Assembly (NCBI GenBank): GCA_032622095.1
Contig: CP136065.1
Coordinates: forward strand, 241,779,530-241,843,529
From: Siphonodentalium dalli
Lineage: Eukaryota; Mollusca; Scaphopoda; Gadilida; Siphonodentaliidae
Direction of reading: 5' to 3'
Length of the DNA: 64,000 nucleotides
This document shows, piece by piece, positions 1 through 64,000 of the stretch (the stretch's first letter is position 1; each line of letters opens with the position of its first letter). The position numbers and the translations under genes are program-made. The notes beneath the pieces were generated by a model, which was given only the letters and a program-made list of their open reading frames with translations, did not search any database and had not been told where the DNA came from.

Positions 1-1553
1 AAACTCTTCTTAAACACGGCTCCTCTTTAGATCACAAGGCGCATGATGGGAGGTCTCCGTTTCGCAGTGCTGCATTGGAAGGCCACAAAGAGGTGGCGGA
101 ATATTTAATATCTCAGGGTGCGAGCATCAACTATAAAGACCCGGATGGGAGGTCTACGTTATATGTGATAGTGCTAGAAAATAAAACTGATGTTGCACGA
201 TTTCTTCTCGAACAAGGCGTCGACGTGGAATGCGTCGACGTAGAAGGGAGAACAGCTTTACACGTTGCTGCTTGGCAAGGCCATTTTAACATGTGTGAAA
301 TATTGTTACAGAAAAGTGCCGATGTGAACGCAATTGACAATGACCAAAGAACTGCCCTGCAATCAGCGGCATGGCAAGGCTGTGCTAGCGTGGTCAAACT
401 GCTGCTTGACAAAGGTGCAAAGGTCGACCACACGTGCAATCAGGGTGCGACAGCTTTGTGTATAGCTGCGCAAGAAGGACACGATTCAGTCGTTAAAGTG
501 CTACTGCAGTACCATGCAAACCCAAACCACGCCGATCAGTTTGGTAGAACTCCCATACGCGTGGCTTACAAAAGCGGTCACGGTGATGTGTGTAAACTGT
601 TGGAAAATTATGGTGCTAACCCGGTGAATGGGGCTAAAAGTCAGAGCATTTCTTCAACGTCAAGTAGCGGGACGCGATCATCAGACAACGTCGCCGCATC
701 GACAACGGCAAATCTCATGAACAGTTCCCACATGCATAGCTCGCCTTCAGATTCACCAGACTCAACGTTTGATAAGCGAAAATCATATCTATCAAATTCC
801 TCAACCGGTCGTTCTAGTCTAACTTCCTCAACAAACCAAAGTTCTTCTCATGGAGGTCCCGCAAAGTTCGACCCTGATAACTGTTTGACTTTCACTCAAC
901 AGCTTCAACAGTGCTCAATGTCGCGAAACAGGTCGAGACCTGTAAGCAGGGTTTTATCCCCCGTCAGTGAACCTCAAAGCCCAGTGCAATCGCCTATGAG
1001 TTCTCCCTTTATGGATCCGTGTAACTTACCTGGAATGGCAAAACCTCAACAATCTTCGGACAAAAATATCAATTTGCTGGGGTATTCACCAATGAAATAC
1101 ACGAACTCAAAGCAAGACAAAATCGCTGCTACCATCAATATTATAACAAATCCAAATGCTGAACTCCCGTACGGCAATGACGAACCAGTTTGGCAAATCA
1201 ACCCTTCCTATTTCAAAAACAATATCGCTCGGTTAGAATCTCAACGGAAACAAAATGCAGACTACACGAACAACACCGATGTGAGTCCAAAATCGGAACA
1301 CCGTTCTCCGGAAATGAGGCGAAAGCGAAACGGAATCGTAACTAACCCGAACCTGCTTTCCAAAGGTCATAATAAAGGTCAGGGATTGAATGGGCATTAC
1401 GCCAAAATTCACGTTGTTCCTGGTGATTCTCCTGAGATTAAAAGTTCGACGTCAAATGGCATACTTTCTGGGGACGAAGTTGGAATGTCAAATGGCCACA
1501 AGGGTCCTGCTAGACCCAACGGTCTGTCGCTCAAAAAGGAAACACCATTATGA
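1..1553 (+). CDS. ANKRD50: ANKRD50-like terminal exon, copy 1 (5' end cut by window)
   Basis: The reading frame is open from base 3 to a TGA at 1551-1553. The N-terminal quarter is ankyrin repeats of about 33 residues (the end of one repeat, then six full ones, up to about base 630), with typical GRTALHVAAWQGH-type cores. The rest is a Ser/Pro/Asn-rich, probably disordered tail. Tail motifs match vertebrate ANKRD50 as I remember it: SPSDSPDST, LTFTQQLQQ, RNRSRPVSR, KRNGIVTNPN and the final KKETPL. ETPL is a class I PDZ ligand with acidic -3, the type bound by SNX27. ANKRD50 is known as an endosomal partner of SNX27-retromer-WASH recycling, so a role there is inferred. There is no ATG start here: translation enters from upstream exons outside the window. 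It differs from copy 2 at five residues (C/S, A/D, H/Q, L/M, N/T) and at two silent sites that I could find. Confidence 0.93.
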   Translation, partial: TLLKHGSSLDHKAHDGRSPFRSAALEGHKEVAEYLISQGASINYKDPDGRSTLYVIVLENKTDVARFLLEQGVDVECVDVEGRTALHVAAWQGHFNMCEILLQKSADVNAIDNDQRTALQSAAWQGCASVVKLLLDKGAKVDHTCNQGATALCIAAQEGHDSVVKVLLQYHANPNHADQFGRTPIRVAYKSGHGDVCKLLENYGANPVNGAKSQSISSTSSSGTRSSDNVAASTTANLMNSSHMHSSPSDSPDSTFDKRKSYLSNSSTGRSSLTSSTNQSSSHGGPAKFDPDNCLTFTQQLQQCSMSRNRSRPVSRVLSPVSEPQSPVQSPMSSPFMDPCNLPGMAKPQQSSDKNINLLGYSPMKYTNSKQDKIAATINIITNPNAELPYGNDEPVWQINPSYFKNNIARLESQRKQNADYTNNTDVSPKSEHRSPEMRRKRNGIVTNPNLLSKGHNKGQGLNGHYAKIHVVPGDSPEIKSSTSNGILSGDEVGMSNGHKGPARPNGLSLKKETPL

Positions 1554-3305
1554 CATTGAAATGTGAGTATATACCAAAGGGTATCCCATATTCGTTCATT
1601 TATTAACAATGAATACCATCGATGATATTTCCACATTTGCATGATGTGCGAGGGAATATATAGTAACATGCAACGAATTTAGTCCTGGTTTGAATCAGCA
1701 TTCATATTACAGCATACATGTAGCACGTGACTTATGATTATAATTTATACCGCATAGAATATAGCATAGCATATATTTATTGTATGCCTCCTATGTGGAG
1801 AAGAGTATATACAGAAAGGTTACAATGTGATATATACACAAGTACATAGTTATCACAACGTCGTTGACAACACACAGTTACGGTATATGGTTCTATTCGA
1901 TATTATGGCGAGTATTTGTGACAATATTATACTAGCTGCACTATTATGAAATTGAGTTCCCACGAATAAAACGGCACATGGTGAGCAGGTAAGTTGATGA
2001 GTCGAGAATGATAACCTCCATTTGATATAGCTATACACCTTTTTACAACCAGTATATGCATATATGAATATAAATATTTTTTCTTGTTTGCCTTTTGGGT
2101 CTAAAAATTGATTTAAAATAAGAAAATATTCACTTCTAAATACAAAAACATGCAACTTTACAATGAAATTAATATTGGTCGGAAATATACATTTCCAGAG
2201 TAATTAGTCTCAGGCTAAGTTGTGTATATGTAGTTTCCAACTCTGTTGTTTGTTTACTCTCTTGTCAACCATCTTATTAACAACCCACAAAGCGACAGAT
2301 ATTACCGAGTAAAATGACCACGCCTATAGCGCCTGCCTCAAAAATGCACATAGAAACTACTCGGTAAGTCCAAAGACTTAAAGGGATTTCGATGTTGCAT
2401 CAGAATTCCTTTGGGTATGAGTCCTACAAATATATAACCGTACTGCTATCCCCCGGTGCACATGCAAGTTCTAATATAAATAAACATGACTCGTGCTAAC
2501 ATTTGCAAAGAAATAAAATTTACAGCATTCAAAAAACTAACATGAACACGTTAAACGCAATTGCGTGATCGCAATTGCCACTAGCCAAATCAACTTGATG
2601 AATTGTTGGGGCCACTTGAGCAATCGATAAGTATACGTCTGATTGACAGAGCGACAGTTTTGCTTTGGAAATAATCTCAAGATCTTGTCCCAGAATGTTG
2701 TATATAGACTCCGGGGTATAAAATAATTTATATCAATCGAGGACATGTCCGGAAAATGTTTTACAAATTAATATACAAGTTATTTAGATTTTCTTATCAC
2801 ATCAGCGAGTAAATTGTATGGGCTATTTTGGAACACATATCCACGTGAACACGTTCAGAGCGTGTACCAACAACGTACCAAGAAGGACAACTCTATCTTG
2901 TTAGTGACCTGAATCACGGCAGATTGCATTTCAGCTATAGATTTGCCACGATCTCATGATCGAAATAAACCAATTTATTATGCATTTATTGTTTATAGAC
3001 AAAAATATAAACAGTCTTCAGTTTTATTCGTATTTTATTCACAAATGAGATATTTGTATTCTTTAAATTGGGATTTATAAAAAAATATGTTGCTGTAATT
3101 GTGGCCCGAAAGAGATAGGTCATCTTTAAATGATAAATGTTATTGTTGAAAACGTTATTTCGGATTTACCATTTGGGGATGAAACAATCTTGAACTCAAC
3201 CACCCTGCAGCCACACCCCTATGCTTCTCTCCAAACAAAGTCTGTATTGGGACTCTATTATTCGATCAGATCGGGCAGCGCCATCCATCAGAACATCAGA
3301 AAGAG
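1554..3305 (+). other. 3' UTR and downstream flank of ANKRD50 copy 1
   Basis: AT-rich sequence with no credible ORF. Candidate poly(A) hexamers AATAAA lie near 1965, 2480 and 2961, and I cannot tell which is used. Compared with copy 2 (40693-41767), copy 1 carries extra blocks at about 1790-2030 and 2310-2740. The first candidate poly(A) site falls in such a copy-specific block, so the two copies may end their transcripts differently. Confidence 0.5.
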
Positions 3306-3309
3306 TTAA

Positions 3310-3556
3310 CCCTTTGAGTGCCAGGTCGATTTTTGTAGCAACCCATATACCCTGTGCCAATGCATTCTCTTATATATGCGAGTCGACCATAGGTCGCCTC
3401 GCATATATAAGAGAATACATTGGCCTAACAATTTTTTTTGTTTTAATTTTTTTTTTTTACAATTTTTTACAATTTTAATAATTTATTCCTAAATTCTTTA
3501 ACAGACTTATTTTGTATGTTTAGGGCCGATGAGATCGGCCCCGGGCACTCAAATGG
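3310..3556. mobile_element. TTAA MITE, family B (CCCTTTGAGTGCC ends)
   Basis: Terminal inverted repeats CCCTTTGAGTGCCAGG and CCGGGCACTCAAATGG sit between TTAA duplications at 3306-3309 and 3557-3560. CCC-type ends with TTAA targets are the piggyBac superfamily signature. The body contains one 69-bp palindrome (3356-3424) and a poly(T)-rich stretch, with no coding capacity. The copy 2 counterpart at 41772-42018 has a better right end (CCTGGCACTCAAAGGG). Confidence 0.8.
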
Positions 3557-3582
3557 TTAAATGTGTTTTATTACGTGGTTAA

Positions 3583-3974
3583 CCCTTTACCCAACAAACC
3601 GGCCAAAAACGGCCAAATAAAGCTTGAACAGCCTAAATTATCTTGGGTCTGTCTCAATAAAACCATACAAATATGGATATCATTGGAACCGGCTCATTGA
3701 CCATATTGTGATGGTTACAGTTATGCCCTGTGACAATGCATTCTCTTATATATGCGAGTCGACCATAGGTCGCCTCGCATATATAAGAGAATGCATTGGC
3801 CTAAAAAAAATCTTTTTTTAACACTTTTTACCATTTTTTCTTACATTCTTTAACAATTTTATAATTTTTAATGTGTTAAGCCAATGCATTCTCTTATATA
3901 TGCGAGGCGACCTATGGTCGACTCGCATATATAAGAGAATGCATTGGCACAGGGCCGTTCTGTTGGGTAAAGGG
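3583..3974. mobile_element. TTAA MITE, family A (CCCTTTACCCAACA ends), absent from copy 2
   Basis: 392-bp element with perfect 14-bp inverted ends CCCTTTACCCAACA. TTAA lies at 3579-3582 and 3975-3978. Copy 2 has a single TTAA at 42041-42044 in identical flanks, so this is a direct filled-site/empty-site pair. Inside is a pair of 69-bp palindromes in opposite orientation (3732-3800 and 3880-3948) separated by an AT-rich spacer. The left arm also has GGCC-rich subterminal repeats. Non-autonomous, piggyBac-like. Confidence 0.92.
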
Positions 3975-4024
3975 TTAAGAAATATACATAATATGTTGGC
4001 TGAATGTTGGTGCATTTTTATCAA

Positions 4025-4330
4025 TTTAAAAAAAGAGAATGTATTGGCCTAACAATTTTGTATCTTTTTATAAATATTTTTTACATTCATTCTTTAACAA
4101 ATGTTATGATTTTTTAAATAATTTGTTCTTACATTCTAATTTTTATAATTATATGTCCCATAATTTCATTATTTCTTACATTTTTTATAATTTGTTCAGT
4201 TTTTCTCACAATTTTTAAGAATTATAAAAAATAATATAAAATTTGTCAGGCCAATGCATTCTCTTATATATGCGAGGCGAGCCTATGGTCGACTCGCACA
4301 TATAAGAGAATGCATTGGCACAGGGTCTTT
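4025..4330. repeat. Decayed palindrome-cassette element
   Basis: Half of a 69-bp palindrome remains at about 4034-4055, followed by AT-rich spacer and a full palindrome at 4250-4319 that ends in GGCACAGGG. The outer MITE ends are not recognisable. The same remnant is in copy 2 (about 42095-42395), so it predates the split of the copies. Confidence 0.65.
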
Positions 4331-4430
4331 AATGTTCAACCATTGGCTTATTTGTGCGAAATACATCTAAGAATAGATAGAACCATGTTGGTATCAAGTC
4401 TGAGTGTAGTGTGTCTGTTATTTGCAAAAT

Positions 4431-4832
4431 GAGGTCCCAAGAGGAGGAATTTATTGACGCTATCCCGCATAGCAGGCTAGCATCACTAAATTCACCCTCA
4501 TGGGACCTCAACCTGCTCAGGCCTCATCTTATCTGGAAAGTTTTCTTATTATCAAATTTATATAGAGACTTATTCACATAGATTATATTTCTGTATTAGT
4601 TTATATAGTGTATCTATGTCCCTAAATTGGCAGACGACACATTGCTTAATCGAGTTCCCAATGGGTGTACATCACAATATTCACCATTTGGGAACTTCAA
4701 TCTGAGTCTATGTCTTCCATATATAGCAGATGAGGCCATGCAGAATGAGATCACCAGAGGATGAATTTGGTGATGCTAGCCCACTATGCGGTATAGCGCC
4801 ACTACATTCGCCCTCTGGGGACCTCAATCTGC
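4431..4832. repeat. Pair of GAGGTCC palindromes
   Basis: Two imperfect palindromes of 80-90 bp (4431-4510 and 4742-4832) start with GAGGTCCC or GAGATCACC and end in the complementary GGGACCTCA. A central GTGATGCTAGCCC motif is shared. Related copies lie at 23169-23260, 42493-42572, 42804-42895, 58592-58680 and 59180-59268. This is a hairpin family distinct from the 69-bp palindrome, usually located beside it. Confidence 0.65.
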
Positions 4833-5200
4833 AAATGACTGGCACACTAAACTCAGACTTGGTTGGTCTATCAATAGGTCTGACATTATAGAGGCATATC
4901 TTGGCAGCTAGTTGTCTGCCAAATGTTTTGTTGTAATGCATCGTTTGCACGCATGCACGTAACGTATATTTAGTCACTGTGCACCCATTGTTAACCGATG
5001 ATCAATATATCTGTCAGCCACCCACAACACCTCAGTCAATTACGTAAGCCAACCCAATCGTTTCTGGATGTTGGCACCGGTTTATAGTCGTAAATTCTTC
5101 ATGATAGGTGACTCGTGAACACAAAGATATATTTGGTTTTCAGGCTACTGTGTGTGATGTTGTGATCATACTCGTCTTCTTATTACAGTTATGACGCATA

Positions 5201-5730
5201 CAGGGTTCGCGCTGCCACTTGATAAAATAATTCACATTTGGCAAAACAAAATTTCATTTGGCAAAAGTTTTGGCAAGTCACTTTTTAATTCCTCAAGAAA
5301 GTTGAAAAATATTGGTCAATCAATATCATTCATTTCAGGAAACTCTTATAAGATAATTATATTCGTTGCGTTTTATAAGGTTTAGGAAAAATTAACACCT
5401 CTAATAAGATACAGTTAATCTCATAGCATTAGTATCGACGGTTGGATGGATTATTAGTATTTAGTGTGGTGGTAGTGTCTACCATTGTATTGCTCGGTGA
5501 ATGGCTTATTGTTATATGATACATGCGAGTATAATTAAGTATCAACTAACTGCTTTTCTATCGATATTAAAAGTCGTTCAAACCACGAGTGTCGAAACAT
5601 AAGATATAATGTTGAAGAAAATTATACTATCGGGGATAGCATTTGGCAAATGCTAAAATAATTTGGCAAAAAATATTCCCATTTGGCAAATTATTTGGCA
5701 CAAGTCAATTTTGGTCCAGCGCGGACCCTG
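5201..5730. mobile_element. hAT-like non-autonomous element, copy 1 only
   Basis: 530-bp insertion with imperfect inverted ends CAGGGTTCGCGCTGCC and (reverse complement) CAGGGTCCGCGCTGGA. It is flanked by an 8-bp duplication GACGCATA (5193-5200, 5731-5738). Copy 2 has one GACGCATA at 43260-43267 and no element. CAGGG ends, an 8-bp duplication and many subterminal ATTTGGCAAA repeats fit the hAT superfamily. No transposase ORF is present. Confidence 0.88.
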
Positions 5731-6007
5731 GACGCATAACATGTTTGAACGGAGCTTACCCAGAAGTGAATAATTTGTTGAATATGGGTTTTTTGGTTTA
5801 TTTATTTTATATATTGTCAATAATTTAAAGCCACATGGCGGTTTGCAATCCAATATACACCTAATATTATTCACTTTTGAATTCCATCCTGTACCGAAAT
5901 GGGTCGATAAATACCTGAACAACCTTTTCTACGACATTATATGTCCCAGAATGACGCATTGAATGTATATATAATATACATATTCGAACACAAAAATCGG
6001 ACTCCGA

Positions 6008-6285
6008 ACAAATTACTGCCTCTTTGTATTCATTGAAATTCTGGAATCGGAAACGGAATAACGCGCGACAGTCCAAAACAAATTTGAACCGGTACAAACG
6101 AATGATCTCCAATTTATCGAAGCACGCAACACGTATTTTCAACGCTATATCGACTAATTTGTTGGGAAATCTTCCCCGAGCAAATATTGCCTGTTTGTAT
6201 TCTTTGAAATTCTGGAATCGGAAACGGAATAGCACATATTTTCAGCGCTATGTTGACGAATATGTTGGGAAATCTTCTGCGTAAT
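6008..6285. repeat. Imperfect direct duplication around TTGAAATTCTGGAATCGG
   Basis: Segments around 6018-6183 and 6190-6284 share TTCTGGAATCGGAAACGG and, further on, TTGTTGGGAAATCTTC. The open frames across it on both strands come from the duplication and are not supported as genes. Copy 2 matches at about 43545-43800. Confidence 0.55.
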
Positions 6286-6519
6286 ATATGTATGTTTTGA
6301 GATTTCTCTTACCAAATTATGTATACATCATTTTGGGGCTCGAATGAGCCATATCCATTTAAAGGGACACTAGTAATTAATTTGGCGACACAACGACGTT
6401 CTATGTTTAGTATTTATTATCCGGTATGAAAGGGTGTCCAGATAACTGATCACATTATATCTTAGAAACTCGATCGGGATTTTGCACTTAATTTGAGGTT
6501 TAGCATACTATCCCGATTG

Positions 6520-6750
6520 GGTACCCCATATTACCAGTACATGTTCCAACCGTTCATGAACAGGTGCTCCAGGGTAGCCGGGCATGCAGGTACTATACAT
6601 AGTACACGGACAGGCAATCTACATAGCACCTGGATATTTGGTACACCAGATTATCTGACAGGTACTCCAAAGTACATGGCAAGTACTCCAGAGTACCAAC
6701 ATTTTGGTACTCCACACTGGAGTATAGTGCCTACGTAGGTACTCCAGGGA
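6520..6750. repeat. GTACTCCA motif cluster
   Basis: About ten irregularly spaced copies of GTACTCCA or near variants (GGTACACCA, AGTACTCC) within about 230 bp, some in inverted orientation. Copy 2 is at about 44020-44245 with small internal deletions. Function unknown. Confidence 0.5.
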
Positions 6751-7207
6751 ACCTGGGGTTCTAAGAGTGTACACGATGATTGATGCATGTATGGTGTGAT
6801 ATAAACAATACCATAGACATTTAGATTTAAAAAAAACTGTGATAGATGTTTTCCGATCACGAATTCCAATGCACTCACGGTGGTTAATGTGTAAAGATTA
6901 AAATAGTCTGTAAAAATATTACCACTAAATGGAACCAAACCACTCACAATAGGTAATTGTTTAAACAATATAATGGGTTGTAAAACATCACCACTAAGAA
7001 GAACATGGAGAATTATATAAACTCTGATCTTATATTAATTATTGATCGCTCTCCAGTAACGAAACTTTACGTGTTGATACCATTATTATGTAAACAAAAC
7101 TTTAACAGAGATTTGTCAACAAACATCGCTAATCGCGCAGTTAGTTAACATATTTTGGTCTTCATTATGATTTTCAGAATATTTTTCGATGCTTTGACAT
7201 TTTCAAA

Positions 7208-7355
7208 TGTTTACCGTCGAGTTTTGATTAAATTTTGGTATGTTATTGGACTTTTATAAGTAATTCCACTATGACAGTAATGTTTACCGTCGAGTTTTGA
7301 TTATATTTTGGTATGTTATTGGACTTTGATAAGTAATTCCACTATGACAGTAATA
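7208..7355. repeat. Two-unit 74-bp tandem repeat
   Basis: Two head-to-tail units begin TGTTTACCGTCGAGTTTTGA and end in a run around CACTATGACAGTAA. The unit is also duplicated in copy 2 (about 44708-44852). No coding signal. Confidence 0.7.
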
Positions 7356-8536
7356 TTTACATAGCAATGGTTTCGATATTTCGTTATTGGAGAGTTATTA
7401 ATAATGAAAATAAGGAATACATGTTACCCAATGTTTAAGTCGATCTATGTTTGCATGTACCTGTTGATGATAGTTTTTCACATACTTCACATAAATAACA
7501 GTTATGGTTAATTCGCACGAACGCATTTCGAAGGCCTTTTATGGAATTGCGACGAATTTCAGATTCATTTTATCACATAATAATATTTTTGCAAAAAAAA
7601 AAAAAAAAAAAGATTTCGAAACGACTGGGGTTACAAAAATTAATATTGATTTTCTTATCACAACCAAAGAGGAAGTAAAGACACCTTAAAGAAAAATTAT
7701 TGTTCCATTTTGAATGTATCTTTTCATGTTGACAAAACTGTTCAACCATCTTTATCACCCATGTTTATCTCACAATCAACATTAACTAACCCAACACAAC
7801 TTGAATATCTTTACAAGTTAATACGCCATCGATATCATTGCGCTAAGCTTTTACGTAGCTGTGTGTGCCGATAGCACACGTGTGTCTTACTAAAAAATAT
7901 GAGGCCAGATTTAGGGGCTAGTTATGTGATAATAACAGTTATGTTTTATGTTAATCCACATGAACCCATTTTAAAGGCCTTGTGTCCCTTTAATGAATAA
8001 CTGGCCCCCTAAGGCAACCAATTTGTTTTGAGAGATGCGCTGTCGGAATTCTCTTCTCGCAAATTGCTCGAGTAAAACGCCCATTATTTCCGTATTGGGG
8101 GGATTGTCAGAAATCAATAAAAGGGCAACAGATGTTACCATTAATTTTCCACACGATCGGTCTCCCATATATATGCGATCTCGGCGCCAGACGACTTTTT
8201 ATTTATCGCCGTTCCGCACCCATGTTCAGACTTTTGTCATGACGAAAATCTCAAAGATGCATTCAGGGTCCCGGACCTCCAGTTAAAACAACAACAACAA
8301 CAACAACATAAACATCTAATTTAACATCGTATTCTGCTTTGTTATGTTGAAAAAATGTTGAAAACCAAATGTGACATATATACTAGACCTTTAAATACCT
8401 AAGCATGTCAGTTTCGTCTTGTTTCTCAAAAAATTAGTCTGCATGGAGCCCTGAGTGTATCTTTAAGTTGTGATTTATAATGGGGAAATATCGACCAAGT
8501 CAGCTTTGAAGATTTTAAGAAATATATTCACATGTA

Positions 8537-9018
8537 GATCATGCCATGAATCTCTACTCTGAATGCACCAGTATAGAGATCATATTCCACCTGTTCATGG
8601 GAACTTTTTGATGTTCTGACGGGGAATTAATAACATTGCACAAATAACGCATGGAATGTATTTCTTTGTTAATAATATATTCCCAGCTCGAGATTGCATG
8701 ATTTGTTATGACTTTTGTTATGCCGATTTCGTAATAACAATTGCATTGATTACCTTGGAGAAATTCCTTATTGTCAGTGACGCAAATCCAAAGCGCCTCG
8801 CGCCAAAGTCAACTAAATCACACAATCTAGAGCTGGGACCTCCCCCACTGTAAAATACATTATGCATTATTAAGAAAGAGGTATTAACTAACAAATATGT
8901 TTCCGGCGTTGATTTTTTAATGCTATAAACTTCCCTATCAGAACATCAAAAAGTTACCAGGTTTTGAACTGGTGGAATGTGATCTCTACGAATATAGCCA
9001 GAGTAGAGATTCAGGATC
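8537..9018. mobile_element. Long-TIR DNA element (GATCATG...ATCTCTACTCTG ends)
   Basis: Inverted ends of about 90 bp: GATCATGCCATGAATCTCTA on the left and its mirror, GAGTAGAGATTC followed by GATC, on the right. The mirrored inner stretches are GGGAACTTTTTGATGTTC and GAACATCAAAAAGTTACC. Copy 2 is at 46062-46553. A third, much larger member (25136-26939) carries Helitron-like insertions. No transposase seen and superfamily not assigned. Confidence 0.75.
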
Positions 9019-9652
9019 GCATTTGCAAGGTGGTCCCGTGTAAATACAGGCCAATAGGTCCGTTGAGTGGGGGAGGGGTGGGTAGTTTGTCATGTGTTTT
9101 CACGAGAAAGTCACATAAATTATCTACACATGTTGTTTTAAAACAAATTATGGTGCAAAGTGGCGATGAACCATGAATGCTAGAAACTAGCGTAATATTG
9201 GATAAATGAGATATTTGGAACCCAGAGTGCATCTTCAATATGGAGCCACAAAGTTCACCAATGACGCCAATATATGAAGTGAAATAACATTCATGAATAT
9301 ACACAGTACACTAGAGTATAATTACGGACACTGCTATGGAAACTAACCGCGGAATAATTTCCCACAGCGATGATAGATGCGTATACATGATATGCATGTA
9401 TGCATAACATTTTGACAAAGGGAAGACACATTAACCATATATTGTTTCTGTTGAGTTTGGATTCCATCCAAGCCGTTTTATATCTCATGTGAAATATGCG
9501 GGCATGCTGCGACAATGGTTCGCAACCAATTAGCGCTGCGAACAGACTCTCGTGAGACTTCAGTATTTAGCGAGACTGCAGTATTTCGCGAGACTTCAAT
9601 ATTCATGAGCCAACAGTACCACCATGTGGTATTAACCTTCAGCAGTCGACTA

Positions 9653-10591
9653 CAAGAAAACCCTCGAAAACAAAACAAAATCACATTTAATGTTTTACGT
9701 TATTTCCTTCATAAAAAGAATCTTCGTGATAATGAACCCTCTCGTTACTTTAGAATATAGAATTAACCTTAAAATAAAAAAAATCTTTGGAACACAGAAC
9801 CTTCGGAATAACGAACCTTCGGATTGGTGAACCTTCGGAATAGCGAACATTCAGAGAAATTTCGGAATAGTGGACCTTCGGGATAGTGAACCTTCGGAAT
9901 AGAGCCATGCCCCCCAATATTCATATTATATGCCCAGAGTTCAAAGGTATGGACCCATAAAATTCTAAACTTGGCCCTTAAAATAATGAACTCCAAATTG
10001 GAGCACACACAGAACACCACTTAAGTCAACTGAACCTATGTCATGTCCCAATGCGGGAGGGTCCATATATACCACAACATTCATAGTATATGCCAAGAAT
10101 TCAAAGGTATGGGCCCACGTAATGACATAAAATCTCAAGAAAACCAGCGAAAACAAAACAAAATCACATTTAATGTTCTAAGTTAAGTTATTTCCTCCTG
10201 TATCTGTATCGGTGTGCGCGCATGATCAGTTCGGATGTGAGCGCACACTCCATATAAAGAATCTTTGTGAAAATGAACCCTCTCAAATTAGTCTCAATAC
10301 TTTAAAATATAGAATTAACCTAAAAATAACAAAAACCTTCGGAATAGAGAACCTTCGGAATAGCGGACCTTCGGGATAGCAAACCTTCATAATAGAAGCA
10401 TGTCCCCACAATTACACCGGTGACGTAAACACATGTGCCAATCTTAGTTGTACTCTCGTAATTATCGGTACGATGAAACGGTGACGGAATCTGACGAGGT
10501 TTGCCGAATGTACAATCACCCAGTGAATTATCGATCGCCCATGCGATACAAAAAAACCAAAAGCAATAAACACCACACTACGGTGGCGTAA
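9653..10591. repeat. Copy-1-specific block with CCTTCGGAATA repeats
   Basis: About 940 bp lies between flanks that are joined directly in copy 2 (near 47189). Inside, a segment of about 250 bp is directly repeated (9654-9910 and 10137-10395), each ending in clusters of GAACCTTCGGAATAG. I see no clear terminal repeats or target duplication, so it may be an insertion in copy 1 or a deletion in copy 2. No gene recognised. Confidence 0.7.
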
Positions 10592-11872
10592 TAATGGTTT
10601 ATTTCCACTGTCGTGTACTTCGCCATATTAACTATTGCATTACTGAATGGATGACCACAGAGAGCTAGCAACCACACACGTGTTTGGAACGATGCCAGCA
10701 TTCTCGATTGCAAATGACCTATCAATGAAGATGTCAAAATTAAGTTGTGTGCTGCCATGTCACTTTAAAGATGGTCTATGTTTTCCTATAACAAGTTTTA
10801 TATAGTTTCCTGGGTACTAAATGATAAATATGAATCGCAGACCCCTGTCCGGAAACGCTTCCATCAATTACTATGGATGTTATATATAATTTTCTGGAAT
10901 ACTATACATACAATCAAATTGGGGCAGTTTACGGCTCGCGTTCGTTCGGAACGTAGCATGCGGGATAACTCTAACTAAAATAGTAACGAAAAAACGTCTC
11001 TATTGATTATCGCATTATATAAGATAGTATCGATATAAAATCGATATTAATTGATATACACGTATTAAGCGTTTCCGGACAGGTGTCGATCTTCGACTCA
11101 TATTTATTATTTTATACCCCGCGGAAACTATATAAAACGTGTTACGGAATAGAAGAGTTATACTATCTTTAAGCAAAGCCATCGTCTGATTGTCCTGGAC
11201 TTGATGATTGTTCGCCGATCTGTCCATATGATGTATGTAACTATGAGTTTGATCTGTCCATATATAGGCATGATGTATGTAACTATGCGTTTGACCTGTC
11301 CACATATAGACCTGATGTCTGTTACTTTGAGTTTAATCACACTTTTCATAGTGGAACGCTGCCACATTCAGAATGCACCATTATAATCACACGAACCAAG
11401 CTGCATACAATTTTTGTCCCCGAGGATAAGTTGATTATATATTGTGAATCTGATGTTGACATCTTTCCGATAAAAATGACTGTCCCTTGAGTTTCAAACT
11501 GTTGATGTGAACTTGAATCCTGTCTATACTAAATACCTATTGATTATTATAGTAGAGTAGTTTCCTTAGGGGACATGTTCAAATACTAAGTTCAATATGG
11601 TCGTTTGTTAAACTTATTATCTGAACATTTCTCACGAATCAATATGAACCCGTCTGCACTTGCATTATCTGTTCGGCTCTATGTCATCTGGTCATTTTTT
11701 CTGAACACCCCTACAAATCAATAATAGACCATTCAGATATATACTGTTATAACTGAGTGGGAGAATCCATTCAGTATAGGAAGGGTTAATACATAATGCA
11801 GTACAACGGTTTTCCATTGAGAATCAATTTGAAACACTTAGAATAAACATGCTATCATTTAACCCTTTACCC

Positions 11873-12255
11873 AACAGAACGGCCCTGTGCCAATGCATTC
11901 TCTTATATATGCGAGTCGACCATAGGTCGCCTCGCATATATAAGAGAATGCATTGGCTTAACACATTAAAAATTATAAAATTATTAAAGAATGTAAGAAA
12001 ATATGGTAAAAAGTGTTAAAAAAAGGATTTTTTTTAGGCCAATGCATTCTCTTATATATGCGAGGCGACCTATGGTCGACTCGCATATATAAGAGAATGC
12101 ATTGGCACAGGGCATAACTGTAACCATCACAATGTGGTCAATGAGCCGGTTCCAATGATATCCATATTTCTATGGTTTTATTGAGACAGACCCAAGATAA
12201 TTTAGGCTGTTGCAGCTTTATTTGGCCGTTTTTGGCCGGTTTGTTGGGTAAAGGG
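11873..12255. mobile_element. TTAA MITE, family A, absent from copy 2
   Basis: 383-bp element with CCCTTTACCCAACA ends. TTAA lies at 11869-11872 and 12256-12259. The empty site is a single TTAA at 48808-48811 in otherwise identical flanks. Palindromes at 11889-11957 and 12038-12106 are arranged head to head. It is in the opposite orientation to the element at 3583: here the long GGCC-rich arm is on the right. Confidence 0.93.
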
Positions 12256-12471
12256 TTAAAGATGTAATCGTGGTTCCATAGCTCCTCTTACAAACAATAT
12301 TAAATGATAAAATCTAGTTACTTTACCATTGGCTTTGCACAAATCAAACCCAATCGTTGGTTATCAACGAAATAAAAGGGGCTCGATGCCTTCGAAGTGG
12401 GTTCATACGAAATAACAGAGAAATCAACAACAACAACAACAACAATAACAACAACAGCAAGTACATGTTAA

Positions 12472-12964
12472 AGGCCCACTTAATTTTCGAGTCACCAATT
12501 ATTTATTTTTATTGTGCCTTGATATACGTTTTATTTATAACAATTTATGCCATCAAATATGATTAAAATACTATAATTCATCACCATTTGGAATGTCTGT
12601 GTCTCGTAAGGTGCCCAATAGAAAATAGCTGAAATAATAAAATACCCCCCCCCCCCCCCCGCCTTTGGCTCTCAGAATGCAACATAATTCAAAATAAAGA
12701 TGTATTTTCAATGGAAGGGGAATAACTCTATATCTAAATAAAGTTATTCCCCTTCCATTGAAAATAATTGACTTTGTGCATAAACTTGATCACAGAACAG
12801 ACGCCAGTTTCTCAATGAAAACAACATGTTCACAGCTTATTACATCGAATAAGTTTATAATACAATGTTTTGGAGCTTACTCTTTCAAATGGTTTATGAT
12901 ATGGTGTATATTTTACATAATGTGAATTGGAGGGGAGGGGGGGGGTCGACAATTAAGTGGGCCT
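12472..12964. mobile_element. TTAA element, AGGCCCACTTAATT ends
   Basis: TTAA at 12468-12471 and 12965-12968 flank inverted ends AGGCCCACTTAATT and AATTAAGTGGGCCT. A perfect 23-bp stem with a 16-bp loop lies at about 12708-12769. A poly(C) run (about 12647) and a poly(G) run (about 12940) face each other near the two ends. The copy 2 version (49008-49503) has a mutated left end and a decayed inner stem. Confidence 0.8.
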
Positions 12965-12984
12965 TTAAAAATATATTGACGTTT

Positions 12985-14310
12985 TTTATGTTTACCCATA
13001 GTATGGTAAACATAGTGTCGTTGCCCGGATTGACCACTCGTCGTTGGTCCGTCTGTCTGTCCGTAGACACTTTACGAGTAATGCGATAACTCAAACATTT
13101 TTTATCCGATCGAAACCAAATTTTGTATATGGGTTTCTCAGCCCAAAATACAGATCGAGTTCGAATTTGGGTTTGATCCGAGATTTTGTTACAGAGTTAT
13201 GGCCCTTTTTCAACTTAGAATTCACGCATTCTGCCATAACTCAAACATTTTTTATCTGATTGGAACCAAATTTTCACAGCCCAAAATACAGATCGAGTTC
13301 GAATATGGGTTTGATCCGATTAATTTTAAAGAAGTTATGACCCTTTTTCGAAAAAAAAAATGGAAAAAAAAAATCAATTTAAAAAAAAAATTACTTTTAA
13401 CTTTTATAATAATAATAATAAAAAAAATGTCATTGACATTGTCATTTGTTTTCATTTAGATATTGATGATTATGATAAAAGTTGATAAAAAGATTTCCAA
13501 TGTGTCTGTTTAATTTTTTTAAATAATTAAAAAGTTTTTAAGTTAAAATTTTTTGAAAAACTAACACCATTATAACTCTGCCAAGGGTACCCCGAATCAC
13601 CACACCAAATTTGATTAAATCGGTCCAAAATCTTGTGTTATGTACTGGTAAATCTGTTTGGAGCAACATTAAATTCAATTCACCAATTGCCTTTGGACTA
13701 CTTAGCTATTGATAAGGCTATATTATTTTCTGATGTCTCTTATGCCAATGTGCAAATAATCTGATAAAGAAGGCTATGGTATCTAATTTAAAATAAAGAT
13801 TCAACAATAAACATCACATGATATTAACAGTAGACATCTCTGCTGCAGAGTTATATCTTCAGATGGTCTGATATCATTATAATTGACATCAGACATCAGA
13901 GGTCAGTGTTCAACATAAACAATTCCTGTGATATTTTGACAGCTCTGCTATATAATTGATATTAATGGGTCAGTGGTGAGGTTGCTTATTTGTATACTAG
14001 GACACATTATTATTGTAAACTTAAATTGGACTCTCTTAACCCAAGTATTCCATGTCCAGGTCACACCTACACATTTAACCCATGGGCTTGCTGGCTGTGG
14101 TGGTTTAGCATTACAGATCCTGTACCAGTGCATTCTCTTATATAAATGCCAGTGACCCATAAATTCCAATAATTTGTGTTATGTACATTTGTCTATAATA
14201 GTACATAACAGTATACTCTATAATTCAACACCAAAATTCTCATTTATCCGATCATATTAAATTTTTATCGCCAAGGGATGGGTTAACATCTGCCGATCGT
14301 GATCGGCCTC
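12985..14310. repeat. Copy-1-specific block with 'unidentified repeat' sequence
   Basis: Copy 2 joins directly across this position (near 49527). The block holds a repeated 100-bp-scale motif (about 13080-13200 and 13230-13340) with CATAACTCAAACATTTTTTA and GAGTTATGGCCCTTTTT. Such motifs are common in interspersed repeats of marine invertebrates. It also holds a decayed 69-bp palindrome arm near 14120-14150. No gene found. Clear element ends were not identified. Confidence 0.6.
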
Positions 14311-14535
14311 TCGTCTTATTTTCATTATTAATAACTCTCCAATAATGATAGTTTGCATATCGAAACCAACAAATGCTATGTAAATACTCTTACAGTGTGT
14401 GAGAGAGAGATGGATGTTTCAGACTGAAATATTTGAACTTACTACACGATTACCGATGTTTGTTGACAAACCACTGTAACAGTTTTTTGTTTACATATAA
14501 ATAATGGTTTCAACACGCGAAATTTCGTTATTGAG

Positions 14536-15083
14536 CAGGGGGGGGGGGGGGGTGAAAAAATATTTTCCGGCACGTATGCCGGGGTGGGTGGGTGGTCAAA
14601 GCCACCAACAAGCATTTTTTCCACAACTAAAAAAAATTCCTGCTTGTTTTTTTAGTGTTTTGGCATGAGTTGGGCTTCAAAACCACTTTGAATGAGAGAA
14701 ATAACGTGATTATAACTGGTAACCTGACTGCAGGCAGTTATCGTGTTGTATTTTGTTGCAAATTTTGAAATCCAAGATGGCCGCTGGCAGCCATGTTTTT
14801 TTGGCCGAATTACCTCAAAATTATTAATTCCTATTTACATGTCCATGTTAACATCCATGATAAATAGTATGCACAGAAATTCATATACAGCTGTTTACAG
14901 TGAATTCCCCACGCAAATCTCTGTTTTAGTGTTAAAAGGGGGGTGGGTGTCAAAAAATGGTCGGAAAAAACTGCCGAAAACGGAAAAAAATTTGGCGGTG
15001 GGGGTGGGTGGGTACAAAAAATGATCGAAAGGGAAAAAATGCCATACGTGCCTGAATTGTTTTTCCGACCCCCCCCCCCTGTA
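14536..15083. mobile_element. TIR element bounded by poly(G)/poly(C), subtype 1
   Basis: A G-run followed by CCGGCACGTATGCCGGGGTG at the left mirrors CATACGTGCCTG followed by a C-run at the right. Internal hallmarks are ATCCAAGATGGCCGCTGGCA and AAAATGGTCGGAAAAAACTG. Copy 2 is at 49747-50285. A second subtype is at 21329-21870 and 56719-57281. Non-coding. Confidence 0.7.
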
Positions 15084-16190
15084 TTGAGGAGAACTATCAA
15101 TAATTGATATAAAACAGTTGATATATTACTCCATGTTATTCTTAGTGGTGATGTGATACAGACTTTATATATATTGTTTGCTCATTTACCCACGGCGATT
15201 GTCTTGGGTCCGTGATGTGGGCGTGGCAATTTGAGCGTTTTACTGGGTCTTCACTCCGTTGTTCGTCCTATATCATGCGACTGTGGTATATCTGGCTGCA
15301 TGGTCCATACCGTTTGGGCCAGACACGTTAGTACATGTATGTGTTCAAGTGTTATGAATCTATTTTAATCAAATGCTCTCCTTTTCATTTCAGCATGGCA
15401 TCTGTGTTCTGTCGAGTTAAAGAATTACATATACAAGAACAGGCGAACTTTCAATGAAACTCTTGTGTTTGGATCGCTGTGCTGATATGATGAGCGGGTG
15501 GTCTAGACGTCTACCCATGAAACGTGCTACCTACTGCAATAAAATCAAAATGTGCCAACTCGTTAAATCCGGAACTCGTTGATACAAACATTTATTAAAT
15601 TGGAGAGTTTGAGATATCAATACGTGTGACTTGTATAACGTACATATAGCATTTTGTTCTTGTAAAATATCAGAATAAGGTAAAAAAAAAAAAATTTGAA
15701 CCGGCCGCTCGAGGTATTTAGTATGAAAACAATTCTGCATATCTTCTATAAAATCTACAAACTATCACAGAACGCATGGTGTGGTTTAATATGCAGGCTA
15801 GCTTAGTTATGGTATTACCATTTTAACAAACGTCATTAAAATAGTTGAGGTTTCCTGGTAATCGCAAGAACAGTAAGGTAGTTTGTATGAGGTAATGTGA
15901 TTGAGCAAACTAGTCGCCCAATTCTGTCTACTAAGTTTGAGTTTATGAACATGAGTTGAGTCAAGCTTATAGTCTATACACTCACGACGTGGATCATGTT
16001 TGCAGATATATATACTTTATTGATAAGCAGTACAGAAATGCTCATTATATGCGTACACATGCCATTTCAATTTATGTTGGAGATGGCGGGATAGCACCTG
16101 TACCTGAGTAATACAACACACGAGCCAAGATCCCACAGCGCCGCACCCGCACCCGCGGAATCAGTTTATACGGCGAGTTGAGAAATGGTA
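15084..16190. other. Shared flank without recognised genes
   Basis: AT-rich sequence alignable to copy 2 (about 50286-51380). No ORF with codon structure, no RNA gene and no clear repeat ends were seen. Confidence 0.4.
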
Positions 16191-16196
16191 CTTTAA

Positions 16197-16535
16197 CCCT
16201 TTACCCAACAGAACGGCCCTGTGCCAATGCATTCTCTTATATATGCGATTCGACCATAGGTCGCCTCGCATATATAAGAGAATGCATTGGCTTAACACAT
16301 TAAAAACATTTTTTTAGGGCAATGCATTCTCTTATATATGCGAGGCGACCTATGGTCGACTCGCATATATAAGAGAATGCATTGGCACAGTGCATAACTG
16401 TAACTATCACAATGTGGTCAAGGAGCCGGTTCCAATGTTATCCATATTTGTATGGTTCTATTGAGACAGACCGAAGATATTTTAGGCTGTTGAAGCTTTA
16501 TTTGGCCGGTTTTGGCCGTTTTGTTGGGTAAAGGG
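16197..16535. mobile_element. TTAA MITE, family A, absent from copy 2
   Basis: 339 bp with TTAA at 16193-16196 and 16536-16539, and an empty TTAA at 51382-51385 in copy 2. Palindromes at 16223-16291 and about 16318-16386 are separated by only about 26 bp, so nearly the whole centre can fold. The long GGCC arm is on the right. Confidence 0.93.
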
Positions 16536-16539
16536 TTAA

Positions 16540-17790
16540 ACATATGTTATTTGTATATTAAGCATTTTACACAAGAGAATAGGGACAAGTTACAGAAATT
16601 TACTTAGCCCATCTCCCGATTTACAATCATTTTGTATTTATACTTATTCACTCAAATGGCGTAGAAAAAGAAACAAAATCATATATAGGTTAAACATATT
16701 TACATTTGTGTTTCGGGGTGGGAGATGCCAAAACCGGTTTCGTGGCTAATTTTTTCGAGGTGGCTATTTTCAAATGATTTTATCTTGTCGGATTCGAATC
16801 GTTTTATTGCAGTTATAAACTGATGGAGTGTCTTGAAGAGAATTTTATTTCTTCTAATCGACCGAGTTGTCGGGAATTCCGGAAAGTATATCATTTATAT
16901 GAGTAATACGTGTAATAATCAGCCATTCTTAGTATAATGTTTGGCATATTGCCATTCGATCGGTGTGTAATAGGGACTGAGAAATGTTTCCGGTGGAGAG
17001 TGCACACGATCGAGCATCTCGTCATCGTTAGCTTGCAGTTGTAACTCTTATCTGATACTCTCGTAGTTTCATTGCAATACCTTTCCACTTACACGAGGGT
17101 TTCACCCCTAGCCACCCTGACTCCCGAATACCAGTTAACAGACAGGTGTGAATCCTACGTATACGGTTAAGAAATTTAGTATACCTGTAATATAGTTATT
17201 TCACACTAATATTATGATTTTCACACATTTTTGAATTCATATATTAATGTTCATACCTTCAATATATCAAGACGAATGATACTGAATTACACCAAAACGT
17301 GTCATTTTGGTTAAGAAATTATCCTAATTTGAACAATTTGAAAGTATTTACGATCCGTATAAGCCATGTTGCTGAATATACTGAATATCAATTAACATGG
17401 GCATATGAATCCCGAGTAACAGTTAACAGCCTGGTATGAATCATGCGTATACGACTTCAAAATCACTAGAATCCCGTTAACCAGAAATGGAGGGGTGACA
17501 GAATCTTACACGCGATAGTGGCCAATCTTAGTAATACATGTAATGTGTCGTTGAGATGTCTATAACTTTCCAACACGTAATACCGACTAATTTTGAAAAT
17601 TGGTGCACATAGGTAACATGACACGGGGAATGTCACATGATAGGTGCCGTTGACCTCAACTTCTCTTAAATATGCACTAATAATTAGCAATAAAGAGCCT
17701 TTATTACTATCAGCTTAAAATATAGATGGTAACTTTCTCCGGAGAGTGTCATGCAATAGGCGCTGTTTACCTCGGGTGACTAATGATTAT
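16540..17790. other. Shared flank without recognised genes
   Basis: Aligns to copy 2 (51386-53490) apart from an 825-bp insertion in copy 2 after GGGTGGGAG (16716-16725 region). No gene recognised. Confidence 0.4.
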
Positions 17791-17795
17791 TTTAA

Positions 17796-18289
17796 AGGTA
17801 CGGTTGTCCTTGGCGGTGGGTATCCTGTGAAAATATTTCCACCCGTCAAAAACCGCCACAAACAGAAAGAACATCAAAATGTAGACAGACTTTGTCCGTA
17901 TACAAAAAAGAAATATCGCATAAACAGTATGTTATTGTCAAATGTTTGACCATTGTTATGTAAACAAAAGCATAAAAAGTTACTTTTCTGGTGTTTGTTT
18001 ATATTATGATAGTAAACATAAAGAGCGTTCTTTGTTGGTGAATTCCTGATATGGAACTAATAAAGAGCGTTTATGCCATTTGTGTGTGATTAGCCAGTAA
18101 CATTGTGCTGTCTTCTGTAACACAATCAGGCTCTTGCTTAAGTAAAATATAGTAGGTCTTTATGATAACATGCTGTTTACGTGATGGTCATGGTATATAT
18201 GAACGAAACTGTATGCGTTTTAATGTTTTTCTGTTTACGGTGATTAGAACAAATATGAATATTTTCGACAACTAAGGCCTCACGTGCCT
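17796..18289. mobile_element. TTAA element, AGGTACGG family
   Basis: TTAA at 17792-17795 and 18290-18293 around ends AGGTACGG and GTGCCT. An inverted homologue at 60544-61036 has the same length (493-494 bp) and its own TTAA pair, which supports these boundaries. Absent from copy 2, where a slightly larger region is missing, so the empty site is not clean. Confidence 0.75.
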
Positions 18290-18753
18290 TTAAATGACTT
18301 GAAGGGGCACCAATAATTTACTAATTCTTCAAACGAGTTTCCTGCATGTCATGTTTGTCATATTTTTTGACGGGCAATCCCCTAGTATATAATAATACTG
18401 GAAACATTAAAAGGATTTTGTGAATTTTCGTTCAATGAATTGTTTTGCTATGCATTATACATGTTTCACGTATCAGATTCTCAATAACTCTGTTTTATTC
18501 GCTCAGCCAGCACCAGTGGTAACTTTTAATGCATATGTGATTATTTGTGATATCAAAATGAATGTGCTTTGTGTTTTCTTCAGCTGTCAGGCTGAACAAA
18601 ATCGGCTGTCTTTGTTTTGCTTTTGTTAGTCTGTCATTATCGTGAAGAATATGAAATATGTCGAAACACGATTTCGTTTTTGAATAAATTATCACCCCAG
18701 CGGGACTGAGAATACTGCATATATATTAATATACAAACACTTCAAAATAAGTA

Positions 18754-18965
18754 CAGTAATGCCCTAAATAATTAACCCCTTAACCACAGCAGAATTATGG
18801 GTAACTTTTCAGGATTTAGTCGGAAATATGGCTTGTTGCCATTCATCGTAAAGCTCTCACTGAGAGCTTTCCGGTGAATGGCAACAAGCCATATTTCCGA
18901 CTAAATCCTGAAAATTTACCCATAATTCTGCTGTGGTTAAGGGGTTGATTATTAGGGCATTACTG
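18754..18965. mobile_element. Foldback MITE with TA target (CAGTAATGCCCTAA ends)
   Basis: The whole 212 bp is one near-perfect palindrome with only a short central loop near 18855. TA dinucleotides flank CAGTAATGCCCTAA and its mirror TTAGGGCATTACTG, which suggests a Tc1/mariner-type target. Copy 2 is at 54387-54596 with even better symmetry. Non-coding. Confidence 0.82.
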
Positions 18966-19109
18966 TAAGTACACTTCCCCCGATGTGTTCGAGGATAGCT
19001 TGAAGCCTTGAAACGTTGTAATCACGCAGAATGCGGTGGAATTTTGGGAAAATAATCGCGTATATACATATTCAGCAACATAATTATCTTATAACTAATT
19101 ATATGTTTA

Positions 19110-20678
19110 GACCAAGTCTTCTCGGGCCACAACAGCTTGGGATATCGGTCGTGTTGCTGCTGTTTTGTACCGAGTCCCGTCCCGTTACTCTTCTATAACG
19201 GACTTTCATTCAAAGGACTTACTACACGTATTACATTCATGTAAACCCATTAATGTGATTAATCATCTGACATAAGGGCTCACATGTCCGCGTTTATAGG
19301 TACTCAATCCGATCAGACGGTCCCCATACCATCAAAATACAACAACAACAACAATTCTTCAAAATACGCTTTAGTTATCAGAAATTACAGAATCGATTTA
19401 TTGCAACAAAATAATGGTAACCACTGTCAACTATGGTATCAAATTTCCCAAAACTTGTTATTTATCAACATTTTGTTCAACAAAATATGGCCATATTATA
19501 ACTAAAGTATCACGATATTTGACCGTATTAGCACTTGATTTTAGAGTTATCCATCTTCATCTGCATTTTTGTCCGAGATCATCCGTTTGACCACGTGTTT
19601 CTGGGCCACATATTATTACACATCTCGAGAAATAAACAAACTTCAAAAATCGATATATGATCACTCTGAGCTTTGATGTGTGGGTTCCTCGACTCAAATA
19701 AAATAGTTTTTACCCCCGAAGCCAAAGAAATAGTATTTTAAGAGCGTCTGATCGGAATGAGTACCATTAATATGTCTTCAAAATGATATACCATTTACCT
19801 CGATAGAAAAAGGTAAACTTATGATACGGTGAATTTTCTGATAGCGCGACAAATCGAAATTCTTTGGAAAACAAGGCTTTATTTACTTTTGAATCTCATT
19901 GCTTTGACATTTAACGGACCTCTGATATATATGCATGTGTTTGATATCATCATGATTGGGAAAGGATACCCTCTATGTTCATATACGCAAAACATCCATT
20001 TGACTTAATACGAAGATATACAAGCAAGATAACCTCCGCCCAATATTCTGGGCGTAAAGTTCGTCATAGTAGAGTAACGGGAGGGGACTCGGTCCACACC
20101 AACCGATATCCCAAGCTGTTGTGGACCGAGAAGACTTCGCCTATAATATGGTGAGCTCACACCAACCGATATCCCAAGCTGTTGTGGACCGAGAAGACTT
20201 CGTCTATAATATGGTGAGCTCACACCGACCGATATCCCAAGCTGTTGTGGACCGAGAAGACTTCGCCTATAATATGGTGAGCTCCCACCAACCGATATCC
20301 CAAGCTGTTGTTGACCGAGAAGACTTCGTCTATAATATGGTGAGCTCACACCAACCGATATCCCAAGCTGTTGTGGACCGAGAAGACTTCGTCTATAATA
20401 TGGTGAGCTCACACCAACCGATAGCCCAAGCTGTTGTGGACCGAGAAGACTTCGTCTATAATATGGTGAGCTCACACCAACCGATAGCCCAAGCTGTTGT
20501 GGACCGAGAAGACTTCGTCTATAATATGGTGAGCTCACACCAACCGATATCCCAAGCTGTTGTTGACCGAGAAGACTTCGTCTATAACATGGTGAGCTCA
20601 CACCAACCGATATCCCAAGCTGTTGTGGGCCGAGAAGACTTCGTCTATAATATGGTGAGCGGCCACAAGCTTGAATGA
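19110..20678. repeat. 63-bp VNTR (9 units) and its inverted single unit
   Basis: Nine units of 63 bp run from about 20088 to 20672, each with CCGATATCCCAAGCTGTTGT, GAGAAGACTTCG and GTGAGCTCAC. The GTGAGCTCAC core is a 10-bp palindrome. A degraded inverted unit with flanking GAGTAACGGGA-type sequence lies at 19112-19200, so the array is part of a larger inverted-end structure. Copy 2 has five units (about 55743-56055). The unit is a multiple of three without stops, so long open frames appear on both strands. I do not regard them as genes. Confidence 0.88.
19308..19766. mobile_element. TTAA element, AGGTACTC family (degenerate target)
   Basis: Ends AGGTACTCAATCCGATCAGA and the mirror TCTGATCGGAATGAGTACC. 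The right flank is TTAA and the left is TTAT. Internal match to members at 24071-24539 and 30933-31404 (shared CTCGACTCAAATAAAATA-type segment). Copy 2 is at 54957-55413. Confidence 0.72.
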
Positions 20679-20679
20679 A

Positions 20680-21325
20680 CACCAAGAGTCGCCGTCCTGT
20701 GTAACGATATAACAAATCCGCTGGGTTCCCTGTGCCAGGGGACATGTTCATGTACGTATGATGTCTTAAGTGTTACTTATTTTGAGGTATTTAGTCTGTA
20801 TATATTTGGGAGACATTTCCTGCGGAATTACAGAGGTCACATTCCATCTGACTCCTTCATCGGCTGAATAATAGTCTTCTCCTCATGCACAGCACCAGGA
20901 CAGGTAAATTAAGATGCATGGTTCTTATAGATCCCCTGTCAGATTTCACATCCATAACGCTACCATTGGTGTTTCCATAATAATTAGATCGTACATCAGC
21001 CTGTTCTCCCAAAAATCCGCACATTATCTGCTTATAATATAATTTGTGTAGGTTTGTAATCTGCTTAGAATCTCCCCATTTTGAGTCGATAATGAACTTA
21101 ATATGAGTGCGATTTGGTCGCATTATCAATTCATAATGACTTCATTATATGTTCATTATGTGCGGACAATGACACAAATAAACTAACTCACGACTTATCA
21201 GGTGTACGCTCTTTAAAATGTGTTTTCACTGTGGCCCGCGCCATAAAACGGAATAACGAATATGAGTCCATTATCTGCTTATTTCAGAAGCAATTAAACC
21301 AATATGAACCTATTTGCACGCTAAT
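20680..21325. other. Shared flank without recognised genes
   Basis: Aligns closely to copy 2 (about 56070-56715). Short open frames only and no recognised product. Confidence 0.4.
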
Positions 21326-21328
21326 ACA

Positions 21329-21870
21329 GGGGGTGGAAAAAAGTTTTTTCCGGGCACGTATGCCGGGGTGGGTGGGTGGTCGATAGGACCAACAAACAAT
21401 TTTTTCCGCAACTAAAAAATATATTTCCTGCAAGTCTGTTTGACTGTTTTTGCAATGAGTTTGGCTTAAAACACATCTATATGTCAATATTAACATAAAT
21501 GACAAATTTCATGATGATCAGACAAACAGTATAGCCTGTAGCCCATGCTAATGGATTGAATTTTGAAATCCAAGATGGCTGCTGGCAGCCATGTTTTTTT
21601 TTGACCGAATGACCCCAAAATGACTTGTTCCTATTTACATGTCAATGTTAACATCCATGACAAACAGTATGCACAGAAATTCATATACAGCTGTTAACAG
21701 TGAATTTCCCCCCGCAAATCTCTGTTTTAGTGTTAAAAGGGGTGGGTGTCCAAAAATGGTCGGAAAAAACTGCCGAAAATGGAAACAAAATTGGACGCGG
21801 GGGTGGGTGGGTCAAAAATCAGCATACGTGCCTGCTAATTTTTTTCGACCCCCCCCCCCCCCCCCTGGCT
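21329..21870. mobile_element. TIR element bounded by poly(G)/poly(C), subtype 2
   Basis: Same architecture as 14536-15083: left GGGCACGTATGCCGGGGTGG, ATCCAAGATGGCTGCTGGCA in the middle, and right CATACGTGCCTG before a long C-run. Copy 2 is at 56719-57281, where the right part carries a short extra segment. Confidence 0.7.
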
Positions 21871-22167
21871 GATGCACCAATTTTAACCTATTTTACGCTA
21901 ATACACCAATATGAATTATCGACATAATTCCAAAAGAATGGATTTTGTAAAGCGCGACATCTGAACTACGCAGAAATGTAAATACACTGTCCGCCATTCG
22001 TCACGAACAAGTCACCGATAGACAATCGATAAATGATTTCCCCCAACGAGAGCCGCTATATTTTAGTTGTATCATAGAATGCTAGACAATTCCAACGTAT
22101 ACTTATACAATTGTATGGGAGAATCCATTTAGTATAACAAGGGTTAAATGACTGATTTACAATGAAT

Positions 22168-22588
22168 ATGACCCGCCATATCAAAACCAGTCGTAAGTCG
22201 GGATTTTTTTTACCCTGTGCCAATGCATTCCCTTATAAATGCGAGTCGACCATAGGTCGCCTCGCATATATAAGAGAATGCAATTGGCCTACCAATTTTT
22301 TACAATTTTAATAATTTGTTCTTGTATTCTTTAACAATTTTATAATTTCACCCATACAGAGCCCCAGACAAACATGAGCAGACGACACTCGTCTATATGC
22401 TTCTATATATGTGTGGGGCTCCCTGCAGGGTAATGGATGTTTTTTATTTTATGTAAAAATTGTAAGAAACATTTATTTAAAAAACATGATAAAAAATTGT
22501 TAGGCCAATGCATTCTCTTATATATGCGAGGCGACCTATGGTCGACTCGCATATATAAGAGAATGCATTGGCACAGGGTAAAAAATCC
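22168..22588. mobile_element. Family C palindrome-cassette element (copy 1, decayed)
   Basis: The left end resembles the intact family C element at 53543-53989 (ACCCGCCATATCAAA, CAGTCGTAAGTCGGGA). The right end is lost after GGCACAGGGTAAAAAA. Palindromes at 22219-22288 and 22504-22572. The spacer holds a third hairpin-like stretch (GGGGCTC-type, about 22355-22430). Copy 2 is at about 57590-57997. Confidence 0.72.
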
Positions 22589-23168
22589 AAGTCTTTTAAA
22601 TATCCCACTGCGATGAACTTTGATTTCTGTAAAGATTTTACACAATGGGCCAAATTAAAGACATCTTATATTCTTACTGCAATCTTCACACTGATATTTT
22701 ACAGCTCAGCCACTAAACCAATGCGAAGAATGAATCATTAAACTGTTATTGGCGAACATTTCATAAACAAAGGATGTACCCTTTTGTAAAACTCGACATC
22801 TGAACTACGTTGAAATGTAAACAAACACTCCTCCATTCGTACCGAACAAATCGCCGATAGACAATCGAGAATGATTTCGCTAACGAGAGTCACTATATAT
22901 TATTTCTATGATAGAGTGCATGATGTTAGCCATGTGCTTGCAATTTTTATACAAAATTAATTAAAATACCTGCTTTAAGCAAGTGTATTCGCCGCAGCGA
23001 ATAGTTTCACATCACTTTAATTTAACTGTGAAAGTTCTCTAAAACCATCGATCCACTCGGTAAAAGCTACCATGATTTGCATTCAGTCAAAGAACACTCA
23101 GGCTGCATGGAGTCGTCTTCCTTTCTATGTCACGTACAAGCCTGCAAATAGTATGTCTGTCATTTGCA

Positions 23169-23260
23169 GAATGAGGTTTCCATTCCCCAGATGGTGAATT
23201 TAGTGATGCCATCCCAGTGGGCTATCATCACCAAATTCACCCTCTGTGGGCCTCTTTCTG
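23169..23260. repeat. GAGGT palindrome
   Basis: Imperfect palindrome with GTGAATTTAGTGATGCCATC mirrored by ATCATCACCAAATTCAC. Same family as 4431-4832. Copy 2 is at 58592-58680. Confidence 0.6.
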
Positions 23261-23461
23261 TTTAGGCCTCATATTCTGGGAACTATCTATCGTCTCAAAT
23301 TAGCATTGCTTTTAGTTACTTGTTTCCTTCTGTCGTGTTTCTATGTCCCCTCATTTTCAGAAGATAAAATGCATAATCGATATGACTAAAGGTGACCATC
23401 ACCATCTTCAACTGTGGAACTTTAATCTGATCCTAGGTATCCCATAGCAGTTGAGGCTTAA

Positions 23462-23628
23462 CCCTTTACCCAACAGAAGGGCCCTGTGCCAATGCATTCT
23501 CTTATATATGCGAGTCGACCATAGGTCGCCTCGCATATATAAGAGAATGCATTGGCTTAACACATTAAATTAATTTAAAATTGTTAAAGAATGTAAGAAA
23601 AAATGGTAAAAAGTGTTAAAAAAAGATT
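23462..23628. mobile_element. Truncated family A MITE at the end of copy-to-copy homology
   Basis: TTAA (23458-23461), CCCTTTACCCAACA and a full palindrome (23488-23556) are present. The element then stops in its AT-rich spacer at about 23628 and runs into unrelated sequence. The equivalent element in copy 2 (58853-59170) is complete. Similarity between the two large copies ends in this element. Confidence 0.85.
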
Positions 23629-24070
23629 TGTAATGTACTCGGATCTATTTACCGTATAATGTTACGACATATTGTACCCGCCTCATCGTGGCCACGCACG
23701 GATTATTATGTCTTTACGTGTCACAATGTTGGTATAAATGATGCAAGTGCCTCCACCCATTCTGATCAAAATATATGACACAGTGTGTTGTACATTTACG
23801 GTAATGTGTTCCTTAAATACAATGTTTCATAAACTTACAATGTTATAACACAATGTTCCTTGACGTTTTTGGCACAATGTTCCGTAATATTAAGGAGAGT
23901 TAATTAAGTATATGGTCCTCTTGGTGATAATATCGCTGGTGCACCACAAATATGGATCCGTTTTCCCCAGCGAAGACAACAAGCGAAATCTTTGGCAGAG
24001 GAACAATTCTCAATAAATATTATACCTTATGGAGTTGATTAGAATAAACACAACCTTCACTTCCATTTAA

Positions 24071-24539
24071 AGGTACTCAACCCGATAAAACTCCTCTCAA
24101 TTACTATTTCAATGGCTTCGGGGGTCAAAAATATTTGATTCGAGTCGAGGAAGTCACCCATCAAAGCTCAGATTTGTTAGATATCGATTTTAGAAATCTA
24201 TTATTTTTCATTATCGGGAATACTATCTGGCCCAGAACTCAGTCAAAATTGCGTAAAAATTACCACTTGATTTTAGAGTTATTCATCCTTGCCTGTTTGA
24301 ATAGATTTGGAGTACACATCCAGAGCAGATTACGGCAGTTATTGGTACTCATCTCGAGAACATAACAAATTTGAAAAATCAATATCTAATAACTCTGAGC
24401 TTTGTTTGATGGGTTCCTCGACTCGAATCAAATATTTTTTACCTCCAAAGCCAAAGAAATAGTAATATAGGACCCTCTGATCGGATTGTTGTTGTTGGAA
24501 TCTGTTGAGATGGGGACCCTCTTTACGGGTTGAGTACAT
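24071..24539. mobile_element. TTAA element, AGGTACTC family
   Basis: TTAA at 24067-24070 and 24540-24543 around AGGTACTCAACCCG and CGGGTTGAGTACAT. The body is similar to 30933-31404 in reverse orientation. 469 bp, non-coding. Confidence 0.82.
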
Positions 24540-25017
24540 TTAAGCTTGTCCACCAGATTGGTTTCATTTGAGCCAATACATTACGGTTGTTCGTGCAACA
24601 CATATATAGGCCTACGGGTAATATTATACCAACACAATGTTCAGCATATATTTCATAAACACACAGTGTGCATGGGTCAACACGAGACCAGATTATTTAA
24701 ATTTTTTATCGCAGTTGTTTATCGGCTCACTGAATTTCATTCGATTATATAATCTGCATTTATCACCGAACTTATGCGTGTGACAAACTGGTTTGAACTC
24801 GATCGCGCAATCGCTTAGTGTAGATGTAAAATAAATAGATTTCGCAATTTTCACATTTTACTGTCTGGAGTATATTGTCCATAACTTGTTTACCATCGAT
24901 TTGTCAAGAGGCACGAGATCGAATATCATTAAAGTTTGTCATTTGATCTAAGAAATAATAAATTCTGATGAATCATGGAGACCGGTTAGTTTGGGGACAT
25001 GCATCCCGTGAACCAGA

Positions 25018-25134
25018 AAATGTGAGGATGTGAGATGTGAGGGTGTGAGATGTGAGATGGGAGGATGTGAGATGTGAGGATGTGAGATGTGAGGGTGTGA
25101 GAATGTGAGGATGTGAGATGTGAGGATGTGAGAT
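25018..25134. repeat. GATGTGAG minisatellite
   Basis: About 13 head-to-tail variants of an 8-10 bp unit (GATGTGAG, GGTGTGAG). AAGATGTGAGAC also occurs at 26940-26951, just past the next element, so that element appears to have inserted into the edge of this array. Confidence 0.8.
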
Positions 25135-25294
25135 AGATCGTGTCACGAATCTCTACTCTGGCTTACGCCTGTAGAGATCATATTCCACCAGTACAAAACC
25201 TGGGAACTTTTTGCTGTTGTGACAGGGAAGTGTATCACATTGAAAAACAGTGCAGGTTATATATTTCTTAGTTATTATATAACTATAATTGTTA

Positions 25295-25964
25295 TCTCAT
25301 ATATATTTTGAAGACCTCTGTCTGTATGTATGTTTGTCTGTCATTAATACAAATCTACGATTCTTGACCGATCGGGACGAAACTTGGTACGTGAGTGTAG
25401 TTTGACCAGGCGGTCGTCGTTGTCGTATTGGCGAGCCCGTGCGGCGCCCGCTTCGCGCATGCGCAGACGAGATCTCGGAAACGGGTGGAGCTATCGACTT
25501 GAAATTTGCTATGTGAATGTATCTTGCCCCGGATGCGAATTTTATCGGGTCGCCCGTGCGACACCAGCTTCGCGCATGCGCAGACGAGATCTCGGAAACG
25601 GGTGGAGCTATCGACTTGAAATTTGCTATGTGAATGTATCTGCCCCGGATACGAATTTCAACGGGTCGCCGAGCCCGTGCGACGCCAGCTTCGCGCATGC
25701 GCAGACGAGATCTCGGAAACGGGTGGAGCTATCGACTTGAAATTTGGTATGTGAATGTATCTTGCGCCGGATACGAATTTTATCGGGTCGCCGAGCACGT
25801 GCGACGCCAGCTTCGCGCATGCGCAGACCAGATCTCGGAAACGGGTAGGGCTATCGACTTGAAATTTGATTTTTGAATAGCCCGGACAACGTCGGGCTGG
25901 GTAGAGCTATCGACTTGAAATTTGGTTTTTGAATAGCCCGGACAACGTCGGGCTCATCGGCTAG
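25295..25964 (+). mobile_element. Non-autonomous Helitron-like element with 118-bp tandem repeats
   Basis: Starts TCTCATATAT after a host A and ends CTAG before a host T. A terminal hairpin AGCCCG-8-CGGGCT lies at 25935-25954, about 6 bp before CTAG. These are classic Helitron ends. The body has about four tandem units (25440-25860) with CGCATGCGCAGACGAGATCT and GAGCTATCGACTTGAAATTT. A hairpin copy precedes the terminal one (about 25880). The GC-rich repeats leave open frames on both strands, but no Rep/helicase is present. Confidence 0.82.
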
Positions 25965-26345
25965 TCTACTATATATTTTGAGACTTCCGTATATATGTAT
26001 ATATGTGTGTATGTGTGTGTGTATATACTTTATAGAATCGAAAACGGCTGCATGGATCGAGCTCAAATTTCGTATATAAGGGTAAAAAACCCACGGGGAT
26101 CCTCGACATCGCGTTTTGGACAAGCTCTGAGCACTCATTCTCCACTCCCAATCACCAAAATCACCGCAAAGGGCACTTCGGGGGTTAAGGCATCAACGAT
26201 CTTTATATCGACCATATTTGGAGTTGTTAACCGACTGACGCTCTTTATTGCCATCGACGTTGGTAAACAAACGGTTACCCGTGTGTACGAAACTACGGAT
26301 GCAAAACGCGAAATGCATTTATCTCGATTAAAAAGGCAGAATTAA
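25965..26345 (+). mobile_element. Second Helitron-like 5' end, head to tail with the first
   Basis: TCTACTATATATTTTGAGAC begins directly after the CTAG of the preceding element and matches its start (TCTCATATATATTTTGAAGAC). It is followed by ATCGAGCTCAAATTTCGTAT, similar to the body of the 59724-60037 element. I could not find its 3' hairpin or CTAG, so the right limit is a guess. Confidence 0.6.
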
Positions 26346-26945
26346 CGTGTTTTGTAATTCTTATGTCTGTCGTTCCTAGGAACGGGGAAAATTTTCAATC
26401 ATACCTCTTTTAGGGACGGGTACTGCGTTTTGTGTGAAAACCAAAAATGCGTGTTGTGTGATTCTTATGTCTGTCGTTCCTAGGAACGGGGGAAATTTAG
26501 GGACGGATACTGCGTGTTGTGTGATTCTTACTTAATCGGGTAAAATAAGGTCTAATCGGGTAAAATATTGAAAAACCAAAAATTAAATTAAAAAATTAAT
26601 CAAAAATTAATTAAAAAATCCAGTAAATTAAAAATGCACAATTAACTCATGTTATAAACAAAAAATTAATATTAACACATCCCGGGTTATTAATTCGATG
26701 TTTATTGCGATATCGGCCCACAAAAGTCACAACAAAGTATGCAACCTCGAGCTGCATGGGACCACCCCCAAATATGAAGTAGTTTATTGAGGAACAAGTA
26801 TTAACAAAGAATATACATTGGTTGTTCAATGTTATAAAGTTATAAAGTCAAACGGTAAGAACATCAAACAGTTCCCATGCAGGTTTTTTACTGGTGGAAT
26901 ATGATGTCGCAAGCCGGAGTAGAGATTCGTGACATGATCAAGATG

Positions 26946-28600
26946 TGAGACACCCTTCAGTATATGAGTAACAGTTTACCTGGTTGTGTTGCAAGTGGCT
27001 TGGATTACGAGCATGTAGCATTCTAATCAAGCGATACAATCACAATATTCATAGGCAATCTTTCAAAGCTTATTGCAATTTGTCACGAAGAAGTTGAGCG
27101 ATCGATTTCCGAGTAAAAAACTGACGTGTACACGGAATTGCATGTTTTCCGCGCAGAGTCTTCCAGAGACCTTGTGAGTATGGTAGCCGTTCGTGAGCAT
27201 ACCGAATTAATCAAAGTAATTCTCAATAATTTGCCATCCACGCAATTCTGTGGAGATCTCATGATATTGATCTACACGAGCGAGTTACTACTGCGTCGAT
27301 ATCGCACGATTCGTGGCCCCGTCACTCTTGTCTCAAACACGGCTAATACAATTTATAAACCCAAGCCGACAGGATTGATTCAGCTCAATTTCCATCCTTT
27401 TAACCCAGTTGGAGACCGTCTCGTGAATAAGGAATAATAGAGACGATATTAGATTTATTTTATGCACAGCGAGGACGAAGTTTATTTAGAATCGATGCAC
27501 ATATTACCAATGGTTCGACGCATCCTTTGTGATCAGTGATAAGACATCATTGGATCGGGAGTTACGAGCATTTCTGGTCTATTATTGTCTCCCAATGACT
27601 TGCTTATCTTTTTGTACTGGAGTCATTCAAGTTTAGTGCTTTGAACACGCAACACAAATAGAAAGAAAATAGTCATTGCTGCTCTAGATGGCATGATCTT
27701 CTTTGATGTTTCTCCGTGTTGGAAGGTAGTAAGGGTTTTGTTCTTGTCATAATTCAGTACGGACATGCATCATATATGAAGGCCGATGACAATATGAACA
27801 CTCGATTTTCAAAAAGAGCTGTATCATTTTTAACCCTTTTATAACTGAATACTCTATGACGTAATAGTCACAAAAAACAATTGATATATGTATAGGGGTT
27901 TAAAATTCTCAGCTGATATAAGTTCAGCAAAACTGTAAATAATCATATATAAATGCCATAAAATGTTTCAACTTTACAGAGAGTGAGTAATACTATAAAG
28001 CGAGAATGAGAGAGCCGTGTCAGAGTGGAAGAGAGAGCGAGAGAGCGAGAATTATGGATGTTCGTCCAATTCCCATGATTATTTGCAGTGGCTATTATGA
28101 AAATTGAAAAAAATATGTGCTTTTCTGGGAAGCATCTTTCCTGTTACTCGTAGCGGAAGCATGCAGTCAGTTAATAGTGCTCGGTGGACACCCCCCCCCC
28201 CCCAACGGAGACCCTCTAGCCACATCCCTGAGCATGCAGTCAGTTTTTAGTGCTCGGTGTTCTCTATAGTCTTGGTGCAAACAAAAATATATATAACCAA
28301 GCTGAACTTCAGCGGACATCCTTAACTTTCAAAGGGTAGACCTATAAATCATGGGAGGTATCTTCATGGGTAAACCGTGATTGCTGTCTCTGACTCTCTG
28401 TTACCTGAAATCGTCATCCGTTATACCCAGAACCCGACCACTGCCCCCCCCCTGTTATTGGTTCTGCTCCTGTCACCCTGAATTGTTAATCTCAGTCCAC
28501 ATGTTCACTCATCAAAATGTGTCGGATGCTAATTATGCCACGCGACGTTTACGATGTGTTCATTTTTGGTCAGTTTTACCGCGAATATCAACATTTATAT
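26946..28600. other. Spacer without a recognised gene
   Basis: One 103-codon open frame (27126-27437, +) has a fairly mixed composition but no motif I recognise and no splice or promoter support. A GA-rich stretch lies at about 28020-28055, C-runs are near 28190 and 28445, and a repeated CATGCAGTCAGTT phrase (28160 and 28233) is present. Otherwise nothing identified. Confidence 0.35.
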
Positions 28601-29125
28601 TTTCAGGTAACCTTTCTGTCCTTTCATATGAAGAAATGTGGTGGTCATGTATAATTTAAACCAGGCTTGTTACGACTTATGGTTTCTCATATTCCTTAAA
28701 TATGCGCCGTTGGGTTGATTTTGATTCTGATTTCTAATTTAACCAAGTTTTCTGTCCTCTCATTTGAAGCAATATTATGGTTATACAATTATGGCCGACG
28801 GTTTGTTAAATTTCTTCAATATGCTTCGTTTGGGTTGATTTGGTCCGTTTTTGCAGATCCACATTTTCCTTATTAGGCAACTTATTTGTCCATTCATTTG
28901 AAGCAATATGGTGGTTATTCATAATTTACACATGGCTATATAGTTATAGCCGACGGTTTGTTAAATGTCTTGAATATGCGCCGTTGGGTTGATTTGGTTC
29001 GTTATTTCTCCAAGATCCACATTTTTATTATTAGGCAACTTTTCTGTCCTTTCATTTGAAACAATGTGGTGGTTATTCATAATTTAAACCAGACTATAGT
29101 TACGTCTGTGGTTTCTTAAATTCCT
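28600..29125. repeat. Tandem repeat of about 150-160 bp units
   Basis: Three to four diverged units share CTTTCATTTGAAACAATGTG-type, GCCGACGGTTTGTTAAAT and GGGTTGATTTGG segments. Size and style resemble the central repeats of Helitron-like elements, but I do not see the ends. Confidence 0.65.
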
Positions 29126-29129
29126 GGAA

Positions 29130-29399
29130 ATGTTGGCATTTATTCAAGCGGTGATACCAGCGGGAGGTTCTGGTTTTCATTATACCCAGACAATAGGAAG
29201 ATCCTGTGTTGTTGCCTTCAGTGTTGATATAGAGGGATTCGCTAACAGACAAAGATTTATACAGAGACGGAGTATTGAACGGAACAGAGCCCCCCGGGAT
29301 ACGATTCCTTCGGAGAGACTTGCATTAATTCAGTTCAGTCGTGCCGCAAATACTCGGGAGTTCGGCATGGGTTATTCCTATGCGCAAAATCAATTCTGA
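29130..29399 (+). other. Unassigned 89-codon open frame
   Basis: An ATG frame follows the tandem repeat directly. Composition is protein-like (IEGFANRQRFIQRR, no low complexity), but I do not recognise a family and there is no second copy in the window. It could be an exon, a decayed transposon piece or chance. Confidence 0.2.
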
Positions 29400-29839
29400 C
29401 ATCTCCGTAGTCTGTATTGGCAATTCTCGTTAGGAATAATTTAGCTACTAGACACATGATGTTGCTAGAATCTCCGATATTCTTTCTCGCTCGATGACTT
29501 AAAGTTAGTGTTATATTTACTCAGTGTGATGCGTACGTGCTCCCATCGATATCTAAATGTTATTTGTTAATTATTGTGTTTTCCCTGATTTAAAACTACT
29601 CAGACCCAAAATGAGCTGCCTCTCTTAGAGCTCGGTGGTCATGGGTGAGATTTTCAGCTAATTAGCTGATTTATTGCTGGTAATTTTGTATAGAAAGTTC
29701 AGTGAATCACCCAGAACATTCATAATGTTATGACGATCTAAGCTAATTCTATTGAAGCTGTACAAATGCACAGAGTTCTCATCTTTGAAGTTTGAAAACA
29801 TGGATATGATATTATTACACGATCCTACCCTTAGATAGA

Positions 29840-30480
29840 TAGATAGATTTATTACTCTTTTCATCGATAAGATATATGAGTATGAACAAATGAAATTAAA
29901 CATATAAGTTATGCATGCATTATTCCATTCAATATACCCATTCTATAAATTGTGATATTAAACGTTCGTTTAATAACAGGAAATAGTGCCAGGTGACCTT
30001 TAACTTCTGGTTTGTAGTCTATTTACATTACGTCTCAAAATACTATGGCTTCCAATATTTTTCCAACACACTCTAATGAATGAAAGAGTTCGAAAAGTTA
30101 TTACGCCATTAAATTCGTCACAGAGTCGTTATTTATCTGGGACTATATTTCGTTAAGCGGTTAAACAACGCATATAGTTACCTGAAACGTAATCACAGGT
30201 CTTATATAAGCCGACGCTATTTTCAGGTCCTATTTGCTGATTTAAGTATCTTTTATTGAGGTTTTGGTTTATGTGATAAATAGAATCTACAACTTGTTCC
30301 AAGTTTATAGCGGAATTTACAAAACTCGTCCAGTAAATTATAGGTCAGGACCTCGCCAAAGGCTCGGTCCAGACCTAATTTACTGGACTCGTTTTGTAAA
30401 TTCTGCTATAAACTGGGGACGAGTTGTAGATCCTCTATATATATGCCATCGTGATAAATACATGTAGTATTACAAATATG
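29840..30480. repeat. Inverted paralogue of 62924-63950, with a 147-bp palindrome
   Basis: ACGTCTCAAAATACTATGGC (30030 region) and following sequence match the reverse complement of 63690-63500 with moderate divergence. A near-perfect palindrome of about 147 bp at 30285-30431 (ATCTACAAC outward, TTTACTGG inward) corresponds to 62927-63072. TTAA at 30242-30245 is the empty site of the MITE at 63123. A (TAGA)n-TTTATT tract at 29832-29852 looks like a LINE 3' tail on the minus strand. Confidence 0.75.
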
Positions 30481-30932
30481 TCATCTAAATTATGTCTAAC
30501 GACATTCGAGGGCCCTTGCTTGCGCATGTCATTCGTCGAAGAACGATAACTGAACTGTGGATATACGAAGCAATATCTTACCCTAAGACATAATAAAGAA
30601 ACATGTTGTCCCTGAATTCTATGATCGTGTGTCAGCCCGCTTCCCGTGTTGCTTAATGACTATAATAACCGATAAGTGTGGGTATATGAACTGACAACTC
30701 AGACGGGCTTATTTAAATGAATGATACCTGATATCAACATTCAAGGCTATACAAGGCATTCCAACGTTGAGCGTAAGTTCATACACTGGCAAGTTTGCTT
30801 GGCTTTTTCTCATAGAAAACTATATTGTGCCATAATATGAACACCAACATGCATTATATACACATATAACTACATGAGAAGTATAATGTCGGTAGTTCCA
30901 CGAGTAACGGGGCTACTAACACATTGCCTTAA

Positions 30933-31404
30933 AGGTACTCAATCCGTAAAGAGGGTCCCCATCTCAACAGATTCCAACAACAACAATCCGATCAGAGGGT
31001 CCTATATTACTATTTCTTTGGCTTTGGGGGTAAAACATATTTGATTCGAGTCGAGGAACCCATCAAACAAAGCTCAGAGTTATTAGATATTGAAATTTGT
31101 TATATTCTCGAGATGAGTACTAATAACTGCCGTCAATTTGCTAACCTGCTCGAGATTTTACGCCAAAACTCTATTCAAAGAGACAAGGATGGATAACTCT
31201 ATAATCAAGTGGTAATAATAACGAAATTTTGACTGTCTTCTGGGCCAGAAAGAATTCCCGATAATGAAAATTAATAGATTTCTAAAATCGATATCTAACA
31301 AATCTGAGCTTTGATGGGTGACTTCCTCGACTCGAATCAAATATTTTTGACCCCCGAAGCCATTAAAATAGTAATTGAGAGGAGTTTTATCGGATTGAGT
31401 ACCT
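30933..31404. mobile_element. TTAA element, AGGTACTC family
   Basis: TTAA at 30929-30932 and 31405-31408, ends AGGTACTCAATCCG and CGGATTGAGTACCT. Reverse orientation relative to 24071-24539. Its right TTAA is shared with the next element. Confidence 0.85.
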
Positions 31405-31408
31405 TTAA

Positions 31409-31785
31409 AGACATACATGTATTATGTACCTGTTCGGTTGCGTGAAACTGATCGGTTAGTATTCAGAAGCTATGCCAACTGCATGGACGAATGTAGCATT
31501 CTACTAACATCGTGGAAAATTTCAAGCAAATCGACCTTACCACTCCATAGAAATCACCTGAAATATACGCTCAAATTGTAAATATTTACTTATCGATCCG
31601 GGACGCAACTATTGGTGATAAACTAACGAAAACGATTTCGCCACTAAGAGTCACTGCATTTAATTAATATAAACGAATGACGGTGTGTGTTGTAAATTTG
31701 GATGTGATAATTATAAAAATAACTACTTTGAGCAAGATATTCTCCATTTCTATTTGATCGCCCTACCGGAGTGTTTCACATCACT
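31409..31785. mobile_element. TTAA element, AGACATA/CACATCACT family
   Basis: It lies between TTAA 31405-31408 and TTAA 31786-31789. Relatives are at 34041-34758 (interrupted by an insertion) and 60113-60472 (inverted). A more distant relative with AGTCACT and TTTCACATCACTTTAA segments is at 22780-23020 and 58200-58435. Terminal similarity is only AG...CT, so the inverted repeat is weak. Confidence 0.65.
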
Positions 31786-31950
31786 TTAAAATATCTGTAT
31801 AGTGTATGGTTAATTGTTTCGAGACAATTGCTTGCTCATTGCAGTAAAATTTCGATAGCATCGCTAAAGTATTACTTCTCAGCTGTTGTATAGATGCATT
31901 TTATAAAAAAAAAAATTCGCGTTCTCGGTTTCTGGCACATTGTAGCTTTC

Positions 31951-32539
31951 TAGATAAGATAAGTTTATTGACAATTACACCCACACGGGGCCGATGTCAC
32001 AACATAAATAACAATATATATATATATGATACAGTAAGTATACACAATTGTAATCAGAATTACAAATGGAAAAAATTTCATGTTTGTTCTTGAAAATCTG
32101 GTGTTTCAGACCTTTTGTGGAAAAAGAGACGGACCATGTTACAGATGATATTGCATGTTTCTGTTTTGTCATTTCGCAGTGTGAAAATTAATTTTTGGGC
32201 ATCAGTCATATTAATAAACTTGTGATTTACTTTATTTATTTCGTCAAAGAAACGGAGACGAATGCTTTTGTAAATAGGACATTTTAAAATAAAATGTTCC
32301 TCGGTTTCCGTTTCCAATCCACACTTTCTGCATATTTCTATGCCTAAATATCTGTAACAGAATGCCTTCAAATTTACGAGTGTATGAGTATCCGTCCACA
32401 TGCATATTACGTCTGAATTATTAGGACTAAGCAGAGTATAGAGGCAGAGAATCCAGAGATATATATCTGGTAGAAGCTCTGAAGATTTATCTGTTTCGAT
32501 CTTTAGGCCGAGGTCGATTGTACTGTAGCCAAAAAACAC
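31951..32539 (-). pseudogene. LINE 3' fragment with C-terminal zinc-knuckle motif
   Basis: A minus-strand frame (32539-32078) encodes CRKCGLETETEEHFILKCP, the CxxC...HxxxxC motif at the C-terminus of CR1/L2/Jockey-type LINE ORF2. A helical tail follows. Downstream on the minus strand are AATAAA and a TTATCTTATC tail (31951-31969). No reverse transcriptase domain remains upstream, so it is a 5'-truncated dead copy. Confidence 0.8.
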
Positions 32540-33675
32540 GAAACCATGTTGCCTCGATTCACAAAGGAACTTTCACAGTGGTCGTGTGTGATGTCGGGTT
32601 TCTGGCACGCGGTCTGAAGAGGTGAACTCATTAACCGTTGAGAGGCCTCTATACATAAGAGATATAGCATCTATGACTGATTGCTTTCTATATATGTTAC
32701 AAACAACTAATTATTTTCCATAGGCAACAGCGATATCTATGAGTCTCGCCGGCGATGGGTTAAGCCTATTTCAAGTGGTAAATTTTCCATTAGAATGTCA
32801 TCCGATACACCACTCGCGGTGATAAACATACGCGCCCTTTTCTGTATTATTTAAAACGACGATCTTGCATTTCCACAACTACCCCATTTACTGCACAAAA
32901 ATCAGCAGATAAAAATACCCAGACCCCTACCATAAGTTCGGGACCCAACCAGACTCTTCCTGACCATCTAAACAAAAATATCGCCATAGTTATATATAGG
33001 CTATGATTTTATGTTCCCGGGCTCAGAGAATTTTCCCTCAAAGATAATCAACCAATCAGCAGCCAGAATTGTTTATGCTGACTCGAGCCCCCCTACCCCA
33101 CACGCAAATTAAAGTGGTCCTGCTAATTTGCTATGATGTTGGTGGGTCCTGCTGAATTGCTATGATGCTCTAATAGGGCCAACGCATGCTGTTAAGAAAA
33201 AGTTCCCAAGTTGTTTTCTAAAGTTGTCATTTTCTTCTCTTTTTTTCGCGGTGTTCTGATAATCTGATCATATCCAGGAAAAGCCATCATGTTTATCAAC
33301 ATTCAAAAATATATTGCGAAATATTTCAATACTGCATGGTTGTAATAGTTGTTGCAAATCTACTAAAGTCAAGATGGCTATTCGTGTAGTTTTACAGCGG
33401 CCAGCCCCCAGCGCAGCTATTATTAATTTTATCAAAACTATGTTCTTGAATGTTTCACACAGACACTGACTTTTTCTCAAATCTCCCGGATTAGCCAAAC
33501 ACCGCGACCAAACTTTATAAAACATAACTGTACTTTTGCATAACCAGCATCATAGCAATTCAGCAGGATTAACCAGCATAATAGATAATAGAACGTTAGC
33601 ATGATTACTTGACCAGGGGTTGGTTTATAAAATGTGGATTAAACCTTCCATGACTGGTCACTGGAGCTTCCTGAA
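32540..33675. other. Spacer without a recognised gene
   Basis: A 21-bp inverted repeat (TCCTGCTGAATTGCTATGAT at about 33149 and its mirror at about 33548) brackets 400 bp. A half copy of the same motif precedes it at 33119. This could be a small TIR element of unknown family. No gene seen. Confidence 0.4.
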
Positions 33676-33684
33676 ATTTTGCGA

Positions 33685-33912
33685 AAACCCTGCGCCAATG
33701 TATTCTCTCAAATTTTAGTCTCACACAAGGAGCCCCGCATAAATTATAAGATAATACATTGACCTAACAGTATTTACCTTGACCGTGTAAGCAAATTCAT
33801 TCTCTTGTATATATGGGAGGCTCCCTATGGGAGACTCGCATATATAATATAATGCACTGGCACAGGATCTTTAATGATTCACCAACACAGCCCCCGGCAT
33901 ATAAGGGTTAAA
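33685..33912. repeat. Strongly decayed palindrome-cassette element
   Basis: GCGCCAATGTATTCTCT near 33692 and a hairpin at about 33795-33862 ending GCACTGGCACAGGA are old relatives of the 69-bp palindrome. The right edge ATAAGGGTTAAA retains a GGG-TTAA end. This dates part of the family to well before the near-identical copies. Confidence 0.55.
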
Positions 33913-34040
33913 TAAGTGAATCTTTATATCGGGCCTTGGGTGAGTCATCGGGTATTTTGTTCTCCCTTTACACTGCTAAATACATGACCAAGGAACCAAA
34001 TTAAATGTGGTTCATGTTTGCTTTTGGATCCACATATATA

Positions 34041-34758
34041 AAGACATATTATGGACTTGTTCGAGTTCGTGAAACTGATAAGTTAGTTTCCAGGCATTAC
34101 GCCGACCTGAAGAATGTAGCATTCTACTGACATCGTCGAAAATTTCAAAGAAATCGACCATACCACTCAATAGGAAACATCGTAAAAAATACACTCAATT
34201 GTAAATATTTACCTCTGGATTCGGGAAGCAACAAACAAATGATTTCGCCATCGAGAGTCAGTGCATTTAATTAATATATCAGAATGACGGTGTGTGTTGG
34301 CAATTTGGATTGACATTCGTAAAAGAACAACTTCTTTGAGCAAGATTATTCTCCATTTCTATTGGATCACCTTAGTGTAAACATATTTTATTCCAATCAA
34401 AATAATAACATATATAAACATTTAACAGACATTTTACAGGAGTATAGAATAATATAAATTCGATTGATTGGAAAGGGGATTAAACAACAAGCCCAAGGGC
34501 TTTTATTAAGTTTGCTCCCCTTTTGTTTCGCACCCGCTCTTCATTAAGTGTAGAGAGGGGGTCGGACGGGAAGGAATGAAATATCATAATTATAGTAATG
34601 ATGATGTCGTTAGAAGCAGGGAGAGAGATTTTGAACGAGAGAGAGAGAGAGAGAGGAGAGATAGATAGAGGGGAGAGAGGAGAGAGAGAGAGAGAGAGAG
34701 GGGGGGTAAGATGCTGGGAGAGGGGGTAGTTTTCAACACCGGAGTGTTTCACATCACT
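34041..34758. mobile_element. AGACATA/CACATCACT element split by a GA-rich insertion
   Basis: Left and right parts match 31409-31785. The match is interrupted at about 34374 and resumes at about 34739 (CCGGAGTGTTTCACATCACT). The 365-bp insert contains a GA microsatellite and a GGGGG run (34636-34706). TTAA at 34759-34762. Confidence 0.6.
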
Positions 34759-34762
34759 TTAA

Positions 34763-36300
34763 GAAACAAAGTATATCTCTCCCACATATTTAAGAAACAG
34801 AGTATATCTCTCCAGCTACTTATCAGAGATCGGTGGATTCCACGTAGCGCGCATGGCACACTTTCTACTTAGAGTTAAGACCATTATAACAAAAATCACT
34901 TGATTTACATCTCCCTCCCGACCCTAGTTTAATCCCCTCATTTGTTTTATTATTTGGATATCTTTTATGAAAACTTTGTTTTAATGCTTTAACCGTCAAA
35001 TTACTTTTCAATGACCATTAATCGGTCTATTTTGATCAAATTGGACAATTTAACATCACTGGAGCTGTCAATGACCATTTATGTTAGGGAGAATAAAATA
35101 AAAAAAATATATAATTTCGCCCTCCCGCCCCATTTTTCTACAAAAGTTGGATGTAAATCGAGCAATTTATTTATATTGGCCTAACCATCTGCGAGGTTTA
35201 TTTCTTCATCTATAATAAAACTGACAATTAACATCTTGATATGGTCTAGCAACAAACAAATTATACTAAAACGGACCAACTTTATATATCATAAAATATA
35301 TAAACTAATGTTGTACATAATGGGTGGTTATAATGCCTGATTGAGTACACTCGTAATGCCTTATACGTGCATTACTTTGTCTCAAGCAATGAAAGGTAAT
35401 TGTTTATGGAGACGTTTCTGTGTTTCGTGATGCGAGTTTTGCATAGTACAAATTACTTTGTTGTGTTGTCTGTGCCAGGTTTAGCTCAGATTATAGACTA
35501 TACCATACACTATACATTATATATGTGCCCATGTGTACATGACAGTATAGCACCCATAGATGAAAGTATTTGTAGAATTCCATGAATTCAAGGATTTTAA
35601 TAATAATTCTGGAATTTTCAGTTATCAAATTTGTTTGCATTTCAATAAATTTTGTCTTTCAATTAAGTTTAAATTGTCAGTGTTGGGCGTCATTAAAATG
35701 TTGTGTGATCTGTACACAAAAGTAGTTGTGATGGGGGCACATCAGTACGCTATCTTTATCTAAATTGTGGTTTATTTATGATTTTGTGATTTGCTTCAGT
35801 TAATATCAGGGAATTTCGTATTGGATAACTTTCATCTCTCGTAACACCAGTAATTCTCCTCGTGTATGTTCTCGGGTGATAAATTGGGTTGTTCTTAGTT
35901 GAACAGAACTTGGAGCTCTGCCGCAGAATATATAGTAGTCACAAACGTATATGCCAGACTATGCCTCTTCGCACGGAATTGGGACGCTCACGAATTATTT
36001 ACATGCAGCTATCGACTACTTGGATGTAGAAAACATGAGACGGCCCTCACTGTTTGAGTCCGAGGTCATGCAAAAATCACGTTCGTGGATAACAACGGAG
36101 CACACATATGCAGATGACATGTCAAACCGTGCCGTCGTATATATATAGGGGGCACACAGTAACCTCATATATCACACATAAGTGTTTTCTGTTTCCAAAT
36201 TGGCATCAATGCTACTGAAACATATGTCTCTTTCAGTTTCAAAGACTGAACACTAGTGCAAGAAATGTGATAATGTGTCGACTGCGTCACAGATTCAATA
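34763..36300. other. Spacer without a recognised gene
   Basis: AT-rich sequence. A 65-codon frame at 35951-36148 (+) has a mixed, protein-like composition but no known motif and no support. Nothing else identified. Confidence 0.3.
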
Positions 36301-36301
36301 T

Positions 36302-36514
36302 TTAATGGTTGTGTTGCAAATGATTGCGACATAAATCGTAGTCCAAGTTGCTACACCCTAGACGAAGTCGCAATGGAACAGTTGGCTTTGTCTTGTATAT
36401 GCAAATTCTATGTAACCGGAGGCTCGCAACACGATCAGCATTAAGGACAGATTTAAAATCCGATATTGTTTCACAATTATTGACTTCCGTTGGTAGATTA
36501 TTCAATTGACTCAC
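36302..36514 (-). pseudogene. LINE ORF2 C-terminal fragment
   Basis: The minus-strand frame encodes NNLPTEVNNCETISDFKSVL followed by RLRLGCSNLDYDLCRNHL. This pair of motifs lies after the reverse transcriptase in CR1/L2-like LINEs (consensus WNxLPxxVxxxxSxxxFKxxL ... RxxLGLSxLxxHLxxHxL). The frame stops just before the expected zinc motif. Short dead fragment. Confidence 0.75.
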
Positions 36515-36769
36515 GAGTTCAAGCAGAACGATGTCTTATATGACACAGTATTGCAAAATACCGGATTGGTGTCCTTCTGGTCTATATTTGTAAGTTTTCG
36601 ATGTTTATCATTGGATACAAATCATACTAGAATATTTCTGTTCCAATCGGTATCTATGCATATTTATTATATTTCTCTCAGACGACCTATAGTTGTATAC
36701 GGCACGTAGGAACATATATACGCCTCTATCATTTGCAATAGGCTGCAAACCTTATTTGTTTACGATTTC

Positions 36770-37162
36770 CTTAGTTCATTAGTCCCTCGGTGTGTTCCTT
36801 AGTTCATTAGTCCCTCGATGTATTCCTTAGTTCATTAGTCCCTCGATGTATTTCTTAGTTCACTAGTCCCTCGATATATTCCTTAGTTCATTAGTCCCTC
36901 GATGTATTCCTTAGTTCATTAGTCCCTCGATGTATTTCTTAGTTCATTAGTCCCTCGGTGTGTTCCTTATATAGTTCATTAGTCCATCGATGTATTCCTT
37001 AGTTCATTAGTCCCTCGATGTATTCCTTAGTTCATTAGTCCATCGATGTATTCCTTAGTTCATTAGTCCATCGATGTATTCCTTAGTTCATTAGTCCCTC
37101 GATGTATTCCTTAGTTCATCAGTCCCTCGGTGTGTTCCTTAGTTCATTAGTCCCTCGATGTT
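36770..37162. repeat. 28-bp minisatellite, about 14 units
   Basis: Head-to-tail units of TTAGTTCATTAGTCCCTCGA plus TGTATTCC. Variants (GGTGTG, CCATCGA, one TATA insertion) are spread along the array and not clustered, which suggests repeated unequal exchange. Not CRISPR: there are no unique spacers. Confidence 0.92.
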
Positions 37163-38125
37163 TTTGGCTTCTCACTGAAACAGAACGAATAGTGTGCAAC
37201 GAATTGAATCGTTTATCGACAAAATCAAGTTAAGTTGGAAAATGCCTGAACATATATTTATATATTTATGCTGCTTAATGATGCAACGTCAACCATTCTG
37301 ACTGCAATTCCCAATGCGATATACCAAGCAGCAGCCATCATATATATATGTGTATGCCATCGGACTCCTTTGTGTTCGTCCACATATACGTTATACCTGG
37401 AAATAAAGTGACTCCAACGTTGGCTGTATCGAACTTTGTTTTGAGCCATATATGTAAATCCTCAATATGTAGATAACGCACACGCTCCATGCATAGTACA
37501 GTCCCCTACCACGTAGGCCTTACCGATGCCAGCACCTACACATAATGTGATGAAATCACTCATTTATTTGAGACAATTCATTCTGCATTATTCTGAGAAA
37601 CTGAACTGTCCATATTCATTTGAAAATTTCTAGATCAAGCCAGAATGAATTGTAATTGACAAAACACTTCAATAAAAAATGTTAGATTTATTTAAGAAAA
37701 TACACCTGCCGGCAGCGGTCAGACGCAGCGTATAGCGAGAGGACTGAACTCTGTTTTGCAGCTTATATAATACATAGCCGTGGGGGCCCGAAGAAGAGTG
37801 CATTGTTGATCGTTGTATACGAATGCCTCTCATGCGCTGGTGACTCTGTGTCTATTTGTAATCAATGTCTATGCGTTTGTCTAATTTTTCGCGTTGTGTG
37901 TCATCTGAATGAGTTTAGCCCTTACAACATCAACTAATTGAGTTTGAGCATTTGCAAATATACGTATAATTCAAAAATACGCTCTTTAAAAAATCGTCAG
38001 TTGTGGGTTGCACCCCACAATTTACTCAAACAAAAGATGGCACCCCACAAGTATTCATGAGTATGTGCAGTCACCCCACAAGTATACTTTGGCCAGTACG
38101 TCTCGCCTCATGTCTGTTGAGAAGC
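37163..38125. other. Spacer without a recognised gene
   Basis: No convincing ORF. A short CACCCCACAA phrase is repeated three times at 38011-38079. Confidence 0.3.
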
Positions 38126-38129
38126 CCGT

Positions 38130-38600
38130 CACCCGGACGTCCGAGTATATATCTCAACACCAGTTGTCGGATCTCAATGAAATATTGTATGGATGTTTAC
38201 CAATATTACATGGGGCCATTCAGTGGAGTGTGCAATTGTTTTATTCTGGTTTTAAGATCTAGAGTTTGTTTATCTGGAAAAGTTGGGGTTTTTGGTCTGT
38301 CCGAGCAGATATCTCAACAATAGTTTGTCGTATCTCAATGAAATTTGTTATGAATGTTTACCACTATATATCAGGACATTCAGATGAGTATATTCAATCG
38401 TTTTATTTGGGTTTTCCGTTTTAGAGTTATTCATATTTGTTTATTTGGAAATGTTTGTATTTAGTCCGTCCGAGCAGATATTTCAACAATATGTTGTCGG
38501 ATCTCAATGAAAATTGGTGTGGATGTTCACTATTAGAGAACATTCAATGGAGTGTTCAATCGTTTTGTTCATGTTTTCCGTTCTAGAGTAATCTTTCCGC
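38130..38600. repeat. Three-unit tandem repeat of about 165 bp
   Basis: Units share TCCGAGCAGATATCTCAACA, GATCTCAATGAAA and a final TTTTAGAGTTATTCAT-type segment. Divergence among units is moderate. It lies in the presumed intron upstream of exon copy 2. Confidence 0.7.
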
Positions 38601-38663
38601 CTGTCTGAGTTTCTCAGCCATGTGTTATAGCTATGCTCACACTAGGTGGTACATGCACCGGGC

Positions 38664-38946
38664 AGCAGGGTTGGTAGTTTGGGGGGGGGGGCTAACCCCG
38701 GGATCTTCGAAAGGGTCGAGTGACCCTTTCCTTAACCCCTCATTTTCAGCTTTATTATGAAAAACATGAAAAAAAAAGAGAGAAAAAAAAAAGAAGCAAT
38801 TTTTAGTTCTTCATCTTTTCTTTGTCTTGTTCTTCTTATGCCTCCTCGCCGGTGGTGGTGCTGACGAAGAGGCATCCGCGGGAGGTGTGCTGGTGTCAGT
38901 GTCGTGGATTGTGACATCAACTGTCGCCGGATCAGAGGCGTCGTCT
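38664..38946 (-). mobile_element. 5'-truncated retroelement insertion in the intron
   Basis: Flanked by a 12-bp direct repeat CATGCACCGGGC (38652-38663, 38947-38958). Read on the minus strand, a short frame ends in a basic tail (RRHKKNKTKKR) at a TGA near 38801. It is followed by AATAAAG and then a 9-bp perfect stem GAAAGGGTC-ACTC-GACCCTTTC at about 38709-38730. A long target duplication, truncated frame and 3' hairpin suggest non-LTR retrotransposition. The family is not recognised. Confidence 0.6.
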
Positions 38947-39002
38947 CATGCACCGGGCGACAGCTCAGCTCTTGTTTTGTATGGAAATATTCCTTAATTA
39001 GG

Positions 39003-39033
39003 TATTATGTAACGTTTGCTAATTCTATTGCAG
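39003..39033 (+). promoter_or_regulatory. 3' splice site of ANKRD50 exon copy 2
   Basis: A branch-point-like TGCTAAT (39017-39023) lies 11-17 bp before CAG at 39031-39033, with a short pyrimidine-rich stretch. The ankyrin frame is open on both sides, but similarity to ankyrin consensus begins at VSNILIEQG right after CAG. This sets the exon start at 39034 and not at the apparent upstream TTG. Confidence 0.75.
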
Positions 39034-40692
39034 GTCAGTAACATCCTTATAGAACAGGGTGCAAAGGTCAGCGAGCTGGACAATGACGGGAGATCACCGC
39101 TCATTCTAGGGGCACAAGAGGGGCATCTAACTGTGGTGAAAACTCTTCTTAAACACGGCTCCTCTTTAGATCACAAGGCGCACGATGGGAGGTCTCCGTT
39201 TCGCAGTGCTGCATTGGAAGGCCACAAAGAGGTGGCGGAATATTTAATATCTCAGGGTGCGAGCATCAACTATAAAGACCCGGATGGGAGGTCTACGTTA
39301 TATGTGATAGTGCTAGAAAATAAAACTGATGTTGCACGATTTCTTCTCGAACAAGGCGTCGACGTGGAAAGCGTCGACGTAGAAGGGAGAACAGCTTTAC
39401 ACGTTGCTGCTTGGCAAGGCCATTTTAACATGTGTGAAATATTGTTACAGAAAAGTGCCGATGTGAACGCAATTGACAATGACCAAAGAACTGCCCTGCA
39501 ATCAGCGGCATGGCAAGGCTGTGATAGCGTGGTCAAACTGCTGCTTGACAAAGGTGCAAAGGTCGACCACACGTGCAATCAGGGTGCGACAGCTTTGTGT
39601 ATAGCTGCGCAAGAAGGACACGATTCAGTCGTTAAAGTGCTACTGCAGTACCATGCAAACCCAAACCACGCCGATCAGTTTGGTAGAACTCCCATACGCG
39701 TGGCTTACAAAAGCGGTCACGGTGATGTGTGTAAACTGTTGGAAAATTATGGTGCTAACCCGGTGAATGGGGCTAAAAGTCAGAGCATTTCTTCAACGTC
39801 AAGTAGCGGGACGCGATCATCAGACAACGTCGCCGCATCGACAACGGCAAATCTCATGAACAGTTCCCACATGCATAGCTCGCCTTCAGATTCACCAGAC
39901 TCAACGTTTGATAAGCGAAAATCATATCTATCAAATTCCTCAACCGGTCGTTCTAGTCTAACTTCCTCAACAAACCAAAGTTCTTCTCATGGAGGTCCCG
40001 CAAAGTTCGACCCTGATAACTGTTTGACTTTCACTCAACAGCTTCAACAGTGCTCAATGTCGCGAAACAGGTCGAGACCTGTAAGCAGGGTTTTATCCCC
40101 CGTCAGTGAACCTCAAAGCCCAGTGCAATCGCCTATGAGTTCTCCCTTTATGGATCCGTGTAACTTACCTGGAATGGCAAAACCTCAACAATCTTCGGAC
40201 AAAAATATCAATTTGCTGGGGTATTCACCAATGAAATACACGAACTCAAAGCAAGACAAAATCGCTGCTACCATCAATATTATAACAAATCCAAATGCTG
40301 AACTCCCGTACGGCAATGACGAACCAGTTTGGCAAATCAACCCTTCCTATTTCAAAAACAATATCGCTCGGTTAGAATCTCAACGGAAACAAAATGCAGA
40401 CTACACGAACAACACCGATGTGAGTCCAAAATCGGAACAACGTTCTCCGGAAATGAGGCGAAAGCGAAACGGAATCGTAACTAACCCGAACATGCTTTCC
40501 AAAGGTCATACTAAAGGGCAGGGATTGAATGGGCATTACGCCAAAATTCACGTTGTTCCTGGTGATTCTCCTGAGATTAAAAGTTCGACGTCAAATGGCA
40601 TACTTTCTGGGGACGAAGTTGGAATGTCAAATGGCCACAAGGGTCCTGCTAGACCCAACGGTCTGTCGCTCAAAAAGGAAACACCATTATGA
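39034..40692 (+). CDS. ANKRD50: ANKRD50-like terminal exon, copy 2 (complete exon)
   Basis: A 552-codon coding exon from the splice acceptor to TGA 40690-40692. Residues 1-16 finish one ankyrin repeat. Seven full ankyrin repeats follow (about residues 17-248), then a 300-residue Ser/Pro/Asn-rich tail with the ANKRD50 signatures (SPSDSPDST, FTQQLQQCS, MRRKRNGIVTNPN) and C-terminal ETPL. ANKRD50 is an endosomal ankyrin protein linked to SNX27-retromer recycling, and the PDZ ligand fits that. Of the five differences from copy 1, D in GCDSVVKLL is the usual residue in this ankyrin position (copy 1 has A). No upstream exons of this gene were found between 23.6 and 39.0 kb. It could be an alternative last exon of the gene that contains copy 1, a non-functional duplicate, or the other haplotype. 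Confidence 0.93.
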   Translation, partial: VSNILIEQGAKVSELDNDGRSPLILGAQEGHLTVVKTLLKHGSSLDHKAHDGRSPFRSAALEGHKEVAEYLISQGASINYKDPDGRSTLYVIVLENKTDVARFLLEQGVDVESVDVEGRTALHVAAWQGHFNMCEILLQKSADVNAIDNDQRTALQSAAWQGCDSVVKLLLDKGAKVDHTCNQGATALCIAAQEGHDSVVKVLLQYHANPNHADQFGRTPIRVAYKSGHGDVCKLLENYGANPVNGAKSQSISSTSSSGTRSSDNVAASTTANLMNSSHMHSSPSDSPDSTFDKRKSYLSNSSTGRSSLTSSTNQSSSHGGPAKFDPDNCLTFTQQLQQCSMSRNRSRPVSRVLSPVSEPQSPVQSPMSSPFMDPCNLPGMAKPQQSSDKNINLLGYSPMKYTNSKQDKIAATINIITNPNAELPYGNDEPVWQINPSYFKNNIARLESQRKQNADYTNNTDVSPKSEQRSPEMRRKRNGIVTNPNMLSKGHTKGQGLNGHYAKIHVVPGDSPEIKSSTSNGILSGDEVGMSNGHKGPARPNGLSLKKETPL

Positions 40693-41767
40693 CATTGAAA
40701 TGTGAGTATTTACCAAAGGGTATCCCATATTCGTTCATTTATTAACAATGAATACCATCGGTGATATTTCCACATTTGCATGATGTGCGAGGGAATAGTA
40801 ACAGGCAACGAATTTGGTCCTTGTTTGAATCAGCATTCATATTACAGCATAGCATGCGGCTTATGATTGTACCGCATAGCATATAGCATAGCATAGCTAT
40901 ACATATTTTGACAACCAGTATATGCATATATGAATATACATATTTTTTCTTTTCTATTTCTTGCTTGCCTTTTGTGTCTAACAATTGATTTAAAATAAGA
41001 AAATATTCACTTCTAAATACAAAAACATGCAACTTGACAATGAAATTATTATTGGTCGGAAATATACATTTCCAGAGTAATTAGTCTCAGGCTAAGTTGT
41101 ATATATGTAGTTTCCAACTCTGTTGTTTGTTTACTCTCTTGTCAACCATTTTATTAACAACCCACAACGCGACAGCTAGTACCGAGTGAAATGACCACTC
41201 CTACATGTCCGGATAATGTTTTACAAATTAATATACAAGTTATTTAGATTTTCTTATCACATCAGCGAGTCAATTGTATGGGCTATTTTGGAACACATAT
41301 CCACGTGAACACGTTCAGAGCGTGTACCAACAACGTACCAAGAAGGAAAACTCTATCTTGTTAGTGACCTGAATCACGGCAAATTGCATTTCAGCTATAG
41401 ATTTGCCACGATCGAAATAAACCAATTTATTATACATTTATTGATTATAGACAAAAATATACCGAGTCTTCAGTTTTATTCGTATTTTATTCGTATTTTA
41501 TTCACAAATGAGATATTTGTAGTCTTTAAATTGGGATTTATAAAAAATATGTTGCTGTAATTGTGGCCCGAAAGAGATAGGTCATCTTTAAATGATAAAT
41601 GTTATTGTGGAAAACGTTATTTCGGATTTACCATTTGGGGATGAAACAATCTTGAACTCAACCACCCTGCAGCCACACCCCTATGCTTCTCTCCAAACAA
41701 AGTCTGTATTGGAACTCCATTATTCGATCAGATCGGGCAGCGCCATCCATCAGAACATCAGAAAGAG
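40693..41767 (+). other. 3' UTR and downstream flank of ANKRD50 copy 2
   Basis: No ORF. Lacks the copy 1 blocks at 1790-2030 and 2310-2740, including the AATAAA near 1965. A remaining AATAAA lies near 41416. Confidence 0.5.
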
Positions 41768-41771
41768 TTAA

Positions 41772-42018
41772 CCATTTGAGTGCCAGGTCGATTTTTGTAA
41801 CAACCCATATAGTATACCCTGTGCCAATGCATTCTCTTATATATGCGAGTCGACCATAGGTCGCCTCGCATATATAAGAGAATGCATTTTTTTTTTACAA
41901 TTTTTTTTTTTTTTTTTTTTACAATTTTTTACAATTTTAATAATTTATTCCTAAATTCTTTAACAGACTTATTTTGTATGTTTAGGGCCGATGAGATCGG
42001 CCCCTGGCACTCAAAGGG
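41772..42018. mobile_element. TTAA MITE, family B, copy 2
   Basis: Right end CCTGGCACTCAAAGGG and TTAA duplications at 41768-41771 and 42019-42022. The palindrome (41823-41888) has lost its last bases into an expanded T-run. Orthologous to 3310-3556. Confidence 0.8.
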
Positions 42019-42040
42019 TTAAATGTGTTTTATTACGTGG

Positions 42041-42044
42041 TTAA
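42041..42044. other. Empty TTAA site for the MITE at 3583-3974
   Basis: TTACGTGG-TTAA-AAAATATAC here, versus TTACGTGG-TTAA-element-TTAA-GAAATATAC in copy 1. Confidence 0.92.
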
Positions 42045-42312
42045 AAAATATACATAATATTTTGGCTGAAGGTTGGTGCATTTTTATCAATTTAAAAAAA
42101 GAGAATGTATTGGCCTAACAATTTTGTATCTTTTTATAAATTTTTCTTACATTCATTCTTTAACAAATGTTATGATTTTTTTAAAATAATTTGTTCTTAC
42201 ATTCTTTAACAATTTTATAATATTTTTATCATTTTTTCTTACATTTTTTATAATTTGTTCAGTTTTTCTCACAATTTTTAACAATTATAAAAAATAATAT
42301 AAAATTTGTTAG

Positions 42313-42895
42313 GCCAATGCATTCTCTTATATATGCGAGGCGACATATGGTCGACTCGCACATATAAGAGAATGCATTGGCACAGGGTCTTTAATGTTCA
42401 ACCATTGGCTTATTTGTGCGAAATACATCTAAGAATAGATAGAACCATGTTGGTATCAAGCCTGAGTGTAGTGTGTCTGTTATTTGCAAAATGAGGTCCC
42501 AAGAGGAGGAATTTATTGACGCTATCCCGCATAGCAGGCTAGCATCACTAAATTCACCCTCATGGGACCTCATTTTGCTTAGGCCTCATCTTCTCTGGAA
42601 AGTTTTCTTATTATCAAATTTATATAGAAACTTATTCACATAGATTATATTTCTGTATTAGTTTATATAGTGTATCTATGTCCCTAAATTGGCAGACGAC
42701 ACATTGCTTAATCGAGTTCTCAATGGGTGTACATCACAATATTCACCAGTTGGGAACTTCAATCTGAGTCTATGTCTTCCATATATAGCAGATGAGGCCA
42801 TGCAGAATGAGATCACCATAGGATGAATTTGGTGATGCTAGCCCACTATGCGGTATAGCGCCACTACATTCGCCCTCTGGGGACCTCAATCTGCA
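42313..42895. repeat. 69-bp palindrome and two GAGGT palindromes, copy 2
   Basis: Palindrome at 42313-42381, followed by GAGGTCC-type hairpins at 42493-42572 and 42804-42895. Orthologous to 4250-4832. Confidence 0.65.
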
Positions 42896-43259
42896 AATGA
42901 CAGGCACACTAAACTCAGGCTTGGTTGGTCTATCAATAGGTCTGACATTATAGTGGCATATCTTGGCAGCTAGGTGTCTGCCAAATGTTTTGTTGTAATG
43001 CATCGTTTGCACGCATGCACGTAACGTATATTTAGTCACTGTGCACCCGTACCATTGTTAACCGATGATCAATATATCTGTCAGCCACCCACAACACCTC
43101 AGTCAATTACGTAAGCCAACCCAATCGTTTCTGGATGTTGGCACCGGTTTATAGTCGTAAATTCTTCATGATAGGTGACTCGTGAACACAAAGATATATT
43201 TGGTTTTCATGCTACTGTGTGTGATGTTGTGATCATACTCGTCTTCTTATTAAAGTTAT

Positions 43260-43267
43260 GACGCATA
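43260..43267. other. Empty 8-bp site for the hAT-like element at 5201-5730
   Basis: A single GACGCATA in flanks identical to those of the filled site. Confidence 0.9.
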
Positions 43268-46061
43268 ACATGTTTGAACGGAACTTACCCGGAAGTGAAT
43301 AATTTGTTGAATATGGGTTTTTTTGTTTATTTATTTTATATATTGTCAATAATTTAAAGTCACATGGCGGTTTGCAATCCAATATGCACCTAATATTATT
43401 CACTTTTGAATTCCATCCTGTACCGAAATGGGTCGATAAATACCTGAACAACCTTTTCTACGACATTATATGTCCCAGAATGACGCATTGAATGTATATA
43501 TAATATACATATTCGAACACAAAAATCGGACTCCGAACAAATTACTGCCTCTTTGTATTCATTGAAATTCTGGAATCGGAAACGGAATAACGCGCGACAG
43601 TCCAAAAAAACCGGTACAAACGAATGATCTCCAATTTATTGAAGCACGCGACACGTATTTTCAACGCTATATCGACTAATTTGTTGGGAAATCTTCCCCG
43701 AGCAAATATTGCCTGTTTGTATTCTTTGAAATTCTGGAATCGGAAACGGAATAGCACATAGTTTCGCGCTATATCGACGAATATGTTGGGAAATCTTCTG
43801 CGTAATTTAGATTTCTCTTACCAAATTATGTATACATCATTTTGGGGCTCGAATGAGCCATATCCATTTAAAGGGACACTAGTAATTAATTTGGCGACAC
43901 AACGACGTTCTATGTTTAGTATTTATTATAAGGGTGTCCAGATAACTGATCACATTATATCTTAGAAACTCGATCGGGATTTTGCACTTAATTTGAGGTT
44001 TAGCATACTATCCCGATTGGGTACCCCATATTACCAGTACATGTTCCAACCGTTCATGAACAGGTGCTCCAGGGTAGCCGGGCAGGTACTACATAGTACA
44101 CGGACAGGCAATATACATAGCACCTGGATATTTGGTACACCAGATTATCTGACAGGTACTCCAAAGTACATGGCAAGTACTCCAGAGTACCAACATTTTG
44201 GTACTCCACACTGGAGTATAGTGCCTACGTAGGTACTCCAGGGAACCTGGGGTTCTAAGAGTGTACACGATGATTGATGCATGTATGGTGTGATATAAAC
44301 AATACCATAGACATTTAGATTTAAAAAAAACTGTGATAGATGTTTTCCGATCACGAATTCCAATGCACTCACGGTGGTTAATGTGTAAAGATTAAAATAG
44401 TCTGTAAAAATATTACCACTAAATGGAACTAAACCACTCACAATAGGTAATTGTTTAAACAATATAATGGGTTGTAAAACATCACCACTAAGAAGAACAT
44501 GGAGAATTATATAAACTCTGATCTTATATTAATTATTGATCGCTCCCCATGCAGTAACGAAACTTTACGTGTTGATACCATTATTATGTAAACAAAACTT
44601 TAACAGAGATTTGTCAACAAACATCGCTAATCGCGCAGTTAGTTAACATATTTTGGTCTTCGTTATGATTTTCAGAATATTTTTCGATGCTTTGACATTT
44701 TCAAATGGTTTACCGTCGAGTTTTGATTAAATTTTGGTATGTTATTGGACTTTGATAAGTAATTCCACTATGACAGTAATGTTTACCGTCGAGTTTTGAT
44801 TATATTTTGGTATGTTATTGGACTTGATAAGTAATTCCACTATGACAGTAATGTTTACATAGCAATGGTTTCGATATTTCGTTATTGGAGAGTTATTAAT
44901 AATGAAAATAAGGAATACATGTTACCCAATGTTTAAGTCGATCCATGTTTGCATGTACTTGTTGATGATAGTTTTTCACATACTTCACATAAATAACATT
45001 TATGGTTAATTCGCACGAACGCATTTCGAAGGCCTTTTATGGAATTGCGACGAATTTCAGATCATTTTATCACATATAATATTTTTGGAAAAAAAAGATA
45101 AAAAAACGATTTCGAAACGACTGGGGGTTACAAAAATTAATATTGATTTTCTTATCATAACCAAAGAGGAAGTAAAGACACCTTAAAGAAAAATTATAGT
45201 TCCATTTTGAATGTATCTTTTCATGTTGACAAAACTGTTCAACCATCCTTATCACCCATGTTTATCTCAACCACCCTTATCAACCCATGTTAACTCACAA
45301 TCAACACTAACTAACCCAACACAACTTGAATATCTTTACAAGTTAATACGCCATCGATATCATTGCGCTAAGCTTTTACGTAGCTGTGTGTGCCGATAAC
45401 ACACGTGTGTCTTACTAAAAAATATGAGGCCAGATTTAGGGGCTAGTTATGTGATAATAACAGTTATGTTTTATGTAATCCACATGAACCCATTTAAAGG
45501 CCTTGTGTCCCTTTAATGAATAACTGGCCCCCTAAGGCAACCAATTTGTTTTGAGAGATACGCTGTCGGAATTCTCTTCTCGCAAATTGCTCGAGTAAAA
45601 CGCCCATTATTTCCGTATTGGGGGGATTATCAGAAATCAATAAAAGGGCAACAGATGTTACCATTAATTTTCCACACGATCGGTCTCCCATATCTATGCG
45701 ATCTCGGCGCCAGACGACTTTTTATTTATCGCCGGTTCCGCACCCATGTTCAGCCCTTTTGTCATGATAAAGAGACGAAAATCTTAAAGATGCATTTAGG
45801 GTTCCGGACCTCCTGTTAAAACAACAACAAAAACAACATTAAAATTTAATTTAACATTGTTTTCTGCTTTGTTATGTTGAAAAAATGTTGAAAACCAAAT
45901 ATGTCATACAAACTAGACCTTTAAATACATAGCATGACAGTTCTTGTTTCTCAAAAATTAGCCTGCATAGAACCTGAATGTATCTTTAAGATGTGATTTA
46001 TAATGGGGAAATATCGACCAAGTCAGCTTTGAAGATTTGAAGAATAATATATGTAACATGA

Positions 46062-46553
46062 GATCATGCCATGAATCTCTACTCTGAATGCACCGAGTAT
46101 AGAGATCATATTCCACCTGTTCATGGGAACTTTTTGATGTTCTGACGGGGAATTTATAACATTGCACAAATAACGCATGGAATGTATTTCTTTGTTAATA
46201 ATATATTCCCAGCTCGAGATTGCATGATTTGTTATGACTTTTGTTATGCCAATTTCGTAATAACAATTGCTTTGATTACCTGGGAGAAATTCCTTATTGT
46301 CAGCGACGCAAATCAAAAGCGACTCGCACCAAAGTCAACTAAATCACGCAATCTAGAGCTGGAAACCCCCCCCCCCCCACTGTAAAATACATTATGCATA
46401 ATTAAGAAAGAGGTATCAACTAACAAATATGTTTCCGGCGTTGATTTTTCAATGTTATAAACTTGCTATCAGAACATCAAAAGTTACCAGGTTTTGAACT
46501 GGTGGAATGTGATCTCTACGAATATAGCCAGAGTAGAGATTCATGACAGGATC
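46062..46553. mobile_element. Long-TIR DNA element, copy 2
   Basis: Counterpart of 8537-9018. The right end is better preserved here (GAGTAGAGATTCATGACAGG). Confidence 0.75.
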
Positions 46554-47612
46554 GCATTTGCAAGGTGGTCCCGTGTAAATACAGGCCATTAGGTCCATTG
46601 AGTGGGGGAGGGGTGGGTAGTGTCTCATGTGTTTTCATGAAAAAGTCACATAAATTATCTACACATGTTGTTTTAAAACAAATTATGGTGCAACGTGGCG
46701 ATGATCTATGCATGCTAGAAAACTAGCGTAATATTGGATAAATGAGATATTTGGAACCAGAGTGCATCTTCAATATGGAGCCACAAAGTTCACCAATGAC
46801 GCCAATATATGAAGTGAAATAACATTCATGAATATACACAGTACACTAAGAGTATAATTACGGACACTGCTATGGAAACTAACCGCGGAATAATTTCCCA
46901 CAGCGATGATAGATGCGTATACATGATATGCATGTATGCATAACATTTTGACAAAGGGAAGACACATTAACCATATATTGTTTCTGTTGAGTTTGGATTC
47001 CATCCAAGCCGTTTTATATCTCATGTGAAATATGCGGGCATGCTGCGACAATGGTTCGCAACTAATTAGCTCTGCGAACAGACTCTCGTGAGACTTCAGT
47101 ATTTAGCGAGACTGCAGTATTTCGCGAGACTTCAATATTCATGAGCCAACAGTACCACCATGTGGTATTAACCTTCAGCAGTCGACTATAATGGTTTATT
47201 TCCACTGACGTGTACTTCGCCATATTAACCATTGCATTACTGAATGGAAGACCACAGAGAGCTAGCAACCACACACGTGTTTGGAACGATGCCAGCATTC
47301 TCGATTGCAAATGACCTACCAATGAAGATGTCAAAATTAAGTTGTGTGCTGCCATGTCACTTTAAAGATGGTCTATGTTTTCCTATAACAAGTTTTATAT
47401 AGTTTCCTGGGTACTAAATGATAAATATGAATCGCAGACCCCTGTCCGGAAAACGCTTCCATCAATTACTATGGATGTTATATAAAATTTTCTGGAATAC
47501 TACACATGCAATCAATTTGTGGCATTTTACGGCTCGCGTTCGTTCGGAGCGTAGCATGCGGGATAACTCCTATCTAAAATAGTAACGAAAAAACGTCTCT
47601 ATTGATTATCGC

Positions 47613-47966
47613 AATTTTATCACATAATTTGGCCATAAAAGCAGTTTCATAATTATCGGTAATAGACACGTTTAATATCAGCGCGTGCGATGACGTCACG
47701 GCGTTCTTCAAATAACTTGGCGTTCTTCAAATAACTTGCGATCGCTGTAGTTTATGATTGTTGTTTCGATGAATATTTCGCGTTGCTTCGGGTTTATTTG
47801 ATCATGTGATAAAAGGTATCTCACACTCGTCCTATTTTATACGTAATTTATCAACCTCGTCGTCTAAATTCTATTTGAGCCTCGGTAAACCTCGGCTCAA
47901 ATCGAATTTAGTGAACTCGGTTGATAAATTCCGTATAAAATAGAAACTCATGTGAGATCCTCTATG
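47613..47966. mobile_element. Copy-2-specific insertion ending in a 140-bp palindrome
   Basis: Copy 1 runs directly across this site (about 11015-11020). The right part (47817-47958) is a long palindrome with TCTCACA outward, TATTTTATACG inward and GAGCC near the loop. It has the same build as 30285-30431 and 62927-63072 but a different sequence. The left part has TTTTATCACAT mirrored by ATGTGATAAAA at about 47805. A 20-bp phrase GGCGTTCTTCAAATAACTTG is doubled near 47700. Confidence 0.65.
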
Positions 47967-48807
47967 TATAAGATAGTATCGATATAAAATCGATATTAAT
48001 TGATATACATGTATTAAGCGTTTCCGGACAGGTGTCGATCTTCGACTCATATTTATTATTTTATACCCCGCGGAAACTATATAAAACGTGTTACGGAATA
48101 GAAGAGTTATACTATCTTTAAGCAAAGCCATCGTCTGATTGTCCTGGACTTGATGATTGTTCGCCGATCTGTCCATATGATGTATGTAACTATGAGTTTG
48201 ATCTGTCCATATATAGGCATGATGTATGTAACTATGCGTTTGACCTGTCCACATATATACATGATGTCTGTTACTTTGAGTTTAATCACACTTTTCATAG
48301 TGGAACGCTGCCACATTCAGAATGCACCATTATAATCACACGAACCAAGCTGCATACAATTTTTGTCCCCGAGGATAAGTTGATTATATATTGTGAATCT
48401 GATGTTGACATCTTTCCGATAAAAATGACTGTCCCTTGAGTTTCAAACTGTTGATGTGAACTTGAATTCTTTCTATACTAAATACCTATTGATTATTATA
48501 GTAGAGTAGTTTCCTTAGGGGACATGTTCAAATAATAAGTTCAATATGGTCGTTTGTTAAACTTATTATCTGAACATTTCTCACGAATCAATATGAACCC
48601 GTCTGCACTTGCATTATCTGTTCGGCTCTATGTCATCTGGCCATTTTTCCTGAACACCCCTACAAATCAATAATAGACCATTCCCATATATACTGTTTTA
48701 ACTGAATGGGAGAATCCATTCAGTATAGAAAGGGTTAATGGATTATGCAGTACAACGGTTTTCCATTGAGAATCAATTTGAAACACTAAGAATAAACATG
48801 CTATCAT

Positions 48808-48811
48808 TTAA
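48808..48811. other. Empty TTAA site for the MITE at 11873-12255
   Basis: ATGCTATCA-T-TTAA-AGATGTAAT, matching both flanks of the filled site. Confidence 0.93.
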
Positions 48812-49007
48812 AGATGTAATCATGGTTCCATAACTCCTCTTACAAACAATATTAATTGATAAAATCTAGTTACTTTACCATTGGCTTTGCACAAATCAAA
48901 CCCAATCGTTGGTTATCAACGAAATAAAAGGGGCTCGATGCATTCGAAGTGGGTTCATACCAAATAGCGTAGAAATCTGTAAAACAATAACAGCAAGTAC
49001 ATGTTAA

Positions 49008-49503
49008 ATGCCCACTTAATTTTTGAGTCACCGATTATTTATTTTTATTGTGCCTTGATATACGTTTTAATTATAACAATTTATGCCATCAAATATGATT
49101 AAAATACTATAATTCATCACCATTTGGAATGTTTGTGTCTCGTAATGTGCCCATAGAGTAATAGAAAATAGCTGAAAAATAAAATATATCCCCCCCCCCC
49201 CCTTTGGCTCTCAGAATGCAACATAATTCAAATAAAGATGTATTTTCAATGGAAGGGGAATAACTCTATATCTAAATAAAGTTGTTTCCCTTCCATTGAA
49301 AATAATTGACTTTGTGCATAAACTTGATCACAGAACAGACGCCAGTTTCTCAATGAAAACAACATGTTCACAGCTTATTACATCGAATAAGTTTATAATA
49401 CAATGTTTTGGAGCTTACTCTTTCAAATGGTATATGATATGGTGTATATTTTACATAATGTGAATTGGAGGGGGGGGGGGGGGGTCGAGAATTAAGTGGG
49501 CCT
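49008..49503. mobile_element. TTAA element, AGGCCCACTTAATT ends, copy 2
   Basis: Counterpart of 12472-12964. The left end is mutated to ATGCCCACTTAATT and the inner 23-bp stem now has mismatches (GTTGTTTCCC). Confidence 0.78.
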
Positions 49504-49746
49504 TTAAAAATATATTGACGTTTTTCCTTATTTTCATTATTAATAACTCTCCAATAATGATAGTTTGCATATCGAAACCAACAAATGCTATGTAAATACT
49601 CTTACAGTGTGTGAGAGAGATGGATGTTTCAGACTGAAATATTTGAACTTACTACACGATTACCGATGTTTGATGACAAACCACTGTAACAGTTTTTTGT
49701 TTACATATAAATAATGGTTTCAACACGCGAAATTTCGTTATTGAGC

Positions 49747-50285
49747 AGGGGGGGGGGGGTGAACAAATATTTTCCGGCACGTATGCCGGGGTGGGTGGGT
49801 GGTCAAAGCCACCAACAAGCTTTTTTTCCACAACTAAAAAAACAATTTCCTGCTTGTTTTGTTAGTGTTTTTGGCATGAGTTGGGCTTCAAAACCACTTT
49901 GAATGAGAGAAATAACGTGATTCTAACTGGTAAACTGACTGCAGGCAGTTATCGTGTTGTATTTTGTTGCAAATTTTGAAATCCAAGATGGCCGCTGGCA
50001 GCCATGTTTTTTTAGCCGAATTACCTCAAAATTATTCATTCCTATTTACATGTCCATGTTAACATCCATGATAAATAGTATGCACAGAAATTCATATACA
50101 GCTGTTTACAGTGAATTCCCCACGCAAATCTCTGTTTTAGTGTTAAAAGGGGGGTGGGTTGTCAAAAAATGGTCGGAAAAAACTGCCGAAAACGGAAAAA
50201 AATTTGGCGGTGGGTGGGTACAAAAAATGATCGAAAGGGAAAAAATGCCATACGTGCCTGAATTTTCTTTCCGACCCCCCCCCCT
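49747..50285. mobile_element. TIR element bounded by poly(G)/poly(C), subtype 1, copy 2
   Basis: Counterpart of 14536-15083, differing mainly in homopolymer lengths. Confidence 0.7.
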
Positions 50286-51381
50286 GTATTGAGGAGAACT
50301 ATCAATAATTGATATAAAACAGTTGATATATTACTCCATGTTATTCTTAGTGGTGATGTGATACAGACTTTATATATATTGTTTGCTCATTTACCCACGG
50401 CGAATGTCCTGGGTCCGTAATGTGGGCGTGGCAATTTGGGCGTTTTACTGGGTCTTCACTCCGTATAGTTCGTCCTATATCATGCGACTGTGGTATATCT
50501 GGCTGCATGGTCCATACCGTTTGGGCCAGACACGTTAGTACATTTATGTGTTCAAGCGTTATGAATCTATTTTAATCAAATGCTCTCCTTTTCATTTCAG
50601 CATGGCATCTGTGTTCTGTCGAGTTAAAGAATTACATATACAAGAACAGGCGAACTTTCAATGAAACTCTTGTGTTTGGATCGCTGTGCTGATATGATGA
50701 GCGGGTGGTCTAGACGTCTACCCATGAAACGTGCTACCTACTGCAATAAAATCAAAATGTGCCAACTCGTTGATACAAACATTTATTAAATTGGAGAGTT
50801 TGAGATATCAATACGTGTGACTTGTATAACGTACATATAGCATTTTGTTCTTGTAAAATATCAGAATAAGGTAAAAAAAAAATTCTGAACCGGCCGCTCG
50901 TTGTATTTAGTATGAAAACAATTCTGCATATCTTCTATAAAATCTACAAACTATCACAGAACGCATGGTGTGGTTTAATATGCAGGCTAGCTTAGTTATG
51001 GTATTACCATTTTAACAAACGTCATTAAAATAGTTGAGGTTTCCTGGTAATCGCAAGAACAGTAAGGTAGTTTGTATGAGGTAATGTGATTGAGCAAACT
51101 AGTCGCCCAATACTGTTTACTAAGTTTGAGTTTATGAACATGAGTTGAGTCAACCTTATAGTCTATACACTCACGACGTGGATCATGTTTGCAGATAGAT
51201 ATACTTTATTGATAAGCAGTACAGAAATGCTCATTATATGCGTACACATGCCATTTCAATTTATGTTGGAGATGGCGGGATAGCACCTGTACCTGAGTAA
51301 TACAACACACGAGCCAAGATCTCACAGCGCCGCACCCTCTCCCGCGGAATCAGTTTATACGGCGAGTTGAGAAATGATACT

Positions 51382-51385
51382 TTAA
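51382..51385. other. Empty TTAA site for the MITE at 16197-16535
   Basis: GAAATGATAC-T-TTAA-ACATATG here, while copy 1 has the element between two TTAA. Confidence 0.93.
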
Positions 51386-51570
51386 ACATATGTTATTTGT
51401 ATATTAAGCATTATACACAAGAGATTAGGGACAAGTTACATAAATTTACTTAGCCCATCTCCCGATTTACAATAATTTTTTATTTATACTTATTCACTCA
51501 AATGGCGTAGAAAAAGAAACAAAATCATATATAGGTTAAACATATTTACATTTGTGTTTCGGGGTGGGAG

Positions 51571-52395
51571 CAGTCTGAGTAAACTCATACCTAAATATTC
51601 ATTACAACATTGAATATAAGGTCTGACGGATAACATCGCTATCTCATTTCCAAGTCCTCGGGATTCCGTAATCTGATTGATTGCGTAAATTATTTTCCGT
51701 CCAATGAAACCGTATGGGTTAATAAACAAGTGTTAGTGGGCGGAGACTCCCATAATGTCACCTCTAAATATAGTAACAGAGCGGAATTTCTCCGATCGAA
51801 AGCGATGCTTGCAAATACAACAGAGACAACAATGGCTTCGAAATTATATATTCGGATTAATTTGAAGGATGTGCTAGACCTGATAGATAGGCCTGCGCAT
51901 GGTACCAACTTGGCCTCCCATAAATATAAATAGAACTCACTCATGTCCGTGTATTTGATTTACTTTCATGATTGTACCATGGTTTGCAAATCAAATTATT
52001 TGTCGTAAAAAAGTCATCTGAAAGTTAACACCGAGGAAATCAGAGGAAATGACTTAATTTTATGCTTTTAAATAGTTCTAAAGCATCATTTTTGATGACG
52101 ACCTTATTTTTTGCTCTCGGATGCAGCTTTCCGGTTGATGCAGCGAGTTCATCTCCCGAAAAAGAATAGTCGCACACACGACAAATATTATCTGCTGTAA
52201 GTTTATGTCGCGACACAGGCCATTGCTATTGCGAAGCACAACAAATAACACGTGGGGACACCTGTCAATCATCGATGTATTTTTTTTAATCCGTGACGTC
52301 ATTTTGGGGAAGCTCTTCGCTGAATAGAAATGGTTTTGGCCACATAAGCTCCAGACTCTATATTTCAAATATAGAGTCGACGTTCACCCAGACTG
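51571..52395. mobile_element. Mutator-like non-autonomous element, copy 2 only
   Basis: 825-bp insertion with ends CAGTCTGAGTAAAC and (reverse complement) CAGTCTGGGTGAAC, flanked by a 9-bp duplication GGGTGGGAG (51562-51570, 52396-52404). Copy 1 has GGGTGGGAG once (about 16717-16725). A 9-bp duplication suggests the Mutator superfamily, but the ends are short. A hairpin (ACTCTATATTT mirrored) sits just inside the right end. Open frames inside show no transposase motifs. Confidence 0.82.
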
Positions 52396-53542
52396 GGGTG
52401 GGAGATGCCAAAACCGGTTTCGTGGCTAATTTTTTCGAGGTGGCTATTATCAAATGATTTTATCTAGTCGGATTCGAATCGTTTTATTGCAGTTATAAAC
52501 TGATGGAGTGTCTTGAAGAGAATTTTATTTCTTCTAATCGATCGAGTTGTCGGGAATTCCGGAAAGTATATCATTTATATGAGTAATATGTGTAATAATC
52601 AGCCATTCTTAGTATAATGTTTGGCATATTGCCATTCGTTCGGTGTGTAATAGGGACTGAGAAATGTTTCCGGTAGAGAGTGCACACGATCGAGCATCTC
52701 GTCATCGTTAGCTTGCAGTTGTAACTCTTATCTAATACTCTCGTAGTTTCATTGCACTATACTTTACCACTTACACGAGGGTTTCACCCCTAGCCACCCT
52801 GACTCCCGAATACCAGTTAACAGACATGGGTGAATCCTACGTACGGTTAAGAAAATTTAGTATACCTGTAATATAGTTATTTCACACTAATATTATAATT
52901 TTCACACATGTTTGAATTCATATATTAATGTTCATAACTTCAATATATCAAGACGAATGATACTGAATTACACCAAAACGTGTCATTTTGGTTAAGAAAT
53001 TATCCTAATTTGAACAATTTATTTACGATCCGTATAAGCCATGTTGCTGAATATACTGAATATCAATTAACATGGGCATTTGAATCCCGAGTAACAGTTA
53101 ACAACCTGGTATGAATCATGCGTATACGACTTCAAAATCACTAGAATCCCGTTAACCAGAAAGGGAGGGGTGACAGAATCTTACAGGCGAGAGTGGCCAA
53201 TCTTAGTAATACATGTAATGTGTCGTTGAGATGTCTATAACTTTCCAACACGTAATACCGACTAATTTTGAACAATTGAGTCCGATTGAATCACAAATAA
53301 ACTTGAAAATTGGTGCACAGAGGTAACATGACACGGGGAATGTCACAGGATAGGTGCCGTTGACCTCAACTTCTCTTAAATGGGCACTAATAATTAGCAA
53401 TAAAGAGCCTTGATTACTATCAGCTTAAAATATAGATTGTAACTTTCTCCGGAGAGTGTCATGCAATAGGCGCTGTTTACCTCAGGTGACGAATAATTTA
53501 CTAATTCTTCAAACGAGTGTCCTGCATGTCATGTTTGTCATA

Positions 53543-53989
53543 TGTGACCCGCCATATCAAATCCAGTCGTAAGTCGGGATTTTTTTACCCTGTGCCAATG
53601 CATTATCTTATATATGCGAGTCGACCATATATAAGAGAATGCATTGGCCTAACAATTTTTTATAATTTTTTTGTTAATAAATGTTTCTTACAATTTTTAG
53701 GACATAAAATAAAAAAAACATCCATTACCCTGCAGGGAGCCCCACACATATATAGAAGCATATAGAAGAGTGTCGTCTGCTCATGTTTGTCTGGGGCTCT
53801 GTATGGGTGAAATTATAAAATTGTTAAAGAATACAAGAAAAAATTATTAAAATTGTAAAAAAAATTTAGGCCAATGCATTCTCTTATATATGCGAGGCGA
53901 CCTATGGTCGACTCGCATATATAAGAGAATGCATTGGCACAGGGTAAAAAAATCCCGACTTACGACTGGATTTGATATGGCGGGTCACA
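53543..53989. mobile_element. TA-target MITE, family C, carrying the palindrome cassette; copy 2 only
   Basis: Long inverted ends of about 60 bp start TGTGACCCGCCATATCAAAT and run through CAGTCGTAAGTCGGGA to ACCCTGTGCC. The flanks are TA on both sides, and copy 1 has a single TA in CATGTTTGTCA-TA-TTTTTTGACG (about 18361). This points to a Tc1/mariner-type element. Inside are palindromes at 53594-53648 (shortened) and 53870-53938, and a third GGGGCTC hairpin in the spacer. Relatives: 22168-22588 and 57590-57997. Confidence 0.85.
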
Positions 53990-54386
53990 TATATTTTGAC
54001 GGGCAATCAATCCCCTAGTATATAATAATACTGGAAACATTAAAAGGATTTTGCGAGTTTCGTTCAAATGAATTGTTTTGCTATGCATTATACATGTTTC
54101 ACGTATCAGATTCTCAATAACTCTGTTTTATTCGCTCAGCCAGCACCAGTGGTAACTTTTAATGCATATGTGATTATTTGTGATATCAAAATGAATGTGC
54201 TTTGTGTTTTCTTCAGCTGTCAGGCTGAACAAAATCGGCTGTCTTTGTTTTGCTTTTGTTAGTCTGTCATTATCGTGAAGAATATGAAATATGTCGAAAC
54301 ACGATTTCGTTTTTGAATAAATTATCACCCCAGCGGGACTGAGAATACTGCATATATATTAATATACAAACACTTCAAAATAAGTA

Positions 54387-54596
54387 CAGTAATGCCCTAA
54401 ATAATCAACCCCTTAACCACAGCAGAATTATGGGTAACTTTTCAGGATTTAGTCGGAAATATGGTTTGTTGCCATTCACCGGAAAGCTCTGTGAGAGCTT
54501 TCCGGTGAATGGCAACAAACCATATTTCCGACTAAATCCTGAAAAGTTACCCATAAGTCTGCTGTGGTTAAGGGGTTGATTATTAGGGCATTACTG
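54387..54596. mobile_element. Foldback MITE with TA target, copy 2
   Basis: Counterpart of 18754-18965, 210 bp, almost perfectly self-complementary. Confidence 0.82.
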
Positions 54597-54956
54597 TAAG
54601 TACACCCCCCCCCCCCCGATGTGTTCGAGGATAGCTTGAAGCCTTGAAACGTAATCACGCAGAATGCGATGGAATTTTGGGAAGATAATCGCGTATATAC
54701 ATAGTCAGCAACATAATTATCTTATAACTAATTATATGTTTAGACCAAGTCTTCTCGGGCCACAACAGCTTGGGATATCGGTCGTTTTGATGCTGGTTTG
54801 TACCGAGTCCCGTCCCGTTACTCTTCTATAACGGACTTTCATTCAAAGGACTTACTATACGTACACGTGGAGCCCGGGCCGGGCATTCACGTAAACCCCT
54901 GAATGCGATTAATCACCTGACATAAGGGCTCACATGTCCGCGTTTATAGGTACTCA

Positions 54957-55413
54957 ATCCGATCAGACGGTCCCCCATACCATCAAAATACAACAACAAC
55001 AATTCTTCAAAATACGCTTTAGTTATCAGAAATTACAGAATCGATTTATTGCAACAAAATACTGGTAACCACTGTCAACTATGGTATCAAATTTCCCAAA
55101 ACTTGTTATTTATCAACATTTTGTTCAACAAAATATGGCCATATTATCACTAAAGTATCACGAGATTTGACCGTATTAGCACTTGATTTTAGCGTTACCC
55201 ATCTTCATCCGCATTTTTGTCCGAGATCATCCGTTTGACCACGTGTTTCTGGGCCACATATTATTACACATCTCGAGAAATAACAAACTTCAAAAATCGA
55301 TATATGATCACTCTGAGCTTTGATGTGTGGGTTCCTCGACTCAAATAAAATAGTTTTTACCCGCGAAGCCAACGAAATAGTATTTTAAGAGCGTCTGATC
55401 GGAATGAGTACCA
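54957..55413. mobile_element. TTAA element, AGGTACTC family, copy 2
   Basis: Counterpart of 19308-19766. Confidence 0.7.
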
Positions 55414-55742
55414 TTAATCTGTCTTCAAAATGAAATACCATTTACCTCGATAGAAAAAGGTAAACTTATGATACGGTGCAATTTCTGATGGCGCGACAAA
55501 TCGAAATTCTTTGGAAAACAAGGCTTTATTTACTTTTGAATCTCATTGCTTTGACATTTAACGGACCTCTGATATATGCATGTGTTTGATATCATCATGA
55601 TTGGGAAAGGATACCCTCTATGTTCATATACGCAAAACATCCATTTGACTTAATACGAAGATATACAAGCAAGATAACCTCCGCCCACGATTCTGGGCGT
55701 AAAGTTCGTCATAGTAGAGTAACGGGAGGGGACTCGGTCCAC

Positions 55743-56055
55743 ACCAACCGATATCCCAAGCTGTTGTGGACCGAGAAGACTTCGTCTATAATATGGTGAG
55801 CTCACACCAACCGATATCCCAAGCTGTTGTTGACCGAGAAGACTTCGTCTATACTATGGTGAGCTCACACCAACCGATATCCCAAGCTGTTGTGGACCGA
55901 GAAAACCTCGTCTATAATATGGTGAGCTCACACCAACCGATATCCCAAGCTGTTGTGGACCGAGAAGACTTCGTCTATAATATGGTGAGCTCACACCAAC
56001 CGATATCCCAAGCTGTTGTGGACCGAGAAGACTTCGTCTATAATATGGTGAGCGG
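55743..56055. repeat. 63-bp VNTR, five units
   Basis: Same unit as 20088-20672 but five copies instead of nine. One unit has GAAAACCTCG in place of GAAGACTTCG. Confidence 0.88.
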
Positions 56056-56718
56056 CCACAAGCTTGAATGAACACCAAGAGTCGCCGTCCTGTGTAACGA
56101 TATAACAAATCCGTTGGGTTCCCTGTGCCAGGGGACATGTTCATGTACGTATGATGTCTTAAGTGTTACTTATTTTGAGGTATTTAGTCTGTATATATTT
56201 GGGAGACATTTCCTGCGGAATTACAGAGGTCCCATTCCATCTGACTCCTTCATCGGCTGAATAATAGTCTTCTCCTCATGCACAGCGCCAGGACAGGTAA
56301 ATTAAGATGCATGGTCCTTATAGATCCCCTGTCAGATTTCACATCCATAACGCTACCATTGGTGTTTCCATAATAATTAGATCGTACATTAGCCTGTTCT
56401 CCCAAAAATCCGCACATTATCTGCTTATAATATAATTTGTTTAGGTTGGAAATCTGCTTAGAATCTCCCCATTTTGAGTCGATAATGAACTTAATATGAG
56501 TGCGATTTGGTCACATTATCAATTCATAATGACTTCATTATATGTTCATTATGTGCGGACAATGACACAAATAAACTAACTCACGACTTATCAGGTGTAC
56601 GCTCTTTAAAATGTGTTTTTACTGTGGCCCGCGCCATAAAACGGAATAACGAATATGAGTCCATTATCTGCTTATTTCAGAAGCAATTAAACCAATATGA
56701 ACCTATTTCCACGCTAAT

Positions 56719-57281
56719 ACAGGGGGTGGAAAACAAAGTTTTTTCCGGGCACGTATGCCGGGGTGGGTGGGTGGTCGATAGGACCAACAAACATTTTTTT
56801 CCGCAACTAAAAAATATATTTCCTGCAAGTCTGTTTGACTGTTTTTGCAATGAGTTTGGCTTAAAACACATCTATATGTCAATATTAACATAAATGACAA
56901 ATTTCATGATGATCAGACAAACAGTATAGCCTGTAGCCCATGCTAATGGATTGAATTTTGAAATCCAAGATGGCTGCTGGCAGCCATGTTTTTTTTTGAC
57001 CGAATGACCCCAAAATGACTTGTTCCTATTTACATGTCAATGTTAACATCCATGACTAACAGTATGCACATAAATTCATATACAGCTGTTAACAGTGAAT
57101 TTCCCCCCGCAAATCTCTGTTTTAGTGTTAAAAGGGGGTGGGTGTCCAAAAATGGTCGGAAAAAACTGCGGAAAATGGAAACAAATTTGGACGCGGGGGT
57201 GGGTGGGTCCTAACAAGGGTCGAAAGTAAAAAATCAGCACACGTGCCTGCAATTTTTTTTCGACTCCCCCCCCCCTTGGCT
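56719..57281. mobile_element. TIR element bounded by poly(G)/poly(C), subtype 2, copy 2
   Basis: Counterpart of 21329-21870. Confidence 0.7.
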
Positions 57282-57589
57282 GATACACCAATTTTAACCT
57301 ATTTTACGCTAATACACCAATATGAATTGTCGACATAATTCCAAAACAATGGATTTTGTAAAGCGCGACATCTGAACTACGCAGAAATGTAAATACACTG
57401 TCCGCCATTCGTCACGAACAAATCACCGATAAACAATCGATAAATGATTTCCCTAACGAGAGCCGCTATATTTTAGTTGTGTGATAGAATGCTAGACTAT
57501 TCCAACGTATACTTATACAATTGAATGGGAGAATCCATTTAGTATAACAAGGGTTAAATGACTGATTTACAATGAATATGACCCGCCAT

Positions 57590-57997
57590 ATCAAAACCAG
57601 TCGTAAGTCGGGATTTTTTTTACCCTGTGCCAATGCATTCTCTTATATATGCGAGTCGACCATAGGTCGCCTCGCATATATAAGAGAATGCAATTGGCCT
57701 ACCAATTTTTTACAATTTTAATAATTTGTTCTTGTATTCTTTAACAATTTTATAATTTCACCCATACAGAGCCCCAGACAAACATGAGCAGACGACACTC
57801 GTCTATATGCTTCTGTATATGTGTGGGGCTCCCTGCAGGGTAATGGATGTTTTTTTTATTTTATGTCCTAAAAATTGTAAGAAACATTTATTTAAAAAAC
57901 ATGATAAAAATTGTTAGGCCAATGCATTCTCTTATATATGTGAGGCGACCTATGGTCGACTCGCATATATAAGAGAATGCATTGGCACAGGGTAAAA
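57590..57997. mobile_element. Family C palindrome-cassette element, copy 2 (decayed)
   Basis: Counterpart of 22168-22588. Palindromes at 57629-57698 and 57918-57986. Both copies share the same one-base insertion in the first palindrome (CAATTGG), so it predates their split. Confidence 0.72.
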
Positions 57998-58591
57998 AAT
58001 AAGTCTTTTAAATGTTCCACTGCGAGGAACTTTGATTTCTGTAAAGGTTTTATACAATGGGCCAAATTAAAGACATCTTATATGCTTACTGCAATCTTCA
58101 CACTGATATTTTACAGCTCAGCCACTAAACCAATTCGAGGAATGAATCATTAAACTGTTATTGGCGAACATTTCATAAACAAAGGATGTACCCTTTTGTA
58201 AAACTCGACATCTGAACTACGTTGAAATGTAAACAAACACTCCTCCATTCGTACCGAACAAATCGCCGATAGACAATCGAGAATGATTTCGCTAACGAGA
58301 GTCACTATATATTATTTCTATGATAGAGTGCATGATGTTAGCCATGTGCTTGCAATTTTTATACAAAATTAATTAAAATACCTGCTTTAAGCAAGTGTAT
58401 TCGCCGCAGCGAATAGTTTCACATTACTTTAATTTAACTGTGAAAGTTCTCTAAAATCATCGATCCACTCAGTAAAAGCTACTGTCAAGCGACCATGGTT
58501 TGCATTCAGTCAAAGAACACTTAGGCTGCATGGAGTGGTATTCCTTTCCATATCACGTACAAGCCTGCAAATAGTATGTCTGTCATTTGAA

Positions 58592-58680
58592 GAATGAGGT
58601 TTCCATTCCCCAGATGGTGAATTTAGTGATGCCATCCCAGTGGGCTATCATCACCAAATTCACCCTCTGTGGGCCTCTTT
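58592..58680. repeat. GAGGT palindrome, copy 2
   Basis: Counterpart of 23169-23260. Confidence 0.6.
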
Positions 58681-58852
58681 CTGTTTAGGCCTCATATTCT
58701 GGGAACTCTCAAATTAGCTTTAGTTACTTGTTTCCTTCTGTAGTGTTTCTATGTCCCCTCATTTTCAGAAGATAAAATGCATAATCGATATGACTAACGG
58801 CGAACATCATCAACGTCAACTGTAGAACTTCAATCTGATCCTATAGGCTTAA

Positions 58853-59170
58853 CCCTTTACCCAACAGAAGGGCCCTGTGCCAAAGCATTCTCTTATATAT
58901 GCGAGTCGACCATAGGTCGCCTCGCATATATAAGAGAATGCATTGGCTTTTTAGGCCAATGCATTCTCTTATATATCCGAGGCGACCTATGGTCGACTCG
59001 CATATATAAGAGAATGCATTGGCACAGGGCATAACTGTAACTATCACAATGTGGTCAAGGAGCCGGTTCCAATGATATCCATATTTGTATGGTTCTATTG
59101 AGACAGACCAAATATTTTAGGCTGTTGAAGCTTTATTTGGCCGGTTTTGGCCGGTTTGTTGGGTAAAGGG
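58853..59170. mobile_element. Complete family A MITE at the edge of copy 2
   Basis: 318 bp with TTAA at 58849-58852 and 59171-59174. Palindromes at 58879-58947 and 58955-59023 are only 7 bp apart. The left part matches the truncated 23462-23628. Copy 1 has no counterpart beyond the first palindrome and spacer. Confidence 0.9.
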
Positions 59171-59179
59171 TTAATCAGG

Positions 59180-59268
59180 ATGAGGTCACCAGAGGGTGCA
59201 TATGGTGACACTAGCCCGCTGTGAGGGATACCGTCCATAAATTTACCCTCTGGGGACCTCATTCTGCA
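59180..59268. repeat. GAGGT palindrome beside a family A MITE
   Basis: GAGGTCACCAGAGGGTG mirrored by ACCCTCTGGGGACCTC, followed by the TGCAAATGACAGACACAC phrase that also follows other members. Confidence 0.62.
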
Positions 59269-59723
59269 AATGACAGACACACTATATGCAGGCTTGATCA
59301 CGTCGCGTTGGTGGAGGAGATACGGGATCTGACGAGCTGTCGCATTGTGTGCAACAATGATTCACGTGGAATAAAAGCCTTATATCTCAAAGCAAATTTG
59401 TCGTTCATATGCAATGGCATGTGCACATGCACGTCTTCACAGACATCGAAAAGCATAACCAAACGAATGGCTATATGTTCCCCTTGTCAGAATATAGGCA
59501 CGCATATGCATTTAGGTCAGGCGTGATTATGGTGTCACCCCCTACACCACATGAATCCTGAACACCAGTTAACAGAGAGGGGTGAATACTGCATATCTCT
59601 TAATATAATCTATTATAGGTAGCAGCTGATTGCCAGAGGAGAGCTAGGAGTCTGATAAGTTCCGTAACTTGTGCTCCTCCTCTGTGCCCACACTTCTCTG
59701 TATGTTTATAATAAAAATAAATA

Positions 59724-60037
59724 CTAGCTGATGTGCCCGACTTAAAATTCGCCCGGGCTATTTAGGGGTTTCTTTGTGATCGCCTCCGTCTGCATGGGCA
59801 GAATATTAGGAGAAAGATAAAAACTATTGCTCGATCGGTCCAGAAACATGCCTATATGAGCATATATGAGCGAGGTCAAGGACACGGTCGTACGTGAAAT
59901 TGGACCCGCCCATATTGTTCCCGGGATAAAAGTAGGCCTACATACGAAATTTGAGTCGGATCGGTCGACCGGTTTTCGAGTCATAAGACAAAGACAGACA
60001 GACAGACACAATTTTAGGTTCCAAATTTTATAATAGA
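59724..60037 (-). mobile_element. Short Helitron-like element
   Basis: On the minus strand it starts TCTATTATAAAATTTGG after A and ends CTAG before T. A hairpin GCCCGGGC...AGTCGGGC lies about 7 bp before CTAG. GTCTGTCTGTCTG and GTCGACCGATCCGACTCAAA near its start recall the unit at 25295. 314 bp, non-coding. Confidence 0.78.
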
Positions 60038-60112
60038 TGTGTAATTTATAGTGCATATTTATGTCACAATAAGATATGTTCAACAATCCTGCGTACCGGA
60101 AAAAATAAACCG

Positions 60113-60472
60113 ATGTGATGTGAAACACTCCAGTAGGGTGATCAAATAGAAATGGAGAATAACCTTGCTCAAAGTAGTAATTTTACAAATATTTATACAA
60201 ATTGCCAACAAACACCGTCATTCTTATATATTAATTAAATACAATGACTCTCGATGACGAAATCATTTGTGTTAGCTTATCACAGATAGTTGCGTCCCGA
60301 ATCGAGAAGTAAATATTTACAATTGCGCGTAGTTTAGACGATGTTTTCTATGGAGTGGTAAGGTCGATTTGTTTGAAATTTTCGGTATATTCCTCAAGTT
60401 GGCATAGTGCCTGAATACTAACTTATTAGTTTCTCGCACCCGAATAAGTACATACTATGTCTTTAAGATGAT
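60113..60472. mobile_element. AGACATA/CACATCACT element, inverted
   Basis: Reverse-complement match to 31409-31785. TTAA at 60473-60476 on the AGACATA side, while the other target has decayed. Confidence 0.62.
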
Positions 60473-60543
60473 ATGTTATTTCACACTAATGCGATAATTT
60501 TCACACATTGGCTGAAGTAACGTCCATAACGTCAACACATTAA

Positions 60544-61036
60544 AGGTTCGCGAGGCCTTAGTTGTCGAAAATATTCATATTTGTTCCAATCACCGTAAAC
60601 AGAAAAACATTAAAACGCATACAGTTTCGTTCATATATACCATGACCATCGCCTAAACATAATGCTATCATAAAGACCTACTATATTTTACCTAAGCAAG
60701 AGCCTGATTGTGTTACGGAAGACAGTACAATGCGACTGGCTATCACACACACATGGCATAAACGCTCTTTATTAGTTCCATATCAGGAATTCACCAACAA
60801 AGAACGCTCTTTATGTTTACCATCATAATATAAACAAACACCAGAAAAGTAACTTTTTATGCTTTTGTTTACATAACAATGGTGAAACATATGACCATAA
60901 CATACTGTTTATGCGATATTTCTTATTTGTATACGGACAAATTCTGTCTACATTTTGATGTTCTTTCTGTTTGTGGCGGTTTCTGACTGGTGGAAATATT
61001 TTCACAGGATACCCACCGCCAAGGCCAACCGTATCT
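60544..61036. mobile_element. TTAA element, AGGTACGG family, inverted
   Basis: TTAA at 60540-60543 and 61037-61040. Reverse-complement match to 17796-18289 throughout. Confidence 0.78.
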
Positions 61037-61235
61037 TTAAGAAGTATGACATAAATATATGTCATTCTGGCTAAGAAAATAAAAACAAATTAACAATATG
61101 GTGCTATAAATGCTGAGTACCAGTCGTGTTGAATCCTGAATACTGTTTTTAAAATGTTCCCGAGTACCAGAGGGGCATGTATCCTACGTACCACTTCTGA
61201 ATGGTCATTATAATATCAGTGCCTGTTACCTATTA

Positions 61236-61520
61236 GAAAGAAATTCATCAGCAAGGACAAGAGGACATAATAACAAGCTACAGATGAATAGGGATATATA
61301 GGACATGTTTTCTTCACACATAGGGTGGCCAATAGTTGGAACTCTCTGCCAGACTTCGCTGTTGAGGCTCCAACACTCGGTCAATTCAAAATATACATAG
61401 ACTCATTCTTCTATGATATAAAATACGACTTCGATGACAAGTAATATATTTAAGTGACTCAGGTGAAAATATTGATACATAATTGCAAATGATGTTATTG
61501 GGACGAAAAGTCGCAAGATG
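61236..61520 (+). pseudogene. CR1-like LINE ORF2 tail with GAT repeat
   Basis: One frame gives ARTRGHNNKLQ and, after a frameshift and stop near 61305, RVANSWNSLPDFAVEAPTLG plus QFKIYIDSFF and a TAA at 61442-61444. These match the conserved post-RT segment of CR1-type LINEs. A (GATGAT)n tract at 61516-61545 looks like the usual 3' microsatellite tail. Dead, 5'-truncated. Confidence 0.8.
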
Positions 61521-61545
61521 ATGATGATGATGATGATAATGATGA

Positions 61546-62900
61546 AACACACGTACACCCTCCATGGTGTATTTTCTATTGCGCGCACTATATGCATGCG
61601 TGGCTAGAGGTTCCAAACGGAGTAGGAGGGGGTGTCGATCCAACTTAGTATTTCCAACTGCGCCCCTTTTAAATTAGACCAAACTTCCCAAAATCTGGGA
61701 CATTTTTCATGTGCTCGGTTGAAATTTCCAACTGCTATGTACCTCAAAATTCCATATAATTTTCAACATGCGACATGGTATTGTATTGTCGATTGGTATG
61801 TGTTGTGTGGGGGCGTCTTATTAAGGGCTCTGCATGTTGTGTGAGACCTTAATTATTATTAGTTATTGTCTGATTGTCGCACGTGAAAGCGCTTGTTTTG
61901 TGTATCCCTTTCATACGATTACATTGTGTTTGATCTATATAATAAGGTTTGTCTCGTGTGTTCGATCCAGATCAGTTGTTCTTATCTTACTACATTCACA
62001 TACGACAACCAGACAATAACTAACCAGGTCTCATACAACATAGACAATATACAACAAACTCACTTTCGGGGGCTGGAATTATTCCAATTGAATATTGCCA
62101 TTGTTTTTGTCTAAAACTTTGAGGAAACTATATATAATTTGGTCTGAAGCAACAAAGTTCACACCAAATATAGGCAAACTTGTGAAACTAAACTATCAGA
62201 ACAATATCAACCTAGTTTTGGTCTGAAATGTCCAACTTATATTGTTTCAGGTATGAAACCTCTAACTTTTGATCATTCTTACCACATTTGAATGTGGGTG
62301 ATGTACACCCCAAATCCAGCATAGTCCAAGTTTCATTCAACGTAAACCAGCTATATATATTGAAATTGGTGGTGATAATGGTGATATCCCAAATAATTCC
62401 ACTGGGAGATTTACGTCGAAGGAAACTTGGACCAACCACGCCCCTGTCCCCGCATCCCTGGTCAAAATAAATATAACAGGTAAGATTTGATGCTGCGCAT
62501 GGTTACGGATAGCCATTGTTTATTGTCATTCCGTTTTTTTTTGTATGTGTTCTTCGTACCATGTATCTTGGTTGGAAGATTAAACACATCTATCTTCGCA
62601 TACTATATGTATAATTCAACGCCAAGAGAATAGCCGCAGCCAGACATTCCCAATCCTTCCTATACAATGTATAAGGATTAATTAATCAAGAATGACACAG
62701 TTCCATCAATCCCTCGACCTGAATGGGAATCTCATCTCATATAATCGATATCATTTTGTTTATCGATCTGAGTGATATAGTAAATTGCCCTGGAAATAAC
62801 ACCAGACGTCATTAAATCACTGACATTGGGGTAACATAACGAAGAATGCTGATGCGGAGTTATATAGCGGATTTACTATATAAATAGCTAGTGATTTAAT
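61546..62900. other. Spacer without a recognised gene
   Basis: Short open frames on both strands without known motifs. No repeat ends identified. Confidence 0.35.
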
Positions 62901-62923
62901 TACGAAACTCCATGAATACATAG

Positions 62924-63073
62924 AGGATCTACAACTCGTCCCCAGTTTGTAGCGGAATTTACAAAAACGAGTCCAGTAAATTAGATCTGGACCGAACCTT
63001 TGGCGAGGTTCAGACCTAATTTACTGGACGAGTTTTGTAAATTCCGCTATTAACTGGGGACGAGTTGTAGAAT
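62924..63073. repeat. 150-bp palindrome, relative of 30285-30431
   Basis: GATCTACAACTCGTCCCC outward, TTTACTGGAC inward, and a short loop near 63000. Both arms match the element at 30285. Confidence 0.8.
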
Positions 63074-63122
63074 TTAGGTATTACATGATCCAAAACCTAG
63101 AACCTAGATACAAAATACTTAA

Positions 63123-63486
63123 CCCTTTACCCAACAAACCGGCCAAAACCGGCCAAACCCGGCCAAGTAAAGCTTCAACAGCCTAAAATATCTTCGGTCT
63201 GTCTCAATAGAACCATACAAATATGGATATCATTGGAACCGGCTCCTTGACCACATTGTGATAGTTACAGTTATGCCCTGTGCCAATGCATTCTCTTATA
63301 TATGCGAGTCGACCATAGGTCGCCTCGCATATATAAGAGAATGCATTGGCCTAAAAATTCTTTAACAATTTTATAATTTTTAATGTGTTAAGCCAATGCA
63401 TTCTCTTATATATGCGAGGCGACCTATGGTCGACTCGCATATATAAGAGAATGCATTGGCACAGGGCCGTTCTGTTGGGTAAAGGG
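63123..63486. mobile_element. TTAA MITE, family A, within an inverted paralogue
   Basis: 364 bp with CCCTTTACCCAACA ends and TTAA at 63119-63122 and 63487-63490. The empty site is at 30242-30245: TTGCTGAT-TTAA-GTAT there, versus the reverse complement TTGTTGAT-TTAA-element-TTAA-GTAT here. Palindromes at 63282-63350 and 63392-63460. Confidence 0.92.
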
Positions 63487-63490
63487 TTAA

Positions 63491-64000
63491 ATCAACAAAT
63501 GGTGCGTGAAACTAACATCGATAGGCTTCAAAAAGACCTGCGATGACGTTTCACGTAACTATGCGTTGTTTTTCCCGCGGAAAGAAATATTCCAAGATGA
63601 ATAAAGATTCTAATGGGGTAATTTAACGAAATAAGTGTTCAAACTCTTCATTCATTAGAGTTTGTTGTAAAACTATCGGAAGCTATAGTATTTTGAGACG
63701 TAGTGTACGGAATATAAACAGACGACAACCCGGAAGTCATAGGTCACTTGGCACTATTTCCTGTTATGCATATTTTTAATTATACGTTTCATATCACAAT
63801 TTATTGAATGGGTTTATTGAATGGAATAAGTGTAAGATCGTGTAATAAATATATTTTCCAAACGATTCACGGAACGTTTCACTTGCAATTGTCAGATTCT
63901 AATTCAGATTCATTAGTTTATTCAACACATAGTCAAAGAATACATTCATAAATCAACGTATAAAATACATATCAAGTGAGTTTTATTTTCTGGGTTTGAA
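63491..64000. repeat. Inverted diverged match to about 29880-30240
   Basis: The reverse complement includes ACGTCTCAAAATACTATAGC and CTCTAATGAATGAAGAG, shared with 30030-30090. Divergence is far greater than between the two ANKRD50 segments, so this is an older repeat pair. No gene. Confidence 0.65.

Follow-up and report, generated by a model that had tools for sequence, protein, structure and literature searches.

Ordinary MITEs, for instance those of Anopheles, have common ends and differing interiors according to excerpts of the source (PMC3212995). The CMITEs of Acropora, in the excerpted account of Wang et al. 2010 (PMC2872659), are elements of about 100 bp forming several families of the TTAA/CCCT type, with differing terminal repeats, TTAA duplications, one common 75-bp internal region and an estimated copy number of about 1,600. 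Their internal region was more conserved between families than their ends, an empty allele was found, and the authors suggested a role for the region in transposition and cross-mobilisation. X-E-X copies of the Drosophila transposon Galileo carry the interior of one subfamily within the ends of another, an arrangement attributed to ectopic recombination or conversion, and the ends of piggyBac and piggyBat consist of a terminal motif and a subterminal palindrome bound by a transposase dimer (PMC3573991 and PMC11707139, respectively, both in excerpt).

The window considered here is a 64,000-nt stretch of the genome of the scaphopod Siphonodentalium dalli (contig CP136065.1, positions 241,779,530 to 241,843,529), in which an initial annotation had described 21 copies of a 69-bp hairpin unit. 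The unit is present at each of the 21 start coordinates, with two copies damaged: by eye, 19 sites are near full length, the copy at 53594 is without the hairpin tip and that at 41823 without its inner end. An nhmmer search of the window (E ≤ 0.01) returned 23 cassettes, namely the same 21 and two at 33688 and 33789. The latter confirm the decayed copies proposed near 33692 and 33795 as the two hairpins of one older element of the family termed F4 below; the third proposed copy, near 14120, is a weak fragment only, resembling an F4 arm by eye and absent from the nhmmer matches at that threshold. The fold proposed for the consensus was also borne out: stems of 27 and 5 bp flank one T.C mismatch, and an ATA loop closes the hairpin. 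Folded as single-stranded DNA it has an energy of −35.4 kcal/mol (z = −15.6 versus shuffles). Exact matches to the 27-bp stem total 270,224 (135,127 + 135,097) in the 2.23-Gb genome, far above chance, and the reversed 27-mer used as a control pattern gave 0. The 69-base hairpin is strictly kept, and its copies number more than a hundred thousand. A text search of papers for 22 letters of the cassette gave no match. An Rfam scan of one F1 element gave only sub-threshold matches to miRNA precursors, which were rejected.

The lone 69-mer had been taken as the shared unit, but it is part of a larger hairpin-spacer-hairpin core: a CCCTGT edge, the 69-nt hairpin, an A/T-rich spacer and then hairpin and edge again, inverted. 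The two hairpins are polar and mutually inverted, except in F2, where a single one is kept. Four shells were found around this core, three of them (F1, F2 and the older F4) alike in TTAA + CCCTT ends and one (F3) with a non-TTAA, ATAT-type duplication. Ends are CCCTTTACCCAACA in F1, CCCTTTGAGTGCC in F2 and TGTGACCCGCC / GTGACCCGCC in F3, while F4 has CCCTTNCATGAC-type arms. With short, non-coding consensus elements of 253–465 bp, inverted ends and target duplications, all four shells are MITEs by the generic definition. Arms that bear a hairpin measure 38–44 bp in F2, F3 and F4, and in F1 the hairpin lies at unequal offsets of 20 and 143 bp after the TTAA. The position of the CCCTGT edge is constant within one base in 6/6 arm types carrying it, the F4a arm edge being one C short. 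One transitional element (L013, 2805–3318) combines F4 arms with a type-1 hairpin and a long spacer. Elements of the window are listed in Table 1.

Table 1. Core-bearing elements and remnants in the window, with positions of their hairpins
Element	Coordinates	Strand	Ends or flanks	Hairpins and remarks	Basis
F2	3306..3560	+	TTAA, CCCTTTGAGTGCC	single, 3356-3424	sequence; arm and cassette matches
F1	3579..3978	-	TTAA, CCCTTTACCCAACA	3732-3800, 3880-3948	
Remnant	4030..4325	-	F4-like right flank CATTAAAGA	type-1, 4250; only half of left hairpin remains	family by eye
F1	11859..12259	+		11889-11957, 12038-12106	
Weak F4 arm/hairpin fragment	14120..14170	+			by eye only
F1	16193..16539	+		16223, 16318	
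F3, right arm decayed	22166..22590 (ends approximate)	+		22219, 22504	
F1, truncated	23458..23632	+		23488	
F4	33639..33911	+	TTAA, CCCTTNCATGAC-type arms	two, decayed; tip CTCCC/GGGAG	
F2	41768..42022	+		41823; duplicate of 3306-3560	
F4-like remnant	42090..42387	-		42313; duplicate of 4030..4325	family by eye
F3	53540..53992	+	ATAT both sides	53594 (tip lost), 53870	
F3	57576..58004 (ends approximate)	+		57629, 57918; duplicate of 22166-22590	
F1	58849..59174	+		58879, 58955; almost no spacer	
F1	63119..63490	-		63282, 63392	

Over edge and hairpin the consensus sequences of F1, F2 and F3 are identical (75/75), and that of F4 agrees at 71/75 positions. No similarity was detectable in 18 cross-family arm pairs (z no higher than 1.9 relative to 300 shuffles; the F3 arms, which are mirror images, were entered once), and the three same-family pairs gave z of 8.0–10.6. 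Spacers match between F2 and F3 (43/45, z = 13.3) and between F3 and F1 (46/53, z = 9.9), and more weakly between F2 and F1 (34/41, z = 3.3). Extended homology among the outer families, which would have made the cassette part of one family with diverged ends, was looked for in the arms, and none was seen. The claim that one inner unit occurs in element families whose ends are unrelated and whose target duplications are of two kinds is supported, and so, on the same grounds, is its passage between families. Dissimilar arms together with matching hairpins and spacers show that the ends were replaced around a fixed core.

The mobile unit is the whole element, which leaves empty sites behind. Three F1 insertions and one F3 insertion are lacking in a segmental duplicate: the F1 insertion at 3579..3978 is missing there, with a single TTAA; that at 11859..12259 corresponds to an empty site at about 48808–48811, again with one TTAA; that at 16193..16539 to one at about 51382–51385; and for the F3 insertion at 53540..53992 the other copy is empty at about 18360, with one ATAT. 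Of 30 F1 copies, 29 were scored, and 27 of these are flanked by TTAA at both ends. By these counts F1, and by TTAA and the CCYT terminus as read from the consensus only F2 and F4, are piggyBac-type MITEs. For the TGTGACCCGCC family, a 4-bp AWWT target duplication fits better than the strict TA proposed at first: among 30 F3 copies, ATAT was found on both sides in 20, AAAT in 2 and ATTT in 1, the remaining 7 being inexact or odd. None of the 30 has the TTAA on both sides expected of a piggyBac-type element; a Tc1/mariner-type TA is compatible with the ATAT copies and incompatible with AAAT/AAAT (2) and ATTT/ATTT (1). The suggestion that three different transposases move these families was overstated, since F1, F2 and F4 all have TTAA + CCCTT and only F3 clearly needs a second enzyme. 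The genome contains 128 piggyBac-domain matches; an autonomous partner with the MITE ends was not found, and no TTAA end occurs in three 651-bp partial piggyBac 3' flanks, which were all the readable ones.

Divergence was counted with CpG and indel edges excluded (45 F1, 7 F2, 32 F3 and 9 F4 copies), leaving out several truncated copies of F1, F3 and F4, and one of eight F2 cassettes that was interrupted by the end of its locus; detection via the cassette could favour copies with intact hairpins. F1 and F3 copies L005–L064 were picked by similarity to the window, and unbiased statements rest on the others. In the 15 F1 copies outside the chosen set, which include the query itself, divergence was 7/1707 (0.41%) in the hairpin vs 97/2314 (4.2%) in the arms, the arm values of other subfamilies being inflated by a consensus skewed to the query's subfamily and the hairpin being constant across subfamilies. 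Within the same copy, hairpin divergence was below that of arms plus spacer in 15/15. Along the F1 element, the terminal 14 bp diverged by 0.5 and 1.0%, hairpins by 0.6%, the edge by 1.1 and 3.3%, and arms and spacer by 3–9%; hairpin and terminal repeats are under similar constraint in F1. The F2 hairpin was likewise lower (5/401 vs 26/481, in 7/7 copies, two of which are segmental duplicates of one another), with unconstrained terminal repeats (4.1 and 5.9%). Hairpins of the dead F4 copies decay like their arms (79/1037 vs 53/653; five copies lower, four higher), and in the F3 sample, mostly similarity-chosen, the two were equal (31/3792 vs 24/2517). Spacers drift about as arms do in F1 and F2 and faster than arms in F3. 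In an alignment of 56 of the 81 classified non-focal cassettes (full coverage, length 66–72 only), six double-changed stem pairs were observed, no excess over shuffles (90/500 as high).

Our main reading, to which we assign a probability of about 0.58, is that hairpin plus edge is a cis-acting site for mobilisation or amplification, within core-and-shell MITEs carried by their outer ends. Such MITEs would be built from two kinds of part, the common inner core and one of at least four unrelated end sets, and the composites would be transposed whole by ordinary cut-and-paste at the outer ends, most likely by piggyBac-type transposases at TTAA for F1, F2 and F4 and by some other enzyme at the AWWT site of F3. 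Hairpin and edge may act as a subterminal palindrome to which a protein binds, or in extruded form as a hairpin; the constraint would then serve transposition, and the hairpin would stay fixed while arms and spacer drift because copies with damaged hairpins leave few descendants. The core probably gained new ends by rare recombination or template switching, roughly one event per family, and not by solo transposition. Against a need for two hairpins, F2 spreads with one; it is also unexpected that one constrained site should serve two kinds of transposase, and a host or small-RNA constraint would give the same appearance, both of which count against a cis-acting site, as do the failure to find an autonomous partner, the unconstrained terminal repeats of F2, the equal divergence of hairpin and arms in the mostly similarity-chosen F3 sample and the unexceptional number of double-changed stem pairs. 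A bolder version, rather doubtful at present, would make the hairpin core a portable amplifier working with unrelated transposases, a second-order parasite common to piggyBac-type and non-TTAA MITEs, whose acquisition brings a set of ends very high copy number.

An alternative makes the core a present or former transposon in its own right, with CCCTGTGCC ends, which entered several MITEs by insertion before the composites amplified. This would agree with the inverted repeats bounding the core and with an edge constant in place across six arm types, but we regard it as unlikely. The cassette gave no sign of moving alone, and its description as an independent unit is unsupported: the 69-mer sits within the two-hairpin core, exact pattern searches found no cassette-absent F1 or F3, and by eye no consistent target duplication is seen at the core edge (F1 GG..CA, F3 TA..TA, F4 AA..AT). 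Only 327 of the roughly 152,000 exact edges genome-wide directly abut TTAA, and among 100 such matches listed no inverted close pair was seen by eye, one match being a mutated F3 copy. Local alignment, with overlapping loci L002–L004 excluded from counts, assigned a known arm to 81 of 89 sampled cassettes, and no clearly bare core was found among the 89. Outside the similarity-chosen copies, a cassette accompanied 18/18 long F1 arms, 9/9 F3, 8/9 F2, 13/16 F4a and 12/14 F4b arms (short F1 arms, too short, were excluded from this scoring). Descent from one ancestral TTAA family, its hairpin constrained and its arms and terminal repeats diverged past recognition, is distinctly unlikely and already disfavoured. 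The ends common to F1, F2 and F4 and the similar arm lengths of F2, F3 and F4 would suit it, and the CCCTGT boundary could merely be the start of constraint; however, drifting spacers remain recognisable between families (F2/F3, F3/F1) where arms show nothing, and the target duplication of F3 differs.

Two further explanations concern the constraint itself. Palindromes promote template switching, and self-repair of the palindrome (arm templating arm) or gene conversion might mimic constraint in a sequence of no function, as the very high copy number and the compensated stem changes between hairpin types at three positions could suggest. This is highly unlikely. F4 hairpins, alike in sequence and structure, decay like arms; the T.C mismatch ought to be removed by self-templating and yet is invariant in 56/56 aligned cassettes; and conservation extends beyond the stem to the CCCTGT edge in F1 (short side), F2 and F3. 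Retention of the hairpin as RNA, for example as a structured or small-RNA precursor protecting the elements or serving the host, is extremely improbable: its great stability and a resemblance to miRNA precursor models, in every case at scores well short of gathering, speak in favour, whereas no Rfam family reached the cut-off in the one F1 element scanned, low divergence goes with young families and is not seen in the old F4 copies, and the external edge is kept too.

The proposed cis-acting site bears on why some MITEs attain enormous copy numbers. It is a defined 75-bp site under several unrelated end sets, with constraint in F1 close to that of terminal repeats and a dead sister family as control. 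Should the hairpin work with more than one transposase, cut-and-paste would be separable from amplification, and transposon ends would be shown to be exchanged around a fixed interior.

Compared with the systems as excerpted above, these elements are non-coding with terminal repeats like ordinary MITEs, but reverse the arrangement of what is common and what is variable (PMC3212995). As in Galileo, an interior is found swapped into other ends, although there the exchange partners are subfamilies of a single P-superfamily transposon, and their long repeats are related (PMC3573991). The piggyBac palindrome lies unequally distant from the two tips, as does the F1 hairpin; compared by description, it is 19 bp long vs 69 nt here, and F3 is without TTAA (PMC11707139). 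The nearest precedent among these sources is the coral CMITEs, likened by arrangement and not by sequence, in which families with different ends also have an internal region in common. Unlike in the excerpted CMITE account, the core here has inverted hairpins and a spacer, over 150,000 exact edges and one non-TTAA shell; further differences are the transitional element and a divergence profile in which a dead family serves as control.

All 21 cassettes listed in the initial annotation were present in the window (G000 C5:241779530-241843529), and their consensus folded as described there, into a 27-bp stem, a T.C mismatch, a 5-bp stem and an ATA loop. Exact matching of the 27-bp stem to the 2.23-Gb, nine-contig genome returned 135,127 + 135,097 matches (reversed control, 0), and the polar 20-bp edge CCCTGTGCCAATGCATTCTC returned 76,182 + 75,820 (control, 0). 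Twenty evenly spaced 4-kb stretches of the genome held six cassettes. A polar cassette model found 209 in the window and 81 searched loci (overlapping loci L002-L004 were left out of the count), of which 89 lay outside 60 F1/F3 elements chosen by similarity to the window and served as the non-focal sample.

By the rule of our script, 66 of the 89 non-focal cassettes formed 33 neighbouring inverted pairs with edges outward. The shared unit is therefore a core of hairpin, A/T-rich spacer and inverted hairpin, and was found within four shells of outer transposon ends, those of the MITE families F1, F2, F3 and the older, dead F4. Exact family edges numbered 38,839 (F1 short), 36,730 (F1 long), 17,902 (F3) and 12,922 (F2), summing to 106,393 against 152,002 total edges, counted with different extension; the gap is partly mutation, and unseen shells could contribute. 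The exact 20-bp edge occurred in 46/89 non-focal cassettes, with a known arm on 42; the remaining four are duplicate copies of two loci (two per locus), with flanks appearing decayed F3-like or F4-like by eye. No arm was scored in 8/89, namely these four, two cut by the locus end and two inner halves (by eye).

Shells, variant elements and other features of the window and genome
Feature	Location	Description
F1 shell		TTAA; ends CCCTTTACCCAACA; arms 20 and 143 bp after TTAA
F2 shell		TTAA; ends CCCTTTGAGTGCC; single hairpin only
F3 shell		ends GTGACCCGCC; arms mirror images of each other
F4 shell		TTAA; ends CCCTTNCATGAC; decayed
F2 cassette-free right end	window 3520-3550	own small palindrome GGGCCGATGAGATCGGCCC
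Inverted pair, one of 33	window 41817-42387	spans two different elements
L013 element	L013 2805-3318	
Remnants	window 4030-4325; 42090-42387	resemble L013 element (by eye)
Collapsed-hairpin F1 copies	G000 C3:48307438, 298700082, 300412028	rare; remnant of CCCTGTGCCAATGCATTGGCACAGGG type
Evenly spaced cassettes	G000 C1 ~735-771 kb; 842-921 kb	~14.56 kb and 11.17 kb apart; suggests tandem arrays of larger MITE-containing segments
Segmental duplication	window 1-23558; 39140-58949	spaced ~35-39 kb; 91-98% identity in the main blocks
Ankyrin-repeat reading frame	window 3-1553; 39013-40692	in both duplicates
Near-perfect palindromes	window 54400-54584; 18767-18953	91-bp, centre 3 bp; 93-bp, centre 1 bp; corresponding places of duplicates
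63-bp tandem array	window 20095-20660; 55740-56053	9 copies; 5 in the other duplicate

The data speak against the shells being one drifted family: arms were no more alike than shuffles in 18/18 cross-family comparisons (z at most 1.9; three within-family pairs, z 8.0-10.6), while the spacers are still homologous. F2 and F3 spacers were identical at 43/45 positions (z 13.3 versus dinucleotide shuffles) and F3 and F1 at 46/53 (z 9.9), the F2-F1 match being weaker (34/41, z 3.3). Spacer drift approximates arm drift within F1 and F2 and exceeds it within F3. Drift erasing the arms should have erased the spacer too; the core has therefore had its ends replaced. The L013 element, with F4 arms, a type-1 hairpin and a long spacer, looks like an intermediate. 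Its spacer aligns with that of F1 (41/46, z 6.7) and with that of F3 (36/38, z 6.1), and looks like an array of degenerate ~30-bp repeats.

Divergence was counted outside CpG sites and indel edges. Fifteen non-chosen F1 copies (10 lying in locus flanks and 5 in the window, including the query itself) had substitutions at 7/1707 hairpin versus 97/2314 arm positions (odds ratio 0.09), where the consensus is weighted to one subfamily and arm divergence includes inherited subfamily differences, which the hairpin does not share. Hairpin divergence was below that of arms plus spacer in 15/15. Chosen F1 copies gave 15/3653 versus 68/4893 (hairpin lower in 26, higher in 4), and F2 gave 5/401 versus 26/481 (lower in 7/7; two of the copies are a segmental-duplicate pair). 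In F3, where most copies were chosen ones, the counts were 31/3792 in the hairpin, 24/2517 in the arms and 268/5718 in the spacer, so that only the spacer drifts freely, with no contrast between hairpin and arms. F4 showed no difference (79/1037 versus 53/653; hairpin lower in 5, higher in 4). Besides TTAA, divergence along the 15 F1 copies was low in the hairpins (0.6%) and over the terminal 14 bp (0.5 and 1.0%). The two CCCTGT edges diverged by 1.1 and 3.3%, and arms and spacer by 3-9%. F2 terminal repeats were not low (4.1 and 5.9%), and its cassette-free right arm reached 8.8%.

Of the cells in an alignment of 56 hairpins (29 distinct), 91.6% pair, and pair type was switched on both sides at three stem positions, in 5, 13 and 13 distinct rows. 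The covariation score was higher than in any of 500 shuffles or six slid controls, although relatedness between sequences can lift it above shuffles even without structure; the number of double-change stem pairs was not outstanding (90/500 shuffles as high). The T.C mismatch was invariant in 56/56, evidence against one hairpin arm having simply been copied from the other.

We found no sign of the cassette moving by itself. An exact pattern of F1 arms joined with 0-30 bases between, blind like its F3 equivalent to diverged or larger empty versions, returned three matches and no clean cassette-free F1; in all three, both cassettes had shrunk to a short CCCTGTGCC...ACAGGG remnant. The F3 pattern returned 0. 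Outside the chosen copies, arms carried the cassette in 18/18 (F1 long), 9/9 (F3), 8/9 (F2) and 13/16 and 12/14 (F4) cases, F1 short arms being too short for scoring. The edge directly abutted TTAA in 327 matches, one being an F3 copy that carries a base substitution; among the 100 matches listed, inspection by eye showed no two close together in inverted orientation. Entire elements do move, as shown by the empty sites that the window's segmental duplicate preserves, three for F1, each with a single TTAA, and one for F3, with a single ATAT and small differences beside it. The duplication is useful for dating insertions.

Collectively, new ends have been fitted to the core, among them a set with a non-TTAA target duplication. 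In its behaviour, hairpin plus edge resembles a cis-acting site that active MITEs require, on a par in F1 with the terminal repeats. Searching the open literature by its sequence letters did not find the cassette in print. In piggyBac (PMC11707139), the transposase dimer binds a subterminal palindrome whose distance from the tip differs between the two ends; F1 hairpins are similarly laid out, but this layout leaves F3 unexplained. Coral CMITEs (PMC2872659) carry one interior under several ends and are the direct precedent, there with TTAA duplications; new here are the pairing of the hairpins, the scale, a core that crosses between target-duplication types and the use of a dead sister family as the reference for divergence.
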